From: Astropecten irregularis
Lineage: Eukaryota; Echinodermata; Asteroidea; Paxillosida; Astropectinidae
NCBI GenBank assembly: GCA_963971285.1
Contig: OZ020259.1
Coordinates: 6,882,001 to 6,946,000 of the forward strand
Reading direction: 5' to 3'
DNA: 64,000 nt
Made by a program: the position numbers and the translations under genes. Positions 1 to 64,000 of this stretch are shown one piece after another. Numbering within the stretch: the first letter of the stretch is position 1; every line of letters begins with the position of its first letter. Below the pieces are notes generated by a model that was not told the origin of the DNA, searched no databases, and saw nothing but the letters and a program-made list of their open reading frames with translations.

Positions 1-775
1 GTTTGACCGGATGTAGAGGTCACAGAGGTCAAGCAATGTGTCACAATGAAAGACCTTGCCTATCATTGACTTTTGGTGAAAGAATCATGATCATAGCTCT
101 TACCACTTTTAAATGAGGAGCTACTTCCTGTTTGACCGGAAGTAGCTTCACAGAGGTTAAGCAATGTGTCAAAAATGGAAGACCTTGCCTAACATTGTCT
201 ATTGGTGAAAGAATCATGATCATAAGCTCTTACCGCTTTTAAATGAGGAGCTACTTCCTGTTTGACCGGAAGTAGAGGTCAAAGAGGTCAAGCAATGTGT
301 CACAATTGAAAGACCTTGCCTAACATTGTCTATTGGTGAAAGAATCATGATCATAGCTCTTACCACTTTTAAATGATGAGCTACTTCCTGTTTGACCGGA
401 AGTAGAGGTCACAGAGGTCAAGCAATGTGTCACAAATGAAAGACCTTGCCTTACATTGTCTATTGGTGAAAGAATCATGATCATAGCTCTTACCACTTTT
501 AAATGAGGAGCTACTTCCTGTTTGACCGGAAGTAGAGGTCACAGAGGTCAAGCAATGTGTCACAAATGAAAGACCTTGCCTAACATTGTCTATTGGTGAA
601 AGAATCATGATCATCGCTCTTACCACTTTTAAATGAGGAGCTACTTCCTGTTTGACCGGAAGTAGAGGTCACAGAGGTCAAGCAATGTGTCACAAAGAAA
701 GACCCTGCCTAACAATCACTATTGGTGAAAGAATGAACTTAATATCTCAAACCGTTGATTTTTTGTTGATTTTTA
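1..775. repeat. Tandem array 1 of a 130-bp unit, about 6 copies
   Basis: The motif GTTTGACCGG recurs at 1, 130, 260, 390, 520 and 650, a period of 129-130 bases. Units differ by a few substitutions. Each contains CTTCC-TGTTTGACC-GGAAG (a short inverted repeat) followed by AGGTCA-CAG-AGGTCA and ends with the ACTTTTAAATGAGGAG block. Open frames through the array are by-products of the repeat and show no protein similarity I recognise. Confidence 0.95.
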
Positions 776-1050
776 AAGATTTTGATTATTAAATTCAAAT
801 CGCTGGTCACATGACACCTGATGACGTCATGATGATGAAAAGTTTCGGGAGACAACTACCCTATATGGACTTCCTTCAGACCAAGTTTGGTTAAAATCGG
901 CAATTTAAAAGTAGCCAAAGTGCCATCCAGAAAAAGTCTATGGTAACTCAAACGACGAGAAGAAGAAGAAGAAGAAAAACTAGAGGTTGTGTCTGTTGAA
1001 AACAGAACACATGGCTTTTCCGCATATGATATAGAATATTTCTCAAATTG
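776..1050. repeat. Tail module after array 1
   Basis: The stretch begins with AACTTAATATCTCAAACCGT, then has a TGATGACGTCAT palindrome, a conserved 'ACCAAGTTTGGTTAAAATCGG'-like block, an AGA/GAA microsatellite near 955-975, and ends GGCTTTTCCGC. The same module closes the other arrays at about 1990-2470, 4170-4470 and 5000-5530, so array plus tail is one repeated higher-order element. Confidence 0.85.
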
Positions 1051-1189
1051 TATCACTTATTTTGTCAGTTTAAGACATGTGGTTTAAAAGTATCAACTAT
1101 TTCAATGCAGAAAACTAAAGTTTAACACATTTAGTTGCAGGGTTTATGGAACACATTGCTTGTCAATTAGAATTGTGTCACAAACAAAA

Positions 1190-1990
1190 ATTGCCTAACA
1201 TTGACTTTTGGTGAAAGAATCATGATCAAAGCCCTTATCACTTTAAATGAGAAGCTACTTCATGTTTGACCGGAAGTAGAGGTCACAGAGGTCAAGCAAT
1301 GTTTCATAAAGAAAGACCTTGCCTAACTTTGACTTTTGGTGAAAGGACCATGATCTCAGCTCTTACCACTTTTAAATGATGAGCTACTTCCTGTTTGACC
1401 GGAAGTAGAGGTCACAGAGGTCAAGCAATGTGTCACAAATGAAAGACCTTCCCTAACATTGTCTATTGGTGAAAGAATCATGATCATAGCTCTTATCACT
1501 TTTAAATGAGGAGCTACTTCCTGTTTGACCGGAAGTAGAGGTCACAGAGGTCAAGCAATGTGTCACAAATGAAAGACCTTGCCTAACATTGTCTATTGGT
1601 GAAAGAATCAAGATCATAGCTCTTACAACTTTTAAATGAGGAGCTACTTCCTGTTTGACCGGAAGTAGAGGTCACAGAGGTCAAGCAATATGTCACAAAT
1701 GAAAGACCTTGCCTAACATTGTCTATTGGTGAAAGAATCATGATCATAGCTCTTACCACTTTTAAATGAGAAGCTACTTCCTGTTTGACCGGAAGTAGAG
1801 GTCACAGAGGTCAAGCAATGTGTAACAAATGAAAGACCTTGCCTAACATTGTCTATTGGTGAAAGAATCATGATCATAGCTCTTACCACTTTTAAATGAG
1901 GAGCTACTTCCTGTTTGACCGGAAGTAGAGGTCACAGAGGTCAAGCAATGTGTCACAAAGAAAGACCCTGCCTTACAATCACTATTGGTG
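1190..1990. repeat. Tandem array 2 of the 130-bp unit, about 6 copies
   Basis: Same unit as array 1, with the GTTTGACCGG core recurring at about 130-base spacing from 1265 to 1915. The first unit is the most diverged. The array passes directly into the tail module. Confidence 0.93.
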
Positions 1991-2475
1991 AAAGAATGAA
2001 CTTAATATCTCAAACCGTTGATTTTTTGTTGATTTTTGAAGATTTTGATTTTTAAATTTGAATTGCTTGTCACATGACACCTGATGACGTCACAATGACG
2101 AAAAGTTTCGGGAGACAACTACCCTATATGGACTTTATTCAGACCAAGTTTGGTTAAAATCGGCAATTTAAAAGTAGCCAAAGTGCCATCCAGAAAAAGT
2201 CTATGGTAACTCAAACGACAAGAAGAAGAAGAAAAAGAAGAAGAAGAAGAAAAAAAATCAGAACAAAAACAATACCTTTTCCGATTGAAATCGAAAAAGC
2301 CAAAAAAAAATATCAGAACAAAAACAATACCTTTTCCGATTGAAATCGAAAAAGCCAAAAAAACAAAATCAGAACAAAAACAATACCTTTTCCGTTGAAC
2401 ACGGAAAAGCCAATAAGGAAAACTAGACCTGTGTTTGTAGTTAACAAACACTGAGCTGTTTCGCGTCATGTTTTA
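1990..2475. repeat. Tail module after array 2 with AGA tract and three hairpins
   Basis: Same tail as 776-1050. After the AGA tract (2218-2255) come three short hairpins with arms of the type CCTTTTCCGATT / AATCGAAAAAGCC (about 2275-2301, 2331-2357, 2386-2411). It ends with GCTGTTTCGCGTCATG. Confidence 0.8.
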
Positions 2476-3605
2476 GAAAATATATATAATATATATAAAA
2501 TTGACCCAGGACAGAGAAATAGTTTATCAGCGGTGTATTAATTGTCCTAAACAACTACCAGGAGCGTCGTCACTCATCCAACAGTACACGTATACAGATA
2601 GATGTAAATACACACGGCCATGAAAAACACAGAAATGGCAGTCTACTATAGGCCAGCGCGCATAGTATGTATGGTTGTGCTTATGGGCGGCGGAATCAGC
2701 AAAATGACTGATTTTCTAGGTTGTCGTGCTACGTTTACGTGTACACAATTGGCCCACTACTATGGATAGCCATATCAGCGGTCCAAAAAGTTTGACTCTA
2801 AATGGCAAAATTATTTATTCAAAAAATCAAGTTTCAGTACGATCGGATATTCGGTTATATGTGTTTCTTGGGACAAATGGCAAAATCAAATATTCAAAAT
2901 CAATAAAAAATCAGCCGATGACGTCATCGTGACGTCACTTCACATGTAGGATACTAATACCATTCCCTACCTACCCACCAAGTGTCATTATCATCGGATT
3001 TTCCCTTATGTGTGAATCTGAAAATCGGCTTTTTGATGACGTCATCGTGACATCACAACTTTTTGTTATTTTGTGGTATGTGCCTATAGCCTAACAAACA
3101 TTTTGCCGAAAGAATTTCGAAAAAACGACTTGTCGTTCATGAGATATAAAGAAAAGGTCCAAAAATTGAATAATTCGTATAAAATCACACGATGACGTCA
3201 TCGACAGGTGACTGCAATTTTTGTCTATAACACGTCCCCATATACTTGCATACCAAGTTTGAGCTGCATCGGACTTGCCGTTCCGGAGATGAAGAGCCTT
3301 AAAATTTGCACTTTTATGATGACGTCATGGTGCACGTGATGACGTCACAATGACGTGCATACGCGGGATACTATTCGGGGTGGTGGTCTAACTATGTGCC
3401 AAGCATGAAGTTGATCGGAGTTGGAATAAGGGTAGAAGTGACTTGTAGAAAAACCCTGTGTTATGTCTATGGGAAAAAAGTGAATAAAAAAAAAAAAAAA
3501 AAAAAAAAAAAAACTAGAGATTCTATGTCTATCTGCAACAGAGCATAGAGCTTTTCCGCTCCATGTTTTTAAATGAATTTATGAATCAATGCAACATTAG
3601 ATCTA
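2476..3605. other. Inter-array spacer rich in TGACGTCA palindromes
   Basis: No gene is visible. The palindrome GATGACGTCATC or a close variant occurs near 2918, 3040, 3191, 3318 and 3340, and a 28-A run lies near 3485-3512. Phrases such as 'CCAAGTTTGAGCTGCATCGG' resemble the tail modules, so this is probably more of the same repeat family. Confidence 0.6.
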
Positions 3606-4470
3606 AATATGTATGTGTCACAAAGAAAGACCTTGCCTAACATTGAAAGAATCATGATCATTGCTCTTACCACTTTTAAATGAGGAGCTACTTCCTGTTT
3701 GACCGGAAGTAGAGGTCACAGAGGTCAAACAATGTGTCACAAAGATAGACCTTGCCTAACATTGATATTTGGTGAAAGAATCATGATCCTAGCTCTTACC
3801 ACTTTTAAATGAGGAGCTACTTCCTGTTTGACCGGAAGTAGAGGTCACAAAGGTCAAACAATATGTCACATAGAAAGACCTTGCCTAACATTGATATTTG
3901 GTGAAAGAATCGTGATCCTAGCTCTTACCACTTTTAAATGAGGAGCTACTTCCTGTTTGACCGGAAGTCGAGGTCACAGAGGTCAAACAATATGTCACAA
4001 AGAAAGACCTTGCCTAACATTGATATTTGGTGAAAGAATCATGATCCTAGCTCTTACCACTTTTAAATTAGGAGCTACTTCCTGTTTGACCGGAAGTAGA
4101 GGTCATAGAGGTCAAGCAATGTTTCAAAAAGAAAGACCTAGCCTAACATTGATATTTGGTGAAAGAATGAACTTAATATCTCAAACGGTTGATTTTTTGT
4201 TGATTTTTAAAGATTTTTATTATTAAATTCAAAAAGCTTGTCACATGACACCTGATGTCGTCATAATGACGTAGTTCGCGCGGGTACATCTATGCTGTAT
4301 GTACTATGCCTATACAAACTTTGAACTATGTGCACCAAAGTTAAATGGCAAAAGTGGCCCGTAGAATAAAACGTGTGCAAAGTCTATGGGCCGTGGGAAA
4401 AAAAAAAGAAGAAAGAAAACTAGAGATTGTGTCTATTGAAAACAGAACACAAGGCTTTTCCGTTTCATGA
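3606..4470. repeat. Tandem array 3 (about 4 units) and its tail
   Basis: GTTTGACCGG cores lie at about 3696, 3825, 3954 and 4084, followed by the AACTTAATATCTCAAAC tail, a TGATGTCGTCA variant and the GGCTTTTCCGTTTCATGAT end. The unit variant here reads TTGATATTTGGTGAAAG instead of TTGTCTATTGGTG. Confidence 0.9.
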
Positions 4471-4549
4471 TATTCAAATAAATTGTCAAAACCTTTTACA
4501 CACAAAGACATTTGATTAAGATATTAAGCCTACTTTAAATATACTTGGT

Positions 4550-5535
4550 CATGTTTGTGTCAAAAAGAAAGAGCTTGCCTAATATTAACATTTGGTGAAA
4601 GAATCCTGATCATAGCTCTTACCACTTTTAAATTAGGATCTACTTCCTGTTTGACCGGAAGTAGAGGTCACAGGGGTCAACCAATGTATCACAAAGAAAG
4701 ACCTTGCCTAACATTCACTTTTGGTGAAAGAATCATGATCATAGCTCTTACCACTTTTAAATTAGGATCTACTTCCTGTTTGACCGGAAGTAGAGGTCAC
4801 AGAGGTCAAGTAATGTGTAACAAAGAAAGACCTTGCCTAACATTGTCTATAGGTGAAAGAATCATAATCATAGCTCTTACCACTTTTAAATGAGGAGCTA
4901 CTTCCTGTTTGACCGGAAGTAGAGGTCACAGAGGTCAAGCAATGTGTCCCAAAGAAAGACCCTGCCTAACAATCATTTTTGGTAAAAGAATCAAGTTAAT
5001 ATCTCAAACCGTTGATTTTTTATTGATTTTTAAAGAATTTGATTATTAAATTCAAATCGCTTGTCACATGACACCTGATGACGTCATCATAACGTAATTT
5101 ACGCGGGCACATCTATGCTATATGGACTTTATTTAGACCAAGTTTGGTTAAGATTGACTGTTTTAAAGTGACCAAAGTGGAGCGAAGAACAATCGTGTAC
5201 AAATTCTCATAGACTTGAGGAGAAGAAAAAGAAGAAGAAGAAGAAGAAGAAGAAAAAAAAAAAATCAGAACAAACGCAATACCTTTTCCGATTAAAATCG
5301 AAAAAGCCAAAAAATCCTTACAAACAGTATAGCTTTTCCGCAACTATGCGGAAAAGGTAAAAATAAGAAAAACAAAAGCTGTTCCGCTGCATGCGAAACA
5401 GCTAAAAAAAATAAGAAAAACAAAAGCTGTTCCGCTGCATGCGAAAAAGCTAAAAACAAAAGCTGTTCCGCTGCATGCGAAACAGCTAATAAGAAAAACA
5501 AAAGCTGTTCCGCTGCATGCGAAACAGCTAATAAT
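4550..5535. repeat. Tandem array 4 (about 3 units), tail and a hairpin cluster
   Basis: Cores lie at about 4648, 4777 and 4906. The tail includes an AAG tract (5220-5260). From 5281 to 5530 there are six short hairpins: CCTTTTCCGATT/AATCGAAAAAGCC, GCTTTTCCGCA/TGCGGAAAAG, then four AGCTGTTCCGC/GCGAAACAGCT types. The block ends where a SINE begins, next to gene A. Confidence 0.88.
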
Positions 5536-5555
5536 AATTTAGGCATTTATATAGC

Positions 5556-5868
5556 GTTCTTACACATAAGAAGGGTATCACAATGCCTTACACTATCATT
5601 ATCCTTGGTCATCGGGCCAATTTTCATTCCTGAACTAATCTCAGCTCCCTGGGGAGTATACAGCCCGCAGCAGCTGCTTGTAAAGCGCGCAGGGCTAATC
5701 AAGCACACCAAGCCATCTCTGCCCTCACAGTTACTCATTTTACACCTGGGTGAAGAGGAGCAATATGCGACAAAGCGTCTTGCTCCAGGACGCAAGCACC
5801 ATAAACCCAAGGCTGGATTCGAGCCCACGACATGCCAGACCACTAGGCAACAGCACCCCACACAAATA
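5556..5868 (-). repeat. tRNA-derived SINE (family 1), minus orientation
   Basis: Read on the minus strand, a head with TGTTGCCTAGTGGTCTGG (A-box-like) and GGGCTCGAATCCAGC (B-box-like) is followed by a body with CAAGACGCTTTGTC and CTCCCCAGGGAGCTGAG, and a tail ending in TATATAAATGCC. Related copies lie near 10193, 21450, 25063, 36186 and 43186. Confidence 0.85.
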
Positions 5869-5882
5869 TTAGACCCACTTAC

Positions 5883-6206
5883 CGGTACCAGCTGGTGGGT
5901 ATGCGTCACATGAAACTCCGACTTCGTGTCGATTTGTGCAGCCTGATCCAAACCAGCCTGTGTGTTCGCACTCTTCAATGCTGGATTCTTCCCCGTTACA
6001 TGTAACTTGGTTCAGCACAATCGGTCCGGAGCCTGGCCCAAAATGAGCCCATCCCCAGGCATAGGATGCTGAAGGGTAGCCAAGCTGTCTACAGACGACG
6101 TTGGCATCTTTGATGCTCCAGTCATAGCTACAAATAGTTCCCCAGACGCAGGAGTGGAACACTTCAACCCTTCCCTCATTTGGATAGTTGCCGTCTGATA
6201 AACGCA
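5883..6206 (-). CDS. Gene A exon 5: SRCR domain 4
   Basis: Acceptor CTATCAACAG precedes TGCGTTTATCAG and the donor is ACCG/GTAAGTGG; 324 bases, phase 1 to 1. It contains WGTIC, VVCRQLGYPSAS, EEC and GVSC motifs. An extra cysteine sits two residues before WGT (SCVW). The exon ends only 15 bases from the SINE at 5556-5868, as does its homologue in gene B. Confidence 0.9.
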
Positions 6207-9200
6207 CTGTTGATAGGAAATTAAACGCTAGTGTAGTCAAAACTGCAAGAAGTATATGTCTACGAGCAAGAAACTATCCATTACATTGATTCGATTGATA
6301 TGAAATTGTACCTGATGGAGAATGTGTAAGATCAAGTTGTTCACCACACGTCACTGCAGCATCATTGTGTTCACATGTTTTGTTTAACCATCCACTGTGA
6401 CTGCCAGAACATTGGTCGATGCTTGATTCATTGCCGGTGCATCCAGAATTGCTCAAAAGAATCAGCCTTGGCCCTTGACCATCATGAGCACTGGTCCAAG
6501 CCTGGGATGCTGAAGGGTAGCCCAGCTGTCGACAGATGACGTTGGCATCTTCAATGCTCCAGCCATCACCACATACTGTACCCCATTCTCCTCCATAGAA
6601 CACCTCAACTCTACCTTTGTACGGATTATCCTCATACGCGAGGCGTACTGGGAAAGATACATATTAGTCACTCCACATAGCGTAGGCAAGTCCCCGAAAA
6701 AACGTATTTTTCAGCCGTGTTTTCAGTCGGAGGTGAAAAATAATGCACTTCGGTTGAGTTTTCCTTCGGCTATTCGTTTGGCAAGAAATTCTAGTACAAC
6801 TGCATTATTTGCAACAAAATACACCACCACGTGCGCGATCACTAAAATAATGGGCTTTAGGTTGAGCACATCAATACCAGTAACCCCTCTCGGCTACACG
6901 CATGCGCTCTGTCCATTTTGGGGGTCGTCATATTGACCTTCAATTTGGGACTTTCCCGTGAGTCAGCTACCCGGGTTACCGCATTGTTGCGAGTGTAGTG
7001 TTTGATACCGTGATATTTATAACGGGAACAAGACGGATACAAATCTGTGGCAAGTGCACATAACGCAGCACGTGCAGACCGTTATACAAATTATACAAAA
7101 TAAACTGCCATCTACATTTATATCATGGTTTAAAAGCGGTCCAAATATATACAAAATAGCTAAACACCATGAACGAATCTTCGTTTCTACCAGACAGCTT
7201 ATTTGAATTATTTGAGATCTGTTTTTCAAATTACCATGAAGATCGGCGCGGGCGGAAGTGTATGCCTAGGCGTACAGCACTGCATTTTCGCATAGGCCTA
7301 TAGGCCTAGCTATATCGCCAAAATTATATCGCCGGATGAGTCTGTTTGTAGCCCTGAGTTTGAATTTTATCTTCTATCATGGATTCCTAAATACATGTAA
7401 TGACCCAGTAATGTACATTGTAAAATGTTGATGTGTAGGTTGCAATACTCCGATTTAAGAAGTGTTCTACGAGTATTGCCTTCTCCATGCAATATTTTCA
7501 ATAAATACGATTGGTACCTTACGGTAGGCCTATATATCCAGTAAATACTAATAATTTCATTATTGTTTTAATAATTGCAGATGACAAGCCGAAGTTGTCA
7601 ATGTAGTTCCAGCGCCAGAGAAACGAAGAAGACGTGTATTTTAGTTTTTTTTTTAATAAAGTGTGACACATCATCAGCTTCTAATACAGTACGTCGCCGA
7701 CCATGGGAAATTTCAGCCAATCTATATTTGATTTGGTTTATAATTAAAACTCCATAGCTGATCTTGACATGATCCAACTCAGTTCTAAATTGCTGAAAAT
7801 GCCCAATATAATCATAACCGGGCCGAATAATTATCGAGTAATTACATTGTGATAGCCAAGACATTGTTGTATCATATAACTAAATTTTGAAGTGATAAAC
7901 AGTGTAATTTTAACATAATGGTTCCCGAAATAGTGTTGCGTTTCTTCTGGGACACCCTGTATATTTACTTCTCGTTTCTTGGCTGATCAAATAATTAAAG
8001 GATTTTATTTGTTGCAAAATCTGGACGTTCATTGGTAGTTGTATATCAGCCCTGATCAAGTTGTCTGGCTCAGTCGATTTTCGTATGTGTGTTTCATTCG
8101 TCATTTTAATAACAAGGACTCTGAATCAGTAATAGTTATAGGCCCATATATTCCAGTTGCAAAAGGAAGACGACAGTTCCAGCTTGGAGCTAGGTCCAGT
8201 AACTGTTGACGCCGCATCGGAAACTCGCGGCGTCACTGGGAATAAACGTTATGTACGGGATATTTCTGTTCACGATGACATTAAGGACCTCTTTCCATGC
8301 TAAAGCTTCACCCGTGCTTACGAAAATGCAGTTTCTTCGTGAAAAGCTGTCACTGAGCAGCCAAAGCAATCGATGAAATCACCCCAAAATCATTTTTAAT
8401 TTGTCTTCATTTGGGCGTATTTCATGAGATAATGTTTTCGCCAATTCTGCCGCCGGAGATATGTTTTTGAATACCTCGAAGCAACGCTGTGCCATACATA
8501 TGTAAAACTTGTTAACTGCATATGCTACTTTTCGACACCGATCGTTTTTCAATCTCGGGATTGGGAATCAAATACATACGTCCGCGGACTTCGCGTTATT
8601 AAAATAAGACGTTCAAAGATCGTGAATTATTCAGCAGGATGTTTACAATAACAAAGGCGCAGGGCGCGCGGCCGCCTCATTAACTTGACGCGCATGGATG
8701 AGTAGCACCGCGGAGTCTGCGGAATGGCTTTCCCCATAGCAACGGCCAGAAATCCGCGGAGAGTCCGCGGAGTTATTTTTGAGAGCTGGACTTATACGGC
8801 AGTGAACATCCACTACTTAATGGAGCAAGGTTTATCTACTGATCTTCACTTTATAATGGAGATCATTTTGTTAAGCTTAGTTCATACCTACGCCTTGACT
8901 ACATTGATGAACGGATAGACAATGTTATACAAGTCACACAGTAAGTTTAGTTACTTAATTCGTGTGGTGTCCCCGAACTGTGAATGCCTTTCATTTGGGT
9001 CCTGGGCCAATTTCATAAAGCTGCTTAAGCACGAAATTTGCTTAAACATCGAAATTCTTCCTTGATCAAACAGGATTACCAACCAAATGTTCATGTGATG
9101 TTTACTGCTTTTGACTTGTATTCGGCCATTGTTTGCTACGCATTACATTCACAAGGAGTTTGGCTGGCATACTGATTTAATTTACAAAGATCATTGGTGC

Positions 9201-12200
9201 TAAGGAAAATTTTGGTCCTTAAGCAGCTCTTGCAGATCTGTTGCCTCGAATCCACACCTATTACCTTGTTTGATACGATCTGATTTTGATAACACTGACC
9301 TTGCAATATGTTCCCCTCCTCACAAGTAACTCCAGCATCTTCATTATGATCACAGTCGTGATAGAACCACCCGCTGTGATCACACTCCTCAATACCGTAT
9401 TCATCGCCGTCACAGTTGACATTGTCCAAGATCACCGGTCCTGATCCACGGCCAAAGTGGGCACTGGTCCAAGCCTGGGATGCCGCAGGGTAGCCCAGCT
9501 GTCGACAGATGACGTTGGCATCTTCGATGCCCCAGCCATCATCACAGACTGTACCCCAGGCGCATTTGACAAATAGCTCCACTCGGCCTTCATTTGGGGC
9601 AGTGCCATCAGCAAGACGAGCTACAACAAGACAATGGAAATATTATTTTTTTTTAAAACACGTGGTTTGAGGGTTGAGAGTCGATTCTAGCTCCGAGGTG
9701 TTTGAAGTTTGACAAACTACGCCGAGGGAACTAGTTTGTCATCTTCCAACACGCTAGAATCGACTGTCCACCCGAAATAAATCATGTGATATTTGTTTTA
9801 CTATACCTATTATATATAACAGATGCGCAGTGAGATGTTCCATGCGCAGTGAGATGTTACATGTGTAACAGTTCCTTCGGAGATTCCCAGGTCTACTCGC
9901 TGGTGATCAGCAAATAAATCCAATGACACGTGATGGTGAATTGACCAATGTAGGTCTGTAGGTTGTAGGTCATGAATATTTATGAGGTAAAGTTATAATT
10001 CTTGTCGCTCTATGTTGTCGTTTAAAAATAGCAAGCGCGCTTCGTATTAGATAGAGCGACTGACGCATAACACAAGAGGAAATGATTTTAGGCTGAAAAT
10101 AAATTCTAGTTCAAGTTGAGTAATTAAGGAGTATAGAAAGAACATTAAAGAAGATGGAGAGGTAGGTCAACAAAGATGAAGGATGAGGTTAGGGTGATGT
10201 GGCCTAGTGGTCCGATGTGTCGAACTCATGATCCTGTGGTCAATCTACAGATTGTGGGCTCGAATCCAGCCATTGGCTAGTGGTGCCTGTGTCCTTGGGC
10301 AAGACGCTTTGTCACATATTGCTCCTCTTCACCCAGATGTAAATGGGTACATGTGAGGGTAAAGATGGCTTTGTGGTTTGTTTAGCCTCTGTGCGCCCTA
10401 TGGTTCCAAGGGCTGTACGCTCCCCAGGGAGTTGAGATGGTTTCAGGAATGTAAATTATGGCCCGATGGTCAGGGATAATAATAATGTACAGCGCTTAGA
10501 TCTTCTTGGAAAGGCGCTTTATAAATGCCCGTTATTAAGATAAAGATGATTGAAAAGGAAAGAACTGAACAATTGTGTCAGGCATTTTCGTCCTGGATGT
10601 TGATGTCATGAGGTTGAATGTGAAATTCTGCTAAGAAGATTTTACCGTGGACGATAAAAACAAAATAAGGGGAACAACGTGTTTTTCTTTAGATGAAATT
10701 TGATGGTTTTGTAAGATATCCACAAGAATTGTACATGTGGTTTGTGCTAGAAATTAGTAATTTCTTTATGTTTGTTTTCATGATTGTAACATGGTGGTAC
10801 TTCTGCAAAACAAAAGTGGTTGAAACCGATTATAAGGGCGTGTCTCAGATCACTGGCTGTGACTGCAAATTACACGCGCCCCTATGGCAGCCACTAGCCA
10901 GTGACTGCAGCCGCTTCAATAGAATTGTGCGTTATTTGCGGTCGCAGCCATAGATGTGGGACACGGCCTTATAGGTAAGACATGGATGCTGGAACAATTT
11001 GGAAGTTGAGCAGTGCATGGGGTCAAGGGTCGATTTCACCAAACTCAACGTAACTTACTAACAATCGTAAGGATTTTGATGCACTGAATTAGCCCTACGT
11101 GGGATAGCCTCATAGGTCCCCTACGATGGGTTATCCTTCGTATCTCGAGTTACGATCGATCGCAGGGCTTCGTGAAATCGACCCCAGGTTTGGAATGAGG
11201 ACTCACCTGGTGTGCGCAAGGTGACAACCAATGCACAAGTCACTCCAACGTCATTATGATGATGTCTGCAGGCGTGACTGAACCATCCACTGTGATCACA
11301 CTGGTCCAGGTTTGTCTCGTCCCCATTACATGCCACTCTGCTGGTAAGGATCGGTCCTGAACCTGTGCCGAAGTGAGCTCCGTCCCAGGCATTTGAAGCT
11401 GAAGGGTAGCCCAGCTGACGACAGATGACGTTGGCATCTTTTAGAGTCCAGTCATCTTTACCGCATATTGTTCCCCATATACCCCAGTAGTAGACCTCCA
11501 CCCTGCCTTCGTGAGGGGCATTTCCATTCACTAAGCGCACTTCTACAGCGTCTTCAGACAAACACAGGAAAAAACATCACAGAATAAGCATAAATGAAAT
11601 CTAAGAAATAATTTGATACAAGTAATAAACTGCTGCAAACTAACTGCTCATCAACCAACCTGAGCTATATGAAAAGCTAAGAGTTAAGAGGGCCTGACGT
11701 TTCAATCTTAAGAGAATCTTTTAATTGTCAAAGACTAAATCACAATAGGACAAAAAATCGTGCAAGTAAAGACACACGTAAATAGATTAGAGGATTAGAA
11801 CAAAGGAGCAGAGTGACCAGGGAAACAGGAAAAGTAGGCACGTTCTCACACACCAAAAAACGCGACTATTTGGGTCGCGATTTGGAGCGCGACCCAAATA
11901 GTCGCGCTTTTTGTTGTGTCCCCACAGCCAAAAAAGCGCGACCCAAATCGTACCAGTACGATTTCTATCAAACTGCGCGTACGCAGTGAAGCGTGAAGTT
12001 GGCATGCATCCTGTGCTAAATTCGCGCGCCCGCCTTGCATGATGGGATATAAAAAACCGGTATTTTTTGGTTCACCGTTCACACAGCAAAATAATCGTGA
12101 CTATTTGCAAAAATACGCACTACTAGTGCGATTTGGAGCGCACTCCAAATCGCGCTCCAAATCGCGATTATCTGTGACCCCACACAAATAAGCCCGACTT

Positions 12201-12495
12201 TTTGGGTCGCGCTGGAAATCGCGACCTAAATAGTCGCGCTTTTTTGGTGTGTGAGAACGTGCCTACTGTGCAATGGGGCTGAAAAACCACAGAGATTAAC
12301 GATTTAGCGAGGTAACATTACTTTATTTTCAAGAAAAAGGCCTTTGAAATAATACTTCGCCACATAAACTGAAATGAGATCAACATTACCTGTAGTTGAT
12401 GCTTGCTCCAAGATGGCTACGATCAATCGTATCAGGATGATGGACAGCCACAGACGGTGATGGTAGTTTTCACTGTCGTACATTTTCGGATTCAT
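5883..12495 (-). CDS. Gene A: SRCR-domain receptor, 5' part (paralogue of the adhesion GPCR gene B)
   Basis: Five minus-strand exons join in frame: 12495-12390, 11542-11207, 9620-9300, 6647-6312 and 6206-5883. Every SRCR exon is flanked by phase-1 introns. The product is a 35-residue leader with a hydrophobic core (LWLSIILIRLIVAIL) followed by four six- or seven-cysteine SRCR domains. Every exon has a counterpart in gene B (40246-36561), and the last domain is about 90% identical by eye. To the left lies the 130-bp tandem array, so the rest of the gene is either outside the window, with the array in an intron, or lost. By analogy with gene B a 7TM C-terminus is expected, but it is not seen here. 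All exons are open with intact splice sites, so this part is not an obvious pseudogene. Confidence 0.82.
6312..6647 (-). CDS. Gene A exon 4: SRCR domain 3
   Basis: 336 bases, phase 1 to 1, acceptor TTTCCCAG and donor ATCAG/GTACAA. Contains WGTVCGDGWS, VICRQLGYPSAS, six cysteines and the WLNKTCEHNDAAVTC end. The homologue in gene B is 37002-37337. Confidence 0.9.
6685..8785. other. About 2.1 kb of intron sequence present only in the gene A copy
   Basis: Between exons 4 and 3 the intron is 2652 bases in gene A but 720 in gene B. Sequence matching the gene B intron resumes near 8785 (CAGTGAACATCCACTACTT). The extra segment contains CCGCGGAGTCTGCGGA/TCCGCGGAGAGTCCGCGGA inverted motifs near 8710-8770. 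I see no convincing gene in it. It is probably one or more nested insertions, or was lost from the other copy. Confidence 0.55.
9003..9230. repeat. MITE family M1 (GGGGCCAATTTCATA ends), intronic
   Basis: It starts GGGCCAATTTCATAAAGCTGCTTAAGCAC and ends CTTAAGCAGCTC with a decayed right end. The copy at 37670-37996 sits in the same intron of gene B, so the insertion predates the duplication. Confidence 0.75.
9300..9620 (-). CDS. Gene A exon 3: SRCR domain 2
   Basis: 321 bases, phase 1 to 1, acceptor GTTGTAG and donor CAAG/GTCAGTG. Carries KCAWGTVCDDGWG, VICRQLGYPAAS and EECDHSGW, with seven cysteines including the extra one before WGT. Homologous to 38058-38378. Confidence 0.9.
9668..9778. 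repeat. Small inverted-repeat element shared by both duplicate copies
   Basis: Ends are GGTTGAGAGTCGATTCTAGC and, inverted, GCTAGAATCGACTGTCCACCC, enclosing TTTGACAAACTA..TAGTTTGTC. An equivalent lies at 38433-38550 at the same place relative to the SRCR exons. Confidence 0.7.
10193..10540 (+). repeat. tRNA-derived SINE (family 1), plus orientation
   Basis: The head has GTGGCCTAGTGGTC (A box) and GGGCTCGAATCCAGC (B box), followed by the CAAGACGCTTTGTCACATATTG body and a GGCGCTTTATAAATGCCC end. It lies in the first SRCR intron of gene A and is absent from the gene B copy. Confidence 0.85.
11027..11185. repeat. MITE family M2 (GGGTCGATTTCACCAAACTC ends)
   Basis: Terminal inverted repeats GGGTCGATTTCACC and GGTGAAATCGACCC-type, with internal ACTCGAGTTACGATCGATCG. 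It abuts the donor side of gene A exon 2. The matching decayed copy in gene B is at 38711-38845. Confidence 0.85.
11207..11542 (-). CDS. Gene A exon 2: SRCR domain 1
   Basis: 336 bases, phase 1 to 1, acceptor GCTGTAG and donor CACCAG/GTGAGT. Reads EVRLVNGNAPHEGRVEV, WGTICGKDDW, VICRQLGYPSAS and DQCDHSGW, with six cysteines in the group A pattern. Homologous to 39144-39476. Confidence 0.92.
11690..11836. repeat. Copy of a dispersed repeat ending GGGCCTGACGTTTC (family M11)
   Basis: The segment has GAGGGCCTGACGTTTCAATC and a TAATAAACTGCTGCAAACT block just before it (from about 11622). The same phrases recur near 16055, 18180, 21295, 28345, 29808, 33900, 39553, 42436 and 57470. It is shared by both duplicate copies (39553-39700). 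Confidence 0.65.
11837..12267. mobile_element. MITE with ~47-bp terminal inverted repeats, gene A copy only
   Basis: The left end GTAGGCACGTTCTCACACAC and the right end GTGTGTGAGAACGTGCCTAC are exact inverted copies, and the similarity runs on through AAAAAACGCGACTATTTGGGT. The interior is full of GCGCGACCCAAAT motifs in both directions. The gene B copy lacks it, so it inserted after the duplication or was lost there. Confidence 0.88.
12390..12495 (-). CDS. Gene A exon 1: signal-peptide exon
   Basis: ATG at 12495; 106 bases ending in phase 1 (CTACAG/GTAATG). It encodes MNPKMYDSENYHHR, a hydrophobic stretch LWLSIILIRLIVAIL and EQASTT. The gene B equivalent (40135-40246) differs by a few residues. 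A type II anchor cannot be excluded, but secretion followed by SRCR domains fits a signal peptide. Confidence 0.85.
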
Positions 12496-13893
12496 CGAGG
12501 TAGTCTATACTTCCTCTACTTAGCCATTTTCGTACAGAACAATTACGGCAACCCAAGTGGGTTGTTGCCAAGAAAACAACCCGTAAGTTTGTCAGTTAAC
12601 CAGAATGGTGGAAGCTGGAGAGACGTGCTTGCATCTTAAGCTTGAAGTGTTGTAAAAGCATCGGCCTACAATCTCGTATCTGGTTATAATCAACGACAGT
12701 ATATCATTCGAGAAGTACATGTGCATTGAGGTTTGTGAGTTCAGAATTATAAGTGATTGCTTATAATTGGCAACGTGTCAACGTAACATCGCCAGTTGCT
12801 AGAAATCCAAGACAGAAAACCTACACCCAAGATTGAAATTCTCTCTGAAGATGAACGGCAGAGATGGTGGTTCGTCTTGGATGGTGAAGATACCGTGCCA
12901 ATGTGGATATGACAGAGACATCACACTGTATAACATCTAAGTATCACAAGCTTATGCAGACCCACCCAGTAAGCCCCTCCCACACACGTGGGCTATGAGC
13001 AATTCAATTCAATTCAATTCAATTCAATTCAATTCAATTCACATTAATGTCCATACTTGTTCAAGCACGTAGAGTCCTAGAACTCGAAAGCGCTACCTGC
13101 CTGCTTGATACCGCCTGAGTGTGACACACACACACAGGTATTTTGAGAGATCACGTGTTCATTGGGCATGTTTTTTGAGGGAATACGTGTCCATTGCCCA
13201 TGTATTTTGAGGGAATACGTGTTCATTGCGCATATATTTTGAGGGAACACGTTGTATTCATTGCGCACAGTCATGTGCAACGGCCGACCACGAGCAGCCT
13301 GCGTTCATAATTATGCAAGACTATGTATCTTAGGCATTGGAAGAAGTAAAGCCGTCATACAACTTGCAGATTTTGTTTAAATGACTCAAAAAGTGCTGTG
13401 ACATACGTACGCATCACCTGACCGTACTTCACCGTACTTATAATTTTAACATTGCACTTCATCAGATGTTTTGAAGTGTTTTCGTACTTGTGAAATTGAC
13501 AGGAAGATAGACTAATGAAGGAAAATTGTCTGCATTGTTGTCGCTGCTGGAGTGTTATTAATGTGATGTGTCAAATTTGTTTGTTAGAAAAGAACATTGT
13601 GGGTTCGTTAACAGTACATATGGTTGTCCATTAATTGCAATTGTTGCCACTCATTGACGCTATGCACTGACGTAACTAGCATATACAGTACACGTAATGC
13701 TACCAGAGACGGGAATGGCAGGTGAGTAATGACGTGCAACGCTTCTGTGCTCTGATTGGCTGTTGCAAGTTTGCGATCATCCAATAAAAACTTGGATTGT
13801 ACATGTAGTCTGACAAACCAGACGACACAGCTTTGTACTGCAACAAACGGAGCTACTCGGTTGATATCTAACATGATTACAATTGAAAGGATC
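12496..13893. promoter_or_regulatory. Divergent 5' flank between gene A and gene C' first exons
   Basis: The 1.4 kb between two oppositely oriented signal-peptide exons is conserved in order and sequence at 40247-41611. It holds an inverted CCAAT (GATTGG, 13754) and a CCAAT (13791), a CACACGTGGG E-box near 12985, and an AATTC microsatellite. No start site can be placed. Confidence 0.55.
12993..13041. repeat. AATTC pentanucleotide microsatellite, about 9 copies
   Basis: An uninterrupted CAATT/AATTC run. The duplicate copy at 40733-40752 has about 4 units, so the tract has changed length since duplication. Confidence 0.95.
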
Positions 13894-13978
13894 ATGTATT
13901 TTGGCGGGAAATACTTTCTTCTGTGTTGGCTTTTCTTCCAGTTGCCAAGCGGGACTGCTAGATTAACCGCACGGAGTG
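13894..13978 (+). CDS. Gene C': orphan signal-peptide exon of a divergent SRCR gene
   Basis: ATG at 13894 (an in-frame ATG at 13873 is not conserved in the duplicate). The exon has 85 bases ending AGTG/GTGAGT in phase 1. It encodes MYFGGKYFLLCWLFFQLPSG followed by TARLTARSG, a good signal peptide. The twin at 41612-41696 is followed 1.9 kb later by a phase-1 SRCR exon. No SRCR exon is seen between here and gene B, so this copy probably lost its partner exons at the duplication junction. Confidence 0.65.
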
Positions 13979-14746
13979 GTGAGTTTGTATACGGAGGCCT
14001 CTGTAGGCCATACATTTTGATATTTAATCACTTATATGCCTTATACTTCCAGTTGAATAACAAGTTTCACTTTTCAGTCTTTAATTCAATCACTCTTATG
14101 CTGATATCATTATCTTCTGCACAAAGCTCTGTTGCGTATCCTAAATTTGTATGAGGAAAATGGTTCAAAATTGTTTCCTTACAAGAATACCAATATGTTG
14201 GACAATGCGGGGAATACCATGAAAACAGAATGCATTAGAGTTCATTTACTTACTTTTTGACTGAATCAAATGTTCATCTTTAATTGGGATACATTTATTT
14301 TCATAAGATGTAGTAACATACTGCAGCAGGCTGCACATCAACCAGTTATAAGCCAATACTGTTTTAATAGCTTATTGAGTATGGGTCATGCATTCACGGG
14401 TTCTCTATAAAACTGTTGTATAATTACCAATTAAGTTGGGTGCGAGTCGCGCACGGATACCTCGGGGACCTGAGGCCTGGCAGACTGAGACACAGAGGCA
14501 CACAGAGAGACACACACACGATGGTTGAGGTTCAGGACACGACTGAATGTCCATTCATGCGGTGGGCGTGGGCCGCGTGGCCCTAGTCACGCATGGCTGG
14601 TTTATTCAACAACCTCATAATGCATAATGCATTAGCATGGTCACAACAAAACAAAAGGCTGTTCTTCATTAACATTGACAGTCGGTCAAGAACGGGTTAA
14701 GAGGCCAAATAGCTTGTTTACAAAATACTGCATTTTGTTTTGATCA
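13979..14746. other. Region downstream of the C' exon, no gene seen
   Basis: The first 180 bases match 41697-41880 downstream of gene C exon 1. A purine-rich CACAGAGAGACACACACAC stretch lies near 14490-14518. No splice-supported exon is recognised. Confidence 0.5.
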
Positions 14747-14991
14747 TAGGGCGTTTTCGAAACGGAGGCTCAGGCTCCGTTTCAGGCTCCGGCTCCATTT
14801 CATGAATCCATTCTAAAACAACGGGCATCAAAATAGAGGCTTTTGGCTGCGGTTTTGAAGTAGATTCTCTAGTACGAAAAGAAAAACAGAGCTTCAGCTT
14901 CAATGAAAAAGCACAACATATATTTTCAGCATGTAGATGTCAGAGCTGGAGCCTGAGCCTGAGCCGTTTCGAAAACGCCCTTACACTCGTC
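14747..14991. mobile_element. Palindromic MITE with GGGCGTTTTCGAAACGG ends
   Basis: The left end GGGCGTTTTCGAAACGGAGG and the right end CCGTTTCGAAAACGCCC are inverted copies, both flanked by GGCTCAGGCTCC-type repeats. The element is 245 bp. The open frame rich in Pro-Glu across it is an artefact of the repeat. Confidence 0.88.
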
Positions 14992-15201
14992 AACCTTTTA
15001 TAGCTTAGATACCGTTTCCTTGACAACCCTGCCTCATTAGTTAGGTAAAATTCCTCTCTTCTGCGTGCGCATGTTTGTTAACCTGAGTGAATTAGTATTT
15101 CTACAATGAATCCTTTCAAAAAGACACCACTAGGAGTAAAATCCGCACATGCCGCTGTTCATATAAACGATGGACAACAGCATACTAATTGGTTTGCCTT
15201 T

Positions 15202-15568
15202 AAAGGTAGTATCATACTTTGGTTTTTGTCCAAGAAATACAGAATCGTGGTCGAAAATATCAAGGAAGATACAGTAAAAGTAATCTGTGAACATTTCAGT
15301 CCCATACGTTGCCCACATTTTGAGAAAACAGTGAAAAACGGCCACAGTATTTCTTAAGTGTTTTCTCTTTTATTTTTGATCTTTTAAAAGATCAAAAAGA
15401 TTTTCGGTCGTTGTTTTACTAATTTCTGGATAAAAACACCATTTCAGGCGGAAAAATGTTAACGGTATGTTTCTACCAGCATCATCTTCATACCCTGTAA
15501 GTTATACATAAATCTGTGAAAACATTTTCTGTTTTGGTCTCTTACCAAAGTATGATACTACCTTTAAT
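15202..15568. mobile_element. MITE family M3 (TTAAAGGTAGTATCATACTTTGG), full copy
   Basis: Ends TTAAAGGTAGTATCATACTT and AGTATGATACTACCTTTAA are perfect inverted copies of about 20 bp, bordered by TTAA. The TTAA border would fit a piggyBac-type mover, which is an inference. The interior has the TTTTAAAAGATCAAAAAGATTTTCGG signature. Other copies are near 19180, 48885, 53673, 54142 and 59170. Confidence 0.88.
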
Positions 15569-17175
15569 GCACAAGGCTACGTAATGTCACCGATGTGCGT
15601 GCAAAATACCACAAATTAAGAAGACGTACGTGCGCAATTATGCACCTTTTCCCATCTTATTTTTTATACCCGACCTTATCGAAATGTTATTAATGAAACA
15701 ACAAGGTAAATTTATTCATATACGACTTTAATTAGCACTTAATTAATTACAGTTGGGAAAGAATGCTAGTCGTTGATATTTTGTTATCTGATGTACTTTG
15801 AAAGATCATTGAGTAGGCCGTTGTTTATTAATATGAAACAAGTCATTGATATGAAAGTTGTTGACATTGTCTGTTCCAGTACAGCGACGCCTGTCAAATG
15901 ATAAAAAAAGCATTTTATTCAATGCAATATCCCACACAATTTAATGATATTCTCTGGCTGGCAAAATCCTAAAAAGCAAAAAACGAAAATGCAGTAAAAT
16001 ATATTCATACTATATTAAACAAATTTAAATTTATATGAAATTCTTAGAGTTATGCGGGCCTGACGTTTATATTGTAGTAGAATAGAGAGAAAAAGCCATG
16101 AAAAAAGATTCGTCTATGGACGAAACGTCAAGCTTTCCCAACTATTAAGCAAACTACACATTTCTAGGAGGCGCACTATTGTGAATCGCCCCTACTGCAA
16201 TATGACAATATTTCAAAGAGAATTGCTTTCTTCAGAGTTGCTTCTACTGGTTTGGAATTTTGTGCTTCAGCAGCTCTATACACTGACCCACATCAATTTT
16301 TATAGTTTATATAGTTAGTCTCCTGATGAGGACTAGAACAGACGAGTCTAAACGTTGAGACCTAATTACGAAAAGTGCGAACGATATAGAAGTGCGAACG
16401 ATATAGAAGTGCGAACGATATAGAAGTGCGAACGATATAGAAGTGCGAACGATATAGAAGTGCGAACGATATAGAAGTGCGAAAGCACGAACGATTATTA
16501 CATGTTGTTTCCGCAAACTGATCCACATACCAATTGTCACCATGCAAAGCCTCAAATCTTTCTTAGTATATTCTTACTAGATAAAGCTGATATTCTATTC
16601 GTAATACTTCTGTGTAAGATGATGTTATGACATGTTATAACATCAAATTACGTTCCTATTTGTTCTAGATGTTCTTGCATGATGGCTTTGTTTAATGACC
16701 TCTTAGCATGTAAGTGTGAAAATAACGTTTGGTGAGTTGTTGATTGAGAATAAATTAGTTCATATTAACAAGACTATGACTATCTTAATGAAAAAAAAGG
16801 GAAAATATACACGTTCCTTATGTCATGTATTTCGCATGCAATTTCTAATCCCACTCGTGTCTTCACACCAAAACAATCCGTAAAGGTCAACGACAAAACC
16901 TTCGGTTGCTTACACCTAAACATCATAAGCGTGATGCACTGCAACTGCGACTGCCGAAGAGTCTTAGCTTCGGAAATTAAAACATGTTAATGAATTTTAC
17001 GTTTAGACAGAAACGTCGTTAAGACTAGAACGTCTGAGAATAGGAACTTAAGGTCTATGTCCTGTTGTCGGATTGAGGACATACAACTACTAGGCCTAAA
17101 CCAGACAGCGGAAAACATAAGAAAGTCTTCCACGTTTCGCTGATGTATCTACGTGTAGTAGGTAACCACAATCCT
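15569..17175. other. Intergenic stretch between C' exon side and gene B 3' end
   Basis: Homology with the second copy (42370-42530) continues up to about 16160 and then stops, marking a duplication boundary. Apart from the M11 repeat at 16055-16140 and the minisatellite at 16374-16490, nothing coding is visible. Confidence 0.6.
16374..16490. repeat. 17-bp minisatellite, about 6-7 copies
   Basis: The unit GTGCGAACGATATAGAA repeats head to tail almost without change and ends in a diverged GTGCGAAAGCACGAACGATT. It lies about 0.9 kb beyond the gene B stop codon. Confidence 0.95.
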
Positions 17176-17176
17176 G

Positions 17177-17410
17177 GGGCCAATTTCATAGAGTTGATTA
17201 AGCACAACATTTGCCTAAGCATTAAAAGTCTTCATTGATAAAATAGGGTTGCCAACCAAATGTTCGTGTGATGTTTACTACTTTTGACTTGTATTAGGTC
17301 ATTGTTTGCTGAGCATAACATTCATAAGGTGTTTTTGCTACCATACTGATTTGTATTTACCAAGGTGTTTGGTGCTTAAGTACATTTTGGTGCTTAAGCA
17401 ACTCCCTGGT
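17177..17410. repeat. MITE family M1 directly behind the gene B stop codon
   Basis: It begins GGGGCCAATTTCATAGAGTTG and ends CTTAAGCAACTC, 10 bases from the TAG of gene B. On the minus strand it would be the start of the 3' untranslated region. Confidence 0.8.
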
Positions 17411-17420
17411 ATATAATTGA

Positions 17421-17642
17421 CTAGAGGCTTGCAGTTATCGAAATATCAAAGGTTGATGTCTCACCACCGGTATTTGCTGGGCAGGACACGGATCGTGACA
17501 CCATGGCGATATCGTTCGGCTTGGCTTGCCGTGTGCGTCTCCATCGACTGAGAATGATGCAGCACACTTGACTCATATACGGTCCGATGAGTATACGAAC
17601 CTCATCACGCCAAACGCAAAGCAATATGAACACGATAAAACC
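17421..17642 (-). CDS. Gene B exon 29: TM7 and cytoplasmic tail
   Basis: Acceptor TCTTACAG, phase 0, stop TAG at 17421-17423. Encodes GFIVFILLCVWRDEVR, the adhesion-GPCR TM7/helix-8 signature after LLQ, then a tail with basic SRWRRTRQAK and a Ser/Thr-rich end. No PDZ-type C-terminus is evident. Confidence 0.93.
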   Translation of the reverse strand, partial: GFIVFILLCVWRDEVRILIGPYMSQVCCIILSRWRRTRQAKPNDIAMVSRSVSCPANTGGETSTFDISITASL

Positions 17643-20600
17643 CTGTAAGACAAAACGACAACATACAATCATTTGCCCTATATAAATACCAGGGGCCAAT
17701 TTCATAGAGCTGCTAAGCACCAAAATTGCTTAAGCACCAAAATCCTTAGTAAATGCAATCAGTATTCCAGCCAAAAGCCTTGTGAGCATAACATTGTGTA
17801 TGTTATGCTCAACAAACAAAGGTCGAATACAAGTCGAAAGCAGTAAACATCACATGGAAATTTGGTTGGTAATCCTGTTTGATCAAGGAAGACTTTTCAT
17901 GATGAAGTAATTTTTGTGCTTAAGCAGCTCTATGAAATTGATCTCAGCTTGAGAAAAACAGTTTCTGACTTTCCATTATAAATGTTCGCTTAGCAAGACA
18001 TTCAATCCAAATAGAAGAAAGCAATTAGAAATAGCAAAACCGTCATGGCTAGCTAGATACAGCCATACAATAACTAACTAATGGCAAACTAAAGAAGCCA
18101 AATACAGATTAAAATACTATTGACCCCATTAAGTAGCTCAAAAAATAACCAACAGTCAATCTTTTTGAAAATTATACTACAAGTAATAAACTGCTGCAAA
18201 CTGGGGCCAATTTCATAAAACTGTTAAGCACAACAATTTGCTAAGCATGACATTTCTGTCTTAATAAAAACAGGGTTAACAAACAAATTTCCACATGTTG
18301 TGTATCACTTGTGATTGTTCTTTGGCTGTTGTTCGCTGACCATGAATATCAAACGGAATTTCAAATGGTGGTTTGTTTTTTGGGGCGAGACATTCTTGTG
18401 CTAAGCAAATTTGTGTGCTTAAAAGTTTTATGAAATTGGCCCCTGTTCACCAACCCAACGTATTCTTGGTTCGTGCGCGCAGCATTGTGCATAAAATACG
18501 GGATGCGTCACCCGTCGCGTCACGCACAGTGCGCGCAGTTCACCGAGTAACATCAGGGTACGGAATTTTGACTCTACTGCGCCTGCGAAGTTACACCAGT
18601 AAAGATGGTGGCTGCATGCGCGTCCACACCGAAATGCTGACAACGCGCATATCTAGTTTTTTTTTAATTTAAATCTATAACTGGAACGTATTATTACCTG
18701 CAAGAGGTTGAAGAGATAGAAGACTAGCCGAAGGACAAACGTTGCACCAGTGATTGCCAGATATCCCAAACCCCAAGACAGTCCTAAGAGGGCGGAGATA
18801 CCGACAGCATTCTGGAGGCGTTTGGTGATCGTCCGAGAGCGGGATACCCTTTGGGGTTTGAGGAGATTTCGCAGGACTAAGACAGAGGTGACGAAGTTGT
18901 GGAGGACGGTAACACCAATGGGAGCAAAGAGACTAATGTACATCACCTTACCAAGCCGTAGGAAACAACTGCACACAAAAACCAAACATTTCTTATAGAT
19001 GTTAAAGAGAATCTTAAAGTTATAATACATGATTGATTGGTGAAAGTCACAAAACAACACTCCACTTTTGTCTAATCCAACAAATGAAATAATAATCCTG
19101 GGAAAATTTGAGCTCAAACGGACATGTGAGTCACGAGAAAAATAGCGAAGACCTGACTCAATGTTTTTATAAAACATAAAGAATGGTTTTGATCTTACCC
19201 CGAGATCAAAACTGTTTTCGGTCTTTGTTCGACTAATTTCGGGATAAATACACAATTTCAGGCGGAAATATTTGAACGATATGTTTCTACCACCACTATC
19301 TTCATATCCTGAAAGTTATTCGTAAATCTGTGAACATTTCTGTTAAGCTATGTTACAAAAGTATGATAGTACCTTTAGGTACAGGCTATTTGTTCGATCA
19401 CACGAAACTGCTCGACCAATAATATCAAACTGTTTAATACAATATCTCCACACTGTTCCACTTACCAAAACTTATTGTTGTAATGATCTGAAGCAACTGC
19501 GAATGTAGTCCCAAGAATTATGAGTGGAGAGCCTTTAGGATTCAATGAAATGTGAATGGACATCAAAAGTCGTCAGGTTTTGTGTGCACATTCAAACTTG
19601 AAGTAAATGATAATAGATAATAACCTTTAATTGAGATATTCAGATGTTCAGATGCTTGCGAGAGTGTTAGTGAGGATTGAAATATAATGCTGATTTGCAA
19701 ATTTTGCAACCGAACAGAGCTAGCGGACAGAATAGGATATGACATGGGGCCAATTTCACGGCGCTGCTTAGCACACAAATTTGCTTCGCACAAATATGTC
19801 TTGGCCGGTAAAATAAACCCATCATTGAACATTTCATTTGATATTCATGGTCAGTGAACAACAGCCAAGCGGTACACAGCACATGGACATTGGTTGTTAA
19901 TCCTGTTTTTTAAGACAGAAATGTTATATTTAGCAAATGTGCTAAGCAGCACCGTGAAATTGGCCCCAGCATTAAGCAGGATACAGCTCAGTAAACGTTA
20001 TAGACCGACTGTATTCCTAAGGTTCGAATCTCACGACTGTACGTTTTAGAATAATAAACATTCAGGGGTCGATTTCACGAAGCCCAACAATCGATCGTTA
20101 CTCGAGTTACGATCGATAACCCATCGTATCCTACGTAGGGCTCCAAGTCCTGCGATTGATAGAAGACCTAAGTTAGGAAGAGTTTGGTGAAATCGACCCC
20201 TGGACTGATTCCTTACCCCATGCAATGAGGCTAGCCTTCAGCATATAAAAGGATGAGTCCCCTCGACTCGTCATGCAGGAGTGGATGTTCCTGAATTCAA
20301 CTGCCAACCAAATCACGGTAGTCAGAGCCAAGTAGTGGAGTAAAGCAGCCACAGTCATACAACCAACTCCTGGCCCCTTCGGTGTTCAATTAACAAAACT
20401 GCATATCAATATCTTGCAGAAAAGGCTTCCGATATGACTGCACGGGAACAGTTTCAGATACATTTGTAATGACTTGGTAATTTGGTTGGTAATTACTAGC
20501 TCAATAATGAGGCTCTCGAGCTGCAACATGTACATAAATGCTGCCGCAGATGATCCCTACAGAATGGTACCAGTTTTGCCACACTTAGATGACACTTTCA

Positions 20601-23600
20601 TTCTCAAAATTCCAAGTCAACAATATAGCATGACTTGCAGCGCTAGAAAATAGCCGAGAGGTAGCATCAAAATAGCTGCACGGGAACCGTTGCAGATACA
20701 TTTTCATGCTACTGTTGACAATTATTACTCTCTCAATTATGAGACTATCGAATTGAAACCTGTACTTAAATGTAGTCACAGATGTTCCCTACAGAATGGT
20801 ACCAGTTTAGCCACATTTAACTGACATTTGTATTCTGAAAATTCCAAGTATAGCATGACTTACAACGCTAAAAACAGGAACAGGAACAGTTTCAGATACA
20901 TTTACATGCTACAGTTGGCAATTACTCTCTCAATAATGAGAATATCGAGTTGAAACCTGGCCTTAAATGTAGCTGCAGATGTTTCGTATAGAATGGTACC
21001 GGTTTTTCCAGACGTAGATTACATTTTGTATTCTCAAAATTCCAAGTATAGCAGACTTGCAGCACGAGGAAGCAGCCAAGCTGGTATCACACAGTCTCCA
21101 GGAGTCTCTGCATTCTCTAAATACGCGCACAACCAAACTACTCACCCTGATATGGTCGAATCCTGCACGAAATACGACGTGTAACATCATCAAGGACACA
21201 CAGAAGCTGACTAGAATCTGTCGTGATCTGCTAATCCATACCTTCCTGCAAGTGGGAGACAAGAGACCAATCCAGTAAGCCCTCCCATAAGATGCTCGGA
21301 GTAAGGAGGGCCTGATGACGTTTCGATCCTAGCAGAATCTTTTTCCAAGGCTTAAAGCTAGCAGGATCTTTCTCAAAGCCTAAAGACTTTAGCATTTTGA
21401 GACAGTTCCTTTTATGATCGAAACGCCAAGCTCTCCTAACTCGAGCATTTTATGAAACGCCTTTCCAAGAAGATCAAAGCGCTGTATATTAATATTATCC
21501 CCTGGTCATCGGGACATAATTTACATTCCTGAAACCATTTGAACTCTCTGCGAGAGGATACAGCCCTGGCTGCCGTATTCAGCGCACAGAGGCTAATCAA
21601 ACCACACAGCCATCTCCATACCACGCAGGTACCCATTTACGTCTGAGTGAAGAGGAGTAATATGTGACAAAGCGTCTTGCCAGAGGACGCAAGCACCACT
21701 TGCCTATGACTGGATTCGAACCCACAATCTGTAGATTGACCACAGGATCTTGAGTTCGACAATCCAGACCACTAGGCCACAGCACCCCACAATGATGGTT
21801 GCTTTAGGTAAAGAGAAGTATTCATTCGCTGTCTTACCTAATGCCAATGTATACAACTGTCGTTACAGCCAGGAATGTGATGGTGAGTAGACAGCCAACC
21901 TTGCTGATTTCAGTTTCCTTCTGATTACGGGGAGGAACAACTCTACCAGCTCCCTGGTCTCTGACATCCTTAACATAAAAACCAACGAAGACAAAGTAAT
22001 CAGTATGAGCAAATCATTTGGCTACAGAGGAATCAAAGAAGCCATCCTAATACGTACCACGAGGATGGCAAAGTTGGCTACGTGGCTGCAATTGCAAGCC
22101 ACTGTGGTAGCTGTCCGCTCTACAAGCTCACGTCCCATTATAGACCAGTCCCCGACCCCGTCATTCTGATCAAAGTCCCAGAAGACACACTGGATGCTGG
22201 TTCTATTTGCCTCAGTTTTCTTAATGGTCGGTACCTTTTAAAGAGATGGATGCAAACGAGGTAATGGTTTCAAGCAATCTGCTATAGGTAAACAACATTG
22301 TGTTAATCTACATATATCCTTGTACAAATTGAAGATACAGCTAGATATGAGAGCCTGGATCATGATCAGTGGCGTTAGATCCTACAACTAACTCACTAAC
22401 TAACTTACTGGAAAGCTTCATGCATTTTCTGCATTTGCTGCCTGAAAAAGGCAGCAAATGGACCGGTCTTGAGCTGCCACTTCTGCATTTTCAACTGACC
22501 ACCCAGTGTCTAGGAGTGAGAGTTTTATCTGAATGACATTTTGGGTGTTCTCTCATTGCCCGTGCTTTGCACTTGACCAAACTACTTAAGCCTACGTTTT
22601 CTTATGATGTTTGTCAGTTGAGGCTGCTTTGTCATTGATCTGATCTGTCTAGTTGGAATGTGTTGAGACCAGACAATCCTCAACATCTTCCTCTGACATC
22701 GCATATCGAAAGATCCTACGACAGGCACTCCAAAAATGTTCTTCTTTAGTATAACCATACCCTGAATGTAACAACCACCGGTTCCGTAAGATTGACCAAA
22801 TAAATCCCCTCCACTGTCAGTGACACCACAGATCCCGCGATCCGAAGACCCCGACCTTTCTCTTCATGAGATCTGATCGTCTCCGACTGGAACAAGGTGT
22901 CATCAGCATAGACGATGATACTGGCTCTCAACGGGGCACAGCAGCTGTCTAATAAGAAAGCATTTTCTCAAGTTACCACCGAGGACAATAATTATAGTAT
23001 CACATAATTGTCATACTTCGTGGGGTTCGGAGAGTGAGTATTCTATTTCGAGTCTCTAAGGTTGTTGACTATATGATAGCTTCCCACCTCCAATACGCAG
23101 TCTTTTACTTTTATATTGAACACTGAGGGATCTTTTGAGTTGCACTGATTGGGATGAAGGGTCCAGACAAGCAATGCTGCACTGCATGGGCCTCTTCTCC
23201 ACACTCATCCCATCTGGCCATGGCAACCTTTGATCGCCCTGTTCAAGTTCTAAGGTGGTTGAGTGCCTTCCACAGGACCCATGGTGCTTCTGAGCCCGGA
23301 AGGAGGGCTTCAGAAGTAACCAGCAAAAAGGAACGTAAGAAGAATTACATAAGAACACTAACCATTGTCAGTTGGAAGCAAGTCGATGATATTAGCTGGT
23401 AATCGAATGGATGCTACTACATTCTCAGGTATTTCACTGGCATTCGTGAAGATCTTGACATCAGTCCCAGCCAGATTGCCTTCTGCAGGTTGTTGGTTGG
23501 GTGACTGCTGTTGTACCAACACAAAGGTGACACCATTTTCAGCAAGCATCCAGTCAAGACTGACCGCCTCAACATGGATGGTGTCCTGACGTATGCTGAC

Positions 23601-26600
23601 CTGACCTTCCTGCTGGAGACTGAAGGTGATCTGAGCCTCTACGGATCGGATGATGGCCGAGAAGCTTGCACTACTACTAATGGAAACGTCTGGGTCCCTA
23701 ACAGTACTTGTGATGACATTGTTGACAGTTTCAATAACCAACTCTGTAACCTACAACGGAAAAGATAACATGTTATGCGGTCATGGGAACAATCAATGAG
23801 AATCTGTAGTTCTGTACCCTAATTCATATTTTCTAAGTATCAAATAGATGGTATGATCCCAGCGGTACATCAACAAGTGACCAGGACTGTCTGTGTGACC
23901 AAAATAGTAAGACTACTTCAATAGTGCTTCATTAGCAGATGATACTTTTCATCAATTGCATAAAGCTTTGGTTCACCTCTACTCCAATACCTGCAAGATA
24001 CTCAACATCCAAAGCATAAAGATAGATCCATCGATATAAATACACTCCCAGAATGTACCTCTTGTGTACTTTCAGAGGTTTCGGCACACTCCACATTCAA
24101 AAGAGATAAACATATGCTTCTTCTCATCATCTTTCCCAAAATAGATTCTTCAGGCTTTTGAGCTACAGTGCCTAGAATGCTTTTGAGGAATCCTTGATAT
24201 CATTACCAGAGATAGATAAGAAAGATGATTATTTATGACAATCAAGAATGAGAGTCATACCTTTATGTCTCCGATTCTGGTATTGACGATGTTCATCACG
24301 ACACCGGAAGCTACGCCAACATCTTCTCCATCAAATGACCTAGACGTGCGATTGGCTAGGAAGGCAGCAACCTCGAGGACATTTCCCTCAGTCACTTCGA
24401 TCTAGAAGCAAGAGCGCATTCACTGGTACAGAGGAATTCAACAACATCTTGGTAGGACCTCCCATGGCCCTGAGCCATCGCATTGACTCATTCGAGATGC
24501 TAGTCAAAAGTTGACATGGGTTCGTAAGATTGCCTCCTGCTGATGGCGGCCGTTAAGAGAACAACCGTCCAATCAATCACTGAATTTTTATCAGAAGACA
24601 AAACGTCGACTGACTGGACAATGACCAGTAACCATTGAAGATCTCTATACTATGCATTGAACATCTATAGGACGCCAATGATGCAATATCTTCGCAACTA
24701 AAAAAACTGTTTTTAAGGTGCCATCAAATAGTTGTGACATAACGTTAGAAGTTGGATCTTCTACAAATTTGAACGTTGACAGGCATGATGCCAGTCACGT
24801 TGTTAACATACACATTGCATTTACCTTTAAAACCTCGGCGAGAGACAACTTATCCCGATGTGAACCACAACTGTGAATGTCAATATGATCCTCCCACTGA
24901 ACAAAACCAGCATCCACGATTGAACAATTCCTGAAGGCGAAAGGTCGGCCAGCTGTAGGTATCAATTATTGATACAAAAGCGGTGTCAGTTTAGCCATTT
25001 TACCTTGATTGTGAACAAAAACAACATGAGCAAACAGCAATAGTGGAGCAATAGCAAATATGGAGTGCTGTTGCCTAGTGGTCTGGCGTTTCATACTCAA
25101 GAACTTGGGGTCAATTTACAGATTGTGGGCTTGAATCCAACCATGGGGTTTATAGTGGTGCTTGCATCCTTTGGCAAGACGCTTTGTCACATACTGCTCC
25201 TCTTCACCCAGGTGTAAATGGGTACCTGTGAGGGTAGAGATGGCTTTGTGCTTGATTAGTCTCCGTGCGTGCGCTTAAAGCAGCTGGGTTGTATACTCCC
25301 CAGGGAGTTGAGATGGTTTCAAGAATGTTAATGTAGCCCAGTGACCAGGGGACAATAATCTGCGCCTTTGAATGGTACTTAACAAGATTTTGTGCGCATT
25401 ACAAAATGATGTAACATCATTGTTATTATTATGAACAAAAACAACATCAGCAGCAGCAATAGAGGTACAAAGTACGAACCGTTTGTGGTCATCAGCGGGC
25501 ACCGCGCGATAGAAACCGCCGTCGACTCTTGGAGAGTCACTGGCCAGATTAGACCATCGGGACTCGTACCAGACGGGCAGAATCCTAAAAAGCAACAAAA
25601 TACACACTGTCATTTATTTCTGGTTAGAAAACCAAGCGATTCCCAAAAAGCACCCTAAGTGCTGTTGATCTAAATCCTGATGAAATCTACATTGGAAGAT
25701 GATGAGAAGGTACTTTTAGAGGTGGGAGGAACCCCCCCCCCCCCCCGAGTAATTCTCAGTAAAACCCCACGGAATCAGATAATCACTGGAAGCCCAATCC
25801 ACTTCATGACAGCCTGTACCTGGGCGTGGGCCACCAGAGAAGAAAAGAACCGCTATGCCAGCCGGAGTACCCTAATAATGTAAGGGGACTCAGGCACGCC
25901 TTGTACTGTGTCTTTAAAACAAGCAAAATAAGGACACAGATAAGCGAAATTTGCCAAACGTTTGTGCAATGTCCGCCCTTTAAAAAAAACAAATTCATGA
26001 ATGAGACGTCACAAGTCACCTTTGATGGTCACATAGAAGGAGCAACGTAATTCCAGGCCATGCATTGGGAACCACTGCTGGTAGCTAACTTTATGGGTTC
26101 CAATTTGTAACGTGGCCCTGGGATTGGTACTGGCGGTGAAATTTATTGGTCCATCCCAGCCGGTTAGAACCGGTTCCAGCCAATTCACACTGGTTCCAGT
26201 TGCGCCTGGACTGGCTGAGGCTGTCATGTTTGCTGGACAGACGATATCCACCACTACAACAACAACAAAGTTTAGTTTTAGATAATTACAAAAGTAAAAG
26301 GAAGCTTTCTCTATTCATAAAGATGGCATAACCAACTAAGGCTGGGTAAACAAAAGTTGGAGGAAATATGTCACACAAACCTGTTACTGTCACAATGAAA
26401 TCACAAGTATGTCCATTCCAAGAACCGTCCGTGGCATAGTACGTCACTTTAGAAACTCCTACTGAGAACGTCCCAGTACCATTTTGGACGCAGTTGCTAG
26501 TTGCAAAGCAACTAAATGTGACGTGATCAGGACCAGAGTTATCAGTGATGATCGGGGGGATCCAGCTGTGCGACGCCTGATTGGACGAGGAGGTGACAAG

Positions 26601-29600
26601 TACAATGACGTCATCCGGGCAACCAGTGAACGTAGGAGGTTCGGTGTCTACAAAGGGTTGACAAAGAGATATCATGGGAGTCGCTTAAATCTGGATTCGA
26701 TTTCACGAAGCCCCATTATGATAACCCATCGTATCCCATGACTTCTACGTAGGTCTGCAATGCATAATGTCCTACGATTAGTCGACCCAAGGGGTCGATT
26801 TCACCAAACTCTTCGTAACTTACTATCAATCGTAGGACATTTAATGCATTGAAGTCCTACGTGGGATATGCCCCCTACGATTGGTTATCCTTCGTAACTC
26901 GAGTTAGGATCGATCGTAGGGCTTCATTGAAATCGACCCCAGGACTGTCTACTTAAGAAGGAGCTTACCAATAACAGTTATGAACATGTCACACGTTTCC
27001 TTGTTACCGGATCCATCTACTGCAGTGTACCGTAACACGTAAGGAGGACTCGCAAGATTCAAAGTGATGACGTCATCGACGAAGTACTGCGATCCATCCA
27101 GATCGACAGTGACGGTAACCGAGCCATAGGTGTCGAACACAAAAGCTGCATGAGGTAGCGAAAATGTTGCAAAGTCCTCACCGGAGTCGGTAGGAATGAC
27201 TTGACTAGCCGGACACGTAATGATAGGAGGCACGTTATCTGCCGTAAAAGACAAATGTGAGAGGAAGATTTTTAATTAATGTTTTATAACTACTGCTATT
27301 GTTTCATAATTACCTGAGGTAGAGTATAGACACAATAGCAAATACAGTCAATTTGAACAGCACCAAAAACAAAAACTTAGATCAGTAAGCATTTGCTGGA
27401 AGAGAGCAGCATTTATTCCAAGAGTTTGGAACGTGTTGGCCAATCACAATGCGCGGATTTTCTCGACCCAATCGATTCTTGGATTGGGTTAACCAGCGCT
27501 CTTTAGGGTGTCCATAAAAGTAAATTATCTTTAGGGGCACCATTATTAGGGACACTATCAACGTAGGACTAGATAGCTCAGTTGGTAGAGCGCCTGTACG
27601 GTATTCAGGAGCAGTGGCGTCGCCAAGGGTGGGCCAGGGGGGCACGTGCCCCCCGCGTGCCCCCCCCCCCCCCCTATTTGAGATTTGGGTTGGTGACAAA
27701 AATATAATACATATTGTAGTGCCCAACAATTGCTAGTGCTTTCCAAACAATTGGTAGTGCCCCCCTTTTGCCCCCCACCCCCACCCCACCCCCAGACTCA
27801 AAAGTCTGGTGACGCCACTGTTCAGGAGGTCACCGGTTCAAATTCCGCTCGATTCGAAATTTGACATTGGTAGGCATTGGGCACTTGCGATTGACAGCCT
27901 CACCCTGTAAGATTGATTTCACACTTAAGCTTCTGTCACAGGTCACCCCGACGTCCCAGAAATGTCCGCAGTTGAATCTCCCCAACCCAACGTGTTCACA
28001 TTGGTCGATGCTGGACTCGTCTCCTTTACAATTGACATCGCTGAGGATAATCGGTCCGGATCCTCTGCCGAAGTGAGCTTGGGTCCAGGCCTGAACGGCA
28101 GATGGGTAGCCCAGCTGTCGACACACCACGTTGGCATCTTTCAGGGTCCAATCATTGTTTTTATCACATACTGTACCCCATATGCATAGGAAGTACACCT
28201 CTACTCTTCCTTCGTGAGGGTTGTTCCCATTCACAAGACGAACTGAAACTGACGTAATGCACAATTTATCAAGATTCACAAGTAATACATCAAAACAGTA
28301 AGAAATCCTATTTTTATAAAATTATAAGCTATTGTATTACATACATAAGTAATAAACTGCTGCAAACTGCTTGTCAGCCAAAATAATTATCAGAACAATA
28401 TAAAATGCTTGGAGGAAGGTGGGCCTGACGATTCGATCCTATCCCAGGATCTTTTTTCAAAAGAAAAAGATCATGCTAGAGTTGAAACCTCAGGCCCTCC
28501 TAACTCCAAACTATTTCATTATTAGAAGAATAATAAGTGTTAAACAATTTTAAGTCGCCACCTGAAAGTATTAAACATGTTGTCGAACGTTTTTGTTAAT
28601 GGTCTGGGATAGACCTTATAGCACTGAATGCTGGACCATGAAGCCAACTCTGGAGAAGGCTGTAGACGGGTGCTACACTAGAAGAGCCTACATGTATCTA
28701 ACGAGGCTCTGTAAACTAGCTGCCAGGAGAATGAGACTTGCAAGACACTGTCAAAGAGACACCAAAAGCTGCCGGCCAGCAAACTGGTGCTGTGGGAAAG
28801 AGCACATGGGCACCAGTCAAGAGGACGTCCCACAATAACATATCTGGACGTTCTCAAGAAGGACGCATGAGTGTAAAGCACCAGCGAGCTGACTGGAAGT
28901 ATCGAAATCCAGAATGACTGGGAGATACGGTGGAAGGCTCGTCTGCGGGCGACCTAGAGTGAGAAGGGGATAGGAGTGATTCTACAGTAATCTGGGAGTT
29001 AGGACGGATTCATTAACTTACATGGTGAAGAGACCGCGTGGTCATCGACACAGGTCACTCCGGCATTCTCCCCGCGATTGCAACTGTGATTGAACCATCC
29101 GCTGTGAGCGCAGAGATCGATGCTCAATTCATCCCCGTGGCATGTCACATTATCGAGAAGAATCGGCCCTGATCCATGACCAAAGTGGGATCCGTTCCAG
29201 GCCTGTGATGCTGCAGGGTAGCCCAGCTGTCGACAGATGACGTTGGCACCTTCAATGCTCCAGCCATCAGCACAAACCGTACCCCATTGGTCTTGGTAGT
29301 ACACCTCCACTCTACCTTCGTGCGCATAACTACCGTCCACTAGACGCACCACAGCTGACGAAGGATGTCCATCTTCTTGTAAGCAAGTCACACTTGCGTC
29401 ATCATCGTGTCCACAGTTATGGATGAACCAGCCACTGTGAGCACATTTCTCAATACTGGATTCGTTGCCAACACATTGGACATTGTCCAGGAGTACCAGT
29501 CCTGATCCTTGACCAAAGTGGGCGCGGGTCCAGGCATGGGATGCTGCAGGGTATCCCAGCTGTCGACAGATGACGTTGGCATCTTCAATGCTCCAGTAAT

Positions 29601-32600
29601 CATCACAAACAGTTCCCCAAACGCAATCGAGATAAACCTCCACTCTACCCTCATTTGTCGCGTTACCATCCACAAGGCGAATTAAAACTACAAAAGAAAC
29701 ATCCGAATAGTAATCACTGAATAATTGTAATAATTGAACTGAAATTATTTGTACAACTAATATTAACCACATCAACCAAAATAATGGCCTTCAATATGAA
29801 ATACTTACAGTTAGGAGGACCTGACGTTTCAATCCTACCATGATCTTTCTCAAAGGCTTGATAACAAATACAACAGGGGTACTCAATTCAATGTCAATCC
29901 GCACTACCAAAAGGAGGTTAATTGCCGTTGTTCAGTCAGTGATATCCCCCAGGCTAGGACTACGACTGTTGCTAATGGTATCATTGCCGGTGTCTTCATC
30001 GAAGCCTATGTTATGCATATGTTGCTAAGCAACATCAGTAACATGAGTCGAATCCTGTCTTGGTATCAAGTTAACTAGCAAGGCTGTGGCACATGCCTTT
30101 TTGAGTGTAAATAGTATTCAAAGCACATAACCTGTCGTCAGGCAACCCGTTTGTGATGCTCATTTATTTGTGTTAAATCGAGACAGGGAACAAGTCTGAC
30201 GAAGAATGTAACACTTTGTTTGAACCTATAGCTGCTATCTCATGGTGACATCATCTCTCTGTTTAAATACCCCAGGCTAACTTCTCTTGGATGCCGAAGT
30301 GTCTTTAGCGTTAGACGTAATACTCGGCACAATTCAGAGATACCAAACGTCGAACTTAAGGGAATACCAAGCATCCAAAATACACAGTCATCCAACTTGC
30401 ACAATGGCCCAGTATTCGGACTACTGGCCCGTTACACGCTGAAAAAAATTTTTGTTCGCGGTTAACCCACCTGGCTCGTGCAAAACACGACTGCACGTCA
30501 CTCCAGCGTCATATTCACTATTGAAAGAGCCGTAGTTTTGAAACGTTTTCTTGTATTCACATTGTCCGATGCTTGTTTCATCTCCGCTGCAGGAAACGTT
30601 TACCAAGGTATGCAGAGTCGTGTAAAGGTAATCAGTTGTGGTCCAGGCTCTGTAGGCAGATGGGTAGCCTAGCTGTCGACATACAACTTGGGCCTCATGT
30701 AAGCTCCATCCATTGCTGGAGACAGAGCCCCAAAAACACTCGTCGAATACTTCCACCCGTCCAGCGTACTCTGAGCTTCCAGCAGCCAATCGAACTGAAC
30801 GTAAAACCAGAAAGACGACTTTCAAACTGCATTTTTATAACTCAAGCTGCTTCAAATCATAAGAAAATTAAATTTGTCTTTTTATATTGTATAGAGAATT
30901 GAGACATCGTTATCAAACTACTACCCTGTGCCACATTAAATACGATCGAACGTCTGATACATGCGTGCATGCCAATTTTATGCACATCAGCCAATCAGAT
31001 CTGTTTTGAAAACATTTCCGTCAGGATCGTGACCATTGATGGAGATCAATGGTCGTGACGGAGGATGTTGAATTTGATTGGTCAAATCCTAGAGGTCAGT
31101 GCTGGGTTGGCTTGCATAATTAATCAGGAAATCTACACGCATGTGATAGACGCTCGCTCGCTGTACGGCGAGCGCGCCTTTCAGTAACTTATATAATGGC
31201 GAGCACACTATGCCACTGGACTATTAGTACTCTACAGTCAACAACAATTATTTCTCCTATATTGAGTAACTACTCATTACTGATATCATGGACTGTTTCA
31301 ATAGAGAATGAAACGGGGACTCTGGCTTTTCGTCACACTACATGGGTGACTCATCATCACCTTTTGTCTAGACCACAGACTTGGCCCCCATATATATACC
31401 TTGCCTGATAATGCCACTTCGTTGCATCTGATCAAGTAGCTGTTGCTACGAAAGCTTATGCATATTGTTAACACTAGTTAGTCAATTAAGTGCTACTAGT
31501 AGTGTTTTATTTTATATTGATATCATAAGATAATTATGACAATATCCAGGTAAATTATTCTTTCTTCATCTCAGAACTGCTGTTTGCCAGTCTGGGTACC
31601 CATTCTTTCAAGAACATTCCTGTCACGCATGCGGTAAATGACAGATACGTCCTACTGACAGTAGGACGTATCTACTTGATAAAACCATGAGTTACCTGCT
31701 AGAGAGTTGGTGGGTGTTGGCTCTTTTCCACAAGCAACTCCAACTTCCTTTTGCCCGCAGCTGTGATTTAACCATCTCCTCTGGGGACATTGTTCGATGT
31801 TTGATTCATTACCAGCGCATCCGATATTGCTAAGGACTTCCGGCCCTGATCCTTGACCAAAGTGAGCATTGGTCCAGGCCTGTGATGCTGCAGGGTAGCC
31901 CAGCTGTCGACATATATCGTTGGCATCTTCTATGCTCCAGCCATCATCACAGACTGTACCCCATTGGTCTTGATTGAACACCTCCACTCTCCCTAAATAT
32001 GGAGTGCTTCCATCCACAAGTCGTACCGGCACTAAACAAGAAAAGAAATTGCGATGCTTTGTCGGGATTGAATTTGCTGGAAGAATCTCGAACACTGCAT
32101 GCGTGGTGGAAAATGTGCTGCTAAGTTGGTGGTCATACACTACACGAATGGACTGACAGCAATGCCAAGGTCACAAAGTTTTGACTGAACTGTCTCAGTC
32201 CACCTGCCTTTTCAGTCAAGCAACCTCTCAGTTAGTCAAGCAAACGGAGTGTAGACAATTGCACCTACCTGGGTGAAGAGCTGGTCGAGTACAGCTGACA
32301 CCAACAACGGAGCGAACGTCGACACTGCCCCGGTGCATATACTGAAGCCATCCGCTGTGGTTACACTGTTCAATGCTGGATTCATTTCCTTGACATTCCA
32401 CATTACTTAGGAGAATCGGTAGAAGCCACCCATCTGACCCCTCATAGGTCCAGGCTTGGGATGCTGAGGGGTAGCCTAGCTGTCGACAGATGACATTGGC
32501 CTCTCGGAGGCTCCACTCTACCCAAACGTTTACAAGACCATTGATTGTACCCCAGGTACATCGGTAGTACAGTTCCACTCTACCTTCAAAAGGGCCATCT

Positions 32601-35600
32601 CCACCAGCAAGACGTACTGAGACTAGATAGATATAGTATGGCACCAGAAATTTCAAAAATAAAAAACAGAAAGTCCGAATTTTGGCTTCACAATGATTTG
32701 TGACAGAAAAGACGCTGTTTAGTCAACATGTTTTGAGGTCTTAAAACATCTGAAAAACGTTTTACTTGATGCTTAATTTGCAAGTATTAAATACAGACCA
32801 TTCCCGAAAGATGTGCGCCTCCAAGAGTTTGTAAAGCAATGGCCAATCACAATGCGCATCTGGAAAAGGGTCGACCGATTCCGCGCATTGTGATTGGCCA
32901 AGGTGTTGCAAACTTTTGTTGCGCACAATATGGAATCGCCGGTATTGTCTCGCAGTGGACCCTTCCGGCCTGTAAATCATACTGTACGCATTGACCAATG
33001 GGGGACTTTTGAGAACCGATCTTTAAGTCAACAGCGCACGCGCACGCACAACAGCGCAGGCGCAAAACAACGTGCGCATGCTCATAATTGCGTGCGCGTG
33101 GGCTGTTGACTTGAAGACCGGTTCTCGAAAGTCTCCCATTGGAAGACGCATTTTCATCAGGTTACCACGAAAGCCTCAGTCAAACTCGGTCACTGTCTGT
33201 ATGTAAACACACATGTGGGAAGGGCTTAAAAGCAAAGTCGGAACAGTCCATTAATGTGGGTATTAATCAGGGGGGACTCACCGGGTGGAGGTGGGGTGAT
33301 ATCACAGACTACACTAACATCCGCGTGGTGGTTACTGTTATGATGGAACCAGCCCAAGTGGTCGCACTGAACGATGCTGGATTCATTGCCCTTACATCCA
33401 CTTATCTCCAGGAGAACTATCCCTGATTTCCGTCCGAAGTTGGCATTGCTCCACGTCTGGAAGGCTGACGGATAACCAAGCTGCCTACAGATCACGTTGG
33501 CTTCTCTGATCTTCCAGCTGTTGACTTGACTACCACAGACTGTGCCCCAGACCCCCTTATAATTCACCTGTACTGTCCCTTCGTTCGGAGTGCTTCCATC
33601 AATAAGACGAACTGCAACTGGATTTTGGAAGCAACAACGTCGAAATCCAAAATTGGCAAGCGGTAAATACATATAAAAGTCCAAGTGAAGCGAGCTGTGA
33701 TAATATGATATTGAATTATTCATCAGCATGTAGCTGTTTTCTACTTTTGTCCCATTCTCCTGACCACACTTGCCCATCTCTATCCTCTCGTTGTGGTTTC
33801 CCAGCCTTATTGTATGCTTTCCGTTTCCCTGGTCACCCCCCCCCCGTTTGTTCTGATCATCTCATCCATTTATATGTATCTTAACTTGCATGTTCCTGTC
33901 CTTGTCATTTAGCCTTTAAGAAGATCCTGCTAGGATCGAAACGTCAGATCCTCCTGACTTTGAACACTTTCTAACTTTGTTATAGAGGTTGGTAAGACAT
34001 GAAGCGAGATGTGTTTCTTTTGCAGTTTCTAATCAATCGTTTCAGTCAACTCACCTCCAGTAAAAGGGTTTGAAGTGGAGCAAGTGACTCCAGCATCCGA
34101 ATAGTGTAGACATTCGTGATTGAACCATCCACTGTGTTCACACTGGGCGATATTTGGTTCATCTCCTGTGCACCCAAGTGTGCTCAGAAGGACCGGTCCT
34201 GATCCGAGGCCAAAGTGACCGCTTGTCCAAGCTTGAGATGCAAAGGGGTAGCCCAGCTGTCGACAGATGACGTTAGCGTCCCGAATGTCCCAGTCCTTAT
34301 CGCAGACTGTTCCCCAGTGACAATGGTAGTTTATCTCTACCGTTCCTTCATTGGAGTTGTTTGCACCTACAAGACGGACTTCAGCTACATGCAAACAAGA
34401 AACGAAAAAAGAGCACAACTTTAAGAAGAAGTACAACAGTGCATAATATAATTAAAAACATTAGGCTGATTTGATTGAGGTAGTCATTCCATGCCAATCC
34501 TGAGCTTAACTCACCGTAAAGGACAGGTTCAGCATTACATGTCACCCCGACATCTCTGTCATGACTACAGAAAGGGGTGATGATATCGCTGTATTCACAA
34601 TCTTCAACGCTCGATTCGCTTCCGTTACATTTAACCGATTCCAGAAGACTCGGTCCCAACCCAGGTCCGAAGTGAGCCCAGGTCCAGGCCTGGGATACCG
34701 AGGGGTAGCCCAGCTGTCTACAGATGACGTTAGCATCTTCAATGCTCCAGCCATCATCACAAACCGTACCCCATTGGCCTTTGTAGTAGACCTCCACTCT
34801 ACCTTCATTCGGAGTGTTGCCGTCAACAAGTCTCACTGAAACTAATTAAAAGAAATGTGATGCTATCTAACCTATTTTTGAAAAGTTTATTTTCAAAGCT
34901 ATATGATTCAATTAATCGATTTGTGAAGCCCATGTCGACCATTTGTATGAAAAACTAACCAATTGCATTGGATACGCCGATACATGTGACTCCTACGTCT
35001 TGATGGTGCTTACAGCCCTTTCCAAACCAACCCGCATGGTCACATTGGTCGATGCTAGACTCGTCTCCTTTACAAGTGACAGTGTGCATGAGGACCGGTC
35101 CTGACCCCGAGCCAAAGTGAGCTCTGACCCAAAAATGGGATGCAGAGGGGTACCCAAGCTGTCTGCAGACGACGTCTGCATCCTCAATTCTCCAGTCGTA
35201 ATCACAAACTGTTCCCCAAGTGCAGTTGTAAAATACTTCCACTCGGCCTTCGTTGGGACTATTTCCATCAGACAGTCTCACTGCAACTTGAGGGCGAAAT
35301 TCAATGCAAAAAAATCAACCAAACAGTTAATTTCATTCCGTTCTGCTCGGATCCGTTCGGTCTTGTTCTTTTCCGTTTGGTTCAGTGCACCTTGTGTCGG
35401 TTCGTTGCAGCTCAGTTCTGTTATGTTCGGTTCTGTTATGTTCGGGTCTGTTCTGATCCGTTTGGTTTCGTTCCGTTCAGTACCATTTAGTTCGGTTCGG
35501 TTCTTTTTGGTTCTTTTCTGTACTGTTCGGTTCGGTTCGTTTCGTTTCGATTCGGCTCGGCTCTGTTCGGTTGTTTTGTTCAGCTCAGTTTGGTTCGTTT

Positions 35601-38600
35601 TTATTCGGTTTGGCTCGTCTAAGTTTTGTGTTCGGTTCGTTTAGGTTCGGTTCGGATCTGTCTTGTTTCGTTCCGTTCAGTTATGTTTAGTACGTTTCGG
35701 TTCTGTTTGGTTCTGTTCGGTTCCGTTTAATTCAGTTCTGTTTGGTTCTGTTCGCTTCAGTTCTGTTCTGTTCGGTTCGGTTCGTTTCGATTCGGCTTGG
35801 CTCTGTTCGGTTCAGTTCCGTTCGGTTCGGTTTGGCTCGGCTCGGTTTTGTGTTGTTCTGTTCTATTGTGTTGTATTCGGCCCAGTTTGGTTCTGTTTGG
35901 TTCATGTGACTCGGTTCCATTCGGTTCCATTCGGTTCTATTCGGTTCGGAACGGCTACGTGAGATTCAACTCGATAAGTTTTTTATTATCAGTACGTGTG
36001 ACTTTGTAGTGTCATTCAAACCAACAAAAGATTGAACCAATGGAACACACAGGAGTCCAAACAAAAGAGGTACAATAGGGGTCCAAGATTGCGGGCGTTT
36101 GAATGTACTTGAACATGTGTATGTGTCTTTTAATAGGTGTGAATGAAGTACACGATGTACGATTGTAATAATAATTATTATTATTACTTAGGCATTTATA
36201 TAGCCTTCTTACACACAAGAAGGGTATCAGAACGCTTTACACTATATTATCCCTGGTTATCGGGCCCATTTACATTCCTAAAACAATCTCAGCTCCCTGG
36301 GGAGTATACAGCTCGCAGAAACTTGCGAAGCGCGCAGGGCTTATCAAACACACAAAGCCATCTCTACCCTCACAGGTTCTCATTTTACACCTTAGTGAAG
36401 AGGAGCAATATGTGACGAAGCGTCTTGCCCAAGGACGCAAGCATCACTAACCCATGACTGGATTCGAACCCACGATCTGTAGATTGACTACAAGATCTTC
36501 AGTACGACATGCCAGACCACTAGGCCACAGCACCCCACACTAATTATTAGACCCACTTACCGGTACCAGCTGGTGGGTATGCGTCACATGAAACTCCGAC
36601 TTCGTATCGATTTGTGCAGCCTGACCCAAACCAACCTGTGTGTTGGCACTCTTCAATGCTGGATTCTTCCCCGTTACATGTAACTTGGTTCAGCACAATC
36701 GGTCCGGGGCCTTGCCTAAAGTGACTCCCTTCCCAGGCATAGGATGCTGAAGGGTAACCAAGCTGTCTACAGACGACGTTGGCATCTTTAATGCTCCAGT
36801 TATGGCTACAAATTGTTCCCCAGACGCAGGAGTAGAACACTTCAACCCTTCCCTCGTTTGGGTAGTTGCCATCAGATAAACGCACTGTAATATGACAAGG
36901 AATTTGACGCTATTGTATTCACTGTACTTAAAAAGACCAAGCAGTATATCTCCCAGCGTGAAGCCATCCATTACAATAATTCGATTGATATAAAATTGTA
37001 CCTGATGGAGAATGTGTAATATCATGTTCTTCACCACACGTCACTGCAGCATCATTGTCTTCACATCGTTTTTGTAACCATCCACTCTCACTACCAGGAC
37101 ATTGGTCGATGCTTGATTCATTACCGGTGCAGGCAACACTGCCCAGGAGAATCAGCCTTGGTTCTTGACTATCATGAGCACTGATCCAGGCCTGGGATGC
37201 TGCAGGGTAGCCCAGCTGTCGACAGATGACGTTAGCATCTTCAATGCTCCAGCCATCACCACATACTGTACCCCATTCTCCTCCATAGAACACCTCAACT
37301 CTACCTTTGTACGGATTTTCCTCATACGCGAGGCGTACTGGGAAATATAAAATTAATCACTCAACATAGCGTCCTCTAATAAGTACAAAATAGCTCTACA
37401 ACACAAAATTTATGGGTCATTAGACCAGGTTGGGGAACGATTTCTGACGATGTCCCTGATTATACGTCAGTGAACATATCCACTACTTGATGTAGCACAG
37501 TCTAACTTCTGATTTGCACTTGATAATGGAGATCATTATGTTAAGCTTGGTTCATAAATTTGGCATGGCCACAGGGCTGAACGGATAGACAATGTTATAC
37601 CAGTCAAACAGTAAGTGTAGTTAATTCGGGTGAGGCCCTTGAACTGTGATGACCTTTCGTGGGGTCCTGTGGTCAGTTTCATAGAGCTGCTTAAGCACAA
37701 AACTTCCTTAAACATGGAAAGTCTTCCTTAATCAAACAAGATAACCAACCAAATGTTCATGTGATGTTCATTGCTTTGGACTTGTATTCGACCACCTTAA
37801 GCATGGAAAGTCTTCCTTGATCGAACAGGATTAGCAACCAAATGTTCACGTGATGTTTACTGCTTTTGACATGTATTCGGCCATTGTTTTCTGAGCATAA
37901 CATTCACAAGGAGTTTTGGCAAACTGATTTTATTTACCAAGGTTTTTGGTGCTTAAGCAAACTTTGGTGCTTAAGCAGCTCAATGAAATTGGCCCCTGTC
38001 CCGCATTGCTGTCCCATATTACATTATTTAAGGCGATCTGATTTTGATAACACTGACCTTGCAATATGTTTCCCTCCTCACAAGTGACTCCAGCATCTTC
38101 GTAATGGCCACAATCGTGATATAACCACCCGCTGTGATCGCACTCCTCAATACTGGATTCATCGCCGTCACAGTTGACATTGTCCACGATTATTGGTCCT
38201 GATCCATGGCCAAAGTAAGCGTGGGTCCAGGCCTGTGATGCCGCAGGGTAGCCCAGCTGTCGACAGATGACGTTGGCATCTTCGATGCCCCAGCCATCAT
38301 CACAGACTGTACCCCAGGCGCATTTGACAAAAAGCTCCACTCGGCCTTCATTTGGGGCACTACCACCAGCAAGACGAGCTACACTCGGGAATATTATAAA
38401 TAAATATATATAGATATATAATCAACTGGTTTGAGGGTTGAGAGCGGATTCTAGCTCCGATGTGATGGAAGTTGACAAACTACGCCGAGGGAACTAGTTT
38501 GTCAACTTCCAACACAGAGGGAAGGTAGAATCGACTGTCCACCCGAAATAACCATCATGCGATATTTGTTTTACTATACGTCATAAATATTCTTTATTGT

Positions 38601-40246
38601 CCACTATTTCACCGAGAAGTGCAGAAGTTCACGCACGCGCACTGCAAACTTAGATAGATGCGCAGTGAGATTTTCCATGCGGAGTGAGATGTTACACGTG
38701 TAACAGTTCCTTACTTTCTAACAATCGTAGGAATTTTGATGCACTGAATTGGCCCTACGTGGAATAGCCTCATAGGCCCCCTACCACGGGTCATCCTTCG
38801 TAACTCGAGTAACGATCGATCGCAGGGCTTCGTGAAGTTGACCCCAGTGGTGCGTTCCGCTTGCGCGAACATGTTCGCTACGTTTGCGTTACGCTTGGAT
38901 TTGGAAGTGGAACCCACTCGCAACAATCTTTTCATCTTTCCATTTTTTGCGTCCATCTTTCATTCAGTGCAGTTAGCCAACTTCAGCAAATACCTCCTCT
39001 ACAATCATACGCCGTTAGCTATGAACGTGGCGCGCGTGTTTGGCAAACAGCGCGTTCCGGTTTGAAAACGGTGGTGCACATTGTGCGCCGTGTGCGTAGT
39101 TAGCTGGAGTGGAACGCACCCAAGGTTTGGGATGACGGCTTACCCGGTGTGCGTAAGGTGACATCCAAAGCACAAGTCACTCCAACGTCATAGTAATGTC
39201 GACAGGCGTGACTGAACCATCCACTGTGATCACACTGATCCAGGCTGGTCTCGTCCCCATTGCATGCCACACGGCTGGTAAGGATTGGTCCTTGACCTTC
39301 ACCGAAGTGAGCTCCACCCCAGGCATGGGATGCAGAAGGGTAGCCCAGCTGACGACAGATGACTATGGCATCTTTAAGAGTCCAGTCATCCCTCCCGCAT
39401 ATTGTTCCCCAGATCCCACTGTAGTACACTTCCACTGTCCCTTCATGAGGGACTTTTCCATTCACTAAGCGCACTTCTACAGCGTCTTCAGAAAAACACA
39501 GAAAAACATCACAGAATAAGCATAAATAGAAATCTTAGAAATAATTTGATACAAGTAATAATTTACTGCAAACTTACTGCGCATCACATAATGACTTGAA
39601 CTATATAAAAAGGTTCGAGTAAAGAGGGCCTAACATTTCGACCCTAAGAGAACCTTTAAATTGGCAAAGACTAACTCACAACAGTACAATAAAAGACGTG
39701 CAAGTAAAGATATACGTAAATGTATACTGGCGACAAAGCTTTTTCCACGGCTGGTCCTAGGGAGTGGAACAATATAAGGGACACCACATTTTTCTCAGTT
39801 TTCAAGAAACTTCTCAAAACTTTCCTCCTTTCACTGTCTCCTTAGTCCTGCATGGCTGCTCTCTGTTTCTGTTCACTTGTTTTCTTTCCTGTACAGCGCT
39901 TTGATCTTGCTAAAGGCGCTACATAAATGACCTTTATTATTATCATTAAATGGATGCGAGGATTAGAACGAAGGGAAGAGTGACTATAGGGAAACAGGGA
40001 AAGCGTGCGATGGGGCGGGCTGGGAAACCACAAAGAGAAACCATAACGTTTTGGTGAGGTAACATTACGTTATTTGCAAAGAAAGGCTTTGAAATAATGC
40101 TCCACCTCAAACACTGAAATGAGATCAACATTACCTGTAGTTGATGCTTGCTCCAAGATGGTTACGATCAATCGTATCAGGATGATGGACAGCCACAGAC
40201 GGTGATGGCAGTTTCCTCTGTCGTACATTTTCAGCTTCGGATTCAT
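17421..40246 (-). CDS. Gene B: SRCR(14)-HYR(3)-HRM-GAIN-GPS-7TM adhesion GPCR, complete
   Basis: Twenty-nine minus-strand exons (listed separately) join to 7575 coding bases and 2524 residues, with compatible phase at every junction. Order by residue: signal peptide 1-37, SRCR 1-14 about 38-1580, HYR 1-3 about 1581-1837, HRM-like 1838-1905, GAIN 1905-2208 with GPS 2165-2208, 7TM 2225-2475, then a 50-residue tail. SRCR domains bind polyanions and microbial surfaces in known receptors. The 7TM carries adhesion-family hallmarks: the TM3 motif AALLHYLALTTVIWLAVE, the TM6 motif GLSWGLGYLA and the TM7 motif NLLQGFIVF. It is predicted to be a plasma-membrane receptor coupling an SRCR ectodomain to G proteins. 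Odd points are the GPS residue HVA, missing or extra SRCR cysteines and two domains in one exon. Joining of the 5' SRCR block (36.5-40.2 kb) to the rest rests on phase and spacing, not on a transcript. It could be an adjacent gene, but no other start or stop is seen. Confidence 0.85.
17692..17943. repeat. MITE family M1, intron 28 of gene B
   Basis: GGGGCCAATTTCATAGAGCTGC and GCAGCTCTATGAAATTGA ends are inverted copies, with ATAACATTGTGTATGTTAT in the middle. Confidence 0.88.
18203..18443. repeat. MITE family M1, intron 28 of gene B
   Basis: GGGGCCAATTTCATAAAACTG at the left and AGTTTTATGAAATTGGCCCC at the right; 241 bp. Its interior (GTTGTTCGCTGACCATGAATATC) differs from the 17.7 kb copy, so two subfamilies exist. 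Confidence 0.9.
18698..18968 (-). CDS. Gene B exon 28: ECL2 end, TM5, TM6 and start of TM7
   Basis: Acceptor TTGTGTGCAG, phase 2 in and 0 out. Contains VMYISLFAPIGVTVLHNF (TM5), the third intracellular loop with basic residues, GISALLGLSWGLGYLAI (TM6 hallmark) and FYLFNLLQ (start of TM7). The CC pair at the entry supplies the ECL2 cysteine. Confidence 0.95.
19180..19377. repeat. MITE family M3, truncated copy
   Basis: The right half only: the CGGTCTTTGTTCGACTAATTTC block to the GTATGATAGTACCTTTAG end. Confidence 0.7.
19466..19532 (-). CDS. Gene B exon 27: TM4 and ECL2
   Basis: A 67-base exon, phase 1 in and 2 out (TCCTAAAG acceptor, TTTTG/GTAAGTGG donor). Reads GSPLIILGTTFAVASDHY then NNKFC, which completes the TM4 motif with the preceding WG. 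It was found by phase and motif rather than length, so it is slightly less certain than its neighbours. Confidence 0.85.
19746..19967. repeat. MITE family M1, intron 26 of gene B
   Basis: GGGGCCAATTTCACGGCGCTGC left and GCAGCACCGTGAAATTGGCCCC right; the ends differ from other copies in step (CACGG/CCGTG). Confidence 0.9.
20065..20201. repeat. MITE family M2, next to exon 26 of gene B
   Basis: GGGGTCGATTTCACGAAGCCC at the left and GTTTGGTGAAATCGACCCC at the right. It ends 16 bases from the exon 26 donor. Confidence 0.88.
20217..20376 (-). CDS. Gene B exon 26: TM3 and second intracellular loop
   Basis: 160 bases, phase 0 in and 1 out. Encodes GCMTVAALLHYLALTTVIWL, the TM3 signature with its disulfide cysteine, and ends KASLIAWG where TM4 begins. 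The acceptor (ACACCGAAG) has a weak pyrimidine tract; the boundary was chosen for phase. Confidence 0.9.
21146..21245 (-). CDS. Gene B exon 25: TM2
   Basis: 100 bases, acceptor CCACTTGCAG, phase 2 in and 0 out. Encodes KVWISRSRQILVSFCVSL then MMLHVVFRAGFDHIR. Confidence 0.85.
21295..21440. repeat. Dispersed repeat M11, inverted pair
   Basis: Contains AGGAGGGCCTGATGACGTTTCGATCC at the left and GATCGAAACGCCAAGCTCTCC at the right, so the unit is itself a loose inverted repeat. Confidence 0.7.
21450..21790 (-). repeat. tRNA-derived SINE (family 1), minus
   Basis: The head lies at the right: on the minus strand TGGCCTAGTGGTCTGG, then GGGTTCGAATCCAGTC. The tail end is near GCGCTTTGATC. It sits in the TM1-TM2 intron of gene B. 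Confidence 0.88.
21838..21968 (-). CDS. Gene B exon 24: post-GPS linker and TM1
   Basis: 131 bases, phase 0 in and 2 out. A polar linker (DVRDQGAGRVVPPRNQ) about 20 residues long is followed by SKVGCLLTITFLAVTTVVYI, the first membrane helix. Confidence 0.9.
22058..22219 (-). CDS. Gene B exon 23: GPS motif
   Basis: 162 bases, phase 0 to 0. Reads TSIQCVFWDFDQN, GVGDWSIMG, VACNCSHVANFAILV. This is the GPCR proteolysis site at the end of the GAIN domain. Known self-cleaving GPS motifs have His-Leu-Thr or His-Leu-Ser; here it is His-Val-Ala, so the nucleophile is missing. The cysteine normally following 'W..xG' is also absent (GRELV), while the first and the CxC cysteines remain. Confidence 0.93.
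22761..22948 (-). CDS. Gene B exon 22: GAIN domain, beta-rich part
   Basis: 188 bases, phase 1 in and 0 out. Ends with GSVVSLTVEG and NLTEPVVVTFR, the strand pattern that precedes GPS in GAIN domains. The adjacent cysteines DSCC are unusual. Confidence 0.9.
23363..23750 (-). CDS. Gene B exon 21: GAIN domain, central part
   Basis: 388 bases, phase 0 in and 1 out (acceptor CCGTTGTAG, donor CAATG/GTTAGT). Includes VTELVIETVNNVI, VSLDWMLAENGVTFVL and ENVVASIRLPANII, as in GAIN subdomains A and B. Confidence 0.92.
24100..24215. repeat. Fragment of a SINE-like repeat (family 3)
   Basis: TTTTGAGCTACAGTGCCTAGAATG and GGAATCCTTGATATCATTA match, with substitutions, the 3' part of the element at 63655-63905. 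Confidence 0.6.
24261..24401 (-). CDS. Gene B exon 20: GAIN domain, N-terminal helices
   Basis: 141 bases, phase 0 to 0. Encodes IEVTEGNVLEVAAFLANRTS and DVGVASGVVMNIVNTRI, the helical start of a GAIN domain. Confidence 0.88.
24825..24952 (-). CDS. Gene B exon 19: HRM-like module, second half
   Basis: 128 bases, phase 1 in and 0 out. Reads GRPFAFRNCS, VQWEDHIDIHSC and then LSLAEVLK. The FRNC..W..C spacing is that of the hormone-receptor-like domain found before GAIN in adhesion GPCRs. Confidence 0.85.
25063..25425 (+). repeat. tRNA-derived SINE (family 1), plus
   Basis: TTGCCTAGTGGTCTGGCG and GGGCTTGAATCCAACC boxes, then the GGCAAGACGCTTTGTCACATAC body and a TTATTATTATG tail. Splits the two HRM exons of gene B. 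Confidence 0.85.
25480..25584 (-). CDS. Gene B exon 18: HRM-like module, first half
   Basis: 105 bases, phase 1 to 1. Encodes FCPSGTSPDGLIWPVT and ARCPLMTTNG, with the WP.T and CP landmarks of an HRM domain. The donor G/GTTCGT is weaker than most but keeps the frame. Confidence 0.8.
26020..26253 (-). CDS. Gene B exon 17: HYR domain 3
   Basis: 234 bases, phase 1 to 1. Reads VVDIVCPANMTA, VNWLEPVLTGWDG and CSFYVTIKG. Hyalin repeats adopt an immunoglobulin-like fold used in adhesion. This copy is short (78 residues) and lacks the usual D..PP start. Confidence 0.85.
26381..26647 (-). CDS. Gene B exon 16: HYR domain 2
   Basis: 267 bases, phase 1 to 1. Starts DTEPPTFTGCPDDVIV, has the SHSWIPPIITDNSGP core and ends CDFIVTVTG. 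Two extra cysteines (FSCFATSNC) lie in the middle. Confidence 0.92.
26695..26940. repeat. MITE family M2: a full copy next to a half copy
   Basis: A full element from 26791 (GGGGTCGATTTCACCAAACTC) to 26940 (GAAATCGACCCC) is preceded by a decayed partial copy from 26695 in the opposite sense. Confidence 0.85.
26969..27238 (-). CDS. Gene B exon 15: HYR domain 1
   Basis: 270 bases, phase 1 to 1. Starts DNVPPIITCPASQVIPT and ends YTAVDGSGNKETCDMFITV, the clearest hyalin repeat of the three. Confidence 0.95.
27566..27858 (+). repeat. tRNA-like sequence split by a hAT-type MITE
   Basis: TAGCTCAGTTGGTAGAGC (A box) and, after the insertion, GGTTCAAATTCC (B box) make a tRNA-related head. The anticodon arm does not form a normal seven-base loop and the acceptor arms do not pair, so it is more likely a tRNA-derived repeat than a functional tRNA gene. 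Confidence 0.6.
27612..27820. mobile_element. hAT-type MITE with 8-bp target duplication
   Basis: Ends CAGTGGCGTCGCCA and TGGTGACGCCACTG are inverted copies. The identical octamer TTCAGGAG flanks both sides (27604-27611 and 27821-27828). The 209-bp interior is C-rich and non-coding. Confidence 0.92.
27904..28242 (-). CDS. Gene B exon 14: SRCR domain 14
   Basis: 339 bases, phase 1 to 1. VSVRLVNGNNPHEGRVEV, LCIWGTVC, VVCRQLGYPSAV, DQCEHVG. Seven cysteines, with the extra one before WGT. Confidence 0.93.
28345..28510. repeat. Dispersed repeat M11
   Basis: ACATAAGTAATAAACTGCTGCAAACTGC, then GGTGGGCCTGACGATTCGATCC and an inverted GAAACCTCAGGCCCTCC end. Confidence 0.7.
28596..28930 (+). pseudogene. 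Fragment of a non-LTR retrotransposon reverse transcriptase
   Basis: The plus-strand frame reads TECWTMKPTLEKAVDGCYTR and, after a deletion, ARRMRLARHCQRDTKS. These are typical of the C-terminal part of LINE reverse transcriptases (W.L...LE...DG.YTR, then RR.R.AGHC). It is frameshifted and lies in an intron of gene B on the opposite strand. Confidence 0.7.
29022..29687 (-). CDS. Gene B exon 13: SRCR domains 12 and 13 in one exon
   Basis: 666 bases, phase 1 to 1, twice the usual exon length. The first domain reads LIRLVDGNATNEGRVEV with DCVWGTVC; after a DGHPSSA linker the second reads VVRLVDGSYAHEGRVEV with QDQWGTVC. All other SRCR domains of the gene have their own exon, so an intron has been lost here or a domain duplicated inside the exon. 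Confidence 0.95.
29808..29862. repeat. Dispersed repeat M11, short copy
   Basis: GTTAGGAGGACCTGACGTTTC then AATCCTACCATGATC and CTCAAAGGC, as at 21295. Confidence 0.65.
30471..30794 (-). CDS. Gene B exon 12: SRCR domain 11, altered disulfides
   Basis: 324 bases, phase 1 to 1. Reads VRLAAGSSEYAGRVEV, ECFWGSVSSNGWS, VVCRQLGYPSAY, GQCEYKK and DAGVTC. The WGTVC cysteine is Ser and the later W..xC cysteine is absent, so the C2-C7 bond of group A domains is lost; a Cys before WGS remains. Confidence 0.93.
30825..31695. other. Intron 11 of gene B with small palindromes
   Basis: No exon seen. GACCATTGAT and ATCAATGGTC face each other at 31030-31056. A perfect 15-base inverted repeat around a single A is at 31643-31673. 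Confidence 0.6.
31696..32031 (-). CDS. Gene B exon 11: SRCR domain 10
   Basis: 336 bases, phase 1 to 1. VPVRLVDGSTPYLGRVEV, WGTVCDDGWSIEDA, ICRQLGYPAAS and VACG; six cysteines. Confidence 0.93.
32269..32616 (-). CDS. Gene B exon 10: SRCR domain 9, altered disulfides
   Basis: 348 bases, phase 1 to 1. Reads VSVRLAGGDGPFEGRVEL, RCTWGTINGLV, VICRQLGYPSAS, EQCNHSGWLQYMHRG and VGVSC. As in domain 11 both the WGT-C cysteine and the C7 position are missing, while the extra Cys before WGT is kept. Confidence 0.93.
32811..32935. repeat. Palindromic repeat (GGCCAATCACAATGCGC / GCGCATTGTGATTGGCC)
   Basis: Two copies of GCCAATCACAATGCGC face each other around GGTCGACCGATTCC. Related pieces lie at 27415-27495 and 54520-54632. 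Confidence 0.75.
32995..33142. mobile_element. MITE family M4 (CCAATGGGGGACTTTTGAGAACCG)
   Basis: Left CAATGGGGGACTTTTGAGAA and right TTCTCGAAAGTCTCCCATTG are inverted, both followed inward by AAGTCAACAGC. The GC-rich centre is made of GCGCACGC repeats. A second copy is at 60808-60953. Confidence 0.88.
33282..33611 (-). CDS. Gene B exon 9: SRCR domain 8, five cysteines
   Basis: 330 bases, phase 1 to 1. VRLIDGSTPNEGTVQV, WGTVCGSQVNSW, VICRQLGYPSAF and VVCD. The C7 position is Ser (HHNSNHH), leaving the WGTVC cysteine unpaired. Confidence 0.93.
33790..33965. repeat. Dispersed repeat M11, long form
   Basis: Shares TGTATCTTAACTTGCATGTTC and GATCCTGCTAGGATCGAAACG with 57380-57495; carries a poly-C run near 33835. 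Confidence 0.7.
34055..34384 (-). CDS. Gene B exon 8: SRCR domain 7
   Basis: 330 bases, phase 1 to 1 with acceptor TGTAG; an alternative acceptor 6 bases on (CTGAAG) would also keep frame. EVRLVGANNSNEGTVEI, HCHWGTVCDKDW, VICRQLGYPFAS, seven cysteines. Confidence 0.88.
34515..34835 (-). CDS. Gene B exon 7: SRCR domain 6
   Basis: 321 bases, phase 1 to 1, acceptor TTTCAG. VRLVDGNTPNEGRVEV, WGTVCDDGWSIEDA, VICRQLGYPSVS and GVTCN; six cysteines in regular group A spacing. Confidence 0.93.
34960..35280 (-). CDS. Gene B exon 6: SRCR domain 5
   Basis: 321 bases, phase 1 to 1. VRLSDGNSPNEGRVEV, NCTWGTVCDYDW, VVCRQLGYPSAS and GVTC; seven cysteines. Similar to domain 4. It is the first exon on the gene B side of the duplicated block. 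Confidence 0.93.
35295..35965. repeat. Degenerate GGTTC/GTTCG-rich tract, very poor in A on the plus strand
   Basis: About 670 bases built of GGTTCGGTTCTGTTCGGTT-like units. Long frames read as FGSVRF repeats or the complement and are compositional only. Intron 5 of gene B. Confidence 0.93.
36186..36540 (-). repeat. tRNA-derived SINE (family 1), minus; orthologous to the copy at 5556
   Basis: Minus-strand head GTGGCCTAGTGGTCTGG and GGGTTCGAATCCAGTC; tail at TATATAAATGCC. It lies the same distance from the SRCR exon as in gene A and marks the left limit of the duplicated segment. Confidence 0.9.
36561..36884 (-). CDS. Gene B exon 5: SRCR domain 4
   Basis: 324 bases, phase 1 to 1. VRLSDGNYPNEGRVEV, SCVWGTICSHNW, VVCRQLGYPSAS and GVSC; seven cysteines. 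Closest homologue is 5883-6206. Confidence 0.93.
37002..37337 (-). CDS. Gene B exon 4: SRCR domain 3
   Basis: 336 bases, phase 1 to 1. WGTVCGDGWSIEDA, VICRQLGYPAAS, DQCPGSESGW and AAVTC; six cysteines. Confidence 0.93.
37670..37996. repeat. MITE family M1 with an internal duplication
   Basis: TTTCATAGAGCTGCTTAAGCAC at the left and GCAGCTCAATGAAATTGGCCCC at the right. The block CATGGAAAGTCTTCCTT..AACCAAATGTTC occurs twice, which makes it about 80 bp longer than other copies. Confidence 0.85.
38058..38378 (-). CDS. Gene B exon 3: SRCR domain 2
   Basis: 321 bases, phase 1 to 1. ELFVKCAWGTVCDDGW, VICRQLGYPAAS, EECDHSGWLYHDC; seven cysteines. Twin of 9300-9620. Confidence 0.93.
38433..38550. repeat. 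Small inverted-repeat element, twin of 9668-9778
   Basis: GGGTTGAGAGCGGATTCTAGC to TAGAATCGACTGTCCACCC with the AACTAGTTTGTCAACTTCCAACAC middle. Confidence 0.7.
38711..38845. repeat. MITE family M2, left end lost
   Basis: AACAATCGTAGGAATTTTGATGC through GGGCTTCGTGAAGTTGACCCC. Same intron as 11027-11185. Confidence 0.75.
39144..39476 (-). CDS. Gene B exon 2: SRCR domain 1
   Basis: 333 bases, phase 1 to 1, acceptor GCTGTAG and donor CACCGG/GTAAG. EVRLVNGKVPHEGTVEV, WGTICGRDDW, VICRQLGYPSAS and GVTC; six cysteines. Confidence 0.93.
39727..39945 (+). mobile_element. 3' end of a non-LTR retrotransposon (insertion specific to this copy)
   Basis: The frame FSTAGPREWNNIRD..FKKLLKTFL is the usual C-terminus of L2/CR1-like reverse transcriptases, followed by TACAGCGCTTTGATC..GGCGCTACATAAATGA and a TTATTATTAT end. 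TAAATGTAT before it and TAAATGGAT after it look like the target duplication. Gene A lacks it. Confidence 0.8.
40135..40246 (-). CDS. Gene B exon 1: signal-peptide exon
   Basis: ATG at 40246 with an in-frame TAG 12 bases upstream, so this is the first usable start. 112 bases ending in phase 1. MNPKLKMYDRGNCHHR, hydrophobic LWLSIILIRLIVTIL, EQASTT. Confidence 0.88.
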
Positions 40247-41611
40247 CGAGGTAGTCTATACTTCCTCTACTTAGCCATACGTAGACAGAACAATTACGGC
40301 AACCCAAATGGGTTCTCAGTGCCAAGAAAATGAAAAGTGTGACAGTTAACCAGATCGGTGGAAGCTGGAGAGACGTGCTTGCATCTCAAGCTTGAAGTGT
40401 TGTAAAAGCCTGTTCCTAAGAACTTGTACTCGGTTTTAATCAACTACAGTATACCATTCAAGACGTACATGTGCATTGAGGTTTATGAGTTCAGAACTAT
40501 TAGTGACTGCTTATATTGGCATTGTGGCAACGTAACATCGCCAGTTGCTAGAAATCCGACGCAGAAGACCTACACCCAAAATTGAGATTCTCTCTGAAGG
40601 GTGTTTCGTCTTTGACGTTGAAGATACCGTGCCAATATATGACAGATATATCACACTGTATAACATCTAAGTACCACAAGCTTATGCAGACCCACCCAGT
40701 AAGCCCCTCCCACACACGTGGGCTATGAGCAATTCAATTCAATTCAATTCACATTTATTTCCATACTTGTTCAAGCACGTAGAGTCCTATAACTCAAAAG
40801 CGCCACAGTGCGTACATGCGTATGTTACCGCCGTGAGCGTGACGCGCCCATGTATTCCATATGGGTCACGTGTTCATTGCGCATGTATTTTGAGGTAACA
40901 CATCGTGTTCATTGCTCACATGTGCAACGGCCAACCACGGACAGCCCGTGTCCATAATTATGCAGGCAAGTCTATGTATTGTAGGCATTGGAAGAAGAAA
41001 CCCTTCATACACCTTGCAGATTTTGTTTAACTGACTCGAAAAGTGCTATGACATATGTACACTTCACCTGACAATACACGTACATATAATGTTTACATTG
41101 CACTTCGTCGGCTTTTTACGCAGTGACAAATGTTTTGAAGTGTTTTCATACTTGTGAAATTGACAGGAAGATAGACAATGTAAGGAAAATTATCTGCATT
41201 GTTGTCGCTGCTGGAGTGTTATTAATGTGATGCGTCATATCTGTTTGTTAGAAAAGACCATTGGGTTCGTTACTGTATGGTTGTCCATTAATTACAATAG
41301 TTGCCGTTCATTGACGCAATGCACTGACGTATTACTAGTATTTACAGTACATGTATAGTACACGTACGGCTACGAGACACGGAATAGGCAGGTGAGTTAT
41401 GACGTACAACGCTTCTGTGTTCTGATTGGCTGTTGCAAGTTTGCGATCATCCAATAAACACTTGGATTGTACATGTAGTCTCACAAACCAGACGACGCAG
41501 CTTTGTAGTACTGCAACATACGGAGGTAATGGATTATGAGATTACTCGGTTGATATCTAACATCATTATAATACACGAAGCAGACGAAGTCATTCAATAA
41601 TTGTAAGGATC
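40247..41611. promoter_or_regulatory. Divergent 5' flank between gene B and gene C
   Basis: Co-linear with 12496-13893. Keeps the inverted CCAAT (GATTGG, about 41424), CCAAT (41451), the CACACGTGGG E-box near 40715 and a short AATTC run (40733-40752). Conservation of both exons and the space between them suggests a shared promoter region. Confidence 0.55.
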
Positions 41612-43873
41612 ATGTCTTTTGGCGGGAAATACTTTCTTCTGCGTTGGCTTATCTTCCAGTTGTCAAGCGGGACTACTACAAAAACCGCATGGAGTGGTGA
41701 GTTTGTATACGGAGGCCTCTGCCGGCCATATACTTGCTATTTAATCACTTTTTTATGTGCTAATTTTACCAGCTGAATAACAAGTTTCACTTTTCAGTCT
41801 TTTAATTCATTGTTTCTTACCTTAATATCATTACATTATGTGCAAATCTCTGTTGCTTACTTTAAATATGTATGAAGACAATGTTTCAAAATTGTTTCCT
41901 TACAAAAATACCAACAATGTTGAAAACTACGGGGACCTGTTATATCCTAACCATTAAAAACAAATGGAGAGTCCATTTACTTACTTTAAACTGAATTATC
42001 AAATTTTCATCTCCAATTGGGATAGGCCTACGGTAATTATTGGAATACGTGCGCAATCGTGTAGTTTTTCCTATCTAATTATTATACCTGACCTTATCGA
42101 GGTAATTAATGAAACAGCAAGGTCAATTAGCTCTGAAATAATTACAGTTGGTAAAGAATGCTGGTAGCTTGTATTTTCTTCTTTTCTTTATTTCCATATA
42201 TCACTGAGAAGGTAATTGTTTTAATTATATATTATACAATACACCTCAGAAAAATAAAAGTTGTTAACATTGTCTGTTCCAGTACAGCGATGCCTTTCAA
42301 TTTATTAAAAAGAGCATTTTATTCAGTGTAATATCCTACAGACATAAATGATATTCCGTGGCAGGCAAAATCCTAAAAAGCAAAACGAAATATAGTATAA
42401 TATACATACTATATAAATTTGTATGCAATTCTTAGAGTTTCTATCCCAGTAGGATAGAGAGAAAAGGTCATGAAAAAGACCCGTCTATGATCGAAACGTT
42501 AAGCCCTCTTAAGTCAAAGCAAACAATATACTTCACCTAATTATGTTGCTTAATGAACAGTTTGCAGCAGTTTACTGCTTTTCTTTGAAACTTATTGAAT
42601 TTGGGTGATATGTCTGATTATGATTTGGATTATTTACTGATACAGTAATTGCTTACTTCTAATCGTGAAGAGAATGTCAAAATGTTGCCAGATTAGGTGA
42701 TTTTATATGTTCATCGATGGATTCACGTTAAGATGAATTTATTTATTTCTTATTTACCCTGGGGGAAATCATTCAGTGAGACACTGTTTTCCAAAGGTGC
42801 CAAGCTTAACAGTATAAAACGTGAGATGTTTATATACATCTTACGTTTATATACTCAAATTATTGTTAAGAACACATAATATAAAAAAGTCAAAATACAT
42901 AAATCAAAACAATTCAGTTAAAACATAAGACTCTTGTACTGTCGCTTAAAACTATAGCTGAAGTGGAAGGCAGGGGATATTTGAGTGTCATAGGCAGGTG
43001 AAGAGTTACACGACAAGACCCCGCTATATTGAAATCTACGTTTTCCTGAATTAGATTTGGAAGTCGGAAGAACTAAGTTGCCCTGTGATCCAGACCTAGT
43101 GCCGCAGGAGTGATGATCAGAGATAAGACAGAAATAAATGCTCACTGGTGGAGGCAGATCAAGTCAATGTTAAGCACAATTAAAGTGGAGTGCTGAGGCC
43201 TAGTGGTCTGGCGTGTCGGACTCAAGATGATCAATCTACAGAATTGTAGGTTCGAATCCAGCCATGGGTTGGTGTTGCGTTCGTCCTTGGGCAAGACGCT
43301 CTGTCACATATTGCTCCTCTTCACTCGGTGTAAATTGGTACCTGTGAGTGTAAAGATGGCTTTGTGGTTTGATTAGCCTCTGTGCACCTTATGGTAGCAC
43401 GGGGCTGGATACTCCCCAGGGAGCTGAGATTGTTTCAGGAATGTAAATGAGCCCGATGACCAGGGATAATAATAGTGTAAAGCGCTGTGATACCACTCTT
43501 GTTTGTATTAGAGCGCTATGTAAATGCCTATAATTAAGCACAATTCTGATTTGGTTTTCAGGCCAAGCCAATGTGAGACTCACCGGTGGAAACTCAACCG
43601 CAGAAGGCTGTCTAGAGGTGTTTCATAACGGCACATGGGGGGCTGTCTGCGACGATGCCTGGGGCAGCCGAGACGCCAAAGTGGCGTGTCGCTCCCTGGG
43701 CTTCCCCTTCGTGTCCCGGGCCCTCGACCGGCGATTCGGAGAAGGCTCGGGTGTGATTCTCCGGGATGAGGTCGACTGTGTCTGGGACGAGCTGGCACTA
43801 TCTGAATGTCCCAGCCTAGACTGGGGAGTTCATGACTGCAGCCACTCGGAGGATGTCGGTATCATTTGCTCTG
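41612..43873 (+). CDS. Gene C: secreted or membrane SRCR protein (two exons seen)
   Basis: Exon 1 (41612-41696) encodes the signal peptide MSFGGKYFLLRWLIFQLSSG plus TTTKTAWS and ends in phase 1. Exon 2 (43562-43873) begins in phase 1 behind a TTTTCAG acceptor and gives one SRCR domain. The join reads WSGQANVRLTGG. The donor at 43874 (GTAAGT) shows that at least one more exon follows, which I could not find before the next gene at 46.6 kb. The gene is oriented away from gene B, about 1.4 kb start to start. Function unknown beyond the SRCR fold. Confidence 0.7.
42436..42515. repeat. Dispersed repeat M11; right limit of the duplicated segment
   Basis: TCCCAGTAGGATAGAGAGAAAAGG..GATCGAAACGTTAAGCCC matches 16060-16140. 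Similarity between the copies ends here. Confidence 0.7.
43186..43535 (+). repeat. tRNA-derived SINE (family 1), plus
   Basis: GAGGCCTAGTGGTCTGG and AGGTTCGAATCCAGCC boxes, standard body, end GCGCTATGTAAATGCC. It finishes about 25 bases before the 3' splice site of gene C exon 2. Confidence 0.88.
43562..43873 (+). CDS. Gene C exon 2: GC-rich SRCR domain with seven cysteines
   Basis: 312 bases, phase 1 to 1. NVRLTGGNSTAEGCLEVF, WGAVCDDAWGSRDA, VACRSLGFPFVS and SEC..HDC..GIIC. The usual GRVEV is GCLEV, which adds a seventh cysteine. The exon is markedly more GC-rich than the SRCR exons of genes A and B, and its CRSLGF motif differs from their CRQLGY. Confidence 0.92.
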
Positions 43874-46560
43874 GTAAGTAGCAGAACGCAAACTTCAGTG
43901 ATATGGGCATGTATCAAGATCTTCAGGACTTGCCAAAACAATCTTGCAAAGCACAGTAGCAGGTGGGAGAAGGCGAGGCAGACAGAACAAGAGAAGGGAT
44001 GACAACATCACTGAATGGACAGGCCTTAAAGGCCGCCGCACACGTGAGGTAAGTGCTGAGCTAACGGTCTCTCGAGGCTTTTAGCTCAGCAGATAGCTCT
44101 CGTGTGCGGCGGCCTTTAAAGAGTGTATCCAGTGAAACACTTGTTCAATATGAGCTTCTGTGTATTCCTGAGTCCATTTCCTACCAGAAAATACAAAAAC
44201 TCACAAAAACATTCCGACCTTTTGAGTTGGGCTTCAACAACCAAATATCCATGTGTTGTGCATCACTGCCAATTGTTCTTTGGCTGTTGTTCGCTGACCA
44301 TGAATATCAATGGTGATTTGTTTTATTGGCCAAGATATTTCTGTGCTAAGCAATTTTTTTGTGCTAAGCAGCTCTATGAAATTGACCCCAGGTCAATGAA
44401 TTGAGGCGTTACAAAACTCAAATCGTCTGCCAAACTGATAACTCAACAACAGGGGTTTTCAGCTGATATCAGTAATCGGAAGATATCTGTCTTTGGTTTT
44501 CAAAAACAAAGAAAGTAAGCAAATCAATAAACAAGTCACGTCATATTCAAATTTCAAGTCTAGGGTTAAAGGTGCTCTCATACCTTATTGGTGCATCTGA
44601 AACCCTCTAAATTTCGTTTTATCCAAATGCCTAGTTAATATAAAAAGTTACTGTTTTAACCATGTGAAATTTTGAGAAAAGTAATTCCTTTAATAAACAT
44701 TTATTATAAATCGAAAACAAAATATAACTTATAAAGTACAATGTAATAAGAGTACGGATTCTTCGTTGTTTATGTTTGAAAGAAAAATTTCAATACTTTC
44801 CCTCTTACAAATTGGCATAGGGCATGATTAGTGCAATATAGTTTTTGAAAGTCTTGGTTGGGTAGCGTTAATATAACATAAAACGTATTGTGATACACAT
44901 ACAAAATATAGAAGCATTACTGGTATAATGCTCGTATCCGGCCTATTATTAGGCTTCGTGTTACAGTACCACACTGTATTGCACTGTAGTACACGTTAAT
45001 TTACCTCAAACATATTTGTTACGGTAGATTATCCAAGGCAGAAATAACCTCCTAAGGCTCAACTCAAAAATGAAATCACACAACACTGTACTTTTTCACT
45101 GCAAAAACAAACACTTATTTATTTTTGATTGTATGTGTATCTAAATCGGCACAACAAATAATATTGATTATGTAGCTCACAAGTGTGAAATATTTACAGT
45201 GGATATGAAATTATAAATAAACTTAAAGGTACACACCGGCTTCAAAGTTCTAAAAAACAACATTGCGGAGTATAATACAATAATTCTAGAACACTTAATG
45301 AGGAATTTTGTAACAAAAAAATCAGAAATATATCGTGTAATTAAGGTTAATTAACAAAAGACAAAATAAGGTCAAAGGTCATATACGCATTTCCAGCCTC
45401 AGCAAGTGTTGGAAGGATGTGGCACGCTAATGTTTTTTTTTTAAGTACGTATCCATACGTACGTATTTAAGGCAGCGAAAGCCAGGAGAGTCAGGGGATA
45501 AGACACATGAATATGCATTGTTTGGCGTAATTATGCATGTGAGTGTCATATATTAGGCAAAGTATGTGCGCGCGCACACGTTTAAATTTCAGAGATCGTC
45601 TAGACGTTGTTACCGATCGAATTCAAGTTAGAAGTCGTGCACTCGTGCGTCGATAGCGGATTGTCATGATACGCCCTCTCGTGGTGGCGGATTATCGCGC
45701 ATATAACTATAACAACGTCTAGCAATCTAGACTAGGCCTGGCCATGATATAATACACGGGTTTACACTTCGAAAAGTGCGCATGCGTGGAAGTGCCTCGT
45801 TTTGAAGTTGCGATCAAAATGTAAGATGGCCGCCAAGGTGTAAACCCGTGTATTGGTACGGCTACACCAAGCATTCACCGTAGAGGCTTTTCAGTTGAGT
45901 AATCGAGGGTCATGTATGCTATTGAAAAAAGGAAGTGAAGCAGAAACTAAAGAAGTGTGATTTGTGAATGGTTTTCACCTTTCCCACAGTGGGCAGCCAA
46001 GTGCAATGTTAATGCAATGAAATAGTACGATGACTATAATATTTAATGCGTGATATAGCTCTGTGTTATATTCGTTCGATTCGGCTGTACTGTAGCACTG
46101 TGGAACTATACGTACAGTAGGCCTACTGTACAATGAACTGTGCAGTTAACTCTATCCCCGGCCGTACGTGTACAATGTATGTTATTCACAGCCAAAACTC
46201 AGGTACAGTTGTATGATTTTGGATCTATAAAACCTCATCCAAGAGTAAGTGTGATCCTTATTACTGTATAGTGTGATATCAATGTAAAATTCTGTATCCA
46301 TTCTAACCTATGATATATCTGATATGTACGTAGCTGCCCGCATTCGTCATTAAGCTAGTCTTTCTCAAAGGTTGTGGGTGTGAATTACAAGAGAAAACGG
46401 ATCAGGAAAAGGTCATTTAAGCGTATTCACGATCTAGGAGTAGACTCAGCAGAGGTGTAGGCTGCAACGTTAAGTTCAACCGATATTTCGCCATGTCAAT
46501 TGTTGTTTCAAAACCTGTATCGTGTACGTTACTGTAACCCGACAACATCAGAGTGCTAGA
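43874..46560. other. AT-rich intergenic or intronic region, no gene recognised
   Basis: An inverted pair GGCCTTAAAGGCCGCCGCACACG / CGTGTGCGGCGGCCTTTAAAG lies at 44022-44120, a partial M1 MITE at 44235-44392 and an M5 element at 45752. Downstream exons of gene C or the 5' exon of the transporter may be hidden here. Confidence 0.55.
45752..45854. mobile_element. MITE family M5 (ATACACGGGTTTACAC ends)
   Basis: ATACACGGGTTTACAC at the left and GTGTAAACCCGTGTAT at the right. Interior TGCGCATGCGTGGAAGTGCCTCG. Further copies at 54648-54893 and 58546-58749. Confidence 0.88.
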
Positions 46561-46627
46561 AGTCTCACAGATGAGGTTCTTCACGTTTTTATCCTGGTTT
46601 CAATCCTCTTGGTGTATTTTCAGAATT

Positions 46628-46855
46628 ATGGATAAGGAGCCTGAAAGGATCAATGCATCAGATGCCATGACCTCACATCCCCAAGAGGCTCATGATAATG
46701 CTAAACCAGACCCAGGGGAATTGGATTGTGAGGACAAACCCGCACCTCAAAAGAAGATAACATTCCACCAGAAGGTAACCTTCGTCAGTGCTATATTGTC
46801 GACATTCGCCAATATGACGGCCTTCTCAATAATAGCCGTGTTCTACCCCGTAGAG
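46628..46855 (+). CDS. SLC18B1: Transporter exon 1: cytosolic N-terminus and TM1
   Basis: 228 bases, phase 0 out. Hydrophilic acidic N-terminus of about 48 residues, then VTFVSAILSTFANMTAFSII. Confidence 0.88.
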
Positions 46856-49800
46856 GTAAGCTAAATTGGGTGTCGATTTGTCCCTGCTAAATGTGTCCAG
46901 GGGTCGATTTCACGAAGCCCTATACGATCGATCATAACTCGACTTACGAAGGATAACGCATCGTACGGGGGGGGGGATCCAACGTAGGACTGCAGTGCAT
47001 CATAAGTCCTACGATTGGTAGTAAGTTACGATGAGTTTGGTGAAATCGACCCCAGGCGTACATAATTTGCTACAGACCCTTCTCTTGCAACGTCACAGCC
47101 CGAGTTTTTGCCAACCAAGATGGTGAAAACTATGGCGAGCCATCAAAACCAGACATAACAAATAACCACAATTTGAACACAATGTGCACAGAACGTTCCA
47201 TAAACAGTGAAAGCTATTGCTGAATGTATAATGCAAACAACGTACGCAATGGTGCTATGTACTTTGTACAGCTAGCTATAGAAAGTTTGCAAAAATTTTG
47301 AATTTGGTCATGCCGTCCGTCCAGAAGACGAAATGATTCGCAGTTTTTGGCCGCCCATGCCTACCACCAGGTCTATGTGTGTAGAAATAAAAGAAAGGTC
47401 CATGCTAGCCGTATAAGTCCTGCCCGTGATTGGGTATACGCGCAGACATATTTAGCAGGGGGACATCGGCCTTTCAGCTGTGAACAACTCAGCTAACACG
47501 CGGTAATTAGATCTGCATATTTAAATTCAAACATATTTGCAGCACGCATCCATATATTTCTTTGTAAATGTAAGGGATAGTATGTTTAAAATATTGGAAT
47601 CAAAGACATTTTCCCATATTTTAAAACGCATAGATTACCATCAACTGACCTGGTTGCCATTGATTTCTGTCACGTGTTCAAAATGAGACTTGGCGCATGA
47701 CCAAGAAAGCATTTGCAGTCTTTATATTAAACGGTATTTACAGACTGTGTACATTTTCTCCAGAGAGGCCAGTATTCCGAAATCCATTTTTTGATCAAAT
47801 TTATCTAAACTTTGGATGGGGTTTTCTTTTGCTGGGAAAAGACTGGATTTCACTTAAAGAGACAGCGCCTCTGCCGCTGTCACTGTCGGCGTTGTTGTCG
47901 CTGTCGTTTTGTTTTGTTGCTGTAGTTGTAAACCGTTTTTGTATACTTTTTTGGGTTGTATTTCAAGGCCAAGACAAGAGGCATGTCACAGACTGTCATC
48001 GGCTTGTTGTTCAGCTCCTATGCCTTTTCATTGGCAATTGGATCACCAATTTGGGGGAAAGCTGTGAGTATTTTTATCTTGACCCTTTGTATGATTTGTC
48101 TTCTGTCCATTATAACAGATGGTCTGTATAATAGCATACAGCACACCACTTTGCCCAATTTGTGAATGTTGCAGTGGCGTATGTCAGAAAGAACCAACGC
48201 TTTCATGTGACCCTAATACATTGGAACTGGCAACAGCATTCTTTTATAAAACCGCTCCGAATAAATCTTGTGTTGCAGAATGCATACACAATAAATGCAT
48301 CATTACTGAATGATTACACAATTGCTTCAAACGAATTATTAGCTTGAAAACTGCATGTTATGTAATTGCATATACGTTGCACTTCCTTTACTGTGATTGT
48401 CTGTATCGAGTTGCTGTAAATAACGCCGTTTTTACATCTCTTTAGATACCATTCATCGGAGCTCGTTTCGTGTTCCTTGCAGGGGCGTTCGTAACCGGTG
48501 GCTGCAATATTTTGTTCGGGTGAGCTTTCTTCTTCCACCTTATTATATAATATATTTTGAATTTCTTTGGGGAGGCTTGAGGAAAGTGATTCCCGAGAGG
48601 GCGCCCTCTTGCAATGCGCTTTGTAAAAGTATTTGGACTTTGTTCAAGAGGCTTTTTTTTAAGGATGCTAGCTTTTATTGTTGGGTTTTTATTGTTTTGT
48701 TTTTTTAATTGATGACAGATTTATCATCGATATGCCGTCATTGGCTACATTCACAGCCTTCAGTTTCATCATCCGTCTTCTTGAGGGTCTGGGTACCTCA
48801 GCGTCTTACACAGCCGCATCGGCTATCGTGGCCAATGCCTTTCCTGACAACGTTGGCACGGCACTGGTAAACATTCGTTATTAAAGGTAGTATCATACTT
48901 TGGTAATAGACCAAAACAGAAATGTTTCTAGATTTACATATTACTTTCAGGGTATGAAGGTGATGCTGGTAGAAACCTACCGTTAAAATATTTCCGCCTG
49001 AAATGTTGTATTCATCCAGAAATTAATAAAACAACGACCGAAAATCTGTTTGATCTTTTAAAAGATCAAAAATAAAAGAGAAAAGTCTTAAGAAATACTA
49101 TGGCCGTTTTTCACTGTTTTCTCAAAACGTTGGCACCGTATGGGACTGAAATTTTCACAGATGACTGTTACTGTATCTTCCTTGATATTTTTGCCCTTGA
49201 ATCTGTATTTCTTTGACAAAAACCAAAGTATGATACTACCTTTAAACATGAACATTCATATTATGTCCAAGATGAGTATTCATATTATGTAAAACATGAA
49301 TATTAATATTACTTTAATATTAATATTGGTTTGCGGCTAAAATTTCCAAGAAAATAATGTTTTTGTGAAAGAAATTGCATTAATGAAAACAAAATTTAAA
49401 CTGTATCATATCACAAAATGGTGCCTTCCTTATTGAGTTTATATTTGGTAACTTAAATTTTATCAACTAATCATTTCCAATGCAGAGTATGATTGAAATG
49501 GCAGCTGGCCTGTCCTTTGCTGTGGGTCCAGCCATCGGTGGTTTCCACGGTCACATACTGTAACAGTCACATTGTTAGGGTTATGGGTAGAAAAATCATG
49601 TGGCTGCCGTATGTCATTTGAAGTGTTGACAGACGGTCGCCTTAGGGTGACCCTGCGGCGGCCGTAGGTTTTTGACAAATATCATGGAAAACGCAAACTT
49701 GCTGCAATGCGCCCGCAGCATACAATGAGTATGATAATGAGGAGTTTGCCATACACATCAAGATTTTTCACAAAGGACATTACTTCCAGTTTCCCAAGTG

Positions 49801-52800
49801 TCTATTTGCCACGGCGAACGTATAAATGAAAAGAGTTATAACTCCGCGCTATAATTCTACGGCCACCCCTACGTCCTGTAAATAATAGGAATATGCACCG
49901 TATATAAGGCAACCATGAGGCAGCTGCAGATTTTCTGCGGCCGCCGCACGTTTCTCTCGATTTCGGGTACATACGGCCGCCGTACGCTAGCCGTATGGCA
50001 AATGTGATCGAGGCATTAGTAAATGACGGTTCTCAGCATTTCAACCCTATGTCAGCCTTTTTTGAAATTCAAAGTCTCTGATTGTGGTCCCTGTCTTTGT
50101 CAAATGGGGGCGCTATTCACGTTTTGCTAATGTTCAAACGCAGTACATTGTAATTGCAAATGTTTTATTTAGTTCTGGCTTCCATTGTTCATGAGACTTT
50201 GACTTTGAACTGAAGATGAAACATCTCTGGATTGGAGTATTGTTTTAATACGGGGTGTTCGGTTCCATATACAACAGGTCTGAAGATCGAGAAGGCCGGA
50301 TCTATGATCCAGCTCCTACGAATCCCTGCCGTATTGATCGCCTTAGTTGCTGTGTTCATAGCAGCCGTGTCCATGTCAACCATCAGTCCAACTCTAGCAC
50401 TTCATCTTATAGAGGTAGGTCATGAGTCTTCAATCTGCAGCAAAATTATCTCAAAATTGCTTGCGATGGAAGCACAGAAGAAAACCCTCGGGGATAAGCT
50501 ATTCCTAATAATAATAATAATAATAATAATTTTGGAGGCTAATAATCCTTACTAGCAGCTGGGGGTGCTGAATTGTGAAGGATGCGACTTTAACGTGATC
50601 GAGTAGCATAGGCTTTCATGGGCGCCCTTGGCTGCCAGCCACATCAACCCATATATGACCACGGAGTACAGCCTGAGATCGAAAGTGTTTGATTTTTGTG
50701 GAGGGAGGAAACCCGGATCACCTGGAGAAAAACCCTTGTAGCATAGGAGAGAACCAACGCACAACTCTACTCACATTATGACCCAGGCCGGATTCGAAGC
50801 CGGGCCACATTGGTGAGAGGCGACTGACTATTGCACTTGCCACCTATGCACCTACCAAACAAGACAATAGCTGCTTACCGCACAATTAGACAAGAGTTGA
50901 TTACCACACAATTAGACAAGAGCTGCTAACCACACAAAACAAACGCAGCTTACCACACAATATAAACCACAGTGTCCATAGGAGGGCATAACTCTAAACC
51001 TCCGTGCCCAAAACACACAACAAGATCTGCTTACCACACACTACCACAGTCTCCACATTTAAACTTCAAGTGAACATCATGTAAGTGACAATTAACGCAG
51101 GAACCGTGCAAAATATCCTGATATGAGTTTTATGAATAATTTATCAGTATTTCATACCCATAACGTGTATTTATCATCTTATTCTGTAACAGCTTCATTT
51201 TACCGTGGTGGAGACCAGTTTTCTGTTTGTTGGTCTGGGGTTATCATACAGTATATTCACGGTGGTATGGGGAGCCGTTGCTGATGCAAAGGTAAAATCA
51301 GTTGTTATTTTTTTGTCAAATAACTGTCTAATAACAAATGTGTAATTGTATGGCTTCATATATATTATTTTAAGCAGAATATCAAACCATATATATACTC
51401 CCTTTGTACAACTTCTTAGAGCAAGTCAATTATATCAAAACGGAATTGATATTTGTGGCAAAACGATACAAGTTTTTTTTTTTTTTTTTTTTTCAGAAAT
51501 CCACAAGAATTGTGATAGTTATGGGATTGTTCGGAACTGGACTTTTCTTTTTATTGCTAGGTCCGACCCCACTTCTGAAAATTCCTTCGTGAGTATAGTT
51601 TTGATTTTCTAACATTGTATTTATTTAATAATTGTGTTGTCTTTAGCTGCTAAGTTTATTGGGGTATTTTGGTATACCTGTGGGGTTAGCTAAGGTATTG
51701 TACTTAGCTTTTAAGTACTTGTACTTATAAACCTCCGTGTACTTCGACTGTGATAATTATGCTCTGTAGACATTTGTAATGCGCAATATAGTATATCAAC
51801 ATATAGGCCTATTGAATAATACAGGCGTTTCACAATTTAGAGCGCCACCAAGAGGGCAGCAGGGAGAGGCCGATTTACGCGGTGCATGATGGGAAAATGT
51901 CGACATTGGAGATTTTTCCGCTATACGTTGAATCGTTCTCGCCATTTAACCCACCGTATATCTTTCATCCATAGGTATTTCTCAATGTTTTCTTTCCAGT
52001 TTGGATGTGTGTGCTGTGCATCCGAAAGATTCGCAAACATAAACCATTGTGATAACACGTGAAATAAACGCACAAAACGACCCAAGAATTAGCAATAACG
52101 TAGAACGTGTAGGGGAAAAATCTCCAATGTCGACAATTTCCCATCATGTACCGCGTAAATCGGCCTCTCCGAAGCTGCTGCCCTCTTTGTGGCGCTCTAA
52201 ATTTTGAAACGCCCGTATTGTTACACATAAATATAATCTTTTCTTCATAGCACGAAATTGCTGGCGATTCTGGTTGTGCCATTTGGAGGCTTCGCAATTG
52301 CCCTGGTTGCCGTGCCAACCTTTGTAGACATATTTTCGTCGGCGGAGTAAGTGTCACGTGAATGTTTCTTATTGGTATACTTATGTGTTCTTTTAGTTTT
52401 ATACCAAACTGGAGCTTGTTAGATTTTCTTCAGATCTTGAGATAACTGAATCAATTTGAGAAATGTATTCTTTGAATTTTAAATGAACCAGTTCATAATT
52501 ATTATCTGTTATATGATGTGTCAAGTACATTGTAAAAAGATCTGAATTCAGTATTTCTTTGTAGGGTACTTGTTAAGCCTTTGAGAATAGTCTGTGGTAA
52601 AGAAGAAATGATGTTCGAGGAACTGCGTTATGAACATCAAAAGCAAAGGAGATGATTAGAATGAGGGCCACAGACAACTTGAAATCAAGGTGCACCTTGT
52701 AAGGCATTTTCTTGTAATTTTCTGGTGAGAAGCATTTGGAATACATGTAGATTGCATAAGTTGAATGTCATTTTGATTATCGTACAGATGGTATGGTCTT

Positions 52801-55800
52801 TCTGCTGGATTGGGCTTATCTTCCATGGTGTCTGGCCTTTGGTTAGGAGCATTTTCAGTGGGGTAAGGTTTGTAGGAAATTAGAAAACATACATACTAGT
52901 GATGCACTGACTTGATTCGGAGTCAATTAACAGTGTTGTAGTCGAGTACTTTTTTTCGAGTACCAAGTACTGCCGAGTACTTTAACTGCCGAGTACCAAG
53001 ACAGGCCGAGTACTTTGCCATTCGAGTACAAGTACTGGTTTTCGCGTACAAGTACTTGTGCACCCGAGTACAAGTACGAGTACAAGTACTTTTCATACGA
53101 GTACGAGTACAAGTACTTATCTTCCGGAAAAAAAACGAACAAGTTGCGCTGTAGCTGATCTAAAAGTGTGTAGTGGTAGTTACAACAACGTAAACGCCAG
53201 GCATCTTGAAGTCTATTTTCCAGACTCAACTATTCATAAGCATGTAATTTCTATATGGTAGATTCGATTCGTTGTTAGAATGCACAGATTCACGAACTTT
53301 AACTGAACATTTTTTTTTATCGAGTACTCTTTTTCGAGTTCGAGTACGTAGATGCTCGAGTACAATTTTTGTATGTCGAGTTCCAAAGGACGATTGCGAG
53401 TATTTGGACGTTCGAGTGCGAGTACGAGTATGAGTACTCGGAAAACGGTACTCGACTAGTACTCGAGTTGCATTGCCACCGTTGCATGGCCTGGCCTACT
53501 TTTAGTGACCCTGATTAAAGCTTTACCAACAAAATAATTGGACCGACGTTTTTACAAGAAACTGAACTTGATATCGTAACAAAAAGATAATAATGATTAT
53601 AAAAATTTTATTGATATGAATTCAAAAACATGTCTCGACTATTAATTTAACTATACCAACAGTTAACTCGACCTTGAAGGTAATATCATACTTTGGTTTT
53701 TGTCAAAGAAATACAGATTTATGGAAAAATATTTCAATGAGGATGCAGTAAGAGTCATCTGTTGACATTTCAGTCCCATACGTTGCCCACATTTTGAGAA
53801 AACTGTGAAAACTGCCACAGTATTTCTTAAGTCTTTCCTCTTTTATTTTTGATTGGTAAAACATAAACAATAATTTGGGTCACTGGTTTTACTCTTTTCT
53901 GGATAAATACAGCATATCAGGCAGAACAATTTCAACGGTGTATTTTTATCATCACCATCTTTATACTCTGTAAGTTATAGGTAAATCTGTGATTTCTGTT
54001 TCGGCATGTTATCAAAGTATGAGACTACCTTCAAGCATTATAGAATTGTACATCCAGGTACATTGTTTCTGATTGACGATGAATGGTGTTAACCTGTGTA
54101 TAGTTTAGTGTGATTGACTGATTCTTGTCTCTTTATATCTTAAAGGTAGTATCATAATTTGGTTTTTATCAAAGACATTCAGATTCATGGGCAAAAATAT
54201 CAAGGCAGATAAAGTAACAGTCATCTGTAAAATTTTCAATCTCATATACGGGCACAGTATTTTGTTTAAGTCTTTTCTCTGTTATGTTTGATCTTTTAAA
54301 TGATCAGAAAGATTTTCGGTCGTTGTTTTACTCATTTCTGGATAAATACATTATTTGAGACAGACAAATTTGATCAGTATGTTTCTACCACCACCATCTT
54401 CATACCCTGTAACTTAAATGTAAATCTGTGAACATTTCTGTGTTTGTTTCTTACCAAAGTATGATACTACCTACCTAAGAATGTCTGAAAGATGTTTCAT
54501 TTCTAATGAATACGGGGGATTCCAAAATAATGCAACGTCAATCATAATTCACGGAATTGGGCAACCCAATTGTGATTGGTCAACGCGTTGCAAACTCTTG
54601 GTGGCGCAATATTTTGGAATCGTCCGTATTGTAATTATAATACACGGGTTTACACTTCAAAAAGTGCGCATGCGTGGTAGTGCCTCGTTTTGAAGTCGCC
54701 ATCAAAACCGCCGAAGTGTAAACCCGTGAATTGTCTTCGACAATGGACGGGTTTACACTTCGAAAAGTGCGCATGCGTGGAAGTGCCTCGTTTCGAAGTT
54801 GCGATCAAAATCTAAGATGGCTGGTTTTGATCGCGACTTCGAAACGAGGCACTACCACGCATGCGCTTTTTTAGAAGTGTAAACCCGTGTATTGTAATGC
54901 TTCAAGCATTTTAGTTTATTCCCATCATGCATTTGATGTCTATTGATATAGGTCAATGGCCGGGCCTCTGATCGGTAGCGCCCTCGTCGACAGAGTTGGA
55001 TATGCGTATTCCTCGACATATTTAGGCGGCAGTTGTCTGGTTGTTATGATTGTCGTTTGCCTGTTTGGAGTTTGGGAGTACAGATGTGGTAAAGGGTAAG
55101 TCCCTCTAAGATCCAATCAATTAAAATACAAAATGTCACGACACGTGCTGTTAACGAGAATAAAATCTAGTTTAATCAAAAGTTACTTCATTAGTTCCAT
55201 GTGTACATTGTGTCATATTGTACACAAACTTAATTCCTATGTTATTTTCAATCCATCCGTCAGCCTTCAGTGCAGTGATAAGTAAAGCGCCCTCTGCGGT
55301 GCAATTTTGGAATGTTTTCATTGTCTTTCTGGTTAGTAATACCGCACAGTGTTTAAGTAAATTTGTGACCCAATGGAGCGAAATGAGGTAAATCCCCCAA
55401 AAGTCCATTTCGAGTTATCGGCATCTGAAGTTGCCGAATCGCAAAAAATGACTCCAACAACGATTTTTACTTTTTTTTATTTTTGGATAGGAAAAGTATC
55501 AAAGATTCACAGTGTTGATAATTATGTCAAAGAAATGTTAGGAAATTGGGTAAAAAGAAGGTTTTCTAGAACATGTTTGCAGTGTGTTTCTGTCTTCTTT
55601 TACAAAAACTAAAGAAAATCTCTCAAAATTTGACGTTTTCACAGCGCGTATTCATACTGATCTGTTTACGTATGTGAGGTGTATGTGGTATCATTGGAAC
55701 GAGCGTTGACTTGTCTTTCTATTAATAGCAATGACATCATTCCCAGGAACACCTTTACTCCATATCAATCCGCTGAAGTTTGTAAACAAAACATCGTAAG

Positions 55801-57140
55801 GGAAGTAAAATTACATCGTCTAGTTCGCGGCCAGGACCCGCGTCATTCAAATACATCTCTCTGATTGGACCGCTGCGCGTACTGTTTACCTAGATACGTG
55901 ACGCGCACAGCGCTCGGCCAATCTCTGTGCGCGTAGAGCGCCACAGTCGCTAAGCGACATTCGTTCAGTGCGTGTACAGTGCGTGCCGTGTACATTGTGT
56001 ATACACATGTGGGTGAACTGTATTCAATGTATACACTGTAGTGATGTATACGGTGTATACTACAGTAGAAAAGTGCCGTTCTAACACGACAACATTGCAA
56101 TGTCTGCCGTGTTTATAGCGTTGGAATACAGTTCGGATTTGTAAGGTTACCCTAACTTTTGGGGTTCTTATAGACTTTCGAATTTTGAGTACAGTAATTG
56201 TCATTCTTATTTGTGTACTTTTGTCAAATTTCACGGCTTGTTTTGGCTTATAAACCAAGGGAAATGTATTGCTAACTACTGTATCGCTGCACAGATAACG
56301 TTGACAAAATCTCCCACGCTATTAAAATGAACAACTGGTTTGATGTTCCTGAAATGGTTCGGATCTAAATGACAAGGGTAAGAAAGATGTTCGGACTGCA
56401 TGAAGTCATTTTTAAACTCATTATGTTCATGGAAACATCTTAACTTGCAATCACAGACCCTCGATAATCGGCAACGTTGATGTTATGATCTATTATTCGG
56501 ACACAACGTAAAGCAGTCACCATGTGCTGACTGTAATCACTGCACGGTCACTGATGACGTTAACAAAAATTCCCACGCTAAAATCATGCTAAAATCAACA
56601 ACTGGTTTGAAGTTTTCTGACATGGTTCGGAGCTAAATGAAAAAGTCAATCAAGATAAATGTTATGACAACATGAAAGTCATTTTTAGAATAATTATTTT
56701 CAAGGAAACATCTCTTCTTGCACAGTCACAGACCCCCGGCAAAGTTGCTGTTGTGATCCGTTATCCAACGTTAAACAGTCTGTCAATAGCTAGCACTGCG
56801 ACACGCGCTATGTGTGTAAAATCTTTGTAGTAATTTTTCTCGAAAAGTATTTTCCGAGTCTGAGCATAGCGGTTTTCTCTTTATCGGGTCATAACTTTAG
56901 AATGGAATAAGATATGAAAATAACTTTGGTATCATTGGAAAGCCCATGCTCCTTCTAGTAGTGTATATAACTCAAAAAGTCAAATCTGGGGGATTTACCT
57001 CAATTTGCTGCATTGGGTCACATTTAGAAAGTAAAGAAGAATTTAATCGGACTTTGGTCTTTCTTAGGAGACGAACACCAAGGGCATGGCTATCGACGGA
57101 GGCCGAAACAAGACCACTGCTGAAAACTAGCGATGTCTGA
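46628..57140 (+). CDS. SLC18B1: MFS transporter, SLC18B1-like vesicular amine transporter
   Basis: Twelve plus-strand exons join in frame: 46628-46855, 47968-48063, 48446-48519, 48719-48866, 49486-49540, 50278-50414, 51193-51291, 51497-51588, 52251-52346, 52788-52862, 54952-55095, 57068-57140; 438 residues. Helices include FVSAILSTFANMTAFSIIAV, VIGLLFSSYAFSLAIGSPIW, ARFVFLAGAFVTGG and MVSGLWLGAF. The SPIWGK and RLLEGLG motifs fit the SLC18 (vesicular monoamine-type) branch of the major facilitator family, which exchanges substrate for protons in vesicle membranes. The start follows an acceptor TATTTTCAG, so a 5' non-coding exon is expected. The C-terminus holds ETRPLL, an acidic dileucine sorting motif. 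The expected sixth helix is not found between exons 5 and 6. The SLC18B1 assignment is by recognition, not search. Confidence 0.82.
46900..47053. repeat. MITE family M2, intron 1 of the transporter
   Basis: GGGGTCGATTTCACGAAGCCC and GTTTGGTGAAATCGACCCC ends, with a run of nine G in the middle. Confidence 0.88.
47968..48063 (+). CDS. SLC18B1: Transporter exon 2: TM2
   Basis: 96 bases, phase 0 to 0. AKTRGMSQTVIGLLFSSY then AFSLAIGSPIWGKA. Confidence 0.92.
48446..48519 (+). CDS. SLC18B1: Transporter exon 3: TM3
   Basis: 74 bases, phase 0 in and 2 out. IPFIGARFVFLAGAFVTGG then CNILFG. Confidence 0.92.
48719..48866 (+). CDS. SLC18B1: Transporter exon 4: TM4 and central loop
   Basis: 148 bases, phase 2 in and 0 out. 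FTAFSFIIRLLEGLGTSASY and AASAIVANAFPDNVGTAL. Confidence 0.95.
48885..49247. mobile_element. MITE family M3, full copy, intron 4 of the transporter
   Basis: TTAAAGGTAGTATCATACTTTGG and CAAAGTATGATACTACCTTTAA ends, in the opposite sense to the copy at 15202. Confidence 0.9.
49486..49540 (+). CDS. SLC18B1: Transporter exon 5: TM5
   Basis: 55 bases, phase 0 in and 1 out. SMIEMAAGLSFAVGPAIG. The donor G/GTTTCC is weak; it was chosen because the next exon is in phase 1. Coding potential stops abruptly after GGFHG. Confidence 0.75.
49550..50015. repeat. GC-rich palindromic insertion behind exon 5
   Basis: GGCTGCCGTATG near 49610, GCGGCGGCCGTAGG near 49653, CTGCGGCCGCCGCACG near 49935 and ACGGCCGCCGTACG near 49972 are inverted relatives of each other. 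The sequence is unlike the AT-rich introns around it. Confidence 0.55.
50278..50414 (+). CDS. SLC18B1: Transporter exon 6: central loop and TM7
   Basis: 137 bases, phase 1 in and 0 out. LKIEKAGSMIQLLRIPAV then ALVAVFIAAVSMSTISPTLA. Confidence 0.92.
50505..50870 (-). repeat. tRNA-derived SINE (family 2), minus, with ATT tail
   Basis: On the minus strand CCCGGCTTCGAATCCGGCC (B box), the GTTGGTTCTCTCCTATG and GGGTTTTTCTCCAGGTGATCC body, then ending in an ATTATTATT run at 50508-50530. Confidence 0.75.
51193..51291 (+). CDS. SLC18B1: Transporter exon 7: TM8
   Basis: 99 bases, phase 0 to 0. TVVETSFLFVGLGLSYSIF then TVVWGAVADAK. Confidence 0.93.
51497..51588 (+). CDS. SLC18B1: Transporter exon 8: TM9
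   Basis: 92 bases behind a 22-T pyrimidine tract, phase 0 in and 2 out. RIVIVMGLFGTGLFFLLLG. Confidence 0.93.
52251..52346 (+). CDS. SLC18B1: Transporter exon 9: TM10
   Basis: 96 bases, phase 2 to 2. LLAILVVPFGGFAIALVAVP then TFVDIFSSAE. Confidence 0.93.
52788..52862 (+). CDS. SLC18B1: Transporter exon 10: TM11
   Basis: 75 bases, phase 2 to 2. WYGLSAGLGLSSMVSGLWLG then AFSVG. Confidence 0.92.
52925..53475. repeat. GAGTAC/CAAGTACT-rich palindromic repeat
   Basis: About 550 bases with dozens of CGAGTAC, GTACTCG and AAGTACT motifs facing both ways. No coding content; the Ser-Thr frame is an artefact. Confidence 0.88.
53673..54470. repeat. Two M3 MITEs in tandem, intron 10 of the transporter
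   Basis: One copy at 53673-54036 (TTGAAGGTAATATCATACTTTGG ends) and one at 54142-54470 (TTAAAGGTAGTATCATAATTTGG). Confidence 0.85.
54648..54895. repeat. Two M5 elements, one nearly perfectly palindromic
   Basis: ATACACGGGTTTACACTTC..GTGTAAACCCGTGAATTG at 54648-54733, then GGGTTTACACTTCGAAAAGTGC..GAAGTGTAAACCCGTG at 54750-54893, whose arms (GATCGCGACTTCGAAACGAGGCAC) pair over almost the whole length. Confidence 0.88.
54952..55095 (+). CDS. SLC18B1: Transporter exon 11: TM12
   Basis: 144 bases, phase 2 to 2. SMAGPLIGSALVDRVGYAY, then GGSCLVVMIVVCLFGVWEY. Confidence 0.94.
57068..57140 (+). CDS. SLC18B1: Transporter exon 12: cytosolic C-terminus
   Basis: 73 bases, phase 2 in, stop TGA. RRTPRAWLSTEAETRPLL then KTSDV. 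ETRPLL matches the [DE]xxxL[LI] sorting motif. AATAAA at about 57739 could be the poly(A) signal. Confidence 0.82.
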
Positions 57141-57239
57141 AATGCGAAAATGATCATGGGTACGTGACGTGTGCGTGACGTCATCGATCATACATCAATG
57201 TGATGATCAAAAGGCTACTACAGGAAAACAAGTTGTTTC

Positions 57240-57495
57240 ATTCGATGTTAGTCCCCGTTCCCCAGCCCTATTCTTTTATACGCATTTGTTGTGTTCCACC
57301 TTTGATCTTGCCAACCCCAGACCTCTCTTTCTCTGACCACACTTTTCTTGTCTACTCCCACTATCTCAATCCCCTCCCATTGTCCTGATCCTCGCATCCA
57401 TTATTGTATGTGTATCTTTAATTGCATGTTCTTGTCCTCCTTGCAATTAGCCTTCGATAGGGATCCTGCTAGGATCAAAACGCGTCAATTTGAAG
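57240..57495. repeat. Dispersed repeat M11, long form
   Basis: Pyrimidine-rich segment ending ATTAGCCTTCGATAGGGATCC and GCTAGGATCAAAACG, matching 33790-33965. Confidence 0.7.
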
Positions 57496-57922
57496 TTATA
57501 TCCAGTAGACCTTTCCTGAAGTAGCTGTCAGAGAAGTTCTTGTTTTATTTTTAATATGTTGGCAATAGTCTGCATTTACAGGAATCAGAAATATTATAAT
57601 CAGTAGCAAAAGGTAAAATATTAAAATAGTGTTTAATTGGGATTCTATGCCAACTGTTCATGATTTAATCCCTGGATTCAAGAATCGTTAAAAGTAATTT
57701 AATGTGTATGCAACTTTGTAAAACTAAATTGTGTACTAAATAAACTGACATCAAAAGGAAATGTTGCATCGCTTATTAAAACAGTCATTCGACTACGCGC
57801 CTTGTTATATTATATACCGTTGAATCGTGTTAAAGAGTAAAGATAACGTCACAATGTAGAATAGGGACGATACTGACATTCCCCCCCCCCCCCCTTCCCG
57901 AACTGACAATGCTGGCTATGCG

Positions 57923-58862
57923 CCTGGGTCTAGACTTGTACCAAGTCGGGTTTCGTATCAGCGCTGCATGTACAGTACTACCCTACGCACTAGCAAGTTG
58001 CTTGCACAAACGCGCCCTCTGTTGAATGGCAAAACACGACTTGTGGGATCTGCCACAAGTCTGTGCACGGCCTATGGTGCCCATCTACCGATTTCGGTAG
58101 CAGCCAATGACAATGCACCGTTCAATAAATTTGAATTTTTGACATCAATATGCATACAAATCTTTTTTAAAACATGAATATTGAAACATACGTGACGTCG
58201 TGCAGCTCAGATTTAAAAATATAAACAAACATGGCGAGTTCGCCGGTGAAATATGTTGGACGGGTTTGTTTGGTTTGTGACCGTGAACTAATTTGTTACA
58301 AAAAGGATTATAGTATCCACCGTGGAGATTTTAAAGAAAGGATTTGTATGGTCTTAGGACGGAGTATAGATGATGATTTGACGGAAAAAACGACAGAATA
58401 TGTGGACCATGCGCTATATATAGGCTAATGTGATTGGTTAACAGTAGAAACACAATAATGCATATTCAATATATTGCATATGCATTATGAATAACTACAT
58501 AAAACGATGCTGGGGGTCTACTGGCAGATCCCACAAGTCGAGTATACACGGGTTTACACTTCTAAAAGTGCGCATGCGTGATAGTGCCTCGTTTCGAAGT
58601 CGCGATCAAAACCGCCGAAGTGTAAACCCGTGTATTGTCTTCGACAATGGATGGGTTTACACTTCGGAAAGTGCGCATGCGTGGAAGTGCCTCGTTTTGA
58701 AGTTGCGATCAAAATCTTAGATGGCCGCCATGGTGTAAACCCGTGTATTGTGAGAAATGGAGTAGCTGCGGACAACAGAGGGCGCGCTTGTGCAAGCAAC
58801 TCGCTAGCGTAGTACTGTAGCGCTGATAAGAAACCGCACTTGGTACAAGTCTAGCCTGGGTC
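57923..58862. mobile_element. Element with ~90-bp terminal inverted repeats and an internal ORF
   Basis: CCTGGGTCTAGACTTGTACC at the left and GGTACAAGTCTAGCCTGGG at the right are inverted, and the similarity runs inward through ATCAGCGCTGCA, AAGTTGCTTGCACAA and GCGCCCTCTGTTG. A second inner inverted pair (ACTTGTGGGATCTGCCA) and two M5 elements lie inside. About 940 bp. Confidence 0.8.
58231..58428 (+). CDS. 65-residue ORF inside the inverted-repeat element
   Basis: ATG to TAA, MASSPVKYVGRVCLVCDREL.. with a CLVC pair followed by an acidic end. It looks like an N-terminal exon of a zinc-binding protein, but no second C/H pair or downstream exon is seen. May be a captured exon or the start of a lost transposon protein; no function is assigned. 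Confidence 0.4.
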   Translation: MASSPVKYVGRVCLVCDRELICYKKDYSIHRGDFKERICMVLGRSIDDDLTEKTTEYVDHALYIG

Positions 58863-59169
58863 CTGGAGAATGCTACTCCAGCAAATCAATGTCCAACTCT
58901 GAAGTCACAGAAGTCAACTCCACAAAACACTTCGTAGTTCCTGAGATTTACTAACCTCCCATGTTGCTTGGAACTAACTAATGTCTCGACCACGGAGGAA
59001 CTTAACTGCAACTTGACGATATTCACTTCTCGGCAGTTACATATAAATGCAGACCTTATCTAAAAGCAGTATTGCTACGCTACTACCGATGGTGGAAACA
59101 AACCGTTACAATTCGACCGCGTGAAATTGTGTTTTTATCAAGAAATAAGTAAAAGCAACAACTGGAAAT

Positions 59170-59416
59170 ATTGTTGATCTTTAAAAGATCACAAATAACG
59201 GTAACAATATAAGGCGCATTCCGTTGGCGTTTCGGCTGTTTTCTCAAAACGTAGGCACGGTATGGGACCGGAAATGTCGCATAATTATGACTTTTACTCT
59301 ATCTTTTTTGAAATTGTGTGTCCATGAATCTGCATTTCTTTGACAAAAAAAAAACCTATGATATTACCTTAAAGCAATTTGCGGTGCTTAAGTTAAGCAG
59401 CTTGATGGAATTGGCC
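59170..59416. repeat. Truncated M3 MITE abutting an M1 end
   Basis: CTTTAAAAGATCACAAATAACGG to ATGATATTACCTTAAAG, followed directly by GTGCTTAAGTTAAGCAGCTTGATGGAATTGGCCC. Confidence 0.7.
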
Positions 59417-59897
59417 CAAACTCGACGGGTTGCTCATTTGGACCATGCCCGAGTAGCGCGAAATGTGGCATCGAGTTATAATCGAACGCAGTCGCACCTC
59501 CAAACAAGAGCGAGGCAGAACAAATCGAACGCGCTACAAAATTCCCCATAGGCAACCACATCGATCATACTAGACGGTAGCTTCCTGTATACAGTACACT
59601 ATTTGACATTGTTCGTTATATGGTGGGTATATTTAACCGAGGACATTGACAAAGTTCAGTGCACACGGGGTCAGTTGTCATTGTATGGAAATATTTCCTT
59701 ATCATAATGTAGTGGTAGGTTTGTTTGAATAGACCCTACGAGTATTACAAAGGTCAGTTCCATAGGATTTGAGTGTGCACAGGAAGTCAAATGTGTTCTA
59801 TGTATTGTATACATGTTGCCTATCAGGAAATGGTATTAAATGCATATTGATAAGTTTGTTAGAGTTATCCTGTAATAAGGTAGTCATTCTATGCATC

Positions 59898-60146
59898 ATG
59901 TGCGGGATATGGGCCCTTTTTGGCTGCGACCAAGACGTGTCCAAGCATTGTAATAGCGCTCTGAAGATAGCACACCGTGGTCCGGACTCGTTCCGTATAG
60001 AGAACATCAACCACTACAACAACTGCTGCCTGGCGTTTCACCGATTAGTCATTGTAGACGATGTGTTTGGTATGCAGCCAATGCGAATCCAGAGCCATCC
60101 TCACATTTATCTCCTGTACAACGGAGAGATCTACAACTACCTCAAA
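59898..60146 (+). CDS. ASNS: ASNS exon 1: glutaminase domain start
   Basis: 249 bases, phase 0 out, donor CTCAAA/GTAAGT. Cys2, AHRGPDSF and NGEIYNYLK are present. Confidence 0.95.
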
Positions 60147-62909
60147 GTAAGTATTAAGTCAGCTCAAATGAGGAATGTGCTTAAGTATTTCCAGCTTCCC
60201 CTCGCTATTCAGCGTCCTGGCATGCAAAATCAAAACCCCAGTGCGCCAACATTGGATTGAAATGCATTATGCAATCATCTCAACCAGGTAAGCCTAGTGA
60301 TCAGTTAAATAAGCCTTATTAATTTTGTAAGGAACTATTTTGATGACCCTTTATCGACTCGATAGTGAGCTACATACAAGTTGGTGAGGAGACTAGATAA
60401 ATACGTATTTATTATTACATTGTATTTATCTTTTTTACCTGACAGGTCAAGGAGCAATTTGACTACAAATATATGACCAACTGTGATGGAGAGTCTATCA
60501 TTCACCTGTACGCTCAGGGAGGGGCGGAGTTTGCCGCCTCCATGCTGGATGGAGTCTTTGCATTCTGTTTGCTAGACACGGCCGCAAAGAAGGTATAATT
60601 ATAATAGTTATAATAAAATGATAATAATTCATTATTTCTGTTCTCTTCACATAACAATGATCAAAAACGCATTACAATAAAAAAAAATACAGTAACCAAG
60701 AACATGAATTCTGAAGAGAGAAAAGCCACATGTGTGAGACGGGTTGCTGCGGGCAGACTTTGTCCAAACAGCGGTATGGGGATATAACTATCCCGTCAGC
60801 AAGTTAATAATGGGAGACTTTTGGAGTGTCGGTCTTGAGTCAACAATGCACGCGCAAGCACGCGCAATACAACGCGCGCTTGCTAACAATTGCGCAAGCA
60901 TGGTTTGAGCGTGCGCTGTTGACTCAAGACCGAATCTCCAAAAGTCTCCCATTACATGTACGTAAGCATTACCGTGCTGTCATCGGTAATGCCTTACTTC
61001 TCTAACCCTATAGCTACGTAATTAAACCACCTTCCAAGGCCGACCCTACAAGTATAGACAGAGACAATAATGTCAAAACACACATTACCTAACAAAGTCA
61101 ACACAGAAGTTGCTCTTCGAAAGCACTGTTTGTATATAAGGAGAACTGCACCTAGGTAGTGGGCCTCTTTAAAACCTCTGGTTTGAATATAATGTTAAAA
61201 CAAATCCAGATAATATGATAAAGTGATTACATTCAGCCATGCAATTTTGTTTTGTTTTTGCAGGTTTTTCTTGGGCGCGACACTTACGGTGTTCGTCCCA
61301 TGTTCCGATTATTGAAAGATGACGGTCTCCTTGCTGTGTGCTCCGAGGTTAAAGGTCAGTCATTCAGAGCGGTATACCTTTCAGGATTTTACTTGAGACT
61401 TAAACGGCTTCCTGGAATAATGTATTTTTCTGTGAAATACACCTGTCTGAAATGCTGTTGTTATTAATGGACCTGTAATGGGAAAACTCAGTGAATGGAT
61501 CAGCTGATCAATTCCACTTAATCAAACACAATGGGAAGGAGTACAAAATGGCAACTAAAGACGCAAATTGCCATTCAGTGTGTTCTCCCTCAAATGAAAG
61601 TTTAATGAGATATTCTATGATGCATTGAAACAGTTGACGAATTAAAATAATGTTGTCTTTCAATAATGCATCCTCACGAATATTGCCATTAAGTTTGAGA
61701 AGTTCTTTTGTCAAATTCAGGTTTGTCCAAGTCCCTAGCACTTCTTAGTTTCGTGTATGTGACCTAACGATCACCTAACCTTGTGACCACTTCATGATGC
61801 AAATAAAAATTGTATTATTTATCATTTACTAAAACCATTAAACCGACACCCAAAACCACAGGACTGCTTGAACTGTCCCAAGGGGATGACGACCACAGCA
61901 CGGATATTATTCCTTTCCCACCGGGTAACGTTGAAAGCTACAATCTTGCCACCTCTGGCAAAGTAACACTGAATGAGCGCATCGAGTTCCACAGCATAGA
62001 GAAGAGGCCCATGTGGTCTGACATCCCATTAGCTAAACAGCCAATTGGTAAAAGCAAAGGACCGTTTTTCCTTATTATATCACATTGTTGCCTCTTTAAA
62101 AAGGTTTTATACATAAATAATAAGTGGCATACTTTGTAAGCCAATTGTCAGTGGCAGTTATGCATAATTGTTTATGTATCCAACATTTTGGATAGTCTAA
62201 TGTAAAAACTCTCTGTAAACTAGCCTTAACATCTGAACAGCGCCCTCATGGGGTTTTGCAAATTATAAACTTAGTAAAACTCACACCAACCCATTACAAG
62301 TATGCAATTTTATGGCATTGATTTTTCCCTGAAGGACAGGATATCCATGAAAATGTGCGGGTTCTACTCACCGATGCAGTGAGGAAACGACTGATGACCC
62401 ATCGTCACATCGGATGCCTTCTGTCAGGTAAGAACAGTGCACTGCCTGTATTAACACAACGACACAAATTAAAACGCACCAAATATGTTGTCGTTGGATG
62501 GATCCTTCTTGGTCAACCCAGGGAAAGTAAATACATCTTACTGCTGGTTGCATTTGAAGTCACTCCATCCACTCAGGAGAAAAACAATCACAGTTCCTTT
62601 TCCAAAGAAACAGTAGAAGGGTTATATAGTAAAGGGAAATCATAATGTCAGCAATGAGCCACAAATTATAACAAACACAATATAAAAACATGTCACGTCG
62701 CTGGTCAATGCATCGTAGGCAAACGGGCAGACAGCAAGTTCATAATATTATGTATGTATGAATTGCCCTGGTATTCCGCAGGTGGTCTAGACTCCAGCTT
62801 GATAGCAGCCTTGGTTGTGAAACTGACCCAAGAATCTGGTATGCAGTATCCCATTCAGACCTACTGTATTGGCATGGAGGGAAGCACCGATATTATTGCA
62901 GCACGAAAG
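59898..62909 (+). CDS. ASNS: Asparagine synthetase (glutamine-hydrolysing), 5' part
   Basis: Six plus-strand exons join in frame: 59898-60146, 60446-60592, 61264-61354, 61862-62047, 62335-62427, 62782-62909; 298 residues, cut by the window edge. The start [10 protein letters not shown] places the catalytic Cys2 nucleophile of the class II glutaminase right after Met. [26 protein letters not shown] and [10 protein letters not shown] are the glutaminase-domain motifs. GCLLSGGLDSSL is the SGGxDS pyrophosphate loop of the synthetase domain. The enzyme makes asparagine from aspartate, glutamine and ATP in the cytosol. The C-terminal half is expected beyond 64000. An upstream in-frame start (59769, GTG/ATG-type extension) would mask Cys2 and was rejected. 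Confidence 0.95.
60446..60592 (+). CDS. ASNS: ASNS exon 2
   Basis: 147 bases, phase 0 to 0, acceptor [23 protein letters not shown] and [12 protein letters not shown]. Confidence 0.95.
60808..60953. mobile_element. MITE family M4, intron 2 of ASNS
   Basis: TAATGGGAGACTTTTGGAG and CTCCAAAAGTCTCCCATTA ends, then GGTCTTGAGTCAACA inward on both sides. GCGCAAGCACGCGC centre as at 32995. Confidence 0.92.
61264..61354 (+). CDS. ASNS: ASNS exon 3
   Basis: 91 bases, phase 0 in and 1 out. [17 protein letters not shown] then LLAVCSEVK, the GRD.xGxRP motif of the glutaminase domain. Confidence 0.95.
61862..62047 (+). CDS. ASNS: ASNS exon 4: linker between domains
   Basis: 186 bases, phase 1 to 1. [25 protein letters not shown] and [13 protein letters not shown]. 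This linker is diverged in the family. Confidence 0.88.
62335..62427 (+). CDS. ASNS: ASNS exon 5: synthetase domain start
   Basis: 93 bases, phase 1 to 1, acceptor TCCCTGAAG (6 bases before an alternative CAG that breaks the phase). [18 protein letters not shown] then LLSG. Confidence 0.92.
62782..62909 (+). CDS. ASNS: ASNS exon 6: ATP-binding loop
   Basis: 128 bases, phase 1 in and 0 out. [32 protein letters not shown]. Completes the SGGLDS motif across the splice. Confidence 0.94.
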
Positions 62910-63654
62910 GTATAGAGCAGAGCCCATGCATTGTTCTGTTTTTATAGAACTTGTAAGTACAGACTTCCAGTCATAGCATGGATGAAGGAAGAGAAGGAGT
63001 TAAAACGACCATGAGATCAAAGAAAAAAGGCGTCTCACCGCAGTCGTAAAAACAAATAGCATAATGAAGGGTCAACAACCGAAAATTCCGATTTCTCAAT
63101 TGTCCCCCAAAAGTTGCTCCGCGCTGGTCCACATTATAAATTGTACGAATGCGATGTCGGAAAGACACCGAGTAAATCCTTGTAATTTTCCATAAGCCAA
63201 AATCAGCCCAAACCCTTCAAATTCATCAAAATATGTATCCATGTTTCATGTACAATCACAACTCACTGAACGTATTGAGTGCGCAAACAATTCGTTTCTC
63301 CAATGAGCAGTGTGAGCGGTGATCTGCTCTATGCAATGAGAGATCTTATTGCGGTGGCATAGCTGTCGCGTGCCTTTACTGCTTATCTCCAAGATCACTA
63401 ATTGGTTAGTAAAAACCCATAGGCATAGTAAGATGTGTGGGTGGAATAGAAGAATATAAGCCATAGAAGCAAGCAATCAAGCAGCGTCCATTAGGCAATA
63501 TTTGTGCAACGTCCGATACTATTTACTAACTACAAGTATGGAAGTAGCATATTTCGATAATTCATTTGTCTATGAAATCACTACGTAAAACCCATAATGT
63601 GAACACTTGAAACCTCGGCCGACATGAATAATATTATCAATTATAGTGAAAATG
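62910..63654. other. ASNS intron 6, no feature recognised
   Basis: No exon or clear repeat seen. The next ASNS exon is not in the window. Confidence 0.6.
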
Positions 63655-63905
63655 GAGTCAGGTTGGCGAAGTGGACCAGGTTCAAGTCCGGCTCGGTTCA
63701 CAAGTGGTTTGGGTTTTCAGTCCCTGCTTGATTCTGTGGGTTTTACCTAGAATATTACTCTGGGATTTTCCTCCCCCCTCTGAAACTGTATCTTCTTCTC
63801 ATTATCTTTCCATAACGTGTTTCACAATGCTTGCGAGCTGCAGTGCCTTGGGCACGTTTGGGGAATCCTTGGTGTCATTATCATAAATAAATAATAATAA
63901 TGATA
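63655..63905 (+). repeat. tRNA-derived SINE (family 3), plus
   Basis: AGTGGACCAGGTTCAAGTCCGG (B box), then a body with GGGATTTTCCTCCCCCCTCTG and GAGCTGCAGTGCCTTGGGCAC, and a tail of ATAAATAAATAATAATAA. A diverged 3' fragment is at 24100-24215. Confidence 0.75.
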
Positions 63906-64000
63906 ATAACTTAAAGTGTTTTATTTTAGCAACATGAACCAAGTTGTTGAGGGTCCGTTTTCATAATGAAACCACCGGTAGAAACAGCGGTACCGGAGTG

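What the first reader, a model, noticed from the sequence alone, without database searches (positions are those of the whole stretch)
17421..40246. A complete adhesion GPCR with 14 SRCR domains, 3 HYR domains and an HRM module
Directly seen: 29 exons that keep phase throughout and end in a stop, with SRCR exons upstream of a GAIN/GPS/7TM module. Known: SRCR arrays normally occur in secreted or single-pass scavenger receptors; adhesion GPCRs carry many extracellular domain types, but I know of no well-described one with a long SRCR array. Inference: a receptor that joins scavenger-type ligand recognition to G-protein signalling, perhaps in immunity or self/non-self recognition.
Basis: partly seen in the sequence, partly recalled or inferred. 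Interest (0 to 1): 0.95.

Follow-up and report, generated by a model that had tools for sequence, protein, structure and literature searches.

The report
Scavenger-domain adhesion GPCR gene, tandemly duplicated
This stretch encodes what looks like one very long cell-surface receptor that joins an array of scavenger-receptor (SRCR) domains to a G-protein-coupled seven-helix signalling unit; receptors of this kind are already recorded in other animals, but this version is long, adds hyalin-type domains, probably does not cut itself, and sits beside a duplicate.

Summary
Observation confirmed. A 29-exon minus-strand model (40246 to 17421; 2534 aa; all 28 introns GT-AG; one terminal stop) encodes a signal-like start, 14 SRCR, 3 HYR, an HRM-like module, GAIN/GPS and 7TM; closest solved GPS-7TM relatives are ADGRG2 and ADGRG6. 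HRM is weak (below-cut-off GPR128_N match). One transcript is inferred, not shown.

New here: (1) exon 1 and SRCR1-4 recur downstream (12495-5883) as a tandem copy; dN/dS 0.31 over those exons. (2) A/B replacements concentrate in one SRCR loop (15/40 versus 39/393 sites; scan permutation 7/5000). (3) The GPS reads CNCSH-V-A, lacking the Thr/Ser nucleophile, so probably not self-cleaved. (4) Acidic cation site 2 is complete in only 2 of 14 SRCRs.

An immune role is plausible but untested. New variant of a known kind.

The parts
40135..40246 (-). Exon 1: start codon and signal-peptide-like segment (LSIILIRLIVTIL)
   Evidence: recurs in tandem copy B at 12390-12495 with a 6-base in-frame difference
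39144..39485 (-). SRCR1 exon, phase 1-1
38058..38378 (-). SRCR2 exon, phase 1-1; keeps complete acidic cation site 2
37002..37337 (-). SRCR3 exon, phase 1-1 (a nearer phase-1 donor at 37035 is also possible)
36561..36884 (-). SRCR4 exon, phase 1-1
34960..35280 (-). SRCR5 exon, phase 1-1
34515..34835 (-). SRCR6 exon, phase 1-1
34055..34384 (-). SRCR7 exon, phase 1-1
33282..33617 (-). SRCR8 exon, phase 1-1; C7 lost, C2 kept
32269..32616 (-). SRCR9 exon, phase 1-1; C2 and C7 both lost
31696..32031 (-). SRCR10 exon, phase 1-1
30471..30794 (-). SRCR11 exon, phase 1-1; C2 and C7 both lost
29022..29687 (-). SRCR12 and SRCR13 in one exon, phase 1-1; SRCR12 keeps acidic cation site 2
27904..28242 (-). 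SRCR14 exon, phase 1-1
26969..27238 (-). HYR1 exon, phase 1-1
   Evidence: 22.5 bits, cut-off 21.7
26381..26647 (-). HYR2 exon, phase 1-1
   Evidence: 47.1 bits
26020..26253 (-). HYR3 exon, phase 1-1
   Evidence: 31.7 bits
25480..25584 (-). HRM-like module, first exon, phase 1-1
   Evidence: only a sub-threshold GPR128_N match for the module
24825..24952 (-). HRM-like module, second exon, phase 1 to 0
24261..24401 (-). GAIN domain, exon 1 (helical part; by pattern only)
   Evidence: no Pfam GAIN hit
23363..23750 (-). GAIN domain, exon 2
   Evidence: PDB alignment to ADGRG2 covers its C-terminal part
22761..22948 (-). GAIN domain, exon 3
   Evidence: aligned to ADGRG2
22058..22234 (-). GPS exon; C-N-C-S-H-V-A-N-F, Ala at the nucleophile position and Arg aligned with the second GPS Cys of ADGRG2
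21838..21968 (-). TM1 exon with post-GPS (tethered-agonist) segment, ends phase 2
21146..21245 (-). TM2 exon, phase 2 to 0
20217..20376 (-). TM3 exon (weak acceptor score)
   Evidence: 7tm_2 21.4 bits alone
19466..19532 (-). TM4 exon
18698..18968 (-). ECL2, TM5, TM6 and start of TM7
   Evidence: 7tm_2 24.4 bits alone
17421..17642 (-). TM7 end, C-tail and stop
5883..12495 (-). Tandem copy B: exon 1 (12390-12495) and SRCR1-4 (about 11207-11551, 9300-9620, 6312-6647, 5883-6206); later exons of B not found in the window

Best explanation
One gene encodes a huge adhesion GPCR: signal peptide, 14 SRCR, 3 HYR, HRM-like module, GAIN/GPS, 7TM. Shown by sequence: open exon chain, domain matches, a C-terminal seven-helix region, a tandem duplicate of the first exons under purifying selection, and one fast-changing SRCR loop. 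Inferred: the SRCR array (about 1550 residues) binds polyanionic or protein ligands, with Ca2+/Mg2+ bridging by SRCR2 and SRCR12, which keep the acidic cluster; the other domains act as spacers or bind by other surfaces. Binding or pulling on the array strains an uncleaved GAIN/GPS (Ala replaces the catalytic Thr/Ser), and the segment after the GPS (ANFAILVDVR) acts as an undissociated tethered agonist on the 7TM bundle, giving G-protein signalling in a sensing cell. Tandem duplication plus change in the loop AW..xHFGxGxG would tune ligand choice. Architecture about 0.85, mechanism about 0.5; the figure given as confidence blends them.
For: Exon model with all GT-AG introns and one terminal stop; SRCR, HYR, GPS and 7tm_2 matches; GPS-7TM matches ADGRG2 at 7.7e-35 and ADGRG6 at 4.6e-28, first and third of 18 listed sequences, with TM3 HY, ECL2 Cys, TM6 GxSWG and TM7 NxLQG aligned to their counterparts in ADGRG2; hydropathy; copy B in the same order, 79-86% identical in the five longest DNA blocks, dN/dS 0.31 (bootstrap 0.23-0.46); loop hotspot 15/40 vs 39/393, 7 of 5000 permutations after scanning; loss of C2 together with C7 in SRCR9 and SRCR11; cation-site chemistry from PMC7043408 passages.
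Against: No RNA. The SRCR14-HYR1 join rests on phase and the lack of a signal-peptide exon candidate in that 665-base intron. One candidate lies in the HRM intron (25094-25004); all introns give 3 in 15.2 kb. AATAAA and ATTAAA occur in the 665-base intron. The purifying-selection evidence covers exon 1 and SRCR1-4 only, not HYR-7TM. Only 2 of 14 SRCRs keep cation site 2 (a third, SRCR10, if its gap is placed otherwise), weakening a classic scavenger mechanism for the whole array. SRCR8 lost C7 but kept C2. Non-cleavage, tethered agonism, G-protein choice and any immune role are untested. dN about equals dS in the loop (0.243/0.247), which fits relaxed constraint as well as positive selection.
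Confidence: 0.72

Rival explanations
1. Two neighbouring genes: a secreted 14-SRCR protein ending after SRCR14, and a separate HYR-HRM-GPS-7TM adhesion GPCR starting downstream.
For: SRCR-only genes are common: 53.66% of 1747 SRCR genes in 29 species, and 15 of 16 in one sea urchin cluster (PMC10855680); AATAAA at 27417 and ATTAAA at 27276 lie in the intervening intron; a signal-peptide candidate lies at 25094.
Against: The 665-base gap is an ordinary intron for this gene (range 89-1280, median 527) and holds 0 signal-peptide first-exon candidates by a crude test; SRCR14 ends and HYR1 begins in phase 1.
Confidence: 0.13
2. One gene with alternative ends: a full-length GPCR and a secreted SRCR form made by read-through past the SRCR14 donor.
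For: Read-through of the SRCR14 donor meets a stop ending at 27830 and AATAAA follows at 27417.
Against: Two such hexamers in 666 bases are roughly what chance gives (my estimate, no shuffle run); nothing else points to it.
Confidence: 0.15
3. An ordinary uncleaved adhesion GPCR for cell-cell or matrix adhesion, in which SRCR and HYR domains are adhesive modules and immunity plays no part.
For: HYR is an adhesion-type fold (recalled); most SRCRs lack the complete cation cluster; purifying selection overall in the compared exons.
Against: Tandem duplication with a replacement hotspot in one loop is more typical of recognition receptors (the comparison is general knowledge).
Confidence: 0.35

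Closest known systems
Amphimedon queenslandica adhesion GPCRs Aq712029 and Aq715659 (PMC4302439; passages read)
   Same: Adhesion-family 7TM with multiple SRCR repeats in the N-terminus
   Different: Sponge; the word HYR does not occur in that main text; array length and GPS state of these two are not given in the passages
Branchiostoma floridae adhesion GPCR with SRCR (PMC2246102; passages read, abstract included)
   Same: SRCR in an adhesion GPCR N-terminus, in a deuterostome
   Different: No 14-fold array mentioned in the passages; the word HYR does not occur in that main text
Acanthaster planci SRCR genes with 7tm_2 (PMC10855680 Table 1)
   Same: 7tm_2 is one of the top five domains found in this starfish's SRCR proteins
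   Different: Only a table entry; 7tm occurs once and HYR, GPS and GPCR not at all in the main text
Human ADGRG2 and ADGRG6 (group VIII adhesion GPCRs)
   Same: Best PDB matches for GPS-7TM; the HRM-like module weakly matches the GPR128/ADGRG7 N-terminus
   Different: No SRCR or HYR (recalled)
CD163 / DMBT1 (SRCR scavenger receptors)
   Same: CD163 is the best PDB match for SRCR12-13, DMBT1 further down the list; in CD163 too Ca2+ is reported at only some domains
   Different: Single-pass or secreted, no GAIN/7TM (recalled)
Placozoan C-type-lectin adhesion GPCRs (PMC6321704; passages read)
   Same: Scavenger-type recognition domain joined to an adhesion/secretin-family GPCR
   Different: C-type lectin domains, not SRCR

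Membership tests
Adhesion GPCR (class B2) | 7TM domain of the secretin/adhesion type (7tm_2) | tested here: met
   84.3 bits, cut-off 20.6, E 1.1e-23; ADGRG2 best PDB match
Adhesion GPCR (class B2) | GPS motif next to TM1 | tested here: met
   GPS 43.0 and 45.6 bits, cut-off 22.5
Adhesion GPCR (class B2) | GAIN domain | tested here: inconclusive
   Its C-terminal part aligns to ADGRG2; no Pfam GAIN hit, helical part by pattern only
Adhesion GPCR (class B2) | Autoproteolysis at H-L-S/T (typical, not universal; recalled) | tested here: not met
   Sequence reads H-V-A; catalytic Ser/Thr absent. Cleavage itself not assayed
Adhesion GPCR (class B2) | Long N-terminus with several domain types on one transcript | tested here: inconclusive
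   Exon model stays open through all joins; no RNA
SRCR superfamily | SRCR fold with conserved cysteines | tested here: met
   14 domains by HMM; 11 of 14 keep all six of C2, C3, C5, C6, C7, C8
SRCR superfamily | Cation-binding acidic cluster | tested here: inconclusive
   Site-2 acids complete in SRCR2 (D, D, E) and SRCR12 (D, D, D), 2 of 14 (reference domain typed from recall)
HYR proteins | HYR domain | tested here: met
   3 of 3 exons above the gathering score
Hormone-receptor (HRM) module | Match to Pfam HRM (PF02793, number recalled) or a solved HormR domain | tested here: not met
   No HRM hit; GPR128_N below cut-off; no PDB match to E 10
Immune pattern-recognition receptor | Microbial ligand binding, immune expression | not testable with these tools
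   No expression or binding data

The most novel reading that the evidence does not exclude
A tandemly duplicating family of uncleaved SRCR-HYR adhesion GPCRs in which a fast-changing loop on successive SRCR domains supplies recognition variety, wiring scavenger-type recognition straight to G-protein signalling as a germline-diversified immune or allorecognition receptor.
Probability: 0.25. Interest if true: 0.78.

Novelty: new variant of a known kind. Interest (0 to 1): 0.5.

Why it matters
Invertebrate SRCR expansions are usually read as immune, yet how binding becomes a signal is mostly unknown (general knowledge). A receptor that puts 14 SRCR domains on a GPCR gives a direct, testable route (cAMP, Ca2+ or arrestin read-outs). 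The predicted loss of the GPS nucleophile makes it a natural case for signalling by an undissociated tethered agonist, and the tandem copy allows a test of whether one SRCR loop sets ligand choice.

Tried and rejected
A first ab initio exon search recovered most core domain exons but chained them into 76 exons, many tiny and spurious, so I fixed boundaries by hand from domain limits, splice scores and phase. I first began TM1 at 21920; comparison with ADGRG2 showed the post-GPS segment too short, and acceptor 21968 repairs this. A reading of exon 1 in another frame was rejected, since that frame meets a stop in copy B (sequence) while the ATG frame is kept with a 6-base in-frame difference. 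TM2 was hard to find because much of the TM1-TM3 interval is repeats. The idea that the SRCR exons at 5.8-11.6 kb belong to this receptor was rejected: they are a collinear second copy with its own exon 1. The same architecture could not be sought in other animal genomes: no genome is held for the window, the genome collections on hand are prokaryotic by their descriptions, and one viral-contig scan with the TM5-6 exon found no relative. I did not use Rfam, PADLOC, PHROGs or NCBIfam. Literature: 10 of 10 searches used; 'adhesion gpcr + srcr + hyr' and 'hyr domain + gpcr + srcr' each gave 0 papers, which says only that the held open library has none with those words. Passages read that added nothing on SRCR joined to a GPCR: PMC6208332, PMC11797021, PMC8242945, PMC5082814, PMC12909245.

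Full report
WHAT IS THERE. The gene runs on the minus strand. All 28 introns are GT-AG and the only stop is the last codon. Twelve SRCR exons carry one domain each and one exon carries two, all in phase 1-1, as are the three HYR exons. The protein is 2534 aa, or 2518 if TM1 starts at the nearer acceptor. Fourteen SRCR domains are found by an HMM built from five of the window's domains and by Pfam as 7+7 (on the 2518-aa version). HYR (3 of 3 exons), GPS and 7tm_2 pass Pfam cut-offs. Of the six TM exons taken alone, TM3 and TM5-6 pass; TM1, TM2, TM4 and TM7 give no hit, so those four rest on the joined alignment. Hydropathy windows above 1.6 occur only at residue 17 and at 2239-2463, in groups that fit seven helices, the last two partly merged.

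WEAK POINTS. The HRM label has only a below-cut-off match to GPR128_N (24.2 bits, cut-off 27.2) and no PDB match up to E 10. The HYR stretch has no PDB match up to E 0.1. The helical half of GAIN has no Pfam GAIN hit. The TM3 acceptor scores -1.3 and the TM4 acceptor 2.5 on a generic matrix written from general knowledge, not trained on this species. There is no RNA.

ONE GENE OR TWO. The critical join is SRCR14 to HYR1, a 665-base intron; the gene's introns span 89-1280 bases, median 527. A crude search for an ATG exon with a hydrophobic start ending in phase 1 at a donor finds none there and 3 in all 15.2 kb of introns; one of these 3 lies in the HRM intron (25094-25004). Phase agreement alone is weak evidence. 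I put about 0.85 on a single gene.

A TANDEM COPY. The SRCR exons at 5.8-11.6 kb are not extra domains of this receptor. Exon 1 and SRCR1-4 recur in the same order and strand at 12495-5883. The five longest DNA blocks, which include sequence upstream of exon 1 and introns, are 79-86% identical; seven non-coding pieces aligned separately are 72-89% identical, the SRCR3-4 intron being lowest. Over 468 aligned codons dS is 0.209, dN 0.065 and dN/dS 0.31 (bootstrap 0.23-0.46). By exon, dN/dS is 0.16, 0.24, 0.66 and 0.40 for SRCR1-4; exon 1 has 4 replacements and no silent change. In the SRCR4 comparison I began B four codons inside its start, so 103 of 107 codons were counted. No SRCR5 or later exon of B was found by HMM or tblastn in the window, whose low end holds 129-130-base repeat arrays. 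This comparison says nothing about the HYR-7TM part.

A VARIABLE LOOP. Replacements between A and B concentrate in ten residues after the AW of each of SRCR1-4: 15 of 40 against 39 of 393 elsewhere (Fisher 1.6e-5). I had seen this by eye, so I repeated it as a scan with the same width: the best ten-column window reaches 15, and 7 of 5000 shuffles within domains reach that. In the loop dN 0.243 about equals dS 0.247; elsewhere 0.051 against 0.227. This may be positive selection or relaxed constraint.

LIGAND AND SIGNAL CHEMISTRY. PMC7043408 (passages) gives the cation-site residues of DMBT1 SRCR8 and reports that changing either of two of them abolished binding. On that numbering, site-2 acids are complete in SRCR2 (D, D, E) and SRCR12 (D, D, D), 2 of 14; SRCR10 has D, D and an E one column off next to a gap; SRCR13 has D and E but lacks the first D. 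CD163 likewise shows Ca2+ at only some domains (PMC12273918 passages). SRCR9 and SRCR11 have each lost both C2 and C7, SRCR8 only C7; that these two form one disulfide is recalled. The GPS reads C-N-C-S-H-V-A-N-F, so Ala stands where Thr/Ser acts in self-cleaving receptors (recalled), and Arg aligns with the second GPS Cys of ADGRG2. The 7TM aligns TM3 HY, ECL2 Cys, TM6 GxSWG and TM7 NxLQG with ADGRG2. I infer an uncleaved receptor that can signal through its post-GPS segment.

PRIOR ART. Amphioxus adhesion GPCRs include SRCR, named as new in 2008 (PMC2246102, passages with abstract). Two sponge adhesion GPCRs have multiple SRCR repeats (PMC4302439, passages). A 2024 survey of 29 species lists 7tm_2 among the top five domains of SRCR proteins in Acanthaster planci, and reports one SRCR per exon and 70.47% tandem arrangement in sea urchin (PMC10855680; abstract, first of two parts of the results, discussion, legends and table). 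Placozoans have C-type-lectin adhesion-type GPCRs (PMC6321704 passages). The kind is therefore known. A 14-SRCR plus 3-HYR receptor did not turn up in the searches and 56 of an open-licence library, nor in the passages I read; supplements were not open to me.

VERDICT. Observation confirmed, novelty reduced, function plausible but untested. New variant of a known kind; interest 0.5.

Noticed in passing
window 43534-43878 (+): A single SRCR domain on the opposite strand (Pfam 95.9 bits), 36-48% identical to the array's domains, with complete acidic cation site 2: apparently another SRCR gene, facing away.
   Followed up: partly
window 48672-48881 and 54947-55096 (+): A short stretch with a weak MFS-transporter match (21.4 bits, cut-off 33.4) and a second hydrophobic stretch without a Pfam hit: perhaps parts of one multi-exon transporter gene.
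   Followed up: no
window 59883-60257 and 60443-60595 (+): Two stretches with glutamine-amidotransferase matches, one above a Pfam cut-off (27.5 bits, cut-off 25) and one just below; the first holds MCGIWALFG, as in asparagine synthetase (enzyme name recalled).
   Followed up: no
window 21449-21787, 36216-36539, 5598-5828 (-); 10192-10525, 25061-25357, 43185-43491 (+): A dispersed repeat of about 230-340 bases, copies 76-85% identical to that at 21449-21787; three of these six copies hold GGTTCGAATCC, like a tRNA B box, so perhaps a tRNA-derived SINE; ARAGORN finds no tRNA.
   Followed up: partly
window 20438-21061: About three diverged tandem copies of a 200-base unit (about 74% identical) in the TM2-TM3 intron.
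   Followed up: no
window 1-4993: Arrays of a 129-130-base tandem repeat where the rest of copy B would be expected.
   Followed up: no
window 35415-35947: A 530-base degenerate GTTCG/GTTCT low-complexity array inside the SRCR4-SRCR5 intron, with open frames on both strands that look like by-products of the repeat.
   Followed up: no
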